In this document: piece by piece, positions 1 through 43,596 of the stretch
Position numbering within the stretch: the stretch's first letter is position 1
Layout of the letters: each line of letters begins with the position of its first letter
NCBI RefSeq assembly: GCF_003859795.1
Contig: NZ_RQYI01000020.1
Coordinates: forward strand, 1 to 43,596
From: Alloprevotella sp. OH1205_COT-284
Lineage (GTDB): Bacteria; Bacteroidota; Bacteroidia; Bacteroidales; Bacteroidaceae
DNA length: 43,596 nt
Reading direction: 5' to 3'
Notes under the pieces: generated by a model
Database searches by the model: none
Told to the model about the DNA's origin: nothing
Seen by the model: only the letters and a program-made list of their open reading frames with translations
Position numbers and translations under genes: made by a program

Positions 1-580
1 TGCCTTTGCCCCTTCTCGCCCCCTCTCCTACGATGAACTTGTTTTTATCTACATTGTCTACACTGATCCTGCAAACAGCTGTTTCACTGAGTGATACGAA
101 TGTAGACAAGCCTTTTTTTCGTCTACAAAACCTACACGTTGTCTACATACCGATGTTCGCGACAGACGGAGAGCGACCATAAGCTCTCCCCAAACAATGA
201 AGAAAGATGTAGAGTGTCTACATCGAAGAGAGGCTGATAATCAGCGGATTGAAACAAAAGAAATGTAGACAACTTTTCGTTGTATACATTTCTATCCCAC
301 TGAAATGCAACGAAATAACACAGAAAATGTAGGTATGTAGAGAAAAAACAAAAAAAGACAAGAAAGGAGAGGGAGGGAAGCGGAAGAAACGACACCCGAA
401 AGAGAGGTACGGCGACGGTGGGGACAGGGGAAAGAAAAAGAAAAAATGTTTTTTCAGATGATGCCGCCGAAGTTTTACGCTCATGTCGTAAGTATTCAAA
501 AAAAGGTAAGAGATAGAAATTTCTAAGTCTTACCTAAATTTTTCTGCGCCTTACCTAAATTTCTCCGCGACTGACATAAG
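1..580 (+). repeat. Diverged copy (A) of the dispersed GTAGAC-palindrome element
   Basis: No credible gene lies in the first 843 bases. This part shares the punctuation of the clearer copies at 12086, 23110 and 32311: ACGAATGTAGAC about base 97, AAAACCTACAC then TGTCTACAT about 127-149, an AATGTAGACAAC/GTTGTATACATT hairpin at about 263-291, and CTTACCTAAATTT repeated twice near 531-565. The order matches the other copies but the spacing and intervening sequence differ, so it is either an old copy or a subfamily. The left end may lie outside the window. Bases 581-843 show nothing recognisable. Confidence 0.55.
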
Positions 581-843
581 TTCTTCCGGTCGCATCTCAA
601 AGCCCACTCCGCCTACCGAAGTCGGGACGGAAGAAGAGGGGGTTGCTCCGTGAATCAATCGGCCTCATCACGGAAAACCGGCCATGTTTTTTCCGAAAAT
701 GCCCGGACGCATTGTGCAGGTGGTGCAAGCGTGTCGGACGGAGAAAACGAAGAAAGCATCGTCGAGGGAAATTCGCCACGACAGATTTAGCGACAGAAGG
801 AGTCGGCCGGTCGGGCACGAAACACCGACGGCAGACAAACGCG

Positions 844-1281
844 TCATTTCAGTTTCTTCCAATAAACGCGTTTGAAAAAAGGCCCCAGCTTCCCTTTGAC
901 GGTCAGCACGTCGGGCGCGTCAAAATACATATCCACGGCATAGACCTTTCCGCTTGTGGGGTCGTAGATCTTACCGTCTGTCCATTTTCCGTTTTTGAAC
1001 ACCACCTTTTCCACCAACACAATCTTATCCGAGGGGGTGTTGCGTTTGGACGGATCGGGATTCTTTTGATCCGTGCGAAGTGTGCCGTCGGGGTTCTTCA
1101 TGTTTTCGAGCCAAATGACTTGTGCCCGATAACCGTCGGCATACTTGAATATCTTCACTTTGGAATTGCGGCCTTCTTTTTCGGCTTTGTAAACACCGAG
1201 AATTTTATCCGCTTCATGTTGTGCACGAGCCGCAAATCCGAAGCCCAAAACCAACACAAGGAGAATGAGTATTTTCTTCAT
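844..1281 (-). CDS. DUF2147 family exported protein
   Basis: Predicted exported protein of 145 residues. It starts with a signal peptide (MKKILILLVLVLGF, cleavage probably after AARAQ) and continues with the DUF2147 pattern: GVYKAEKEGRNSKVKIF, a YRAQVIWLENMKNPDG segment, NPDPSKRN, a WTDGKIYDPTSGKVY motif and a C-terminal VKGKLGPFFKRVYW. Family members are small periplasmic or secreted proteins of unknown function. In-frame ATGs also exist 9 and 21 bases upstream; the one giving MKK was chosen because it begins the signal peptide directly. It has its own promoter at 1332-1363 and reads away from the OmpA-type pair upstream of it. Confidence 0.85.
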   Translation of the reverse strand: MKKILILLVLVLGFGFAARAQHEADKILGVYKAEKEGRNSKVKIFKYADGYRAQVIWLENMKNPDGTLRTDQKNPDPSKRNTPSDKIVLVEKVVFKNGKWTDGKIYDPTSGKVYAVDMYFDAPDVLTVKGKLGPFFKRVYWKKLK

Positions 1282-1331
1282 AATCGTCATTTTAGAATGC
1301 AATAAATCTGCACAACGCAGACCATTCTGTG

Positions 1332-1363
1332 CAAAAATACGACATTATGCTCATATCATCAAA
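1332..1363 (-). promoter_or_regulatory. Bacteroidetes-type promoter for the DUF2147 gene
   Basis: On the minus strand TTTG (1363-1360), a 20-base spacer and TATTTTTG (1339-1332) match the Bacteroidetes housekeeping consensus. The predicted start point lies about 45 bases before the chosen start codon. Confidence 0.75.
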
Positions 1364-1426
1364 GAGGAGGGGGATATTTTTTCGGCCGACACGAGAAAAA
1401 TCGTATCGGCCGAAAACCAAAACTAT

Positions 1427-2407
1427 TCAAGGCTGAACGAGGGAGATGTCTACTCTTCGTCCGATTTGCCGCTGTGAGCCGTGGTCTATTTTCCCCTGCG
1501 TGGCATGGCGCAAACGACTGCGCCCCACTCCCTGCCTTTGGAGATAATCTGCAACAGCTTCCATGCGCGCACGCCCCAAATAGAGGTTGCGCCTCCTGCC
1601 GCCTTCGGGCGAAGCATAGCCTCGGAGGTCGAAAAGGACATTCGGAAACCGATGCAGAAAACGTGCCGCCTCGTCCAGCGTGGCTGCGGCCTGCGGAGTG
1701 AGCCGGGCTGTGCCGACGTAGAAGAATACGGAGCGTTTGAAATCTGCCGGGAAGCGAATCAACTTCGCATCGGTCGAAGAGGGCGTTGGCAAGGTGTCAG
1801 CTCCCGGCACAGCGAGCTGTTGCAAACGCGCTATGATGGCTTGCTGTTGGGCTTCGATGGCAGCCAATCGCTTGTCGGTGTCATCGGCGGTTTTCCGAAG
1901 TGTCGCGAGCAAGGCGGCAGTGCCGGCTGCGTCCGGCAACAGATCGACCGCGCCCCATCTTGAACGCGAGGATTTCGAGAGATCCTCCCCGCTGGCCGAT
2001 TGCTGCAATGCTGCCAGTTGCTCCGTATTTCGAGAGGTTTGTTCGAGTAGTTGGCGAAGCAAAGGTGACAAATCTTCGGGATTTTGCCGATAGGGCGAAA
2101 CGCTTTGCGGCACACCGACATTCGGGCGTTGAGCGGTCAATAGATGAATGAGCATCTGATAGCGCAACATCTGTTCCGCCGTCAATCGCTCCGCAGGAGG
2201 GGGCGGCTGCGAGTGAGTTGCGGAAAGACGGCTCAATGCTTGGAGCAAGACATCTCGGTCGATTTCGTAAAGTGTGCCGGTGTCCGTCACGATCGTATCA
2301 ACGGCCAATGCCGGCACAACGGTTGTGTCCGTCTGCACCCAACGCGCCGGCATCGGAAGCGCATTGATCAAAACGAAAAGAAAACTGTAAAATAGGGGAT
2401 GGCTCAT
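1427..2407 (-). CDS. OmpA-family C-terminal domain outer-membrane protein
   Basis: Protein of 326 residues. A short hydrophobic N-terminus (residues 4-20) acts as signal peptide. The middle (about 80-215) is rich in Gln, Ala and Leu and probably helical or coiled. The C-terminal ~100 residues are an OmpA-like peptidoglycan-binding domain: RSVFFYVGTARLTPQAAATL, a DLRGYASPEG segment, NLYLGRARMEAVADYL and a final IGRRVDISL. It lies 21 bases downstream of the 628-residue outer-membrane protein gene and is probably cotranscribed with it. The likely role is anchoring the outer membrane to peptidoglycan. The N-terminal half is not recognisable beyond its composition. Confidence 0.8.
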   Translation of the reverse strand: MSHPLFYSFLFVLINALPMPARWVQTDTTVVPALAVDTIVTDTGTLYEIDRDVLLQALSRLSATHSQPPPPAERLTAEQMLRYQMLIHLLTAQRPNVGVPQSVSPYRQNPEDLSPLLRQLLEQTSRNTEQLAALQQSASGEDLSKSSRSRWGAVDLLPDAAGTAALLATLRKTADDTDKRLAAIEAQQQAIIARLQQLAVPGADTLPTPSSTDAKLIRFPADFKRSVFFYVGTARLTPQAAATLDEAARFLHRFPNVLFDLRGYASPEGGRRRNLYLGRARMEAVADYLQRQGVGRSRLRHATQGKIDHGSQRQIGRRVDISLVQP

Positions 2408-2428
2408 GACAATGATGAATGAAAGAGG

Positions 2429-4315
2429 TTATTTACCCGTCGGTTTCGGTTTGCTCTTCGACAGTTCCTTTTCGAGTTGCTCGATCCGTTTGCGCAAGGC
2501 TTCTATTTCTTCCGCCGAAACGCCCAACACCTCCACACTTCCGGCAACACGCCCCGATGCGCCGAGGGCATTCGCCCCGCTTGGCACAAGACTGTGTCCG
2601 TTGTTGACCAACGCAAAAAGCAAAATTTTATCCAAATCGCTCAATGTGACGGGTGCGGATGCCGTAGCATTTGCATGCGTCGGCCTTCCGGCCACAACAC
2701 TATCGATGATTTCATTGAGCTGTGCCGCCGTGAGCACCACAGTGTTGCGCTTTTTGCCCGCTCCCGAGGTTTCTCGCATCAGCTTTGCGTTTTTCAACGA
2801 GTCGGCCTCGGCTTCCATTTTCTTTCGAGCGTCCGGATCGAGAATGTTCAACATTTTTTCTTTGGAATCACTCAACAGTTCTCTTTCCTCTTCAAGGCGA
2901 CGAATGAGTAAGGTGTCTTCTTCCTGTGCGGAATACAAAATCAGAGAATCAAGCTGGGCGATGCGTTCGTCATAGAAGCTCATCAAGCGAAGTTTTTTCT
3001 GACGTTCGGCATCTTCCCTCACCGCCTGTTCCTGCATGTCTATGTTGCGCAAACGCGCCACCTCGCTCATGGCATAGTCGTCGTAGAGTTTGCTCGCATT
3101 TTGCGCTCCCTTTCCGATGCGCAGGCGCACTCCCATTCTATACATCATATTGGCTCTGACCTGCGAAGGGCGGTAGGCTTTGGAAAATTCGGGATTTTCA
3201 TTTTCGCAAAGCATGGCATTGACAGCCCCGAAGATGGAGGCATGGCGGTGAATCGGCATTTCCAAACCGGCTCCGGCGAGTGCAAACCACCCGCTTTCGG
3301 CGTTGTGTTCTCCATATCGGTCTACATAAGAGTTTTTTACATTCATGTAGCCTCCTCCCAACGAGAGATAGGGCGTCAGACCACGCAAATAGTTGAGCCT
3401 GCCGATGAAGTCCGCCCCATAGAGTTGAACTTTTCCATCGATTTTAAGGCTGAGTTGCGAAGGGTTTTCCGTCGAAGCATAATAGAAAGCGCGCGCGCCC
3501 AAGACCGGTGTGAAATCCACCCCTGCCGCAGTTCCCCAAAACCATTGGTCTTGCAGTCGGGAGTTGTGGCTGAAATTGATGTAAGCCACGCTCGGATCGG
3601 CCACATACACCCAGCCCTTCAAACCTCCGCTGTATTTGGCACGAAGTGCTTCTTCCAGCGGATTTTTGGAACGGCTCGTTCCGCCCAAATAAAGGTTGAA
3701 CGACGCCGAGAGCGACCAGTTGTGCAACGTTTTGTCCGTAGAACTGAGGCTGTTGCGATAATGGCTCGACTCGTCAAGGTTGAAGAGCGTGTTGCGCACT
3801 TCGAGGCCGAGCGTGAGGCGATGGGTGAGGTTGAACTTCGCTCCAAGACCGAGCACCCCGAAGAGCTGTTCTTCGCGATAGTCCGATTCGCCGATCTCCA
3901 AGGCATCGTGGCGTATGGTCATGGCACCTGCTCCTCCGAGTGCATAAGGCGTGAAGAGCGTGTTGGGTAGAAAGTTTACTTTCACCTCTCCTCCCCAACG
4001 ATCCATGCGCGCGGTCGATCCCTCCATACGGTCGGCAATCGTGTTCAGTACGTTCCAATTTCCTTCACGCAATTTCCCTTTTAAGTCGAAAGTTCGATCG
4101 TAAGTACCGTAGACCTCCACGTTTTGCCCAAAGCTCCACCCCACTCTCGCGCCCCAATATGCCGTAGCTCCGAGGTTGGCATGTTTGCTCCAAGAGGTAT
4201 AGCCCAACGTCGGAGAAACGATAAAGTTAATATCGTTCGTTTGCGCTTGCAACAGCCCCGAAGGAAACAAAACGGACAAAACAAGCCATAGAAACGAGAA
4301 ATAGTTCTTTTTCAT
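2429..4315 (-). CDS. Large outer-membrane beta-barrel protein with C-terminal coiled coil
   Basis: Protein of 628 residues from the ATG at 4315. That start gives a clear signal peptide (MKKNYFSFLWLVLSVLF, cleavage after LLQAQ); the reading frame stays open upstream but without a signal sequence. Residues about 25-420 hold alternating amphipathic strands with Gly and aromatic residues, arranged as two barrel-like blocks, each closing with a strand such as LSASFNLYLGG or MGVRLRIGKG. From about 430 the sequence becomes charged and helical (ARLRNIDMQEQAVREDAERQ) and ends in ALRKRIEQLEKELSKSK, a coiled coil. This resembles Bacteroidetes outer-membrane proteins paired with an OmpA-domain partner, which is the next gene. 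Function unknown. Confidence 0.75.
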   Translation of the reverse strand: MKKNYFSFLWLVLSVLFPSGLLQAQTNDINFIVSPTLGYTSWSKHANLGATAYWGARVGWSFGQNVEVYGTYDRTFDLKGKLREGNWNVLNTIADRMEGSTARMDRWGGEVKVNFLPNTLFTPYALGGAGAMTIRHDALEIGESDYREEQLFGVLGLGAKFNLTHRLTLGLEVRNTLFNLDESSHYRNSLSSTDKTLHNWSLSASFNLYLGGTSRSKNPLEEALRAKYSGGLKGWVYVADPSVAYINFSHNSRLQDQWFWGTAAGVDFTPVLGARAFYYASTENPSQLSLKIDGKVQLYGADFIGRLNYLRGLTPYLSLGGGYMNVKNSYVDRYGEHNAESGWFALAGAGLEMPIHRHASIFGAVNAMLCENENPEFSKAYRPSQVRANMMYRMGVRLRIGKGAQNASKLYDDYAMSEVARLRNIDMQEQAVREDAERQKKLRLMSFYDERIAQLDSLILYSAQEEDTLLIRRLEEERELLSDSKEKMLNILDPDARKKMEAEADSLKNAKLMRETSGAGKKRNTVVLTAAQLNEIIDSVVAGRPTHANATASAPVTLSDLDKILLFALVNNGHSLVPSGANALGASGRVAGSVEVLGVSAEEIEALRKRIEQLEKELSKSKPKPTGK

Positions 4316-4360
4316 CGTGTGATAGTTTAGAATTTTCTTTGATATAGTGAATGTTATCGG

Positions 4361-4395
4361 CAAAGATACGCAAAAATAACAAGAAAGCCAAAAAA
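4361..4395 (-). promoter_or_regulatory. Bacteroidetes-type promoter for the outer-membrane protein pair
   Basis: Minus strand TTTTTTGG (4395-4388), a 19-base spacer and TATCTTTG (4368-4361). It reads toward the ATG at 4315 and is divergent from the panC promoter. Confidence 0.75.
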
Positions 4396-4557
4396 CAATC
4401 CCTTGCAGCAAAAGAAACGGCCGCGGCTTGCTCGGCACAGGGGGCTGTCTGCCCGATATCGCCCACAACTCATACCCTCCACAGCCCACAATGGTCAAGA
4501 AGAGCTGTCAGAAACCGGGGAGCGGACAGTGGTTTATATCGCTTTTTTTTATTGAAA

Positions 4558-4589
4558 TTTGGCGTTATAACGAGTTCGTTGTACCTTTG
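4558..4589 (+). promoter_or_regulatory. Bacteroidetes-type promoter for panC-panD-nadD
   Basis: TTTG (4558-4561), a 20-base spacer and TACCTTTG (4582-4589). The start codon of panC follows 22 bases later, so the 5' leader is short. Confidence 0.8.
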
Positions 4590-4611
4590 CGCGTCAAAAG
4601 CGACATAACTC

Positions 4612-5466
4612 ATGTATATCATTCACTCCGTTCAGGAACTGAAACAACTCGTTTCTGCCGCCAAATCGGCAGGAAAAACGGTGGGGCTCGTCCCCACAAT
4701 GGGAGCACTGCACGAAGGGCACGCTTCGCTCATCGACCGCAGTGTGAAAGAGTGCGACACCACGGTGGTAAGCGTATTTGTAAACCCCACTCAATTCAAC
4801 GATCCCAACGATCTCAACCACTATCCCCGTACCCTCGACGCCGATTGCCGGCTGATCGAAGAAAGAGGGGGAGATATCGTATTTGCCCCTTCGGTGGAGG
4901 AAATCTACCCGGCTCCCGACACGCGCGTATTTTCTTATCCTCCCATCGACACGGTAATGGAGGGCGCGAAACGTCCCGGGCATTTCAACGGCGTGTGCCA
5001 AGTCGTGTCCAAACTGTTTGAAATGACAACTCCCGACCGCGCCTATTTCGGCGAAAAAGACTTTCAGCAAATCGCCGTGATCAGAGCCATGATGAAAGAT
5101 TTGGGCTTCGATTTCAACTTGGTAGCCTGCCCCATTGTGCGCGAAGAGAGCGGTTTGGCATTGTCGTCGCGAAACGCCTTGCTTTCCGAAGACGAACGAG
5201 AAACGGCCGCTTCTATTGGTAAGGTGCTCTTCGAGAGCCGCCGACAGATGGCTGATCGCGACGTAAGAGCCACACACGACTTTGTGGTCAATGCGCTCAA
5301 TGCCATCGACGGTTTGGAAGTGGAATATTTCGACATCGTCAATGCCGACACGCTGCAACCCGTCGCGGCATGGGACGAAGCGCAACGCGTGCAGGGCTGC
5401 ATCACCGTTTTCTGCGGAAAACGCCCCGTCCGTCTGATAGACAACATCGCCTACAAGGCTTCCTAA
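4612..5466 (+). CDS. panC: Pantothenate synthetase (pantoate--beta-alanine ligase)
   Basis: Cytoplasmic enzyme that joins pantoate and beta-alanine using ATP, the last step of vitamin B5 synthesis. The 284-residue length is normal. Family motifs are intact: [10 protein letters not shown] (ATP-binding HIGH-like), [34 protein letters not shown] and LSSRN. It is the first gene of a panC-panD-nadD operon; panD starts 46 bases downstream and supplies the beta-alanine substrate. A 293-residue open frame on the opposite strand is a shadow of this gene. Confidence 0.97.
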
Positions 5467-5512
5467 AACGAGCAATCGGCATCGCCGAATCTACCCACAA
5501 CGAGATCTCATC

Positions 5513-5863
5513 ATGACTCTTAGTATTCTCAAATCGAAAATTCATTGCGCCACCGTCACCGAAGCCAACCTCCACTACATCGGCTCAATCACAATCGACG
5601 AAGACTTAATGGAGGTCGCCGGACTGCTGCCCAATGAACACGTCCATGTGGTCAATAACATGAACGGCGAGCGCATCGAAACCTACGTCATTCGCGGAGA
5701 ACGCGGTACGGGCTGCATTTGTCTGAACGGAGCTGCGGCACGAAAATTTCAACCGGGCGACGAAGTGATCATCATGGCCTATGCCGACATGTCGCCCGAA
5801 GAAGCGGCCGACTTCCAACCCAAAGTCATTTTTCCGCACGAAAACAACCGCCTCGCCCAATGA
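5513..5863 (+). CDS. panD: Aspartate 1-decarboxylase precursor
   Basis: Pyruvoyl-dependent enzyme that makes beta-alanine from aspartate. The 116-residue precursor carries the self-cleavage site YIGSITID, with Gly24-Ser25 as the expected scissile bond, so Ser25 becomes the pyruvoyl group. Other family features are [17 protein letters not shown] and the [19 protein letters not shown] segment followed by NGAAAR. Its stop codon overlaps the start codon of nadD (ATGA), consistent with translational coupling. Confidence 0.97.
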
Positions 5864-6435
5864 AACGCATCGGAGTTTTCGGAGGATCCTTCAACCCAAT
5901 CCACAACGGACACCTCGGCTTGACACATGCCATTCTCCGACAAACGTTGGTCGATGAGATTTGGTTGCTGGTTTCGCCGCAAAATCCTCTCAAATCCCCC
6001 GACGACATGGCGGAAGAGCACGTACGTTTCCGATTGGTGCAAAAAGCGATTGAACACGAAGCAAAAATCAAGGCTTCCGATTTTGAATTTCGGCTCAAAC
6101 GCCCGTCTTACACTTGGAAGACCTTGGCCGCATTGCGATCGGCGCACCCTGACGTTTCGTTTTCACTGATCATCGGCGCCGATAATTGGGCGTTGTTCGA
6201 CCGTTGGGCACACCCCGAAGAAATTCGGCTTCATCACCACATCATTGTCTATCCGCGCAACGGCTATTCCCAGCAAAGCGAAACATCCGCTTCCGGCATC
6301 TCCTATGTGGACGCTCCGCTCTTCCCTTTCAGCAGCACCGACATCAGACGCGCCATTGCCGCAGGAAACGATATTTCCGCAATGGTCCCCTCCACGATCG
6401 TTGAAGAGTGCCGCAAAATTTACTCCGCCTCATAA
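5860..6435 (+). CDS. nadD: Nicotinate-nucleotide adenylyltransferase
   Basis: Adenylates nicotinate mononucleotide in NAD synthesis. Protein of 191 residues from the ATG that overlaps the panD stop. It opens with the nucleotidyltransferase motif [17 protein letters not shown], has the SPQNPLK loop, the [10 protein letters not shown] segment, and the C-terminal [12 protein letters not shown] motif equivalent to ISSTxIR. Sharing an operon with panC and panD groups two cofactor pathways. Confidence 0.96.
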
Positions 6436-6488
6436 CAGAAGGCCTGTCATCATCTGCCACGACTTGCAGACAACGACAGGCTTTCTGT
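6435..6488 (+). terminator. Hairpin terminator after nadD
   Basis: Arms 6435-6448 and 6475-6488 pair over 14 bases with one G-T wobble, and an inner TCTGC/GCAGA stem extends it. The T-run is weak, so efficiency is uncertain. Confidence 0.6.
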
Positions 6489-6734
6489 CATTTATGTTCC
6501 GTTCTCTCATCCGTTGTCCGCACCGCCCTCCGTCGAAAACGGGAGAACCAACGGACTTCTCCCGAAAAGCCGATCAACACTCCTTCCTGCTCCGATAACG
6601 GCAAGGCCTCTCTCCCTCGAAATTTACATTTTGCCGTCGGGCAGGCAGTGCACTCCAATCGGATTTTTCGTTTCAAAAACTTCGGGAAGGATAAGAAAAC
6701 ATTCAGAAAAAGCACAAGAAACAAAAAATATAGT

Positions 6735-6742
6735 TACCTTTG
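6735..6742 (+). promoter_or_regulatory. TAnnTTTG -7 box upstream of nagB
   Basis: TACCTTTG, matching the Bacteroidetes -7 element. No convincing -33 box is visible. The nagB start codon is about 88 bases downstream. Confidence 0.55.
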
Positions 6743-6829
6743 TATGCAAAATGGGGAAATCCACCCATTTCACCGTTATCATCACCGGGCATTCAATTTG
6801 AAAAAAACTTATAAACAATCCTTCGCATT

Positions 6830-7621
6830 ATGAGAGTTATCATCGAACCCAATTACGAAAAGCTATCACAATGGGCAGCCGACTATGTCGTGGCCAAAAT
6901 CAATGCGGCAGCCCCCACGGCCGAAAAACCATTTGTATTGGGACTGCCGACCGGTTCCAGTCCGCTCGGCATGTATAAAGCCATCGTCAAAGCCTATCAA
7001 GAAGGGCGCGTAAGTTTCAAAAACGTCATCACGTTCAACATGGACGAATATGTCGGCCTTGCCGAAGATCATCCCGAAAGCTACCACTCGTTCATGGCCA
7101 AAAACCTGTTCGACCACATCGATTGCCCGAAAGAAAACATCAACCTGCTCAACGGCAACGCCAAAGATCTCGTGGAAGAGTGTGCGGTCTACGAAAGAAA
7201 AATCGAAGCAGCCGGAGGCATTGATCTCTTCATCGGCGGCATCGGCCCCGACGGACACATCGCTTTCAACGAACCTTTCTCTTCGCTCACCAGCCGCACA
7301 AGAGAAAAGACCTTGACCACCGACACGCGCATTGCCAACAGCCGATTTTTCGGAGGCGATCCGAAGGCCGTGCCCGCCACAGCCCTGACCGTGGGAGTGG
7401 GAACCGTGATGTCGGCCAAAGAAGTGCTCATTCTTTGCAACGGACACGGCAAAGCTCGCGCGCTGCAAGCTGCCATTGAAGGCCCCGTTTGCCAGGCATG
7501 GACGATTTCGGCACTTCAAACTCACCAACACGGCATCATCGTTTGCGACGAAGCCGCGTGCGAAGAACTGAAAGTAAGTACCTACAAGTACTTCAAAGAC
7601 ATTGAAAAAGACAACATCTGA
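6830..7621 (+). CDS. nagB: Glucosamine-6-phosphate deaminase
   Basis: Converts glucosamine-6-phosphate to fructose-6-phosphate and ammonia in amino-sugar catabolism. The 263 residues match the hexameric NagB family: [32 protein letters not shown], the [14 protein letters not shown] catalytic loop and [14 protein letters not shown]. It stands alone between its own -7 box and a strong terminator. No other nag genes are in the window. Confidence 0.97.
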
Positions 7622-7644
7622 TTAGATCTTTTTCTGCGAAATTT

Positions 7645-7682
7645 GTGCTGACACTCCCAACCGCTCATGGGAGTGTCGGCAC
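7645..7682 (+). terminator. Intrinsic terminator after nagB
   Basis: A 15-base-pair stem (7645-7659 with 7668-7682, one wobble), an 8-base loop and a following ATCTTTTATT tract. Confidence 0.85.
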
Positions 7683-7744
7683 ATCTTTTATTCGCTCCGA
7701 GAACTTTTTCCCCTACTGCTTTTCTCTCATTATCTTGATCGCCT

Positions 7745-8956
7745 ATGCATCCCATACATCTCATGCCCAAGCCGGCCGGATCCATGTGCAACCTGAATTG
7801 TGCCTACTGCTACTATTTGGAAAAAAAACATCTTTACGCACAGACGGCACGGCAGGAAATGAGCGATGCGTTGCTCGAAAAATACATCAAAGAATACATT
7901 TCATTGCAACCCTCCGACAACGTGCTCTTCACATGGCACGGAGGCGAACCCTTGATACGCCCCATGGCATTTTATGAAAAGGCACTGCGGTTGCAGGAGA
8001 AGCACGCCAACGGAAAACTGATTGAAAACGCCCTTCAAACCAACGGAACACTGCTTACGGAAAACTGGTGCAAATTTCTGAAAAACAATAATTTTCTCGT
8101 AGGAATTTCCATTGACGGAACGGAAGAGATGCACGACCGGTACCGAGTGGCAAAAAGCGGCAGAGGAACTTGGAAACAAGTAATGAGAGGAGTGGAACTG
8201 CTCCGAAGATTTGCAGTGGACTGGAATGCTTTGGCCGTCGTCAACGACTACAACGCCCACTACCCGACGGAGTTTTATCGTTTTTTCAAGTCAATCGACT
8301 GCGCCTATCTGCAATTCACGCCCATCGTGGAACGCTTTCACCGACATCCCGACGGCCGTCTGTTGGCATCGCCCATAGAAGGACTTACAACGGCCGAAAT
8401 GGCATCTTTCAGCGTCGGTGCGAAAGACTGGGGAAATTTTCTGTGTGGAGTTTTCGACGAATGGATCAAAACAGACGTAGGCAGCACTTTCGTACAAATC
8501 TTCGACTCTACTCTTGCCGGTTGGATGGGGGTGCCGGGGGGATTATGTACCATGGCGGCCACCTGCGGCCATGCCACGGCCATTGAGCACAACGGCGATG
8601 TCTTTTCGTGCGACCACTATGTGTTTCCTGAATTTAAGTTGGGCAATCTCAACAAACAGACATTGGCGGAAATGCTGTACAGCGAAGAACAAGTGGAATT
8701 TGGCGCCAACAAACGAAAGCTACTCACAGCCCAATGCCGGGCTTGCGAATGGAGATTTGCCTGCAACGGCGATTGCCCTCGCACCCGAATAGCCGCCAGT
8801 GAAAACGGAGAAATGGGACATCCCTATCTTTGCGAGGGCTGGAAACATTATTTTGCACACGTGGCACCGGCCATGGATTTCATGAAACAGCAACTGCTGC
8901 GCGGTCTGCCACCGGCCGACATCATGAAACTGCCCTCTCCTCTTTCTCCTATGTAA
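7745..8956 (+). CDS. Anaerobic sulfatase-maturase-type radical SAM/SPASM protein
   Basis: Protein of 403 residues. Residues about 15-25 hold the radical SAM cluster motif CNLNCAYC (CxxxCxxC) followed by YYLEKK. TWHGGEPL is the GGEP-like SAM-binding motif, and NALQTNGTLL and FLVGISIDGTEEMHDRYR are typical of this subfamily. The C-terminal half is a SPASM/twitch domain with further cysteines (GLCTMAATCGHATAIEHNGD, FSCDHYVFPEFKLGNL, CRACEWRFACNGDCPR). Family members oxidise a Cys or Ser of sulfatases to formylglycine under anaerobic conditions. No sulfatase is encoded in the window, so the substrate is not shown by context. Confidence 0.88.
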   Translation: MHPIHLMPKPAGSMCNLNCAYCYYLEKKHLYAQTARQEMSDALLEKYIKEYISLQPSDNVLFTWHGGEPLIRPMAFYEKALRLQEKHANGKLIENALQTNGTLLTENWCKFLKNNNFLVGISIDGTEEMHDRYRVAKSGRGTWKQVMRGVELLRRFAVDWNALAVVNDYNAHYPTEFYRFFKSIDCAYLQFTPIVERFHRHPDGRLLASPIEGLTTAEMASFSVGAKDWGNFLCGVFDEWIKTDVGSTFVQIFDSTLAGWMGVPGGLCTMAATCGHATAIEHNGDVFSCDHYVFPEFKLGNLNKQTLAEMLYSEEQVEFGANKRKLLTAQCRACEWRFACNGDCPRTRIAASENGEMGHPYLCEGWKHYFAHVAPAMDFMKQQLLRGLPPADIMKLPSPLSPM

Positions 8957-9010
8957 AGCTTCCGTTTCACACAACGAGAACGGATGAATTTATAGTTTTT
9001 TTTTCTTAGT

Positions 9011-9042
9011 TTTGGAGAAACGAATATTAAATGGTATATTTG
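9011..9042 (+). promoter_or_regulatory. Bacteroidetes-type promoter for the zapA-rny operon
   Basis: TTTG (9011-9014), a 20-base spacer and TATATTTG (9035-9042). It predicts a 5' leader of roughly 90 bases before the ATG at 9140. Confidence 0.8.
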
Positions 9043-9139
9043 CATCAATTTTAGAGATAATGTTCAACTGCGACAAACTAATACGCTGATAGACATTCTT
9101 TTCTCAGGAAACAAAACAAGATAAGACAAACAACACCAA

Positions 9140-9781
9140 ATGGGTATATTCTCAAAGATATTCGGCCAAAAGAAGCAAACGGCACAAGAGCCCGGATGGC
9201 GCGTGGGAGGAACGGAAGACTTCATAACACTCATCCGCGTTTACTACCAAGCCGTGATGGCTTCCAACTTCGGCATCAGAGATATGCGCCTTCTTCCCGA
9301 TTTGCACATATTCAAACACACGTTCAAAGTGCAAACCGTCAATAATCGCATCGGTTTGGGAGAAAAAAGCAGGTGCAAAAAAATGCTGAAAGAAATATAT
9401 GGCATCTCGGACGATTTTTTCAAAGAAATCGACAACAGCATCAAACGCCGATGCAAAAACATCAACGACATGCAAACCTACCTGTTTCAGTTTCAAGGTT
9501 TCTCACAAGAGTTGATGATGCTGATGGGCAATTTGATGAATTGGAAATTCCGATTGCCCGGTTTCTTGAAAGCGACGCTCAAACGACTCACGGAAAAGAC
9601 AATCAACGACATTTTCACCAAAGAAAATTGGAAAGACGAAGGAGTTCGGCAAGCCGTAGGGCATGTGCGGAGTTATCAAAAACAGCTGGGGTATTCGGCG
9701 GCGTGGATGACGGAATTTGTGTATAACGTCCTCATTTTGGCAAAAAAAGAACCCAAAGGCGACGCCACCGCAGAAAAATAA
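9140..9781 (+). CDS. Conserved-looking hypothetical protein, first gene of the zapA-rny operon
   Basis: Protein of 213 residues with no family recognised. It begins MGIFSKIFGQKKQ, has no signal peptide or clear membrane segment, and is rich in Lys, Met and Phe with long predicted helices. Notable stretches are DMRLLPDLHIFKHTFKVQ, CKKMLKEIYGISDDFFKEI and SAAWMTEFVYNVLILAKKEP. It directly follows a good promoter and precedes by 30 bases a small coiled-coil gene, then zapA and rny. Context suggests a link to division or RNA metabolism, but this is inference only. Confidence 0.75.
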   Translation: MGIFSKIFGQKKQTAQEPGWRVGGTEDFITLIRVYYQAVMASNFGIRDMRLLPDLHIFKHTFKVQTVNNRIGLGEKSRCKKMLKEIYGISDDFFKEIDNSIKRRCKNINDMQTYLFQFQGFSQELMMLMGNLMNWKFRLPGFLKATLKRLTEKTINDIFTKENWKDEGVRQAVGHVRSYQKQLGYSAAWMTEFVYNVLILAKKEPKGDATAEK

Positions 9782-9811
9782 TCCTCATTCAACCCAAAGC
9801 TTCCGACCGCC

Positions 9812-10105
9812 ATGACTCTTGAAGAAGAAAAAAAACTACATCAGTTTGAGACGCGTGTGCGCCAGCTTGTGATGAAGCATAAAAGTGTTGTGGAAGACAA
9901 CAACAAACTCCGAATTATGCTTGACGAGCGCGACACACAAATCAATGCGCTCAAAAATCAAGTGGCAGAAATCGAGAAGCAATACGCCACGCTAAAAATG
10001 GCCAAGATGATAGAAATCACCTCGGCCGAAACAGAGTCTGCGCAAAAACGCATAGCCAAACTTATCAGGGAGATAGATAAGTGCATAGCCATGCTCAACG
10101 TATAA
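9812..10105 (+). CDS. Small coiled-coil protein upstream of zapA
   Basis: Protein of 97 residues, almost wholly a heptad-like coiled coil (HQFETRVRQLVMKHKSVVED, LDERDTQINALKNQVAEI, AQKRIAKLIREIDKCIAML). It has no signal or membrane segment. Its place 11 bases before zapA and its shape recall ZapB-like partners of ZapA, but sequence identity to ZapB was not established. It may be a division accessory protein. Confidence 0.75.
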   Translation: MTLEEEKKLHQFETRVRQLVMKHKSVVEDNNKLRIMLDERDTQINALKNQVAEIEKQYATLKMAKMIEITSAETESAQKRIAKLIREIDKCIAMLNV

Positions 10106-10116
10106 GGCAAACCATT

Positions 10117-10416
10117 ATGGCAGAAATCAGCGACAAACTCGTCATACAACTGCGCATCGGCAACCAGCTGCACCAAATCACCGTGCAACGAGATAAAGAA
10201 AAAATCTTTCGAGATGCTGCGGAATTCATCAATGAGAAATTCAATAAATACAGCGCGACCTTTCCCAATCAAAGCCAAGAGAAATACAGCGCAGTGGTTT
10301 TGATTGATTTGGCCGTACAAATCTTGCAAATACAACACAACAACGACACCCGTCCCTTCGTGGAAGCGATGGAACAACTCACCAAGGAAATCGAAGAAAC
10401 CTTGGAAGAATCATAA
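10117..10416 (+). CDS. zapA: Cell division protein ZapA
   Basis: Protein of 99 residues from the ATG at 10117; a GTG 36 bases earlier lies inside the previous gene. ZapA binds FtsZ and bundles its filaments at the division ring. Visible family features are LRIGNQLHQITVQRDKEKIF, RDAAEFINEKFNKY, the KYSAVVLIDLAVQIL segment and a C-terminal acidic helix (EQLTKEIEETLEES). It is followed after 24 bases by rny. Confidence 0.9.
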   Translation: MAEISDKLVIQLRIGNQLHQITVQRDKEKIFRDAAEFINEKFNKYSATFPNQSQEKYSAVVLIDLAVQILQIQHNNDTRPFVEAMEQLTKEIEETLEES

Positions 10417-10440
10417 CCTCGACACAACAACCTACAAACA

Positions 10441-11982
10441 ATGAATATTATCACCCTCATCATCGCCACCGTTGGTGCTTTGGCACTTGGTTTTGCGATG
10501 GGCTACGGACTATTCAGATATGTGATCGGAGCCATCTATAATAAAAAGATGGAAGCCGCACAACGAGAGGCCGAAGTCATCAAAGAAAAGAAATTGCTCG
10601 AAGTTAAAGAGAAATTTCTCAACAAAAAAGCCGAGTTGGAAAAAGAAGTGCAGCAGCGCAACCAACGCATATTGCAAACTGAAAACAAGCTCAAACAAAA
10701 AGAACTCGGCATCACCCAACGACAAGAAGAATTGGGACGACGGAAACAAGAGTTGGACTCGCAAATGGGACGCCTGAAAGCGCAAGAGCAGCTCATTGCC
10801 CGAAAAGAAGAAGAACTGAACAAAATGCAGCAGAGAGAAATCGAAAAACTCGAAGAGTTATCCGGACTTTCTGCCGAAGAAGCAAAAGAACGCTTGATGG
10901 AAGGGCTCAAAGCCGAAGCACAAACAAGGGCACAGAGCTACATCAACGACATCATGGACGAAGCCAAACTCACAGCCAACAAGGAGGCCAAACGCATCGT
11001 CATCCAAACCATTCAACGAGTGGCAACAGAAACGGCCATCGAAAACAGCGTCACCGTGTTTCACATTGACAACGACGAGGTGAAAGGGCGCATCATCGGA
11101 CGCGAAGGTCGAAACATCAGAGCACTTGAAGCAGCTACCGGAGTGGAAATCGTGGTAGACGACACGCCCGAAGCCATTGTCATCAGTGCCTTCGACCCCG
11201 TTCGTCGCGAAATCTGTCGTTTGGCTCTCCACAACCTGATTTCAGACGGACGCATACACCCGGCACGCATCGAGGAAGTGGTGGCCAAAGTGAGTAAGCA
11301 GGTGGAGGAAGAAGTTATTGAAACCGGAAAACGAACCGCTATTGATTTGGGAGTCCATGGCCTACACCCCGAACTGATCCGCATCGTCGGAAAAATGAAA
11401 TATCGCTCTTCTTACGGGCAAAACCTTTTGCAACACGCACGCGAAACGGCTAACCTCTGCGGCATCATGGCAGCGGAACTCGGCCTAAATCCGAAAAAAG
11501 CGAAACGTGCGGGTTTATTGCACGACATCGGTAAGGTGCCCGACGAAGAAACAGAACTCCCTCACGCTCTCTATGGGGCAAAACTCGCCGAAAAATACAA
11601 AGAAAAGCCCGATGTATGCAATGCTATCGGTGCGCACCATGATGAAATCGAGATGACGAGCCTTCTTGCTCCCATTGTGCAAGTTTGCGATGCTATCTCG
11701 GGAGCACGCCCCGGAGCACGACGCGAAATTGTTGAGGCTTACATCAAACGCCTCAACGATCTTGAAAATATAGCCATGAGCTATCCCGGCGTTGTCAAAA
11801 CCTATGCTATTCAAGCCGGCCGCGAACTGCGTGTGATTGTGGGAGCAGACAAAATCAGCGACAAAGAGATCGAAAACCTGTCTAACAACATAGCTACCCG
11901 CATTCAAAACGAAATGACTTATCCCGGTCAGGTTAAAATCACCGTCATACGTGAAACCCGTTCTATAAGCTATGCCAAATAA
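10441..11982 (+). CDS. rny: Ribonuclease Y
   Basis: Membrane-anchored endoribonuclease that starts mRNA decay. The 513-residue length is typical. In order: an N-terminal membrane helix ([18 protein letters not shown]), a long charged coiled coil (about 35-185), a KH domain with [19 protein letters not shown] near residue 216, and an HD domain with [10 protein letters not shown] at about 361 and a later GAHHDE metal-binding segment. The sequence ends [17 protein letters not shown], as in other RNase Y proteins. Last gene of the four-gene operon that begins at 9140. Confidence 0.97.
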
Positions 11983-12010
11983 AAGGTAACAGAATAAAAA
12001 AGCAGATGAA

Positions 12011-12039
12011 AGAGACGCGCCGACCTCGGACGCGTCTCT
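12011..12039 (+). terminator. Probable hairpin terminator after rny
   Basis: AGAGACGCG (12011-12019) pairs with CGCGTCTCT (12031-12039) and an inner CCGA/TCGG stem extends it. There is no T-run after it. Confidence 0.5.
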
Positions 12040-12085
12040 CTGTTGAAACCGCTGCAAAGCCACCCCTATTTTCGTGATGTACTCG

Positions 12086-12655
12086 AACGCACCTTTGGCT
12101 ACACACCAAATGCGTTTTTAGTTTTTTAGGGGGGCAGGATTGCCGTTATGCGGACTTCCCCCTATGGTTTATCTCGTAAAACGTCGAAAAACATACACTA
12201 TTTCTTGCATATTATTGAAATTCAGCAACATGTAAGTGTACATAACAGTTTGACGGCATACACAAGGAGTGTTTAAGTCTTTGATGCACAGACAAAAACG
12301 AATGTAGACGGATTTTCCCAAAACCTACACTGTCTACATGGTCGGGGGGGCGAGCATCTGCACACCTTCCCGATAGAGTGTGTAGGTTGTAATGACGAAT
12401 GTAGTTGAAACCTCGCATTGTCTACATTCCCAACGACCTATATATCTGCGACTTAACAAATAAAATGTAGACAATGTAGATAAAAACAAGAAAAAGTCCC
12501 GGTAAAGGCTGAAAGTTCCTTTTTTATAGAAGAAACTCCTCACCTCCTCTTCGGCTTGTCCGAATATATTTTCAATGCGTCGGAGCACATCTTACCTAAG
12601 GAGTAGAATAAACGGAGTAACGAGTAGAAAAATCTATCACTGACCTAAATTTCGC
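12086..12655 (+). repeat. Dispersed GTAGAC-palindrome element, copy B
   Basis: About 570 noncoding bases that align from end to end with copies C (23110) and D (32311). Shared landmarks in order: GTTTTTAG and a hairpin with outer stem 12127-12133/12158-12164; CGTAAAACGTCGAAAAACAT near 12174; ACGAATGTAGACGG near 12298 pairing with GTCTACAT at 12332-12339; GAATGTAG (12396-12403) pairing with CTACATTC (12422-12429); AATGTAGACAATGTAGA near 12464; a GCGTCGGAGCACA segment near 12577; GAGTAGAA repeats (12601-12629); and TCACTGACCTAAATTTC at the end. Insertions between copies break every reading frame, so it is not coding. It separates the rny operon from the polysaccharide cluster. Confidence 0.85.
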
Positions 12656-13008
12656 AAGTCCTTCATCGGCTCTCTCTCGGTGATTCGGATTTCCCGTAAT
12701 CGTCTAAAAGGCCTTTCCAATGTATGGAGGCCCTTCACCCTCAAAAATAGAATGAAACTTTTGCAGAAATCTCCTCTGATCTGTCAATCAACCGATCGCA
12801 TGCACACAAAGAATACAAAAACGAATGCCGGGTAAGCAATGTTTCTTCAAAGCAAATTGCCCTATTTACCACAATAAAACAAACCCAAAAGCGTTTATTC
12901 ATTAAACCTTGCCTTCGCATTGATACAACGAAACTACTCTTTCACTTCCTTTATCGGAAAAGGAGAAAGGAATAGCTCCGTGAACTGCGAACAGACCTTA
13001 AAACAAGA
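12656..13008. other. Gene-free stretch before the polysaccharide cluster
   Basis: No gene, clear promoter or strong hairpin is visible here. The promoter of the polysaccharide cluster should lie in this stretch but only weak -7-like sequences are present. Confidence 0.5.
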
Positions 13009-13653
13009 ATGAACGCCCATCATTTTATCATGCCTGACACCAACGTAACAGACGACGTAAACAACCACAAACGACTTTCTATCGGCCAACAATATACGAA
13101 AAGAGCATTTGATATTTTCTTCTCCTTCTGGGCACTCATCTTTTTGGCTCCCGTATTTTTGAGCATAATCATCCTGCAAAAAGCCACTTCGAAAGAATCC
13201 GTTTTTTTTCGACAAGAAAGGATAGGATTGAAAGGAAGACCTTTCATGATTCAAAAATTTAGGACGATGAAAGAAGATGCAGAAGAAAACGGGCCACAGC
13301 TGGCCAATGAGAAGGAACTAAACAAATACACCAAGTTGGGACTCTTTCTTCGCAGAACTCATCTGGATGAACTCCCACAATTATGGAACGTTCTGAAAGG
13401 AGAAATGTCGTTTGTGGGCTATCGACCGGAACGCCGGTATTTCATCGACCAAATTCTGAAAATAGACAACAGATACATCGAACTCTACGATATGCGCCCC
13501 GGCATCACTTCCGAAGCAGCGATCTATAACGGCTATACCGATACGATGGAGAAAATGTTACTTCGTCTTGACATGGATTTAGCCTATATGAAAAAAAGTT
13601 CCATCAAAACCGACTTGATCATACTTTTCAAAACTATCGGTATGTTTTTCTAA
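13009..13653 (+). CDS. Bacterial sugar transferase (polyprenyl-phosphate hexose-1-phosphate transferase type)
   Basis: Likely starts a polysaccharide repeat unit by moving a sugar phosphate onto undecaprenyl phosphate at the inner membrane. The 214 residues form the short, catalytic-domain-only version of the WbaP/WcaJ family: YTKRAFDIFFSFWALIFLAP (re-entrant or membrane helix), FFRQERIGLKGRPF, IQKFRTMKEDAE, RRTHLDELPQLWNVLKGEMS, FVGYRPER and MRPGIT. An in-frame ATG at 13030 is an alternative start. First gene of a nine-gene cluster in one direction. Confidence 0.92.
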   Translation: MNAHHFIMPDTNVTDDVNNHKRLSIGQQYTKRAFDIFFSFWALIFLAPVFLSIIILQKATSKESVFFRQERIGLKGRPFMIQKFRTMKEDAEENGPQLANEKELNKYTKLGLFLRRTHLDELPQLWNVLKGEMSFVGYRPERRYFIDQILKIDNRYIELYDMRPGITSEAAIYNGYTDTMEKMLLRLDMDLAYMKKSSIKTDLIILFKTIGMFF

Positions 13654-13693
13654 ATAAAGACATACAACATCATAGCTTGCAATACTTTCAATA

Positions 13694-16216
13694 ATGAATA
13701 TCAAGAAAATTTTCTTTCTGCTTGTTTTGGGCTGTTTATTTGTCCAAACAAGTTTTGCACAAAATACGATGAGCGACGAACAAATCATGTCGTTCGTAGC
13801 CAGAGAAAGAGCCAAGAATACTCCAAACAGTCAGATTGTCACACTATTGATCGAAAGAGGAGTTTCCATTGACCGCATCAGGAAGATCAAGGAAAAATAC
13901 GAAAAACAAAAAAATAAGACCATCCAAGGTGCCATCAATATTTCGGGAATAGACAAAAAGACAGAAAGCAGATTGCGCAAAAACAACGGAGAAAAAACGC
14001 AAGAACAAAATCCCAACTTCAAACATACGGCAAAGGAGACAGAAAACGAAATTGAACTTTCCGATTATGAAAAAGAAAGATTAAAAATAAAACGCCGAAA
14101 GGCGATGAGAAAAGAGCTTGATTTCGTTTTGGAAGACAGTATAGACTACGACGAAATAGAAGAAGAATATCTGCTCCCCAAGAAAAAAGAGAAACAAGTT
14201 TTTGGAAGAAATATTTTCAAAAACAAAGAACTGACCTTCGAACCGGAAATGAATATTGCCACTCCCTCTGATTACAGATTGGGAGCGGGAGATGCCGTAT
14301 ATGTAGATATTTGGGGAGCTTCCCAAAAACAATATATAGCCACAGTCAGTCCCGAAGGAGTGATCAATATTGAAAATTTCGGGCCGATTCAAGTCAGTGG
14401 AATGACAGTAGGACAGGCGAACAATCATGTTCGTTCGATACTGGGACAACGCTTCGGAGGTTCAAACATTAAACTCACCGTCGGACAGACCAAAACCATC
14501 ACCGTCAATGTGATGGGAGAAGTAGAACACCCTGGAACCTATACCCTATCGGCTTTTGCCACCGTATTCCATGCACTTTACATGGCAGGAGGAACCAATG
14601 AAATCGGAACGATGCGATCTATCAAGGTATATCGCAACAACAAACTGATTTCCAACATAGACCTTTATGACTATATTCTCAACGGAAATCTCAAAGGAAA
14701 CGTTCGCCTCGCCTCCAACGATGTCATCGTGGTGGGAGCATACGAATGCTTGGTAAACATCACGGGAAAAGTAAAACGCCCCATGTTTTACGAAATGAAA
14801 ACTTCGGAAAGCGTTGCCACCTTGCTCAAATATGCAGGCGGATTTACCGGCGATGCCTACGAGGATCAAGTGAAACTCGTGCGCAAAAACGGAGGTCTGA
14901 TCAGTGTCTATACCCTTGGAGATTTTGAAAGAGGGAAATTCCAATTGATGGATGCCGACTCTATCAGCGTAGATTCCGTGCTCAATCGTTATAAAAACAT
15001 GGTCGATCTGCGCGGCGCCGTGATGCGTCCGGGATTATATCAAATGGATGGCAACATATCTACCGTTCGACAACTCATCGAAACCGCAGGAGGGCTTACG
15101 GAAGATGCCATGACGACGCATGGCTTGATTCATCGTCGCAAAGAAGACCGTACCTTGATGACCGAACGCTTCAACATCGGTGCTTTGCTTAACCACAGCG
15201 CACCCGACATCGCGCTTCGTAATGAAGACGCCGTATTCATTCCATCACGAAAAGATCTGAATGAAGAACTCACATTGAGCATCGAAGGAGAAGTACGTTA
15301 TCCGGGGAAATATCAATTTTCCGAGAATACGACCATCGAATCTTTTATTCTGCAAGCCGGCGGACTGACAGACAAGGCCAGTTTGGCAAAAGTAGACGTA
15401 TCCAGACGCATTCGCGACAAAAAAGCAATGGTCACCGGCAATCAAATGGCCGAATTTTTCACATTCTCGCTCAAAGAAGGTTTTGTGATCGACGGAGAGT
15501 CTAATTTTATACTACAACCTTTCGACGAAGTATTCGTGCGCACTTCTCCCGGATACTACGAACAACAACATGTCATCATCGAGGGGGAAGTACCTTTTGC
15601 CGGTCGCTACACCATTACCAAGAAAAACACGCGTCTTTCCGATCTTGTCCAACTTGCCGGCGGAGTAACCAAAGATGCCTTTTTGGAAGGTGCCCGATTA
15701 GAACGCCAAATGACCGACATCGAGAAATTGAAACAACAAGAAATTATCAAAATTTCCAGCATTAACGACTCGACCGATGTCCGCAAGATACATATCGGCG
15801 AACAGAAGAACGTCGGAATACACCTTGAAAAAGCCCTTGCCAATCCCGGCAGCAACCGTTGGGACATTATTCTCAAAGACGGCGACCGTCTGATTATCCC
15901 CCAATTCGACAATACGGTCAGCATCAGCGGAGAAGTCATGTTTCCCAATACCGTGGCTTATAAACCCGGCGCAAACTTATCTTATTATATCAACCAATGC
16001 GGCGGATATAGTTTAAAAGCCAAAGAGCGACGTACATTTGCCGTCCACATGAACGGTACAGTGGGAAGAGTTCGTTCTTCAAAAGACATAAAACCCGGTT
16101 CCAACATCGTGGTGCCGGCCAAACGCAAGAGCAACATCCCATTCACCTCTTGGGTTTCGCTCTCCATGACCATAGCCACTTTGGCCGCAGTAGTTGTCAG
16201 TGCTTTCAAGAAATAA
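13694..16216 (+). CDS. SLBB-domain polysaccharide export outer-membrane protein (Wza-like)
   Basis: Protein of 840 residues that probably forms the periplasmic and outer-membrane channel for the polysaccharide. It has a signal peptide (KKIFFLLVLGCLFVQTSFAQ), a charged Lys/Glu-rich linker (about 25-180), a Poly_export domain from about 190 (YRLGAGDAVYVDIWG, SPEGVINIENFGPIQVSGMT), then a series of SLBB units recognised by repeats such as VMGEVEHPGTY, LRGAVMRPGLYQM, IEGEVRYPGKY, IEGEVPFAGRYT and ISGEVMFPNTVAYKPG. A C-terminal membrane helix (SWVSLSMTIATLAAVVVSAF) ends it. It is much longer than Wza of proteobacteria, as is usual in Bacteroidetes. Confidence 0.92.
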   Translation: MNIKKIFFLLVLGCLFVQTSFAQNTMSDEQIMSFVARERAKNTPNSQIVTLLIERGVSIDRIRKIKEKYEKQKNKTIQGAINISGIDKKTESRLRKNNGEKTQEQNPNFKHTAKETENEIELSDYEKERLKIKRRKAMRKELDFVLEDSIDYDEIEEEYLLPKKKEKQVFGRNIFKNKELTFEPEMNIATPSDYRLGAGDAVYVDIWGASQKQYIATVSPEGVINIENFGPIQVSGMTVGQANNHVRSILGQRFGGSNIKLTVGQTKTITVNVMGEVEHPGTYTLSAFATVFHALYMAGGTNEIGTMRSIKVYRNNKLISNIDLYDYILNGNLKGNVRLASNDVIVVGAYECLVNITGKVKRPMFYEMKTSESVATLLKYAGGFTGDAYEDQVKLVRKNGGLISVYTLGDFERGKFQLMDADSISVDSVLNRYKNMVDLRGAVMRPGLYQMDGNISTVRQLIETAGGLTEDAMTTHGLIHRRKEDRTLMTERFNIGALLNHSAPDIALRNEDAVFIPSRKDLNEELTLSIEGEVRYPGKYQFSENTTIESFILQAGGLTDKASLAKVDVSRRIRDKKAMVTGNQMAEFFTFSLKEGFVIDGESNFILQPFDEVFVRTSPGYYEQQHVIIEGEVPFAGRYTITKKNTRLSDLVQLAGGVTKDAFLEGARLERQMTDIEKLKQQEIIKISSINDSTDVRKIHIGEQKNVGIHLEKALANPGSNRWDIILKDGDRLIIPQFDNTVSISGEVMFPNTVAYKPGANLSYYINQCGGYSLKAKERRTFAVHMNGTVGRVRSSKDIKPGSNIVVPAKRKSNIPFTSWVSLSMTIATLAAVVVSAFKK

Positions 16217-16228
16217 GTACCTTTGCCA

Positions 16229-17668
16229 ATGCAAGATCTTAAAAAACTCTTTTTAAAAGGCATGGGATGGGGAGTCATTGATAATCTCTCCGGCACAGGG
16301 ATCAACTTCATTGTGGGAATTATCTTGGCTCGACAACTGTCTCCGCAAGAATTTGGCATTGTGGGAATAGCCCTTGTTTTGATAGGCATTTCCAATGTCA
16401 TTATTGATGGCGGTCTCTCCAATGCACTTATCAGAGATTCCAAAGCGGGAGAAAGAGAATATGCCACGGCATTGACCCTCAATATCACTGTCGGTCTCAC
16501 CTTATACATGCTCTTCTTTTGGGGAGCTCCTTGGGTTTCTGCATTCTATAAGATTCCCCAACTTACTCAGGTCATCCGCCTGCTATCTTTGGTACTTCTT
16601 TTTAACAGTATCACAATTGTTCCCAAAGCCAGATTGAGCAAAGCCGTAGATTTTCGGAAACAAGCAATAGCTTCTCTTTGCTCTTCTTTGATCAGTGCCG
16701 CAGTTGGAATTTCCATGGCATTTCGCGGTTTTGGCATTTGGTCTTTGGTGGCACAACAAATCACTCGCCAATCCATTTACGCACTTTGCTTATGGTGGCA
16801 GGTTCATCTTCTCCCTCGCCTCGGATTAAATTTCCGAATAGCACAACATTTGCTCTCGTTTGGGCTGCGCATCTTGCTTTCTGCCTTATTGGACAGTTTA
16901 TACAACAACCTTTATTATATGTTCATCGGTAAGCTCTATTCTCCGCGTCAACTGGGTTTATATACACGAGCAGAGCAATTTAGTTCTATTCTTGCCATCA
17001 ACTTTGGCATGGTATTACAAAAAGTATCTCTCCCCATTTTAACTCAAAGTCACGAGAATGAGAAAAAGATGCAACACACTTTCATCCGCTTACTGAACTT
17101 TTCCACCTTATTCTCTGCCCTTCTTTGTTTCTCCCTTTCGGCCACAGCCGAACACTTAATTGTCGTATTGATCGGGCCAAAATGGATAGAGAGTATTGAC
17201 ATTCTGCGCATTTTATGTTTTGCGGCTTTTTTTCAGCCTCTCATCATTGTTCATCAAAACATTTTGCAAGTATACGGAAAAGCCAAATTATTCTTACACT
17301 TGGAAATCTTTAAGAAATCCTTTGCTGTCTGCATCATTGTCGCAGGTATTGCTTGGAGCTTTACGGCATTGCTTTGGGGTATCGTGCTGATCTCCGTTCT
17401 TTCTTTAATGATTCATGCTTATCATAGCAGAAAGCTCATTCCGGCAATCACCCTCACCCTGCAACTACGTTCTATTCTCCGTTATCTGTTGAGCATCGGT
17501 TCATGGATGGGATTGGTCTATATCGTGGGAACGTTTATCGAAAATCCTTATATGGGGCTTTCGGTCCAACTCGGAGTGCTTGCTCTTGGTGGAGGAATAA
17601 TGTTGCGTTTCATATTCAAAGAAGAACGCGCACAAATATACAGTCTATTGAAAAGACAAAACGCATGA
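16229..17668 (+). CDS. Polysaccharide flippase (Wzx/MATE-like, Polysacc_synt family)
   Basis: Inner-membrane protein of 479 residues with about 12-14 hydrophobic segments that likely flips lipid-linked repeat units outward. Family features are the N-terminal KGMGWGVIDNLSGTGINF, ILARQLSPQEFGIVGIALVL, FRKQAIASLCSSLISAAVGI and the central FGLRILLSALLDSLYNNLYYMFIG followed by GLYTRAEQF. The ATG at 16229 was taken; a TTG 6 bases earlier is also open. The stop overlaps the next start (ATGA). Confidence 0.9.
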   Translation: MQDLKKLFLKGMGWGVIDNLSGTGINFIVGIILARQLSPQEFGIVGIALVLIGISNVIIDGGLSNALIRDSKAGEREYATALTLNITVGLTLYMLFFWGAPWVSAFYKIPQLTQVIRLLSLVLLFNSITIVPKARLSKAVDFRKQAIASLCSSLISAAVGISMAFRGFGIWSLVAQQITRQSIYALCLWWQVHLLPRLGLNFRIAQHLLSFGLRILLSALLDSLYNNLYYMFIGKLYSPRQLGLYTRAEQFSSILAINFGMVLQKVSLPILTQSHENEKKMQHTFIRLLNFSTLFSALLCFSLSATAEHLIVVLIGPKWIESIDILRILCFAAFFQPLIIVHQNILQVYGKAKLFLHLEIFKKSFAVCIIVAGIAWSFTALLWGIVLISVLSLMIHAYHSRKLIPAITLTLQLRSILRYLLSIGSWMGLVYIVGTFIENPYMGLSVQLGVLALGGGIMLRFIFKEERAQIYSLLKRQNA

Positions 17669-18411
17669 CGACACAGTTTCCATATTTACTAACGATCATA
17701 ACGGTGGTAAGAAATGCGGCATCCGAAATAGAATGCACGCTACAAAGCATTGCATCTCTTAAATCTGCCCATATCCAATATATTGTTCTCGACGGAGGAA
17801 GCACAGACGGAACGCAAGAAATCATTCAACGCTATGCACATATCATAGACTATTGGCATAGCCGCTCTGATCTGGGCATATATCATGCCCTCAATTCCGC
17901 TATCCATTTGGCCAAAGGCGCATTTATACTTACGATCAATGCCGGCGATCGTTTGTTGGCTTTTCCCCAAGAAGCATTACAAGAAGCATTGAAAAAAGAA
18001 TTGGATTTGGTTTGCTTCTCCGTGATGACAGAAGATGAGCAAATTGCCATCCCCGTTTGGAACGGCGATCTCCGGCTTTACAACACTCTTCCTCACCAAG
18101 GTTGCTGCTACCATTCACGTCTTTTTGAGCAATACAGATACGACATCCGATACCATGTTTATGGAGATTTTGATCTGAACCAACGTTTGTTTTTAGCCAA
18201 GACAAAAGCTCAGGTCTTTCCTGAAATCATTGCTTACCATGATCTGCAAGGTGTATCCAACGACAGTAAATTTGCCTCGGAAATGCTCAATGTAGTCCGT
18301 AGAAATTTAGGTCTCACAGGTTTGCTGTTTTCATGGCTCTACTTCAAAAAAGCCGGTCTGAAATTGCGATGGCATCGTTTACAAAACAGACTTCGTTTGT
18401 TCTTCTCGTGA
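17665..18411 (+). CDS. Glycosyltransferase family 2
   Basis: Cytoplasmic GT-A enzyme of 248 residues, probably adding one sugar of the repeat unit. Motifs: LTIITVVRNAASEIECTLQS, IVLDGGSTDGTQEIIQ, a WHSRSDLGIYHALNSAIHLA segment and LTINAGDR (DxD-equivalent). The start overlaps the flippase stop, which fixes it well; the frame is open further upstream but inside the flippase gene. The specific sugar cannot be told from sequence. Confidence 0.9.
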   Translation: MTTQFPYLLTIITVVRNAASEIECTLQSIASLKSAHIQYIVLDGGSTDGTQEIIQRYAHIIDYWHSRSDLGIYHALNSAIHLAKGAFILTINAGDRLLAFPQEALQEALKKELDLVCFSVMTEDEQIAIPVWNGDLRLYNTLPHQGCCYHSRLFEQYRYDIRYHVYGDFDLNQRLFLAKTKAQVFPEIIAYHDLQGVSNDSKFASEMLNVVRRNLGLTGLLFSWLYFKKAGLKLRWHRLQNRLRLFFS

Positions 18412-18434
18412 ATTGACTCTTTAAACTATCAACA

Positions 18435-19481
18435 ATGTACGAATTTGACTTAGCAACACTCCTCCGGACATTGAACGAAAAAAAGAAATATTTCTTCATC
18501 AATACCGGTATAGCCATCATCATAGGTTTGATTGTCGCTTTCAGTATTCCCAAGACTTATAAATCCCAAATACGTTTGGCCAGCGAATCTCCCAAGAGTG
18601 GGTTGTCCGGTGGTATGGGAGCCGTGGCGGCCATGGCCGGAATCAACCTAAGTACAAACGAAGATGCGATCAGTCCGGAACTTTATCCTACCATAGTGGC
18701 ATCCAACAAGTTTTTAATAGATCTGCTCTATTTACCCGTAAAAAACAAAGAAGGGAAATCCTATCCCTCCCTTCTTGCATTCTACCAGACCGAAACAAAG
18801 GAAGCTTGGTGGAGCGCCGGCATAAATAGCGTTATCAAAGGGATAAAAAGTCTTTTTACGACAAATACGGAGCTCTCTTTCTCGTCAAAAAACAGAATCA
18901 ATCCCCAACAACTCACTCTCAAAGAAGAAGCTCTGCTCAAATCCTTCAAACAGCAAATCATCTGTTCTATCGACAAAGAAACCGGTGTCATCACCCTCAG
19001 TGCCCTTAGTCAGGATCCCCTCGTGGCTAAGAATTTGGCAGAAGCTGCGGCCGTAAAACTCCAAAAGTTCATCACTGATTACAGAACAAACAAAGCCCGA
19101 ATCGATCTACAATATTACTCGACTTTGGAAAAACAGTTCTACGAAAAATATAAGCATGCACAGCAATCTTACATTGAATTTTCCGATAGTCATAATGATC
19201 TCTTTCTGAAAAGCTATACGACAAAAGAAACGGATTTGGAAAATCAAATGCAAAATGCGTTTAACGCCTATGCTCAGATGAAGCAACAAGTCGGTATTGC
19301 AGAGGGAAAAGTGCAAGAAAAAACCCCAGCGTTCACCATTGTGGAAGATGCCTACGTTCCCAATCGTGCCGACTCCCCCAAAAAACTTCTGTTGCTCATA
19401 GCTTTCTCATTTATCGGTTTTGTGGGAACCGGTATTTGGTTTTATCTGCGGTTGCTTTTCCCTGCCATCACCCCCCAATAA
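18435..19481 (+). CDS. Chain-length determinant protein (Wzz-like)
   Basis: Inner-membrane co-polymerase of 348 residues that should set polysaccharide length. Two membrane helices bracket a periplasmic domain: YFFINTGIAIIIGLIVAFSI at about 18-38 and LLLLIAFSFIGFVGTGIWF near 318-336. The proline-containing segment before the second helix (VEDAYVPNRADSPKK) is the usual Wzz signature. There is no C-terminal tyrosine kinase domain, so it is the O-antigen-type rather than the capsule Wzc-type version. Confidence 0.9.
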   Translation: MYEFDLATLLRTLNEKKKYFFINTGIAIIIGLIVAFSIPKTYKSQIRLASESPKSGLSGGMGAVAAMAGINLSTNEDAISPELYPTIVASNKFLIDLLYLPVKNKEGKSYPSLLAFYQTETKEAWWSAGINSVIKGIKSLFTTNTELSFSSKNRINPQQLTLKEEALLKSFKQQIICSIDKETGVITLSALSQDPLVAKNLAEAAAVKLQKFITDYRTNKARIDLQYYSTLEKQFYEKYKHAQQSYIEFSDSHNDLFLKSYTTKETDLENQMQNAFNAYAQMKQQVGIAEGKVQEKTPAFTIVEDAYVPNRADSPKKLLLLIAFSFIGFVGTGIWFYLRLLFPAITPQ

Positions 19482-19493
19482 TCATCCATCAAA

Positions 19494-20690
19494 ATGCTCA
19501 AATGCCCGAAAGATCTCGTTCAACAAGTGGGAAACGTCTTATTTTCCCTCTTTCTTCTTGTATTGATGCTTGATCCGGGCAATGCCATTTTGCATCTGAA
19601 AGATAAATTCTTCATACTCTTCTTAGGATACAACCTTTTATTCCTAAAACCTGACCTGCGTTTTCTTCTCCCCATTTTCACTGTTTTTGCTCTGCTTTTT
19701 TTCGGTTTTATCATGGGCAATGTTCAGGGCAATCCGATAGACCTCACTTATATGAGTGGAGTGTTCAAAGGAGTGAGTCCTTTGGTTCTTTTGTTGTGGG
19801 TAAAACATTACGATGTACTCAAACTGGCTCGCATCCCCGCCCTCATCACTTGCGTAGTCATCCTTATTCTCTATGGGTTCATCGTATCGAGCGACGCCAT
19901 TCAATATGCCGTTTTTCTATACTCCAAACAGCATAATGAGATGGTCATGATCACGACCCGTAATCTTCTCGGAATCAAATTTTTCGGAATGTATTATCGC
20001 TCTATCGTCAGCATCATTCCCATTCTCTTTTGTGTTCTCTTTACGGCTTTTTCTCCCTCTCATAAACGCAAACGCCACTTTTTTTTCGCAATCATTCTCA
20101 CCGCAACCTTTTTCATCAGCGGTACTCGTGCAATGATGCTCACTCCTTTGTTTGTGATTGGCATTTTACTGTTCAATAAGTTTTCTCAATACCCCAAAGG
20201 GAAATACCTACTCTACCCTCTGCTCATATCCGGTGTTTTTGCTTTCTTGTTGCTGATATTCCTACTTGCCACCCAAGAAGGCGATGCCTCCAACACTGTG
20301 AAATACGGGCATCTTGCCTCTTACGCCCGGCTCTTCAATGAGCACCCTCAATATCTTCTTTGGGGACAAGGTACCGGCAGCACCTTCTATTCCGAAGGGT
20401 TTAATGCCGTCACCGCCGAAACCGAATGGATCTATTTAGAGTTGTTGCGAAATTTCGGAGTTTTGTCACTCTTCATTTTAGGCGTCTATTTTTTTCCTCT
20501 TTACATCTTCTTCCGCCACAGACAAGATAAGTTCACCGCCGGTTTCGGACTTTGTTATTTTGGCTTTTTGCTCATTGCCGGCACCAATCCTTTTCTTCTC
20601 AACTCCCAAGGAATGACCGTTCTTTGGATGGTCTATTCTCACGCATATCACGTATCCAAAGCCTCCGAATCATGCCAGATGTTAAAATAA
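19494..20690 (+). CDS. O-antigen/polysaccharide polymerase (Wzy-like)
   Basis: Membrane protein of 398 residues with about 10 hydrophobic segments. It shows the O-antigen polymerase/ligase superfamily pattern: ISGTRAMMLTPLFVIGILLF, a large loop with LLWGQGTGSTFYS and VTAETEWIYLELLRNFGVLS, and two closing helices. Placement between Wzz and glycosyltransferases favours Wzy over a WaaL-type ligase, but the two cannot be separated by sequence alone. Confidence 0.85.
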   Translation: MLKCPKDLVQQVGNVLFSLFLLVLMLDPGNAILHLKDKFFILFLGYNLLFLKPDLRFLLPIFTVFALLFFGFIMGNVQGNPIDLTYMSGVFKGVSPLVLLLWVKHYDVLKLARIPALITCVVILILYGFIVSSDAIQYAVFLYSKQHNEMVMITTRNLLGIKFFGMYYRSIVSIIPILFCVLFTAFSPSHKRKRHFFFAIILTATFFISGTRAMMLTPLFVIGILLFNKFSQYPKGKYLLYPLLISGVFAFLLLIFLLATQEGDASNTVKYGHLASYARLFNEHPQYLLWGQGTGSTFYSEGFNAVTAETEWIYLELLRNFGVLSLFILGVYFFPLYIFFRHRQDKFTAGFGLCYFGFLLIAGTNPFLLNSQGMTVLWMVYSHAYHVSKASESCQMLK

Positions 20691-21499
20691 TATTTCCGGT
20701 CATCGTATTGTATCGCACACATCTCCGCGAAGCCCAAACCTACCGGACTTTGTTGTGCAATGATTCTTTTACGCATTTCATGATCTACGATAATTCTCCA
20801 GAGGACCATATCGTGGATACTCGTCTGTTGGATCGGCGTGCCGTATATGTCAGAGATACAAAGAATTCGGGTTTATCTCATGCTTACAACTACGCAGGAG
20901 CCTATGCCCGACAAGAAGGCTATACTCATCTTCTCATATTGGATCAAGACACCACCTTTCCTCCTCATGCCGCCGAAGTCTATCAAAACATCGCCTCCAC
21001 CTGTCCCCTCTCTGCTCCTTCTCTCCACATCGGAGAAAAACGCCCATTCTCTCCCGTAGATGTAAAAGGCTGGACATTGAAGGGTGTTTGTTTGCCTCCC
21101 GGAGAATATCCGCTCACTCGATTTTCTCCGGTAAACAGCGGCATTTGCGTTCGGTTGGATCTTTTCAACCAAGCCGGCGGCTATGACGAAAACGTGAAGT
21201 TAGACTACGCCGATTTTGTTTTTTCCCGACGCCTATCGCCATATCACTCCGTCTTCCGCCTCCTTCCTTTTGTTGCCCATCAGGATTTCTCCGACAACGT
21301 CACCGACACCGTCCAACTCCTCAGACGCTTGCGGCTTTATCTGAATAGTGCCACCAACATAAGAACTACATCGTTCATGGAAAAGGCCAAAATCGTCTAT
21401 CAAACCTTCCGTCACACGCTGTCCATAGGCTTTCGCACACGTTCGTTATCTCCCCTGACCTCCTACGTCAGACACTTCATCTTAAAACACCCCATATGA
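20672..21499 (+). CDS. Glycosyltransferase family 2 (rhamnosyltransferase-like)
   Basis: Protein of 275 residues from the ATG at 20672, 19 bases inside the end of the polymerase gene. Features: IIFPVIVLYRTHLREAQTY, FMIYDNSPEDH, NSGLSHAYNYAGAYARQEGY, LLILDQDTTFPP (DQD metal site) and SGICVRLDLFNQAGGYDE, LDYADFVFSRRL. This layout is like RfbF/WbbL-type rhamnosyltransferases, though the sugar is not certain. The stop overlaps the next start (ATGA). Confidence 0.88.
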   Translation: MPDVKIIFPVIVLYRTHLREAQTYRTLLCNDSFTHFMIYDNSPEDHIVDTRLLDRRAVYVRDTKNSGLSHAYNYAGAYARQEGYTHLLILDQDTTFPPHAAEVYQNIASTCPLSAPSLHIGEKRPFSPVDVKGWTLKGVCLPPGEYPLTRFSPVNSGICVRLDLFNQAGGYDENVKLDYADFVFSRRLSPYHSVFRLLPFVAHQDFSDNVTDTVQLLRRLRLYLNSATNIRTTSFMEKAKIVYQTFRHTLSIGFRTRSLSPLTSYVRHFILKHPI

Positions 21500-22209
21500 T
21501 TTCAGTCTGCATTGCCACTTACAACGGTGCCCGAACCATACACACCCAATTGTCTTCCATCATCGAGCAACTTTCCGAAGACGATGAGATCATCATTTCC
21601 GACGATCATTCCGACGACGAAACGCTTCGCATCATCGAGTCGTTTCAAAATCCTTCCATAAAAGTCGTCAATGGGCCCGGGAAAAAATCTCCCATTCCCA
21701 ATTTCGAGAATGCACTGCAACATGCCAAAGGCGAATACATTTTCCTTGCAGACCAAGACGATCGGTGGGAAAAAGGAAAAGTGAAAACGGTAATGAAAGC
21801 CCTGTCCGAGGGGTTCGACTGCGTGGTGAGCGATTGTTTCGTCACCGACGAACAATTCAACGTCACCGCCCCTTCTTTTTTCCAAGAAGTCGGTCTGCGC
21901 GAAGGTTTTTGGTATAATCTGCTCGTTCACAACTACTATTTGGGCTGTTGCATGGCTTTCAACCGGAAAGTTCTCGAAAAAGCCCTCCCCTTTCCGCCTC
22001 ATATCCCGATGCACGACATTTGGATCGGAAACGTCGCCGCCGCTTTCTTCAAAGTGAAATTCCTTCATGCCCCCCTCATCTCCTTCCGAAGACATCACAA
22101 CAATACCTCCTGCACGGCTTCTCCAAGCCCCTATACACTCAGAGAGAAAGTCCTGTTCAGGCTCAACATTCTTTGCCCTCTTTTTCGCCGTGCCTTGTCT
22201 TTTCGTTGA
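21496..22209 (+). CDS. Glycosyltransferase family 2
   Basis: Protein of 237 residues. Motifs: ISVCIATYNGARTIHTQLSS, IISDDHSDDETLRIIESF, YIFLADQDDRWEKGKV (DQDD metal site) and GCCMAFNRKVLEKALPFP, MHDIWIGNVAA. Short overlap with the preceding gene indicates co-translation. It resembles WcaA-type transferases; acceptor and donor are unknown. Confidence 0.9.
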   Translation: MISVCIATYNGARTIHTQLSSIIEQLSEDDEIIISDDHSDDETLRIIESFQNPSIKVVNGPGKKSPIPNFENALQHAKGEYIFLADQDDRWEKGKVKTVMKALSEGFDCVVSDCFVTDEQFNVTAPSFFQEVGLREGFWYNLLVHNYYLGCCMAFNRKVLEKALPFPPHIPMHDIWIGNVAAAFFKVKFLHAPLISFRRHHNNTSCTASPSPYTLREKVLFRLNILCPLFRRALSFR

Positions 22210-22252
22210 TTTTCGATAACACACACTTTCCCTTTCCCCATGGGTTTTCCTT

Positions 22253-23077
22253 ATGAAAATATCCATCATCACCGCCACCTACAACAGTGCCGAGACACTG
22301 CCGCAAACGCTCGAAAGCATTCTCTCACAAACCTACGATGATTATGAAGTCATCGTTGTCGACGGCCTTTCCACCGACGACACCATGAAGATTGTTCGGC
22401 ACTATGCCGGGCGTTTTTCGGGAAAACTGCGTTTTGTCAGCGAAAAAGACCGCGGACTCTACGATGCCATGAACAAAGGTTTGCAAATGGCCGAAGGCGA
22501 TGTTGTGGGCATTCTCAACAGCGACGATTTTTATACCTCCGACACCATCCTCCGACAAGTCGCCGACGCGCTGCAAACCACAGACGTCGATGCCGTCTAC
22601 GGCGATGTACACTACGTTTCGCAAAACAACACTCAGAAAATATTGCGACATTACAGTTCTCGCTTCTTCCGCCCTTGGATGATGCGCCTCGGCTTCATGC
22701 CCGCCCATCCGTCGTTCTACTGCAAGCGTCGTCTTTATCTTCGCCATGGGCTTTTCGACCTTTCCTACAAGGTGGCGGCCGATTTCGAGCAGCTCCTCCG
22801 CCTCATCTTCATTCACCGCATCTCCACTCGCTATCTCCCCCTCGATTTCGTGACCATGCGCGTGGGAGGTGCGTCGAGTTCGGGCTGGCACAGCCACAAG
22901 CGCATCATGGCCGACCACCTCAGAGCGTTGCGCGAAAACAAAGTATATTCCAACATCGGACTGCTCGCCATCCGCTATCTCTATAAAATCGGAGAAGTCA
23001 TCACCACCCGCAGCCTTATGGCCGTCAAAACGCTCACCGCTCGCACCTCGCGCCCGACGCATGTCGGCATCGAATGA
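22253..23077 (+). CDS. Glycosyltransferase family 2 (WcaE-like)
   Basis: Protein of 274 residues. Motifs: ISIITATYNSAETLPQTLES, VIVVDGLSTDDTMKIV, SEKDRGLYDAMNKGLQMAEG, GILNSDDFY (DxD-like) and MPAHPSFYCKRRLYLRHGLF, YKVAADFEQLLRL. Last gene of the uninterrupted cluster; a copy of the dispersed element begins about 30 bases after its stop codon. Confidence 0.92.
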   Translation: MKISIITATYNSAETLPQTLESILSQTYDDYEVIVVDGLSTDDTMKIVRHYAGRFSGKLRFVSEKDRGLYDAMNKGLQMAEGDVVGILNSDDFYTSDTILRQVADALQTTDVDAVYGDVHYVSQNNTQKILRHYSSRFFRPWMMRLGFMPAHPSFYCKRRLYLRHGLFDLSYKVAADFEQLLRLIFIHRISTRYLPLDFVTMRVGGASSSGWHSHKRIMADHLRALRENKVYSNIGLLAIRYLYKIGEVITTRSLMAVKTLTARTSRPTHVGIE

Positions 23078-23109
23078 CCCCATACCTCCTCGCGCTCTTC
23101 TCCGTGAGT

Positions 23110-23731
23110 ACGCACCTTCGGCAACACATCAAACGTGTTTTTAGGGGACAATAGCCCGTTATATGGGCTTCTCCAATGTTCTTTTCGTAAAAACGTCGAA
23201 AAACATACACTACACCTTTCATATCACTGAATTTCAACAAGATGCGAGTGTAGACAGATGTCTTACGATCATACACGGAAAGAAGTTAAGTCTATGATAC
23301 ACAAACAAAAACGAATGTAGACAGATTTTTCCAAAACCTACACTGCCTACACGGATGATTTCGAGCCTTTGCACGCCGTCCCGATTCCTTGTGTAGAATG
23401 TAACAACGAATGTAGATAATTTCTCGTGTTGTCTACATTCGCAACAATCTAAATATCTGCTCCTTAACAACAACAATGTAGATAATGTAGACAAAAAGAA
23501 GATAAACTCCCTGTAAGGAGTGAAAGTTGTTTTTTTCTCGAAGTTTTATCCCGATTTCTCTTCAGATTGGCCGGATATACTTTGAAGCGTCGGAGCACAC
23601 CTTACCCAAGGAGTAATGCAAACGGAGTAACGAGTAGAATTTTTTAGCTCAGACCTAAAAATTTTTTTCTCCAAGGTAGAATGCTCCGGATGCTCTCGGC
23701 AGAAAATCTATCACTGACCTAATTTCCCAAC
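23110..23731 (+). repeat. Dispersed GTAGAC-palindrome element, copy C
   Basis: About 620 noncoding bases with the same ordered landmarks as copy B. The left end GCACCTTCGGCAACACATC matches copy B at 12089. The 5' hairpin has inner stem AGCCC/GGGCT (23153-23157/23165-23169). CGAATGTAGACAG and CTACACTGCCTACACGG follow near 23311-23355, then an AATGTAGAT...TTGTCTACATT hairpin near 23410-23440, AATGTAGATAATGTAGAC, GCGTCGGAGCACACCTTACC and GAGTAGAA. Near the end TATCACTGACCTAA recurs after about 60 extra bases compared with copy B. Bases 23732-23883 show nothing clear. Confidence 0.85.
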
Positions 23732-23883
23732 AAGCGGATCTGCACCCGTCTTGCGAAATTGTCCCGATATCCGCATTCGTTGTTCTTAAATTCGGAGCAA
23801 ATCCTTTTTTTTTGTAAATTCGCGGTATTTTGGAGAAATAAAGCCCTCATTGAGGCGTTATAACAAAAAACAAATCATCGTCC

Positions 23884-25014
23884 ATGCCCTCGTCTTTTCA
23901 ACTCATACTGCTCCTTCTTGCTTTCACCGTGAGCTTTCTCGCTACGCATTTTTTCATGCCTCGTCTGCTCGACCTCTGTCGACGCCGCGGTCTCTACGAC
24001 ATGCCCAACGAGCGCAAGGTGCACCACAACAAGATCCCTCGCCTCGGCGGTCTTCTCTTTGCCCCTTGCATGGGGCTGGGCATGGCTGCCGCCTATGCAC
24101 TGTTGGCGGCCTACGAACCGCAAGAAGAACTCCCCGTGTTTCGACTTTCCACGATGTTGCTCATCGTCGGGTTGTTCATGATCTATCTCGTTGGCATTCT
24201 CGACGACATTCTCGGCCTCAAAGCCTCGTTCAAATTCACCATACAGCTGGCCGCCACCCTTTTCATGCCCCTCTGCGGTCTTTACATCAACAACCTCTAC
24301 GGTTTTTGCGGCATCTACGAAATTCCTCTTTGGATGAGCTATCCCCTCACCGTGTTCATCTGCCTGCTCATTGTCAATTCCGTCAATCTCATCGACGGCA
24401 TCGACGGTCTGTCCTCCGGACTTTCGATGATCGCTCTCTCCGCTTTCGCCCTGCTCTTTTGGCAACTCCACGTCATCGCCTACACCTTGCTGGCCGTCGG
24501 ACTTGTGGGGAGTGTGCTCTCTTTCTTTTTCTTCAACATGTTTGGTTCCGAAAGCAAAGGCACCAAGACCTTCATGGGCGACACCGGGAGTCTTGTGTTG
24601 GGCTACGCTTTGGCTTATCTGTCCATCAAATACGCCATGCACAACCCCCACGTTCTCCCCCTCCGCCCTCACGGTTTTCTCGTGGCCTACACGTTGCTGA
24701 TCGTTCCCTGCTTCGATCTCACCCGCGTTGCCTTCGGCCGCCTGCTTCGCAGAGAGGGCATCTTTCATCCGGACAAAAGTCACCTTCACCACCGCTGTTT
24801 GGCGGCAGGTTTCTCCATGCACCAATCTCTTGCGCTCATTTTGTTGCTGCAAGCGGTGCTCAATGTTCTCAATCTCGGCGGCTATTTTCTTCTCCACATC
24901 GACACAACGGTAATCGTTGTCGTCGACATCGTTGTTTTCACCGCTTTCGTGGCTTGGTTGAATGCCCGCTCGCGAAAACGTTTGAAAACCAACATCTCAT
25001 CCATCGGCACATAA
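23884..25014 (+). CDS. Undecaprenyl-phosphate sugar-1-phosphate transferase (WecA/MraY family)
   Basis: Polytopic inner-membrane enzyme of 376 residues that loads N-acetylhexosamine-1-phosphate onto undecaprenyl phosphate. Family motifs are all present: RKVHHNKIPRLGG, VGILDDILGLKA (Asp pair), NSVNLIDGIDGLSSG, FMGDTGSLVLGY and the cytoplasmic HPDKSHLHHR loop. It could start O-antigen or another glycan. It is set apart from the main cluster by copy C of the dispersed element. A 340-residue open frame on the opposite strand is a shadow. Confidence 0.93.
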   Translation: MPSSFQLILLLLAFTVSFLATHFFMPRLLDLCRRRGLYDMPNERKVHHNKIPRLGGLLFAPCMGLGMAAAYALLAAYEPQEELPVFRLSTMLLIVGLFMIYLVGILDDILGLKASFKFTIQLAATLFMPLCGLYINNLYGFCGIYEIPLWMSYPLTVFICLLIVNSVNLIDGIDGLSSGLSMIALSAFALLFWQLHVIAYTLLAVGLVGSVLSFFFFNMFGSESKGTKTFMGDTGSLVLGYALAYLSIKYAMHNPHVLPLRPHGFLVAYTLLIVPCFDLTRVAFGRLLRREGIFHPDKSHLHHRCLAAGFSMHQSLALILLLQAVLNVLNLGGYFLLHIDTTVIVVVDIVVFTAFVAWLNARSRKRLKTNISSIGT

Positions 25015-25215
25015 AAAAGAAATGTGTTGTCGTGCCTACATTCCCAAACACCCCAAAAGCCTCCGGGGCGACATGTTGTCATAGAAAAGCCAGACTGCCA
25101 TTCCCCGGATACTTTTTACTGTTCGGCAAATCTACGAACAAGAACATGGTAAACAAAAGAAAGCATTTTTTTGTTCATCAAATTCACCACGAAAAACTTC
25201 TTTTTTTCAATACCC

Positions 25216-25246
25216 TTGTATAAAAGTAAGGTAAAACGTATCTTCG
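25216..25246 (+). promoter_or_regulatory. Bacteroidetes-type promoter for the FKBP gene
   Basis: TTG (25216-25218), a 20-base spacer and TATCTTCG (25239-25246), one base off the TAnnTTTG box. Confidence 0.55.
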
Positions 25247-25283
25247 CACAGTCAGTGTTCTCATTTTTTTACCTCTCTCTATC

Positions 25284-25844
25284 ATGAACAACTCTCAACC
25301 CTCCCCCACCCCTCCCCGTCGTAAGAAGCGCACCACTCCTCTGCTGATTTTTGCCTTCGCCGCCATAGCCGCGATAATCGGTACTCATTTGTATCACCAA
25401 CAGCATTCCACTTCCTCTAACGAAGCTGCGGTTTCGGCCGCCGACTCCGCAGATATTCGCAATTTGGAGGCCGGCGAAAAGTTTTTGGCGTCCAAAAGCA
25501 AAGAATCGGGCGTTCAGTCGCTCGGTGCCGGCATCTTCTACAAGGAACTGAAAGCCGGTAGCGGATCTTCTCCCACCGCCACAAGCACGGTGAGCGTACA
25601 CTATGAGGGAACACTCATAGACGGCACCGTGTTCGACAGCAGCTATCAACGCGGAGAGCCGGCCCAATTTCCGGTGTCGGGGGTGGTTGCCGGTTGGCAA
25701 ATCGCTCTCAAAGCCATGAAGCCCGGAGCGGTTTGGGAACTTTATCTGCCACACTACATGGCGTATGGCGAACGCGGCAGCGGAAACAACATCCCCCCTT
25801 TCTCTGCCTTGATTTTCAAAATAGAACTGCTGGAAATCAAATAA
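25284..25844 (+). CDS. FKBP-type peptidyl-prolyl cis-trans isomerase, membrane-anchored
   Basis: Protein of 186 residues that should speed proline isomerisation of exported proteins. A basic, proline-rich N-terminus (PTPPRRKKR) precedes one membrane helix at about 19-36 (PLLIFAFAAIAAIIGTHLY). After a linker the FKBP domain occupies about 90-186: VSVHYEGTLIDGTVFDSSY, FPVSGVVAGWQIALKAMKPG, WELYLPHYMAYGERG and IPPFSALIFKIELLEIK. It is monocistronic. It is an FKBP of the Mip/FkpA type without the long dimerisation helix. Confidence 0.93.
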   Translation: MNNSQPSPTPPRRKKRTTPLLIFAFAAIAAIIGTHLYHQQHSTSSNEAAVSAADSADIRNLEAGEKFLASKSKESGVQSLGAGIFYKELKAGSGSSPTATSTVSVHYEGTLIDGTVFDSSYQRGEPAQFPVSGVVAGWQIALKAMKPGAVWELYLPHYMAYGERGSGNNIPPFSALIFKIELLEIK

Positions 25845-25973
25845 TGTTCTCATCGCAGCGATAAGCATGTTTTTCCGACATATCTCCTCGTCCAAACAAT
25901 ATGCCACACAGCCGCCCCAAAATAGAAATCAGCTCCCAAACCCGACTTCTTTTCAACGAAAAAGGCTCTTTCA

Positions 25974-26005
25974 TTTGGAGATTTCCGAGAAAATCCCTAC
26001 CTTTG
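25974..26005 (+). promoter_or_regulatory. Bacteroidetes-type promoter of the trp leader
   Basis: TTTG (25974-25977), a 20-base spacer and TACCTTTG (25998-26005). It drives the leader peptide and, after read-through, trpB-trpG. Confidence 0.85.
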
Positions 26006-26039
26006 CGACATCAAAGATAAACGTTTACCCCTTGAAAGC

Positions 26040-26081
26040 ATGAAGAAGAATGTACAATTTTGGTGGCTCTGCTCAAGATAG
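26040..26081 (+). CDS. trpL: trp operon leader peptide
   Basis: A 13-codon open frame, MKKNVQFWWLCSR, with two adjacent tryptophan codons at 26061-26066. It lies 35 bases after a strong promoter box and about 50 bases before a perfect terminator hairpin in front of trpB. This is the layout of translation-dependent attenuation: ribosomes stalled at the Trp codons would favour read-through. Too short to be found by ordinary gene calling. The competing antiterminator pairing could not be defined with confidence by eye. Confidence 0.85.
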   Translation: MKKNVQFWWLCSR

Positions 26082-26131
26082 AAATATCGTGAGTCGCTCG
26101 CCCATGTCCATTCTCCGAATGAAAATATCTC

Positions 26132-26173
26132 TCTGAGGCTTGTCGTTGCTCACGACAAGCCTCGGATTTTTTT
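26132..26173 (+). terminator. trp attenuator (terminator hairpin)
   Basis: Arms 26135-26146 and 26152-26163 pair perfectly over 12 bases around a 5-base loop, with three further outer pairs possible, followed by seven Ts (26167-26173). It stands between the leader peptide and trpB. Confidence 0.9.
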
Positions 26174-26248
26174 ATGTCTTTTCATGGGATATTCTTCTAT
26201 GTAGAGAATAACGAAATTCATCTAAAATAGACTTCAATAGAAATAAGT

Positions 26249-27454
26249 ATGTACCACATCGATTCCAATGGTTATTATGGAGAGTTTGGTGGCACTCACG
26301 TGCCCGAAACACTGCGTGAGACCATAGACGCGCTCAAATCCCAATATCTCGACATCATCGAAAGCCGAGAGTTTCAAGAAGAATACCACATGCTGTTGCG
26401 CGACTATGTCGGTCGCCCCAGTCCGCTTTATTTCGCCCGCCGCATGAGCGAAAAATACGGCTGTCGTCTTTACCTCAAACGGGAAGACCTCAACCACACC
26501 GGCGCGCACAAGATTAACAACGCTATCGGGCAGATACTCCTTGCCAAACGCATGGGCAAGAAACGCATCATCGCCGAAACGGGAGCCGGACAACACGGTG
26601 TGGCCACCGCCACGGCCTGTGCCTTGATGAACATGCCCTGCCGCATCTATATGGGAGCCGTGGACGTGGAGCGTCAACACATGAACGTGGAACGAATGAA
26701 AATGCTCGGAGCGGAAATCGTGGCGGCACAAAGCGGCGGAAAAACACTGCAAGATGCCGTCAACGAGGCCTTGACCGAATGGAGCAACCACCCCGACGAT
26801 ACGTTTTACGTCATCGGGTCGGCCGTCGGCCCCCACCCTTATCCCGACATGGTGGCACGGCTGCAAAGCGTGATCAGCAAAGAAATTCGGCAACAGCTGC
26901 AAGAAAAAGAAGGGCGCGACTACCCCGATTTTCTCATGGCCTGCATTGGCGGAGGTTCCAACGCTTCGGGGACGATTTTCCACTATCTCGACGACCTGCG
27001 CGTGAAGCTCGTGCTCGGCGAAGCCGGAGGACGCGGCATGAACAGCGGAAAAACGGCAGCGACCATCAACATCGGCACCGAGGGCATTTTGCACGGCAGC
27101 CGCACACTCGTGATGCAAGATGCCGACGGGCAAGTGGTGGAACCTTACAGCATTTCTGCCGGTTTGGACTATCCCGGCATCGGCCCCCTCTTTGCCCACC
27201 TCGCCCGAACGGCACGCGCCACCGTGCTCTCCATTGATGACGACGAAGCACTGCGCGCGGCATTCGAACTGACACGCACGGAGGGCATCATCCCCGCACT
27301 CGAAAGCAGCCACGCCCTTGCACTGCTGCCTCGCTGCAAGTTCAAGCCCGACGATGTGGTCGTGCTCACCGTGAGCGGACGGGGCGACAAAGACCTCGGT
27401 ACTTATCTGGCACACAAAGACGACTTTTCGGAAGTCGATGCCCCGGCTCGTTAA
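26249..27454 (+). CDS. trpB: Tryptophan synthase beta chain
   Basis: PLP enzyme that joins indole and serine to give tryptophan. The 401-residue protein is a standard TrpB1: YYGEFGGTHVPETL, the PLP lysine in HTGAHKINNA (Lys88), ETGAGQHGVATATACA, the phosphate-binding GGGSNASG loop and VSGRGDKDL at the C-terminus. It is the first gene after the attenuator and is followed 12 bases later by trpG. The alpha chain gene trpA is not in the window. A 428-residue open frame on the opposite strand is a shadow. Confidence 0.98.
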   Translation: MYHIDSNGYYGEFGGTHVPETLRETIDALKSQYLDIIESREFQEEYHMLLRDYVGRPSPLYFARRMSEKYGCRLYLKREDLNHTGAHKINNAIGQILLAKRMGKKRIIAETGAGQHGVATATACALMNMPCRIYMGAVDVERQHMNVERMKMLGAEIVAAQSGGKTLQDAVNEALTEWSNHPDDTFYVIGSAVGPHPYPDMVARLQSVISKEIRQQLQEKEGRDYPDFLMACIGGGSNASGTIFHYLDDLRVKLVLGEAGGRGMNSGKTAATINIGTEGILHGSRTLVMQDADGQVVEPYSISAGLDYPGIGPLFAHLARTARATVLSIDDDEALRAAFELTRTEGIIPALESSHALALLPRCKFKPDDVVVLTVSGRGDKDLGTYLAHKDDFSEVDAPAR

Positions 27455-27466
27455 TTCCCGGCAACC

Positions 27467-28069
27467 ATGAAAATCATCGTTATCGACAATTACGACTCGT
27501 TCACCTACAATTTGGTGCATCTGCTCGCCTCACTCGGCGCAGAAGTCGATGTTGTGAGAAATGATGCTTTCGCGCTGTCGGCTCTCGAAGCATACGACAA
27601 AATCGTTCTCTCTCCCGGCCCCGGCCTGCCTTCCGAAGCCGGTTTGACGCTCGATGTGATCCGCGCCTATGCCGATCGCAAACCGATGCTCGGCATCTGC
27701 TTGGGACACCAAGCCATCGGAGAGGCTTTCGGCGGCAGACTCACTCATCTCGATACGGTCTGTCACGGCGTGGCCTCCGATTGCCGCCCCATGCTCAACG
27801 ACTACCTCTTTGAAGGTATCGACAGCTCCATGACCGTCGGTCGCTATCATTCGTGGGCGGTAAATGCGGCGTGCATGCCGCGCGACCTCGAAGTGACTGC
27901 CGTTTCTTCCGACGGAACCGTTATGGCACTTCGCCACCGCACACTCGACGTAAGAGGCGTGCAGTTTCACCCCGAAAGCATTCTCACCCCGCAAGGTCGG
28001 ACAATGATGAGCAATTGGCTGCGGCAGCCGACAAGGTCAGGTTTCTGCTTTGCCGTGAGGAAGCGTTGA
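27467..28069 (+). CDS. trpG: Anthranilate/aminodeoxychorismate synthase glutamine amidotransferase
   Basis: Supplies ammonia from glutamine to TrpE or PabB. The 200-residue class I amidotransferase has the full triad: nucleophile Cys78 in LGICLGHQAIGEAF, His168 and Glu170 in GVQFHPESI. The opening VIDNYDSFTYNLVHLL and the oxyanion SPGPGLP loop are typical. No trpE, trpD, trpC, trpF or trpA follows, so its partner subunit must be encoded elsewhere, and it might serve folate synthesis (PabA role) as well or instead. Confidence 0.93.
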   Translation: MKIIVIDNYDSFTYNLVHLLASLGAEVDVVRNDAFALSALEAYDKIVLSPGPGLPSEAGLTLDVIRAYADRKPMLGICLGHQAIGEAFGGRLTHLDTVCHGVASDCRPMLNDYLFEGIDSSMTVGRYHSWAVNAACMPRDLEVTAVSSDGTVMALRHRTLDVRGVQFHPESILTPQGRTMMSNWLRQPTRSGFCFAVRKR

Positions 28070-28094
28070 GAGAGGCTTGAAAGTGGCGAAGAGG

Positions 28095-28126
28095 TTTCAC
28101 CGAGAAGCATTATTTTCGTATTTTTG
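28095..28126 (+). promoter_or_regulatory. Bacteroidetes-type promoter for the phosphodiesterase-HAD pair
   Basis: TTTC (28095-28098), a 20-base spacer and TATTTTTG (28119-28126), 27 bases before the start codon. Confidence 0.65.
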
Positions 28127-28153
28127 CAACACGTTTTCTTCCATTTTACCGAA

Positions 28154-28726
28154 ATGAAATACCTCATCGTTTCCGACATCCACGGTTCGCTTCCTGCGCT
28201 CGACGCCGTTTTGCACTGCTACGAACGCGAGCGTTGCGACATGTTGCTCTTGCTCGGCGACATTCTCAACTACGGCCCTCGCAACTCCCTGCCCGAAGGG
28301 CTAAATCCCCAAACCGTGGCCGATCGGCTCAACGCCATGGCCGCCGACATCGTGGCGGTGCGTGGCAACTGCGACAGCGAGGTGGATCAAATGTTGTTGA
28401 ATTTTCCCATTCTTGCAGACTATGCCTGTCTTGCAGACAACGGCTGCCGCCTCTTTCTCACCCACGGACATCTTTATAATGAGCAGCAACTCCCGACGTG
28501 GAAGTTCGACATCATGCTGTGCGGCCACTCCCACCTGCCCCACATCACGCCGCGCCCCGACGGCAGCATCGTGGCCAACACGGGCAGTCCGACGTTTCCG
28601 AAAGGGGGAAATCCGCCGACCTTTGCCATTTACGAGGATCGCAAACTCTCCCTCCGACTTCTCGACGGATCGATTTTACAAACGCACATCTTGCCATCAT
28701 CTCCCAGCGTCTCAACCACATTATGA
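28154..28726 (+). CDS. YfcE-like metallophosphoesterase
   Basis: Protein of 190 residues of the calcineurin-like phosphoesterase superfamily (YfcE/MJ0936 type). The two-metal ligands are visible: SDIHGS at residues 7-12, LLGDILNYGPRN, RGNCDSEVDQ, THGHLY and CGHSHLPH, with NTGSP near the end. Cytoplasmic phosphodiesterase, true substrate unknown. The start at 28154 gives the canonical MKYLIVSDIHGS opening. The stop overlaps the start of the HAD gene (ATGA), so the two are translated together. Confidence 0.92.
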   Translation: MKYLIVSDIHGSLPALDAVLHCYERERCDMLLLLGDILNYGPRNSLPEGLNPQTVADRLNAMAADIVAVRGNCDSEVDQMLLNFPILADYACLADNGCRLFLTHGHLYNEQQLPTWKFDIMLCGHSHLPHITPRPDGSIVANTGSPTFPKGGNPPTFAIYEDRKLSLRLLDGSILQTHILPSSPSVSTTL

Positions 28727-29544
28727 CTTACCGAATTTTGGTGCTCGACCTCGACGGAACGCTCACCAACAGCCGAAAAGAAATCACTCCTCCCACCCTC
28801 CGAGCCATCGAACAAGCCCAAGAGCAGGGCGTCACAGTTGTGTTGGCTTCCGGCCGACCCACTTATGGCATTGCTCCGCTGGCCGACCAACTCCGTCTTG
28901 ATCAGAAAGGCGGTTTCGTTTTGTCTTTCAACGGCGGACAAATCATAGACTGGCGCACGAAAGAAGTGATCTATCAACAGACGCTCCACCCCTCGCTGCC
29001 GCCTCGGCTATACGAAAAATCCCAACAACACGGGTTGCCTATCGTCACCTATCACGACGAGGTCATCCTCTCCGAAACGGAAAACGATCCTTATTTGGAA
29101 GAAGAGGCCTTTATCAACAAAATGCCCATTCGTCGCATCGACAACTTTCTTGATGCCATCGACGCCATAGGCGGAAGCCCCACGAAATGTCTCATGACCG
29201 GCCACCCCGAACAGCTCGTGGAAGTGGAGCGAGAAATGAAGGCAGAGTTTGCAGACGAAATGGAGATTTTCCGCTCCGCCCCTTTCTTTCTCGAACTCAT
29301 GCCCAAAGGCATAGACAAAGCCCTGTCGCTCTCGCGCTTGTTGGAGCATCTCGACATGCGGCGGGAAGAAAGCATTGCCTGCGGCGATGGTTTCAACGAT
29401 CTCTCCATGATTCGTTTCGCCGGTTTGGGAGTGGCCATGGCCAATGCCGAAGACGCCGTACGCAACGAAGCCGATCACATCACACTCTCCAATGAAGAAG
29501 ACGGCGTGGCGGCCGTTATCGAACGTTTCATCCTTTCCACCTGA
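28723..29544 (+). CDS. Cof-type HAD hydrolase (sugar phosphatase-like)
   Basis: Protein of 273 residues, HAD subfamily IIB (Cof/YidA). Motif I is VLDLDGTLTNS with Asp9 and Asp11 as nucleophile and acid, motif II lies in VVLASGRPTYG, motif III Lys in MPKGIDKALSLSRLL, and motif IV is CGDGFNDLSMI. Likely a broad phosphatase for sugar phosphates or flavin-type substrates. Coupled to the YfcE-like gene by an ATGA overlap. Confidence 0.93.
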   Translation: MTYRILVLDLDGTLTNSRKEITPPTLRAIEQAQEQGVTVVLASGRPTYGIAPLADQLRLDQKGGFVLSFNGGQIIDWRTKEVIYQQTLHPSLPPRLYEKSQQHGLPIVTYHDEVILSETENDPYLEEEAFINKMPIRRIDNFLDAIDAIGGSPTKCLMTGHPEQLVEVEREMKAEFADEMEIFRSAPFFLELMPKGIDKALSLSRLLEHLDMRREESIACGDGFNDLSMIRFAGLGVAMANAEDAVRNEADHITLSNEEDGVAAVIERFILST

Positions 29545-29547
29545 CTA

Positions 29548-29580
29548 TTTGTAATTTTTCTGTAAATCAGTACATTTTTG
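29548..29580 (+). promoter_or_regulatory. Probable promoter of the ECF sigma operon leader
   Basis: TTTG (29548-29551), a 19-base spacer and TACATTTTTG (29571-29580), a -7 box one base longer than usual. It implies a leader of about 140 bases before the sigma factor start. Confidence 0.5.
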
Positions 29581-29592
29581 TTGTGAGAAACA

Positions 29593-29727
29593 ATGGAAAA
29601 AGCCTCTATATTTTCCAAAGGTATGGTGTTTTCCACAAAAAACTTGTTTTCTGCTGTCACAAACCGCTCCCTTCTGCGTATTACATTCAGAAGGGAGCGT
29701 TTTTTCTCCTTCTCTCCATTCTCATGA
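29593..29727 (+). CDS. Possible 44-codon leader ORF ahead of the sigma factor
   Basis: An ATG at 29593 opens a 44-codon frame that runs through the terminator hairpin and stops at a TGA overlapping the sigma factor ATG (ATGA). The peptide begins MEKASIFSKGMVFSTKNLF and ends RRERFFSFSPFS. It has no recognisable domain. It could be a chance open frame, or a leader whose translation couples to or opens the hairpin before the sigma gene. Confidence 0.3.
   Translation: MEKASIFSKGMVFSTKNLFSAVTNRSLLRITFRRERFFSFSPFS
29665..29705 (+). terminator. Intrinsic terminator between the HAD gene and the sigma factor
   Basis: Arms 29665-29676 and 29688-29699 pair perfectly over 12 bases and are followed by six Ts (29700-29705). 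It sits only 18 bases before the sigma factor start, so it either ends the HAD operon or attenuates the sigma operon. Confidence 0.85.
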
Positions 29728-30296
29728 AATCGAACCCGACACCACATTTCCCCATGGTTTCGCCACCCGACGACAGCGGCGAACGGCTCACGGCGACCTT
29801 TGTACGCATCGGGGGAAGACTGCGCCGACTGGCCTTTCGGCTGTTGGGAGATGAAGATGAGGCAGACGACACCCTCCACGAGGCATTCTGCCGCCTTTGG
29901 ACAAAGCGCGAACGGATTGCCGTCGCCGAAAACGAAGAGGCCGTGCTCACCACCACCGTGCGCAATCTGAGCATCGACACCTTACGCAGAAAAAAAGCAC
30001 ACCCCACGACCTCGCTTGATGCACAAACCGACGATCGTTTTGAAAACCAAATTTCTGCCGCACACTATGAAGCCGTCGAAACAGACGAAAGAGAAGCGTG
30101 TTTCCGACAAGTGGAACGCCTCATCGAAACCCACCTCACACCGCTCCAACAGACACTGCTCAAACGGCGCGACATAGAAGACGAAAGCTATGCCGACATT
30201 GCCCGCGATTTGGGCATGCGGGAAGCGGCGGTAAGAATGCAGCTCTCGCGGGCACGACGCACGATACGCGAACTCTATCGACAACAAAAAAACTGA
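29724..30296 (+). CDS. ECF-type RNA polymerase sigma factor
   Basis: Sigma-70 family group 4 factor of 190 residues. Region 2 includes RLAFRLLGDEDEADDTLHEA and FCRLWTKRE, and region 4 includes LTPLQQTLLKRRDIEDESYA and GMREAAVRMQLSRARRTIRE (helix-turn-helix). The start at 29724 precedes the conserved part by about 25 residues; an ATG at 29754 is an alternative that would leave more room after the terminator. The next gene encodes an anti-sigma-like membrane protein 4 bases downstream. Confidence 0.92.
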   Translation: MKSNPTPHFPMVSPPDDSGERLTATFVRIGGRLRRLAFRLLGDEDEADDTLHEAFCRLWTKRERIAVAENEEAVLTTTVRNLSIDTLRRKKAHPTTSLDAQTDDRFENQISAAHYEAVETDEREACFRQVERLIETHLTPLQQTLLKRRDIEDESYADIARDLGMREAAVRMQLSRARRTIRELYRQQKN

Positions 30297-30300
30297 CAGC

Positions 30301-30792
30301 ATGACCACTCCCTCTCCTCATATCGAACAATGGCTCCAACTGGCCGAACGCTATTTCGCAGCACAGACCACCGAGAGCGAAGAGACCGAGCTTCGTGCCT
30401 TTCTAAACACTCCCGCCGCCGAAAACGAAGCCTTCGACGAACTGCGCGCCGTAATGGGATATGCCGCCGCTGCGCGCCGTCGCCACACGCCACAGACGGG
30501 CATCTCCCACGCCACGCGCCACGGGCTGCGCCACCCTGCATGGTTCAAAAACGCCGCTGCCGTTTTGCTCTTTTGCCTGATCGGCACAACCTCCGTAGGC
30601 ATCTATCGCTGGCGCAATCCCGACTGCATCGCCTACGTCGAGGGGCGGCGCATCACCGACAGCAAGGCCGTCATCGGCCAAATGAAACGCGCCATGCACA
30701 GCGCGATGGCCGACAAGGCCGAAACGCCCACTGCCGAAAGGCAGCTTCGCGACATGTTTTCCACACTCGAAACTCTTTCAACCGACAACTGA
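30301..30792 (+). CDS. Anti-sigma-factor-like single-pass membrane protein
   Basis: Protein of 163 residues. The cytoplasmic N-terminal part (HIEQWLQLAERYFAAQTTES through NEAFDELRAVMGYAAAARRR) resembles zinc-free anti-sigma or sigma-partner proteins of Bacteroidetes. One membrane helix lies at about 82-99 (NAAAVLLFCLIGTTSVGIY), and a periplasmic tail follows. Position directly behind an ECF sigma factor supports a regulatory role; this is inference from context, not from a firm domain match. Confidence 0.7.
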   Translation: MTTPSPHIEQWLQLAERYFAAQTTESEETELRAFLNTPAAENEAFDELRAVMGYAAAARRRHTPQTGISHATRHGLRHPAWFKNAAAVLLFCLIGTTSVGIYRWRNPDCIAYVEGRRITDSKAVIGQMKRAMHSAMADKAETPTAERQLRDMFSTLETLSTDN

Positions 30793-30798
30793 CCTGCC

Positions 30799-31242
30799 AT
30801 GAAACGTCTTCTCTTTTTTCTTCTCATCCTATGGGGCACGATCGCGGCCACGGCGCAAAGTCATCTCAATGTTGCTCCTTTTTTCACCGAGCGTTTCACT
30901 CGTCGCAACGACGTTGTTTCCGTGATGCTCAAAGGCAGAAAAGCCGCACAATATCGGCTGTCGCTATTTCGCAGCATCACCGTGCCGACCACGCCCGAAG
31001 AGGTGGAGCGGGTGGAGCGAGCCGTGCGCAGCGACGCCCGACGTGCGCTGCAACAAGAGGCCGGCACGAAAGACGGCCGCCTATACTACGGCTTCTATCA
31101 TCTGGCCTCGAAAAAAAACAAAAACACCTTTCTCTTCTATCGCAACAACGCCCTGTCGGGAAGTGGCGACAACACGTTCATCCTTATCTATATCGAAGGC
31201 GAAGCAGGGCTTTCGGAACTCAAACGCATCTTTGGAAAATAA
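30799..31242 (+). CDS. Small exported protein of the sigma operon
   Basis: Protein of 147 residues with a signal peptide (MKRLLFFLLILWGTIAATAQ). The mature part includes FFTERFTRRNDVVSVMLKGR, YRLSLFRSITVPTTPEEVER, YYGFYHLASKKNKNTFLFYR and a closing FILIYIEGEAGLSELKRIFG. It looks like a small alpha/beta periplasmic domain found in Bacteroidetes sigma operons; no family was confirmed. Spacing of 6 bases from the anti-sigma-like gene indicates one operon. Confidence 0.8.
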   Translation: MKRLLFFLLILWGTIAATAQSHLNVAPFFTERFTRRNDVVSVMLKGRKAAQYRLSLFRSITVPTTPEEVERVERAVRSDARRALQQEAGTKDGRLYYGFYHLASKKNKNTFLFYRNNALSGSGDNTFILIYIEGEAGLSELKRIFGK

Positions 31243-31267
31243 AATATCACTCCCCTATCGTGTTATT

Positions 31268-32149
31268 ATGAAAAAGCATCTCCTACTTCTTTCGGCACTG
31301 ACCGCCATTTCGGCCTTTGCCTCGCAACCCAACGACACCATTACAGACGTTCGGCAACCGCAACGTGTGCTCGTCACCCAAACCGACAATGCCGTCAGCA
31401 TCGACATACACGGTTCGGCCACCGACAGCACTTATCGTTTCAACTATCAGGTGCCAACCAAAGGCACGTCGCTCGTCATCGAGTCGGGAAACAAATGGGA
31501 TTTTTCCCTTACACAACTGTTCAAAACCCAAACAAAGAGCAAGAAGCCGTCGCGACATTTTAGCAACAGGAAGTTTCTGGGAGGCGGTCTGAACATAGGT
31601 TTCAACCACTTCGTCGGTGCCGGCCGTGAAGCGGACAATGTGGCGGGCAGCAGTTTCGACGCCGATCTCACGATTTTAGGCATTAAGATTGAAAACCATC
31701 TTCACTCCTTCATGCTCACTTGGAGCTATGGATGGTCGAAATACAGGCTCGACGGCTACAACTATTTTCACTTCGACGGCTCCCGTGTAAGCATCGGCCC
31801 CTATCCCGAAGGGGTGCAACCCGGCCGCTCGGTGTTTAGGCTCAACCGCCACTCGATCAACCTCTTCTATCGCTATGAACCGAAGGGATCATGGAGCGTG
31901 ACATTCGGCCCGACACTCAACCTGCATGTTCGGCCGCGCATCTACAATCAATATTGGAAAGACGGAATGTTGCAGAAAGAGTTTCACAAACACAACATTC
32001 ACTACAATCCCGCCACCGTCAGCCTTTTGGGCGCGGTCGGTTATAACGACTTTCATTTCTATGTGAAATACAATCCCGCTTCGGTGTTCCAAAAAGGGTT
32101 CGGCCCGCAATTCCAAACCCTCACAACGGGTGTATCTCTTTTCTTCTGA
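31268..32149 (+). CDS. Outer-membrane beta-barrel protein of the sigma operon
   Basis: Protein of 293 residues from the ATG at 31268, with a signal peptide (KKHLLLLSALTAISAFA). A linker to about residue 95 is followed by amphipathic barrel strands: GGGLNIGFNHFVGAG, FMLTWSYGWSKYRLDG, SINLFYRYEPKGSWSVTFGP, LLGAVGYNDFHFYVKYNP and a terminal strand GVSLFF ending in Phe, as barrel proteins do. Probably about 8-10 strands. It completes the sigma, anti-sigma-like, exported, barrel order, suggesting an envelope-stress or envelope-monitoring operon. Confidence 0.8.
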   Translation: MKKHLLLLSALTAISAFASQPNDTITDVRQPQRVLVTQTDNAVSIDIHGSATDSTYRFNYQVPTKGTSLVIESGNKWDFSLTQLFKTQTKSKKPSRHFSNRKFLGGGLNIGFNHFVGAGREADNVAGSSFDADLTILGIKIENHLHSFMLTWSYGWSKYRLDGYNYFHFDGSRVSIGPYPEGVQPGRSVFRLNRHSINLFYRYEPKGSWSVTFGPTLNLHVRPRIYNQYWKDGMLQKEFHKHNIHYNPATVSLLGAVGYNDFHFYVKYNPASVFQKGFGPQFQTLTTGVSLFF

Positions 32150-32235
32150 TTTCGGAAAGCCGGCCGGACAATGCGGCATAACGCATAGAAAAAACGACTT
32201 GGTGAGGCAAAGCATTCTACACCGCGGTGCAGAAA

Positions 32236-32276
32236 TTCCCAAGCAACGAGTAGAATTTCCCAAGCAACGAGTAGAA
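32236..32276 (+). repeat. Tandem pair of a 20-base unit
   Basis: TTCCCAAGCAACGAGTAGAA occurs at 32236-32255 and again at 32257-32276. A related TTCCTAAGCAACGAGTAGAA stands inside copy D near 32827-32846, and GAGTAGAA also ends the other copies, so this pair is probably part of the dispersed-element family. Confidence 0.8.
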
Positions 32277-32310
32277 ATTCTCGCCGCCTCCTCCTTCCCC
32301 TTTATTGCCG

Positions 32311-32870
32311 AACGTGGTTTTTAGGGGGAGGAGGGGATTGTCCATGATACGGACTTCCTAAGTGTTCTTTTCGTAAAATCGCCGAAAACATACACTGCGC
32401 CCTGCATTCCACTGAATTTCAGTAATATGCGAATGTATATGGCGGTTTGCGATCATACACGGAAAGAAGTTAAGTCAATGATACACAGACAAGATATGAA
32501 TGTAGGCAGTTTTTCCGAAAACCTACACTGCCTACACGGACGCTGTCGAGCCTTTGCAAGCCTTCTCGATGCCGCGTGTAGGTTATTGCGACGAATGTAG
32601 ATATTTTTCCGTGTTGTCTACATTCACAACAATCTACATATCAGAGCATTAAAAGGAAAATGTAGACAATGTAGACAAAAATAAGAAAAACTCCCTGTAA
32701 GGGCTGAAAGTTGCTTTTTTCCATGAAGAATTGTTTCTGCTCCTCTTCGGTTTTTCCGGATATTCTTTAATGCGTCGGAGCGCAGCTTACCCAAGAAGTA
32801 GAATAAACGGGGTAACGAGTAGAAATTCCTAAGCAACGAGTAGAAAAATCTGTCACAGACCTCAATCTCA
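32311..32870 (+). repeat. Dispersed GTAGAC-palindrome element, copy D
   Basis: About 560 noncoding bases with the ordered landmarks of copies B and C. The 5' hairpin has outer stem TTAGG/CCTAA (32321-32325/32357-32361) and inner stem GTCC/GGAC (32340-32343/32351-32354). AAAACCTACACTGCCTACAC lies near 32518; GAATGTAGATA and TGTCTACATTC form a hairpin near 32594-32626; AATGTAGACAATGTAGACAA follows near 32658; then TAATGCGTCGGAGCGCAGC, two GAGTAGAA and TGTCACAGACCTCAATCTC. It lies between two genes whose ends face each other. Bases 32871-33151 show nothing recognisable. Confidence 0.85.
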
Positions 32871-33151
32871 CCGGTTCCTGCTTGCTTTCTCTTTTAGACG
32901 ACTTCGACTTTCGCCCTTTGTCTGAAAGCTCTTTTCTCATGTAGAGTCGTCCTTTGCCGCAAGAACGGAACGGCAATGTGCTGACAAACAGCTTCGACGT
33001 ATTCTACCGTGAGTTTTTGCCCCGGTTGCACGGCGCATCAAGGTAAAGCGGGGCGCAGACGCAGGTTGCGAAAAAAACTTGCCGAACCGCAAGTATTCCC
33101 TTTTAAGTTTCGACCGCCGTGCACTCTATTGTACACAGCGGTCGAACTCTT

Positions 33152-33739
33152 TCACTCAAACAGCCGCCGATAGAAGTCGGCTTTTTTCTCCAAAGCCAAC
33201 GGATAGGCTCTCGACGACGACGGCATGCGCCAAAACTCGATGTCGCGCCCCAAAGCGTGGGTGGAAGCCGGACAGATCGTGCATTGGCCGATGTCGGGCA
33301 GACGCTCCACACGAAGCGTTTCGCACAAAACAGCACCGGCCTTGCCTCCCGTCGTGACAATGCGCCGACAATGGGGCATGGGGTCGAGCAGAGAGCGGAT
33401 GTCGGTGGATTCGACGATTTCGAGAAAAGCATCGGAAGCATTCCCCTTCAACCGGCGAACACGCACCGCCGTGTCGTAAAAAGCCATGCCGCGCTCTTCG
33501 GCAAAGGCCACAATCGCATCTCGGTCAAAACGTTTCTCGCCCGGAACGACAAAGTGGGAACGATCGCCGAAAAACAAATGCCCCATGATGCGCCAAAAGT
33601 CGTTGATGAAATTGGGATAGAAAAACGGCATCGACCAACGAGAAAGAGGAGGAGGAAAACTGCCAAGAAAAAGCAAACGCCCCTCGGAGGGCAGAAAAGG
33701 AGAAAGAGGGTGAGTTTCGATGGGAATAGAAATATTCAT
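33152..33739 (-). CDS. Uracil-DNA-glycosylase-superfamily protein (Mug-like/deoxyinosine glycosylase type)
   Basis: Protein of 195 residues, probably a DNA base-excision repair glycosylase. Superfamily features are LLFLGSFPPPLSRWSMPFFY near the start, NDFWRIMGHLF, a GMAFYDTAVRVRRLKGNASD segment, the TTGGKAGAVLCETL strand and the C-terminal RMPSSSRAYPLALEKKADFY motif, which replaces the HPSPLS-type loop of true uracil glycosylases. Substrate choice (uracil, hypoxanthine or mismatched bases) cannot be told. Single gene; tandem repeats lie just upstream. Confidence 0.82.
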   Translation of the reverse strand: MNISIPIETHPLSPFLPSEGRLLFLGSFPPPLSRWSMPFFYPNFINDFWRIMGHLFFGDRSHFVVPGEKRFDRDAIVAFAEERGMAFYDTAVRVRRLKGNASDAFLEIVESTDIRSLLDPMPHCRRIVTTGGKAGAVLCETLRVERLPDIGQCTICPASTHALGRDIEFWRMPSSSRAYPLALEKKADFYRRLFE

Positions 33740-33776
33740 ATCGGGGAGAACACATTATATATAAGGTGGCAGAATA

Positions 33777-33818
33777 TCATTATTGAAGTGCAACATTTCA
33801 TTATTAAAGTGGTGCATT
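33777..33818. repeat. Two tandem 21-base imperfect repeats upstream of the glycosylase gene
   Basis: TCATTATTGAAGTGCAACATT (33777-33797, 21 bases) is followed at once by a close copy (33798-33818) differing at a few positions. The 21-base period is two helix turns, and the pair sits 38-80 bases upstream of the minus-strand gene ending at 33739, so it may be an operator. Confidence 0.6.
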
Positions 33819-34104
33819 TCTTTCAAACGACCCGACTTGCACGGTGGCCGACATAAAAAGAGCGACGGCCGCTATCGAAAAAGCACAATCGTCGGCCGAT
33901 GCAACGCGAGTTCACGACTGCTACTTTACGGTGAATGCCGCTTCCTCATCACGGAGTCAGCAGAAAATACACTTCACCCTGCAAAAATACAGCTTATATT
34001 CCGAATAATCCTAAGTATATACAAGAAAAGGAGGTAAGATGAGTATTTTCCGCAATAAAATAAGATCAATTCAATGTTTTTTAAGAAAAAAGATATCGAA
34101 ATCC

Positions 34105-34135
34105 TTGCAACTTTTATTCATAGAGTATATCTTTG
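34105..34135 (+). promoter_or_regulatory. Promoter of the candidate ncRNA
   Basis: TTG (34105-34107), a 20-base spacer and TATCTTTG (34128-34135), a full match to the Bacteroidetes -7 box, with no protein gene downstream on this strand. Confidence 0.7.
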
Positions 34136-34141
34136 CAGAAA

Positions 34142-34428
34142 AAATACGAGAGATGCGAAAACTAATGTTGGTTTGACGCACAAAGACAGGAAACAAAACC
34201 GGTCTGCTGTGATTGTCACCACCAACAATAAAGATTAAAAGAAAGGATAGTTTAGAATGTGAATCGTTCAAACTGCCGCTGGTTTCAGCCGGAAAAATTG
34301 AGGCGTTCGTAGCTGCTGGTAGAGCACCCGACCGCACCTTTTCTCCAACAAAGGCGACCTTCTGCATTTTGAACAGAGAGATCCCTCTCCGACGAAAGAA
34401 TGCTTTCGCGGAGAGGCTCTTCTTTTTT
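34142..34428 (+). ncRNA. Candidate free-standing structured ncRNA, family not recognised
   Basis: About 287 bases between a good promoter and a strong terminator, with no credible coding frame. The 5' part folds into a long stem-loop (34166-34227): TGTTGGT/ACCAACA, GAC/GTC, CACA/TGTG, AGAC/GTCT and GG/CC around an A-rich loop. Two small hairpins follow: AGTTT/AAACT with GAA/TTC (34249-34274) and CCG-CTG/CAG-CGG (34276-34292). The 3' end is the terminator at 34384-34428. It lacks the signature bases of tmRNA, RNase P RNA and SRP RNA that I would recognise; a 6S-like RNA is possible but unproven. The neighbouring minus-strand gene ends toward it. Confidence 0.55.
34384..34428 (+). terminator. 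Intrinsic terminator of the candidate ncRNA
   Basis: CCTCTCCG (34384-34391) pairs with CGGAGAGG (34409-34416) and CGAAAG with CTTTCG inside, with one bulged A and a 4-base loop, then a T-rich tract to 34428. Confidence 0.85.
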
Positions 34429-34583
34429 GTCATCGGCTATCGGCGGATTAGCGGAAGGCTATGGGTCGGGGCTACGTATAAATCACGAATCCGTTTGGGG
34501 AGCGCATGCTCCATTGCCTACGGACAAACAGACATAGCCAAAGGCGACAACAGAAAACGCGACCGTACATAAAGATGCCGTTA

Positions 34584-34618
34584 GAAAAAACGTTCGAAAC
34601 TCAATGAGCTTCGAACGT
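34584..34618 (-). terminator. Intrinsic terminator of the NlpE-like gene
   Basis: ACGTTCGAA (34590-34598) and TTCGAACGT (34610-34618) form a perfect 9-base stem; on the minus strand it is followed by six Ts (34589-34584). It begins just past the stop codon. Confidence 0.85.
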
Positions 34619-34625
34619 GATCTTT

Positions 34626-35057
34626 TTATTTACGTTTCAAGTCGTAGTTCAAACCGGAAGCGGCTTCTTCCCAATCGGAATTCACCATGCGGAGTGTGGT
34701 GTCGCCCTTCTGCACGAAATAAAAATCTTCGTTTTCAAAATCCAATTTCAGGCCGCGCACTTCTACGCCTCCGCGTTGTTCCACCACTTGCTCGGCTTTG
34801 CCGACATATTGGGTGGTCATGTCTTTGCCGTTTTCGGCTTCAAGATAGGTTTCGGTCATGCGAACGCCCATGGTGCTGTCTTGTGCGAGGGCGATTTCAT
34901 AACGAACGCCGGGGCCGTCGGCGGCGGGCACTACACCTTCATAATACAGGGTGTCGGCAACAGCCGCTTCTTCAACTTCCGCACCGGTGCTTTTCGCGGT
35001 GTTCTGGCAAGACGCCATCAAGGCGCAAGCCGTAAAAAACAAAAGGGTCTTTTTCAT
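34626..35057 (-). CDS. NlpE N-terminal-domain lipoprotein lacking the CxxC
   Basis: Lipoprotein of 143 residues from the ATG at 35057. The signal ends in LMASC (lipidated Cys17). The mature part follows the NlpE N-terminal pattern: LYYEGVVPAADGPGVRYEIA, MTETYLEAENGKD, a GGVEVRGLKLDFENEDFYFV segment and a short end LNYDLKRK. In NlpE of enterobacteria the loop after the first strand is CxxC; here it reads AADGPG, so both cysteines are absent, which argues against copper binding or redox sensing by that motif. Outer-membrane location is likely. Confidence 0.8.
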   Translation of the reverse strand: MKKTLLFFTACALMASCQNTAKSTGAEVEEAAVADTLYYEGVVPAADGPGVRYEIALAQDSTMGVRMTETYLEAENGKDMTTQYVGKAEQVVEQRGGVEVRGLKLDFENEDFYFVQKGDTTLRMVNSDWEEAASGLNYDLKRK

Positions 35058-35103
35058 TACTTCTTTTTTTTGAGGTGATAAATATAAGAATTGGTATTTG
35101 AGA

Positions 35104-35111
35104 CAAAGATA
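35104..35111 (-). promoter_or_regulatory. -7 box of the NlpE-like gene
   Basis: Minus strand TATCTTTG, about 46 bases before the start codon; no clear -33 box. Confidence 0.55.
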
Positions 35112-35249
35112 GGCATAATTCACATTCCCTGCCGCTTTATCCCTGTTAAAAAACATTTCGCAGACAACACCCTCTCCCCTTCCCGCAGGAAAGGTCGGCA
35201 TGCGCCAAAGAAAACGGCAGAGAGGCGTTTTTCCATGGATGGGAAAAAC

Positions 35250-35795
35250 CTATCGGATAGGCTTCCGCTGATGAGAAAAACGCTGAAAGACTTCGAGTTG
35301 TCGGGTATAATTTTGCTGATGAAACGTTTCAAAAATGCTATGAAAGGCTTTTTCCCAATCGGTGTCGAGCGAAAAAGGCGTCAGATCCGATCCGACACAA
35401 TTAACATGTTGCAGAGCCGTATTTTCATCTTCATCAAAAAAACACGGATAAGCCAAAGTTGCCTCTTTGAAAGCAGCTTTTATGCTTTTTTGTTCGTCGG
35501 AGGAAATCGCCTCGTCGGTGATGAGGGCTTGATAAAGGGCGAGAAAGTCGGCCAAATGATAAGCCTGATTATCCAACCACTTGAAGTCGGTCGCTTTGGT
35601 CTCGTGAGAGGCCTTGCTCTGCAAATAGAGCAAAGCACAGTGTTGAAATCCGGCCACACGAGAGGCCACCAAACCGACCATGGGATTGCGCATGGTGCGA
35701 ACGCTGCTCTCCAATTCAAAATGAAACACCTCTTGCGCTTGGAGCATCAACTGCCCGAAGACGATGGTGAGCATAAGTAGAAATGTTCTGTTCAT
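35250..35795 (-). CDS. Hypothetical exported protein
   Basis: Protein of 181 residues with a signal peptide (NRTFLLMLTIVFGQLMLQAQ). No family was recognised. The mature part appears helical (FHFELESSVRTMRNPMVGLV, QAYHLADFLALYQALI, DEQKSIKAAFKEATLAYP) and has three cysteines. It lies 54 bases downstream of ruvC on the same strand and may be cotranscribed with it. Confidence 0.75.
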   Translation of the reverse strand: MNRTFLLMLTIVFGQLMLQAQEVFHFELESSVRTMRNPMVGLVASRVAGFQHCALLYLQSKASHETKATDFKWLDNQAYHLADFLALYQALITDEAISSDEQKSIKAAFKEATLAYPCFFDEDENTALQHVNCVGSDLTPFSLDTDWEKAFHSIFETFHQQNYTRQLEVFQRFSHQRKPIR

Positions 35796-35849
35796 AATTC
35801 ATCAGCCATAAAGGTCGAACATTGGTGTGATTGGGGATTGGGAGGCAAA

Positions 35850-36521
35850 TCAACGATGCACGCGTTGAAGATTGTCTTGCACGAAGTCTGCCCAAGAAGC
35901 CGTTTTCTTCCTCTTGTTGCTCCGCTCATCGCGCAACATTGCCACCTGCCCTTTGACGCCCTTGCGCGAAGTGGCAACATGGTGACAATAAGCGGCAGCA
36001 ACGGCATCTGTGGCATCGAGAAAAGGCGGCAAACCCTCGTCGGAGAGTTTCAGCAGCCGTTGTAGCAAACGCGCCACTTGCTCTTTGGAAGCCGCCCCCG
36101 TTCCTGTAATGGTTTGTTTGATTTGCGTCGGGGCATACTCACAAATGGGAATATGACGGGCAATGGCTGCTGCAATGACCACTCCCTGTGCACGCCCCAA
36201 TTTAAGCATGGATTGCACGTTTTTTCCGAAAAAAGGAGCTTCCACGGCCAGCTCATCGGGATGAAACTCTTCGATCAAGGCAATCATTCGTTCGTAAATA
36301 CGCCCCAATTTCAAGTAAACGTCCTTCACTTTGCGTAGGTCGATGGCTCCCATGGCCAGCAATTCCACTTGTTGCCCTTCGGCGGCGATCAGTCCGTAGC
36401 CCAACAAATTGGTTCCCGGATCTATGCCGAGAATGATGCGGTCATGCCGGCGGCTGTTCCGTTCTCTTTCCGTATCGTTGGAAGAAAAGGAAGATTCGGA
36501 AGACGGAGTGTTAGATTTCAT
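35850..36521 (-). CDS. ruvC: Holliday junction resolvase RuvC
   Basis: Endonuclease that cuts Holliday junctions with RuvAB. The 223 residues include the catalytic acids: Asp34 in ILGIDPGTNLLGYG, Glu in LAVEAPFF, and the DATDAVAAAYCHH motif near residue 185. FFGKNVQSMLKLGRAQGV and APTQIKQTITGTGAASKEQV are also typical. The first 27 residues are a Ser/Glu/Arg-rich extension and about 30 residues follow the last motif; both are longer than usual. The frame is open upstream of the chosen ATG but without homology. Confidence 0.95.
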   Translation of the reverse strand: MKSNTPSSESSFSSNDTERERNSRRHDRIILGIDPGTNLLGYGLIAAEGQQVELLAMGAIDLRKVKDVYLKLGRIYERMIALIEEFHPDELAVEAPFFGKNVQSMLKLGRAQGVVIAAAIARHIPICEYAPTQIKQTITGTGAASKEQVARLLQRLLKLSDEGLPPFLDATDAVAAAYCHHVATSRKGVKGQVAMLRDERSNKRKKTASWADFVQDNLQRVHR

Positions 36522-36525
36522 AGGG

Positions 36526-36557
36526 CAAAAATACATCTTATGGCAGTAATGTTGAAA
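36526..36557 (-). promoter_or_regulatory. Promoter abutting the ruvC start codon
   Basis: Minus strand TTTC (36557-36554), a 20-base spacer and TATTTTTG (36533-36526). The -7 box ends 4 bases before the ruvC ATG, so the transcript would be leaderless or nearly so. Confidence 0.5.
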
Positions 36558-36597
36558 GTTTTTCTGTGAAAGATTATTAGCATTCAAATAAAATGAG

Positions 36598-36605
36598 TAC
36601 TTTTG
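36598..36605 (+). promoter_or_regulatory. -7 box of the DUF1573 gene
   Basis: TACTTTTG, matching TAnnTTTG, 34 bases before the start codon; no convincing -33 box. Confidence 0.6.
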
Positions 36606-36639
36606 TCGGACAATACATAAACTTAACACTCAAAAGACC

Positions 36640-37047
36640 ATGTTTAAGAAAGTATTGGCAGTTTTTGTATCTGCCCTGTTTTTGGGCGTGACCGGTGCGG
36701 CAGCGCAAGCCGTGATCACGTTTAAGAAAAGCAACCACAACTTCGGAACTTTCAAGGAAAGCGAACCTCAATCCGTGGAGTTTGTTTTCACCAATACGGG
36801 CGACAAGCCGCTTGTCATCCAACAAGCCTTGGCCTCCTGCGGTTGCACCATTCCCTCTTTCTCACAAGAGCCCATCGCTCCGGGCAAGAGCGGAAAAGTC
36901 AAAGTCGTCTACAACGGTAAAGGCAAGTTTCCCGGACAGTTCAAGAAAAGCATTTCCGTCCGTTCAAATGCCTCCAACGAGCTTGTCCGCGTCTTCATCG
37001 AAGGCAATATGGTGGCAGAAACACCTCAACAAAAGAAAAGCGAATAA
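36640..37047 (+). CDS. DUF1573 domain exported protein
   Basis: Protein of 135 residues. It has a signal peptide (KKVLAVFVSALFLGVTGAAA) and a single immunoglobulin-like DUF1573 domain: FGTFKESEPQSVEFVFTNTG, LASCGCTIPSFSQEPIAPGK and FKKSISVRSNASNELVRVFI. The CGC motif is the family hallmark. Periplasmic, function unknown. Divergent from ruvC and closed by its own terminator. Confidence 0.92.
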   Translation: MFKKVLAVFVSALFLGVTGAAAQAVITFKKSNHNFGTFKESEPQSVEFVFTNTGDKPLVIQQALASCGCTIPSFSQEPIAPGKSGKVKVVYNGKGKFPGQFKKSISVRSNASNELVRVFIEGNMVAETPQQKKSE

Positions 37048-37067
37048 GACTTTCCTTTAATGATTTC

Positions 37068-37137
37068 TTTTCTGCTCGCCGCACCTCTCCCTTTCTCACA
37101 AGAGTTGAAAAGTGCGACGAGCAGAAAATCTTTTTTC
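37068..37137 (+). terminator. Intrinsic terminator after the DUF1573 gene
   Basis: Arms 37068-37084 and 37112-37128 pair over 17 positions with one mismatch and are followed by TCTTTTTT. The loop is long (27 bases). Confidence 0.75.
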
Positions 37138-37186
37138 ATCCCGAGTCGAAAAAGGTTCATTCTGCTCTTTTCATATTCTTCTCTCC

Positions 37187-38242
37187 ATGTTTTCTCATCA
37201 ACACTTGGTTATTATGGCCGGCGGTGTCGGCAGCCGTTTTTGGCCGATGAGCAGCGAAGAGTGTCCGAAGCAATTCATAGACATTCTCGGTTGCGGTCGC
37301 ACCATGATCCAACTCACCATGGATCGTTTCCGAACAATCGTTCCGCCGGAAAACGTTTGGGTCGTCACCTCTCGTCGCTACGAGCGCGTGGTCAAAGAGC
37401 AACTTCCCGAAATCCCATCGTCCAACATTCTGCTCGAACCCTGCATGCGCGGCACGGCTTCCTGCGTCTGCTACGTTTCGTGGAAGATAAAAAAACGCGA
37501 CCCCAAAGCCACGATTGTCGTGACCCCCTCGGATCACAACGTGAAAGACGTGACGGAGTTTCGCCAATGCGTCGACGAAGCCTTGGAATTTGCCGCGGAA
37601 ACCGATGCCATCATCACCCTCGGCATCAAACCCACCGCTCCCTCCACGGGATATGGCTACATCAAAGCCGACCTTTCTTATGCTTCATCTCGCAAACATA
37701 AGATTTTTGCCGTCGATCATTTTCGGGAAAAGCCGGATTTGGAAACCGCCAAGAAGTATGTCGCACAACCCTCCTATTTCTGGAATTCGGGCATCTTCGT
37801 GTGGAGCGTTTCCACCATTGTCAATGCCTTTCGCGTTTATGCCCCTCAAACTTCGGCCATTTTCGAACAGCTCCTTCCCCACTACGACACTCCCGACGAA
37901 CAAGCGGCCATCGACACACAGTTTCCTCTGTGTGAAAACATTTCGGTGGACTATGCCATATTGGAAAAAGCAGAAGACGTTTATGTTCGTCCTTCCGAAT
38001 TTGCTTGGAGCGACTTGGGCACATGGAGCTCTCTTCACGAAGAACTCCCACACGATGCCTATGAAAATGCCGTTGTCGGCGACCGGGTGAAACTTTTCGA
38101 CACCCACCGCTGCATTGTCCACACCTCCGGCCGGCGTCAAGTCGTCGTGCAAGGACTGGACGACTACATCGTGGTCGAAAGGGACGACGCCGTTTTGATT
38201 TGCAAAATGAGCGAAGAGCAACGCATTAAACTATTTCATTGA
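37187..38242 (+). CDS. manC: Mannose-1-phosphate guanylyltransferase
   Basis: Makes GDP-mannose from mannose-1-phosphate and GTP, a donor for surface glycans. The 351-residue protein has only the nucleotidyltransferase part: MAGGVGSRFWPMSSEECPKQ, ILLEPCMRGTASCVCYVSWK, VTPSDHNVKD, STGYGYIKAD, FREKPDLETAKKYV, YFWNSGIFVWSV and SVDYAILEKAEDVYV. It lacks the C-terminal phosphomannose isomerase domain of long ManC proteins. The start at 37187 is the nearest ATG to the conserved part. It could supply the polysaccharide cluster, but it is 14 kb away. Confidence 0.92.
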   Translation: MFSHQHLVIMAGGVGSRFWPMSSEECPKQFIDILGCGRTMIQLTMDRFRTIVPPENVWVVTSRRYERVVKEQLPEIPSSNILLEPCMRGTASCVCYVSWKIKKRDPKATIVVTPSDHNVKDVTEFRQCVDEALEFAAETDAIITLGIKPTAPSTGYGYIKADLSYASSRKHKIFAVDHFREKPDLETAKKYVAQPSYFWNSGIFVWSVSTIVNAFRVYAPQTSAIFEQLLPHYDTPDEQAAIDTQFPLCENISVDYAILEKAEDVYVRPSEFAWSDLGTWSSLHEELPHDAYENAVVGDRVKLFDTHRCIVHTSGRRQVVVQGLDDYIVVERDDAVLICKMSEEQRIKLFH

Positions 38243-38447
38243 CAACGGCATTCACTGAGTTTTCCGTCAAAACACCTTTCATCGGCAGACGAAGGAATGG
38301 ACAGCGAGAAAAGAGCGAAACAATGTAATACACAAATTTTTCTCTCTTTGAAACGCTTGTCGTTCCATTCCTTCGTTCTGCCTATTTCTGTGAAAAATCC
38401 GCCGTTCCCTCTCTGTTCTCTCTGTTTTTCCCTCTCTTCATTCCTCC

Positions 38448-39560
38448 ATGCCCTCTTTTTCCTCCGCCCTGCTTCGTTGGTACTCCGAAAACGGCCGTTC
38501 TCTTCCTTGGCGCAACACACGCGACCCTTATCGCATTTGGATTTCGGAAATTATTCTCCAACAAACCCGCGTCGCACAAGGCTACGAATACTATTTACGT
38601 TTTATCGACCGCTTCCCCACGGTGGAAAAACTGGCCGAAGCTCCTCAGGACGAAGTGATGCGTCTTTGGGAGGGTTTGGGCTACTACTCTCGTGCCCGCA
38701 ATCTTCATGCCGCCGCCCGGCAAGTTGTGTTGCAAGGCCGTTTTCCACAAGACTACGCCGGCGTGAAAGCCCTGAAAGGAGTGGGCGACTACACCGCAGC
38801 CGCCATTTGCTCCTTTGCCTACGGACTTCCCACCGCCGTCGTCGACGGCAACGTCTATCGGGTGCTTGCGCGCTATTTCGGCATAGAAACGCCCATCGAC
38901 ACCACCGAAGGGAAAAAGCTATTTGCCCATTTGGCACAAGAACTGCTTTCTGTCCGACAACCAGCGGTCTACAATCAAGCCATCATGGATTTCGGCGCAT
39001 TGCAATGCACCCCTCGAAATCCCAATTGCAATACCTGTCCGTTGAGTGAAAGCTGTGCGGCCTTGGCCGAAAAGAAAATAGAGCTGCTACCGGTCAAATC
39101 AAAAAAAACGGCCGTATCCCACAGATACCTCATCTATATCCTCATTCTCCGCCACAACGCAAACGAAGAAGCCCTCTATCTCCGAAAACGACCGACAGGC
39201 GACATTTGGGCCGGTCTGTACGAACCCTTGCTCATCGAGTTTCCACATCAGCCCGAAGACGCGGAGATCATCGCCCGATTAGAACAGCTCTCTCTGCTCG
39301 GCCAATCGTCCGTATTGAAGCCGATAGTCCGAAACATCAAGCACCAACTGACCCACCGCCTCCTTCACTGCTCGGCCTTCACGCTGCACGCCCCTCAACA
39401 TCCTCCCACAGATTTCATCGCCGTCCCGTTGTCGGAATTGTCGCGATATGCTTTTCCGAAACTGGTCAATATCATTTTTGACACCATGGATCTGTCGGCA
39501 GCCAAAGAAGTCCGTCTGTCCGACTCGCACCGCGGAGAGTCAGCCCTATCGCTTCAATAA
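38448..39560 (+). CDS. mutY: A/G-specific adenine glycosylase
   Basis: Removes adenine mispaired with 8-oxoguanine. The 370-residue protein has the helix-hairpin-helix GPD domain with Glu34 in WISEIILQQTRV, LKGVGDYTAAAICSFAYG and the catalytic Asp in VVDGNVYRVLAR (about residue 130), then the iron-sulfur cysteines C-x6-C-x2-C-x5-C (CTPRNPNCNTCPLSESC). The NUDIX-like C-terminal domain (YLRKRPTGDIWAGLYEPLLI) recognises oxidised guanine. Its end overlaps the convergent nhaA gene by 15 bases. The 205 bases before it hold no recognised signal. Confidence 0.96.
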   Translation: MPSFSSALLRWYSENGRSLPWRNTRDPYRIWISEIILQQTRVAQGYEYYLRFIDRFPTVEKLAEAPQDEVMRLWEGLGYYSRARNLHAAARQVVLQGRFPQDYAGVKALKGVGDYTAAAICSFAYGLPTAVVDGNVYRVLARYFGIETPIDTTEGKKLFAHLAQELLSVRQPAVYNQAIMDFGALQCTPRNPNCNTCPLSESCAALAEKKIELLPVKSKKTAVSHRYLIYILILRHNANEEALYLRKRPTGDIWAGLYEPLLIEFPHQPEDAEIIARLEQLSLLGQSSVLKPIVRNIKHQLTHRLLHCSAFTLHAPQHPPTDFIAVPLSELSRYAFPKLVNIIFDTMDLSAAKEVRLSDSHRGESALSLQ

Positions 39561-40862
39561 GAGAAAACCGATCAACCCTCCGACGACAGAAGCTCCGAAA
39601 ATAGCGATTTTGGCTTCGAGCAAAAGTTGTGCGCTCTCAAATGCAAGCGTAGAAATAAACATCGACATCGTGAAACCAATGGCGGCAAGAAACGAGATCC
39701 CGACCAACCTTCGCAGGGTAAGCTCCGAGGGAAATTGCGCCCACCCCATGCGTGTGAGCAACAAAGACACCCCGATGATGCCGACACTCTTGCCCAACAA
39801 CAGCCCCACAAAGACTCCCCACATCGTCGAAGACGCCCACAGGGTTGAGAAGTCCACACTGTCAAACGACACTCCGGCGTTGGCCAACGCAAAGACAGGC
39901 ATGATGCCGAAAGTGACAATCGGTGCCAAATAATGTTCGAGCGATTGTGAGGGCGGAACGGCCAGTCGTGCCGTGGTCTGCATTTCTTTCAAAAGATGCA
40001 GCTGTTCTTCTTCCAGCGTGCGCACATCGTTGCCTTTTGTGTTTCTGAAATCGGCGGCCTGCCTACACATCTTTTTCATGAAAGCCGGTTCGCTGAGCGT
40101 AGCCTCTGCCGGAATCATAAAAGCCGCCAACACGGCCGCAATCGTGGCATGCACCCCCGAAAGCAAAAACATCGTCCAAACGCCGCCGATGCCGACAATA
40201 CCGTAAAACAAAAGATTTTTCACCCCCGACTTATTTGCCGCAAACATCACCGTCAGCAACAGCAACCCTACGCCCAAATTACCAAAAGAAATCTCGGAGG
40301 TGTAAAACAAGGCAATGATCACCACCGCCCCCAAATCATCGACCACGGCAAGCGTCGTCAGAAAGACCTTTGCCGCAATCGGCACACGATCGCCCAACAG
40401 ATAAAGCACTCCGAGTGCAAAAGCGATATCCGTGGCCATCGGTATGCCCCACCCACTCGCCGAAACCGCACCGTGGTTAAAAGCCAAATAGAGCAAGGCT
40501 GGCACGATCATTCCCCCGATGGCAGCCCCGATCGGCAAAATCGTCTGCCGGATATTTGAAAGTTCGCCGCCGATAAATTCATGTTTCAACTCCAAGCCCA
40601 CGACAAAAAAGAATACGGACATCAGTCCGTCGTTGATCCAATGGTGCAGAGAGTGGTTAAAATAGAGTCGGTCGTTGAATGCGATCCCTATGCGTTGCTC
40701 AAAAAAATGGAAATACGCTTCCGAAAACGCGGTGTTGGCCAGCACAATGGCCAAAAGCACACTGCCCCCCAACACGATGCTGCCCGATTTTTGCTGTCCG
40801 ACAAATCGTGTCAAAGGGTGAATTACATGTTTTACGATAGTTTGCTGATAAAGTTTTTTCAT
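39546..40862 (-). CDS. nhaA: Na+/H+ antiporter NhaA
   Basis: Inner-membrane exchanger of 438 residues with about 12 membrane helices. The ion-binding acids are in place: Asp145 in PMATDIAFALGVL and the Asp pair 175-176 in LAVVDDLGAVVIIALFY. Other features: NDGLMSVFFFVVGLELKHEF, GVHATIAAVLAAFMIPA and GKSVGIIGVSLLL. A hydrophilic insert of about 60 residues (RNTKGNDVRTLEEEQLHLLK) between helices is longer than in E. coli NhaA. The gene ends inside the 3' end of mutY. Confidence 0.96.
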   Translation of the reverse strand: MKKLYQQTIVKHVIHPLTRFVGQQKSGSIVLGGSVLLAIVLANTAFSEAYFHFFEQRIGIAFNDRLYFNHSLHHWINDGLMSVFFFVVGLELKHEFIGGELSNIRQTILPIGAAIGGMIVPALLYLAFNHGAVSASGWGIPMATDIAFALGVLYLLGDRVPIAAKVFLTTLAVVDDLGAVVIIALFYTSEISFGNLGVGLLLLTVMFAANKSGVKNLLFYGIVGIGGVWTMFLLSGVHATIAAVLAAFMIPAEATLSEPAFMKKMCRQAADFRNTKGNDVRTLEEEQLHLLKEMQTTARLAVPPSQSLEHYLAPIVTFGIMPVFALANAGVSFDSVDFSTLWASSTMWGVFVGLLLGKSVGIIGVSLLLTRMGWAQFPSELTLRRLVGISFLAAIGFTMSMFISTLAFESAQLLLEAKIAIFGASVVGGLIGFLLLKR

Positions 40863-40922
40863 ATGTTTTACGATGATATGATGGAATGAATATATAAGAT
40901 TCCAGAGCTTCGGTTTTCATCT

Positions 40923-41441
40923 CTACTCCAAGCAAGTCAAAATTTCTTTCGTCTCTTTTCTGCGCCGTCCGTGATCGACAAAGGCTTCGGCTGCCCTACC
41001 GATCGGAACCATCACGACCGGTGTGACCTCTTTGTTCAAACCCAGTATCTTTCGGCAGGCCTCCACATCGAAATTACATACCCAACACGTTCCCAACCCT
41101 TTTTCCGCAGCGGCAAGACACAGATGCTCGGTCGCAATCGCAATGTCGATGTCGCCATGCGGACATTCGTCAGAAGGTCGCACCCACTGCTCTCGCTCAT
41201 CTTTGCAAACCACGAAAACGGCCGGTGCTGTGGCAAACCACGCTCTGTCATAGGTTGTTTGAAGCTGCACGAGCAATTCGGGGCGAGTCACATAAAACAA
41301 TCTCCAAGGTTGTTTGTTTACGGCCGATGGTGCAAGGCGCACACATTCAACAATGTAATCGATCGCCGAGGCTGTCGGACGTTCCGGTGCGAAAGCGCGC
41401 ACGGAGGCACGCTCCCGACAAAGTTCTAAAAATACTTTCAT
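40923..41441 (-). CDS. Nitroreductase family protein
   Basis: FMN-dependent oxidoreductase of 172 residues, a common length for the short branch of the family. Visible features: RASVRAFAPERPTASAIDYI, RLAPSAVNKQPWRLFYVT, the DIDIAIATEHLCLAAAEKGL helix, GTCWVCNFD and VVMVPIGRAAE, with the closing basic RRRKETKEI. Substrate unknown. It starts 6 bases after the GNAT gene and is probably cotranscribed with it. Confidence 0.9.
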   Translation of the reverse strand: MKVFLELCRERASVRAFAPERPTASAIDYIVECVRLAPSAVNKQPWRLFYVTRPELLVQLQTTYDRAWFATAPAVFVVCKDEREQWVRPSDECPHGDIDIAIATEHLCLAAAEKGLGTCWVCNFDVEACRKILGLNKEVTPVVMVPIGRAAEAFVDHGRRRKETKEILTCLE

Positions 41442-41447
41442 CGTTTC

Positions 41448-42047
41448 TTATTTGTTGTCGACTTTCGCCGATGCATCCGTTGCATGCACCATGCGCAAAA
41501 ACTGCTGTCCGAAAGCCCTCACCTCTCCCTCTTCCTCGAAACCGACCGAAGCATACAACCGGCGAGCCTGCCGGTTGTCGTCATCGACAAGAAGCACTGC
41601 CGGAAGCGCGCACACCTTGGCCTGCTCCACCGCATTCAACAGCAATCCGCGCCCGACGCCTTTTCCTCTGCATGTCGGTTCCACAGACAAGGAGTCGATG
41701 TAAAATTCTCCCCGCTTGGTTTCATCGGGCATCGTCGCCATTTCCCGGGCATCAAACACCGTGATCCGCGAAAATGTGTTGCGACGCATCGCCTCGTAGC
41801 CCCCGCCGTCGTAGGCCACCACCATGCCTGCCGCTTCGCCATTGAGCAAGGCAATGGTCGAAAAGGCATAACTATATAGCGTATCGGGCAGGCGGCAAAC
41901 TTCCGTCAGTTCTCGCCATGCCTTTTGTTTTTCGTCGGTAAGCGGAAGCCCGAACATCTCCCAATGAAGGGCTTCCAGCACATGGCGAGCCAAGAAAGGA
42001 GCATCTGCCGGCGTAGCTTTTCGGAATTGAAGCGGTGAGATCATCAT
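41448..42047 (-). CDS. GNAT family N-acetyltransferase
   Basis: Acetyl-CoA-dependent transferase of 199 residues from the ATG at 42047 (a second ATG follows immediately). GNAT features: FRKATPADAPFLARHVLEAL, AGMVVAYDGGGYEAMRR, FYIDSLSVEPTCRGKGVGRG (motif A with the CoA-binding RGKGVGRG loop) and DDDNRQARRLYASVGFEEEG. The frame extends 63 bases upstream to another ATG, but that part is outside the domain. Substrate unknown. Confidence 0.9.
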   Translation of the reverse strand: MMISPLQFRKATPADAPFLARHVLEALHWEMFGLPLTDEKQKAWRELTEVCRLPDTLYSYAFSTIALLNGEAAGMVVAYDGGGYEAMRRNTFSRITVFDAREMATMPDETKRGEFYIDSLSVEPTCRGKGVGRGLLLNAVEQAKVCALPAVLLVDDDNRQARRLYASVGFEEEGEVRAFGQQFLRMVHATDASAKVDNK

Positions 42048-42180
42048 CGGTCGTTTTGAGAATAAAAAAATGCGTGGTTTCAAGATGAAAGGAAACGTAA
42101 AAAGCGGCAATCATGCAGACGATTCGCTGAAAAGTTGAAACATCGACTATTTTTCATGAATCCTCATGAGTAAATATAGA

Positions 42181-42188
42181 CAAAAATA
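42181..42188 (-). promoter_or_regulatory. -7 box of the GNAT-nitroreductase operon
   Basis: Minus strand TATTTTTG, about 134 bases before the start codon; -33 region not convincing. Confidence 0.45.
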
Positions 42189-42867
42189 CGAAAAAAGATT
42201 TGTACTACCGATGATTTTGAAGTTTTTTTCAGCATCATGTCCGGTTTGAGTTTTCTCTTTCCTTCAAAATAAGTCTTGTTACCAACTAAGTTATATCCTT
42301 TTATCTGCCAACACGAGCTTTTCCACAGGTAAGTCAAGTTTGTACAATAGATTCAAAAAAACTAATCATCCAACACTATTAATTCTGCTCCAAAAGGCGT
42401 TTTCATTCGTAATCGTATAATAATATTTGTAGCCTTGTTGAAACTGGCCGACTTTCCTCAAACAACATACCTCTTGGAATACATACACCTGCACACACTA
42501 AAAGAAAGGATTTACCCATTACTGTTATCCACCATCGTCTACGTCTTTCGTCCAAAAAACCGACGAGGAGAATCCTCCACAACCAACCTCCACACTTAAT
42601 CATTACACCTGCAGAAATCATTTGGCAACTAAATCCCTCTTCACTATGCAGCGACGAGATTTGGTTGGCAAAATTGAATTGATGGAATAATCTTATAACA
42701 ATCTAAGGTGCAACGAATTAAGAAAACACTAAAGCAGTTCAACAATAGTTTTGATAATCCCTCTTCAAATGCTTTACTATAATATTCCTCCATCACTTAC
42801 TCTTGTCATCTGCTCTTGCCGATGAGCATGTCAGATAATATTGTTTCCTTATTTTTTCGTAAAAAAC
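42189..42867. other. AT-rich gene-free stretch
   Basis: About 680 bases clearly richer in A and T than the rest of the window. The longest open frame (72 codons, minus strand, 42403-42621) has no recognisable features. A GAGGAAAGTC string on the minus strand near 42455 recalls RNase P RNA but nothing around it fits. It may be remnant or acquired DNA linked to the BspA-like gene. Confidence 0.4.
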
Positions 42868-42898
42868 TTTGTGATCATTCTATTTCTTCTTACTTTCG
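42868..42898 (+). promoter_or_regulatory. Promoter of the BspA-like gene
   Basis: TTTG (42868-42871), a 19-base spacer and TACTTTCG (42891-42898), one base off the -7 consensus. Leader of about 80 bases. Confidence 0.6.
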
Positions 42899-42982
42899 CC
42901 GCGTCAAAAGCGAGAATGCTTGCTCATCGCAGCGTTCAGTGTTTTCTTGTATCTCATCTCTTTAACTCCATAAATATTGTTT

Positions 42983-43596
42983 ATGAATAAATTGTTCAGA
43001 CCGCCTTTACATCGACTATTTTTCTTTCTGTTTTGCACCCAAATGGCGTTTCCCTTTTGGGCACAAACTGTATTCGAAAAAGATAATATTAAATACAAGA
43101 TAGTTGATGAAACAGCCACTGTTATGGGGTGGGGCGCCTCTTCGGTTTCCGACGGAGTGACGTCACTTACCATCCCCGGTACTATCTCTTATAACGGATC
43201 GGACGTGAAAGTGACAGCAATTACTCCTTCCGCGTTTGAAGGAAGCTGCTCTACTTTAAAAAGCATTGTCATCTCCGAAAATATAACTACCATTGGAGAC
43301 TATGCACTCTATGATTGCAAAGCTCTGACCTCTTTGACCCTTCCGAATAGTCTCGTCTCCATTGGAATCGGAGCTTTTTTTCGTTGCGAGGCTCTTAACT
43401 CTTTAACCCTGCCAAGCGGTCTCACCACCATCGGAGAAGCTGCTTTCTTTAATTGCAAAGTTCTAACCGATATCTATGCGATGAGAAAGATAGCACCAAC
43501 ACAAGGAATGAGACCTCTGCAAAATCCTCTTATAAAATTGTCCAATCCGTTCTTTTTCTCGGATTGGACAATTTTGTTTGGAAAATCCCGTGATTT
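42983..43596 (+). CDS. BspA-like leucine-rich-repeat protein, incomplete and possibly interrupted
   Basis: The frame opens at ATG 42983 and is still open at the window end (204 codons). It begins with a signal peptide (LHRLFFFLFCTQMAFPFWAQ), then VFEKDNIKYKIVDETATVMG and LRR_5-type units of about 23 residues: LKSIVISENITTIGDYALYD, LTSLTLPNSLVSIGIGAFFR and LNSLTLPSGLTTIGEAAFFN. Such proteins are surface or secreted adhesins. After LTDIYAMRKIAPTQ the expected repeat stops; from about 43507 the sequence changes character and contains a perfect inverted repeat, so the gene may be broken here by an inserted element. Confidence 0.8.
   Translation, partial: MNKLFRPPLHRLFFFLFCTQMAFPFWAQTVFEKDNIKYKIVDETATVMGWGASSVSDGVTSLTIPGTISYNGSDVKVTAITPSAFEGSCSTLKSIVISENITTIGDYALYDCKALTSLTLPNSLVSIGIGAFFRCEALNSLTLPSGLTTIGEAAFFNCKVLTDIYAMRKIAPTQGMRPLQNPLIKLSNPFFFSDWTILFGKSRD
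43534..43575. repeat. Perfect 16-base inverted repeat inside the BspA-like frame
   Basis: AAAATTGTCCAATCCG (43534-43549) and CGGATTGGACAATTTT (43560-43575) are exact complements around a pyrimidine-rich 10-base loop. It follows a GAGACCTCTGCAAAA string (43510-43524) that resembles an insertion-sequence end. Confidence 0.85.

Follow-up and report, generated by a model that had tools for sequence, protein, structure and literature searches.

What is the noncoding element that occurs three times, always on the plus strand, in the 43,596-nucleotide window studied here (the window being the whole stretch of Alloprevotella sp. OH1205_COT-284 DNA that we analysed)? A sequence-only reading had described three copies of 550–600 bases, alignable from end to end and each downstream of an operon end, and had proposed a structured RNA, a nucleoid or regulator binding array, or a non-autonomous mobile element. 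The observation is confirmed and proves larger than first reported. The interpretation is partly supported.

Three collinear noncoding stretches are indeed present on the plus strand. They lie outside genes according to our own open reading frame (ORF) model, match the family profile at E ≤ 4.6e-152 and share pairwise identities of 75, 75 and 80%. Copy 1 spans 12086–12668, with a 5′ module at 12086–12120 and the core and tail at 12121–12668 (profile E 1.3e-156; the best other copy is 82% identical over the full query). Copy 2 spans 23110–23670 (profile match 23133–23670, E 9.9e-156; BLASTN match from 23110) and shares 89% identity over 462 bp with a copy at C35:14168. Copy 3, at 32311–32831 (E 4.6e-152), has a second tail match at 32832–32887 and is 90% identical to the copy at C14:21145. 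Similarity of this degree among the three is far from what chance would give, and the same genome contains another 52 copies. The region between copies 1 and 2 (13009–23077) is a capsule or exopolysaccharide-type locus by Pfam annotation, with genes for a sugar transferase, an SLBB export protein, a flippase-type protein and glycosyltransferases.

Copies of this element, henceforth referred to as family A, number 55 in the genome (G000; 2.305 Mb in 93 contigs) and occur on both strands, so that the uniform plus-strand orientation stands for the three copies in the window and not for the genome. The count comes from a profile of a 131-bp core, built from the sequences of 39 copies and used to score the best 150 of 1209 first-look candidates. 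The 55 copies were matched at E 2e-21 or better, the next match has E 0.004, and the gap between them is empty. Using copy 1 as the query in its own genome, nearly all of the best 40 of 109 candidates that we scored were full-length or partial copies, and copy 3 as the query added further ones. A whole-element profile recovered 55 copies in the retrieved stretches, most of them near full length; solitary module matches are also present, for example to profile positions 1–70 at C2:133204 (E 1e-4). Mean pairwise identity is 73% in the 54 aligned copies (the remaining copy, truncated at the start of contig C16, was not used), and the closest pair is 93% identical. The copies are therefore many and dispersed rather than one local segmental duplication. 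Many copies with conserved ends had been named as the sign of a family: the copies are there, whereas their ends differ.

We searched for the family outside this genome. BLASTN of copy 1 found no copy in 57 congeners (at most 10 candidates scored per genome), and in 40 relatives, a set that overlaps the congeners, it found copies in the own genome only (at most 14 candidates scored per genome). A core pattern with 23 fixed bases had no exact match in the GTDB species contigs and IMG/VR, a search that possibly did not include the own genome, and copy 1 had no match in phage and plasmid collections. The exact string TGTAGACAATGTAGA occurs 43 times in the own genome and once each in two of 148 other genomes. 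No description of such an element in the genus was found in the accessible parts of the open-licence literature, and the available portion of PMC8040213 contains no matching element.

The common core measures ~480 bp. The three stretches in the window can be aligned along their length, as described before, but the ends of the element are not sharp. Beyond the core, the point at which similarity is lost varies widely between copies, from a few to ~370 bp upstream and from 33 to ~270 bp downstream (~395 in one pair), so a fixed transposon end is lacking. The core contains eleven oriented sites, TGTA (>) or TACA (<), at consensus positions <18, >61, <83, >127, <150, <159, >203, >222, <245, >288 and >297. 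Eight of the eleven read TGTAG/CTACA. Inward-facing pairs are 22–23 bp apart, outward-facing pairs 43–46 bp and tandem sites 9 bp, and the whole forms two roughly mirrored halves. Among the 54 copies, the commonest distances from site 1 to site 6 are 43 (53/54), 22 or 23 (27 and 24), 44 (44), 23 (50) and 9 bp (54), and those from site 6 to site 11 are 46 or 44 (22 and 21), 19 (54), 23 (50), 43 (42) and 9 bp (54). Across these ten intervals, two of which are bimodal, the modal length is kept by 22–54 of the 54 copies. Six arbitrary intervals downstream of the sites also keep their modal length in 26–50 copies, so constant length alone is weak evidence and the spacing is not uniquely strict. The site letters themselves stand out: all eleven TGTA/TACA cores are intact in 41 copies, ten in 12 copies and nine in one, compared with an average of 24 of 54 copies matching the consensus in other 4-column windows.

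In the window, the ladders of sites lie on the plus strand at 12194–12480 in copy 1 (read from the sequence; motif cluster 12099–12475, geometric matches at 12259 and 12400), at 23206–23491 in copy 2 (four geometric matches from 23206 to 23411; motif cluster 23210–23486) and at 32391–32675 in copy 3 (four geometric matches from 32391 to 32596; motif cluster to 32670). These geometric matches come from a scan that used only the arrangement of sites (TACA, 41–45 bp, TGTA, 22–24 bp, TACA, or its mirror image). The scan gave 50 matches in 408 kb of the own genome, every one within either array B, the divergent array described below, or one of the 14 copies of family A in that sequence. In congeners it gave 40 matches in 30 loci of G073, 21 in 12 loci of G048 and one in six loci of G065; 80 loci from other species, 1.245 Mb together, had none. 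Four control motifs gave 0, 1, 0 and 4 matches in the same 408 kb and 5, 1, 1 and 0 in the 80 other-species loci.

Tandem oriented sites at 9–12 bp, arranged in arrays, could suggest dispersed segregation (centromere-like) or replication-type sites for a partition or initiator protein. A similar tandem, oriented style is found in plasmid iterons and parC-type centromeres. Such sites are usually few and near an origin, and the 55 dispersed copies are unlike that. DUF3987, the replication family that we searched for, is absent from the own genome. We consider this explanation improbable. A VirE-type primase was a separate idea, rejected on the same absence.

Are the sites maintained in each copy, or inherited from a few source copies? 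Of the 10.3 substitutions per site in a FastTree tree, 8.5 (83% of the tree length) fall on terminal branches. We counted Fitch changes on these branches in 12 motif windows (eight TGTAG/CTACA and four ATACA/TGTAT), which were chosen after seeing the alignment, and found 1.3 changes per column compared with 6.07 in 420 other columns. The 12 windows total 78 changes, against a mean of 328 for randomly chosen sets of the same size, none of which was as low in 20,000 draws. The eight TGTAG/CTACA windows have 2, 2, 5, 1, 0, 5, 3 and 0 changes (18 in 40 columns, 0.45 per column), about 13-fold fewer than other columns. A twelfth motif, ATACA at position 108, is poorly conserved (32 changes). Because the sites are conserved on terminal branches, the pattern points to selection acting on each standing copy in place, and not only on past source copies.

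A structured RNA or 3′-UTR element at operon ends, serving as a terminator or mRNA stabiliser, would account for the inverted arms and for the location at gene 3′ ends. The predicted fold of one copy is more stable than those of its shuffles (z −3.1), and the consensus folding energy of the whole element is −38, far below the −8 of column shuffles. However, a z of −3.1 is what inverted arms or motifs would give, and RNAalifold predicted 13 pairs in the core, none of them compensatory in 39 copies (covariation term 0.06). Over the full alignment, both strands have an unfavourable covariation term of ~+1. No known RNA family was matched: Rfam gave no hit in the window at the gathering threshold and none up to E 1 for 12000–12750. 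A structured RNA, one of the options first proposed, is thus not supported by these comparisons, and we regard it as very improbable. Arms that do not vary carry no information about pairing; a site that recurs at set distances, both directly and inverted, is what would be predicted for protein binding. We infer that each copy is very probably a docking array in double-stranded DNA to which a protein binds.

The placement of the copies bears on what such an array would do. All 55 copies lie outside predicted genes, as called with two versions of our ORF model. The position downstream of a gene end holds for all three copies in the window, which begin 139, 56 and 162 bp after the upstream gene end (copies 1, 2 and 3). 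In the genome as a whole, both neighbours are visible for 44 copies, of which 20 are flanked by convergent, 20 by co-directional and 4 by divergent genes. As a background, 22 of 269 other gene pairs on three whole contigs are convergent (Fisher P 8e-9 against the 44 copies), or 20 of 159 when only gaps of ≥100 bp are considered (P 7e-6). On those three contigs the copies themselves comprise 4 convergent cases out of 14, with 8 co-directional and 2 divergent. Copies between divergent genes are not significantly depleted (P 0.46).

Copies also keep their distance from one another. The 28 gaps between copies on the same contig are all at least 8.88 kb long and reach 70 kb. With rounded midpoints as copy positions, a simulation of uniform placement predicts 8.9 gaps of <8.5 kb, and none of 20,000 simulations was without one; a null model of intergenic slots weighted for convergence (C1, C2 and C12) gave P 0.003. 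The signal is weaker in G073. There, on three contigs with all 44 pattern loci, one of 41 gaps is <8 kb (expected 4.8, P 0.03) and the shortest gap measures 1.8 kb (P 0.78); once seven of the 44 loci were dropped by motif, 0 of 34 gaps are <8 kb (P 0.02) and the minimum is 9.5 kb (P 0.01). Given the intergenic location, the preference for convergent genes and the minimum distance of ~9 kb, chromosome organisation is the most likely role for the arrays, one whose probability we would put just short of even. About 9 kb is close to the usual size of a bacterial supercoil domain. For E. coli, the accessible part of PMC3820752 gives 400–500 supercoiled domains per chromosome, or about 10 kb each by our own division.

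The window also contains a fourth array. The count of three copies is right for family A, and a divergent array (family B) lies at the contig end, at 25–334 on the minus strand (profile match 334–25, E 4e-18; geometric match at 59), with a weaker plus-strand profile match at 56–357 (E 1e-11). Its second copy, at C26:1–599, is 90% identical. The window contig and C26 start alike (90% over 600 bp, array B) and are broken at the same point, beyond which there may be an unassembled repeat, perhaps a larger element. Arrays with other spacers were also found at C15:1, C22 and C30. Between outward-facing sites, TGATAATCA is often present (window 235–243; also L217, L184 and L187) and might serve as a bending site for a protein of the HU/IHF type. 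The family A consensus lacks it, and one of its outward segments has CTGAATTTCAG instead. The pattern CTACA..TGATAATCA..TGTAG occurs in 13 of 393 genomes of the order including the own genome, mostly as single chance-like matches, and in at least 120 stretches of viral sequence; the pattern is too weak.

We compared these arrays with those of related genomes. For the RNase Y of the own genome, the match listed first is an uncultured Alloprevotella bin (83%); an unlabelled bin scores 85%, and genomes of the Prevotella type come next. Tandem TGTAG pairs, counted in 58 genomes against a reversed-pattern control, number 112 versus 3 in G000, 88 versus 7 in G073, 73 versus 11 in G065, 40 versus 6 in G048, 25 versus 7 in G010 and 19 versus 4 in G023, and are near the control in most other genomes. 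The lack of this excess in most of the 57 congeners is odd for a housekeeping role, unless dialects hide the arrays. From weak profile matches, the best at E 0.002, we reached loci in G073, G023 and G065 that recur inside their own genome, and arrays with other flanking or core letters are present in the four congeners examined (G073, G048, G065 and G023). Their sites read GTGTAAGAT and GTGTAGACA in G073, GTGTAGGTA in G023, GTGTAGGAT in G065, and TGTAGGGTTTG and TGTATAGTTTG in G048. The rule of conserved sites also applies to 18 aligned G073 loci, picked by motif from 30: the words repeated most often in them have a mean identity of 0.95 (GTGTA) and 0.94 (CTTACA), compared with a core mean of 0.80.

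The distances between sites recur in part of this set. In hand-picked arrays, most outward pairs are 41–45 bp apart, with 32 bp in one locus of G048, and most inward pairs are 23 bp apart except in G065 and G023. When all retrieved loci are considered, 23 bp is the top inward distance in family A, G073 and G048. The top outward distance is 43/44 bp in family A and 45 bp in G073, 43/44 rank second and third in G048, and the outward distance is one among several in G065 (44 bp, 6/42) and G023 (41 bp, 4/29). The 80 loci of other species peak at neither 23 bp inward nor 43–45 bp outward. G073 and G048 therefore share both the 43–45 and the 23-bp distances, and G065 and G023 only the outward one of 41–44 bp. 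Flanking genes match those of our own arrays at 3 of 36 G073 loci (some overlapping, and including putative arrays), 5 of 12 in G048, 0 of 6 in G065 and 0 of 5 in G023; array positions appear mostly not to be shared between species. Among individual loci, an inverted GGGGGCGACGCG...CGCGTCGCCCCC module recurs at G073 array edges (L184 and the G073 family consensus). A G023 locus (L190, 1821–1931) has a 21-bp tandem unit beside its TGTAGGTA array, as 21-bp units occur in the own genome. A 1.6-kb stretch of G048 (L219, G048:C54, ~3798–5432) has ~150-bp inverted ends of TGTATAGTTTG/TGTAGGGTTTG sites and a 22-bp tandem array inside, and looks, from its sequence, like a transposon-like or composite version.

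The main rival to a docking array is a non-autonomous, MITE-like transposon whose mirrored multi-site halves would be transposase-binding ends of the Mu or Tn7 type. Target immunity would then account for the distance of ~9 kb between copies, and their intergenic location would follow from selection against insertions into genes. Mu and Tn7 ends each carry several oriented protein sites, and target immunity is known for these elements. The likeness to them, as far as the available part of PMC7350765 goes, consists of several oriented sites per end and mutually distant copies; family A differs in that neither common ends, in the copies compared, nor a transposase, among the ORF pairs listed, was found. 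Dispersed species-specific families, roughly mirrored site clusters in each copy, a variable interior, the minimum spacing and the patchy presence in the genus would all fit a transposon, as would the 1.6-kb stretch of G048, the ends of which match one segment of another locus in opposite orientation. On the other hand, family A copies have no common end sequence on either side, visual inspection of the edges of the six closest pairs shows no evident target duplication, and no near-identical copies exist. Among the ORF pairs listed (part of 1028 own pairs), recurring ORFs overlap the array itself, and neither a transposase partner nor recurring flanking genes appear. Sites kept on long terminal branches are also not expected of dead insertions. 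A transposon thus explains the species-specific spread and the spacing, and leaves the missing ends, the missing young copies and the lasting site conservation unexplained; we consider it unlikely. The proposed mobile element would fit the dispersal and species specificity of the copies, but no common ends and, among the ORF pairs listed, no transposase were found.

We also considered whether family A belongs to a described class of repeats. Porphyromonas gingivalis is a member of the Bacteroidales. Its BrickBuilt MITE is always intergenic, restricted to one species and a close relative, and 84–991 nt long, with IS5-like terminal inverted repeats (TIRs), a 23-nt tandem core, and leader and tail modules, according to the accessible part of PMC4596501. 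By that description it resembles family A in its intergenic and species-limited occurrence, large size, modules and short tandem units (PMC4596501). Both have a host in the Bacteroidales, and BrickBuilt is the nearest described large intergenic element. Family A is not a member: its copies have no common ends, and the BrickBuilt TIR string GAGACCTTTGCA, allowing ≤2 mismatches, occurs six times in the window versus 3.9 by chance and never inside a copy. The 23-nt tandem core is absent too, the conserved part being a spaced ladder of sites. Tandem units of 21 bp were detected by TRF in the window only at 517–569 and 32231–32280, both outside the ladders. The latter (plus strand, 2.4 copies, score 93) adjoins copy 3 upstream, and its positions 32245–32277 match the tail of copy 3 at 94%, the 21-bp unit being common to both.

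REP units are palindromes of 20–40 bp that carry a GTAG tag and have cognate RAYT transposases, as described in the part of PMC3733652 that was available. GTAG-REP/BIME repeats are, in the same account, intergenic, mostly in convergent or co-directional contexts, oriented, often inverted and often species-specific, as are the arrays described here (PMC3733652). The GTAG string also occurs within eight family A sites. In contrast to REP/BIME, family A is ~480 bp long with eleven TGTA sites at set distances, and we reject membership because the sites are members of a spaced ladder and not tags of short palindromes. Unlike the GTAG tag, the sites of G073 use TGTAAG (GTGTAAGAT) and those of G048 also TGTATAG, with the same geometry. 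The RAYT signature PNHxH was not found in 702 kb (overlapping) of the own genome. REP/BIME repeats are the nearest functional analogue.

As a whole, these results lead us to favour, by a modest measure, a phased protein-docking array that is probably chromosome-organising. Of the options first proposed, a nucleoid or regulator binding array is the best supported, by oriented conserved sites, near-fixed spacing and the same distances with other letters in two congeners. In this explanation, a dedicated sequence-specific DNA-binding protein would bind the eleven sites cooperatively to form a higher-order complex. Distances near multiples of 11 bp would place the sites on similar faces of the helix, and the mirrored halves, with their alternating inward and outward pairs, would suit cooperative assembly or looping. 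The arrays would then act as boundary, anchor or topology-managing sites at the ends of transcription units, and REP/BIME repeats have been proposed to act in a comparable chromosome role. Related proteins would presumably bind the arrays of the congeners. More tentatively still, the arrays may represent a system for organising the chromosome in this genus of the Bacteroidales, dispersed between convergent operons at distances of at least ~9 kb, in which the geometry (9, 23 and 43–45 bp) is kept and the letters drift into species dialects along with a co-evolving binding protein.

The 54 diverged copies provide a test case for distinguishing host-selected repeats from transposons, because constraint can be read for each copy. 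If the copies were transposon ends instead, their minimum spacing would serve as evidence from a natural genome that a new family has target immunity. If they are bound as proposed, they would be candidate boundary or anchor sites that are defined by sequence and spread over a whole bacterial genome; a family of binding proteins would go with them, and their simple geometric code could be searched for in any genome.
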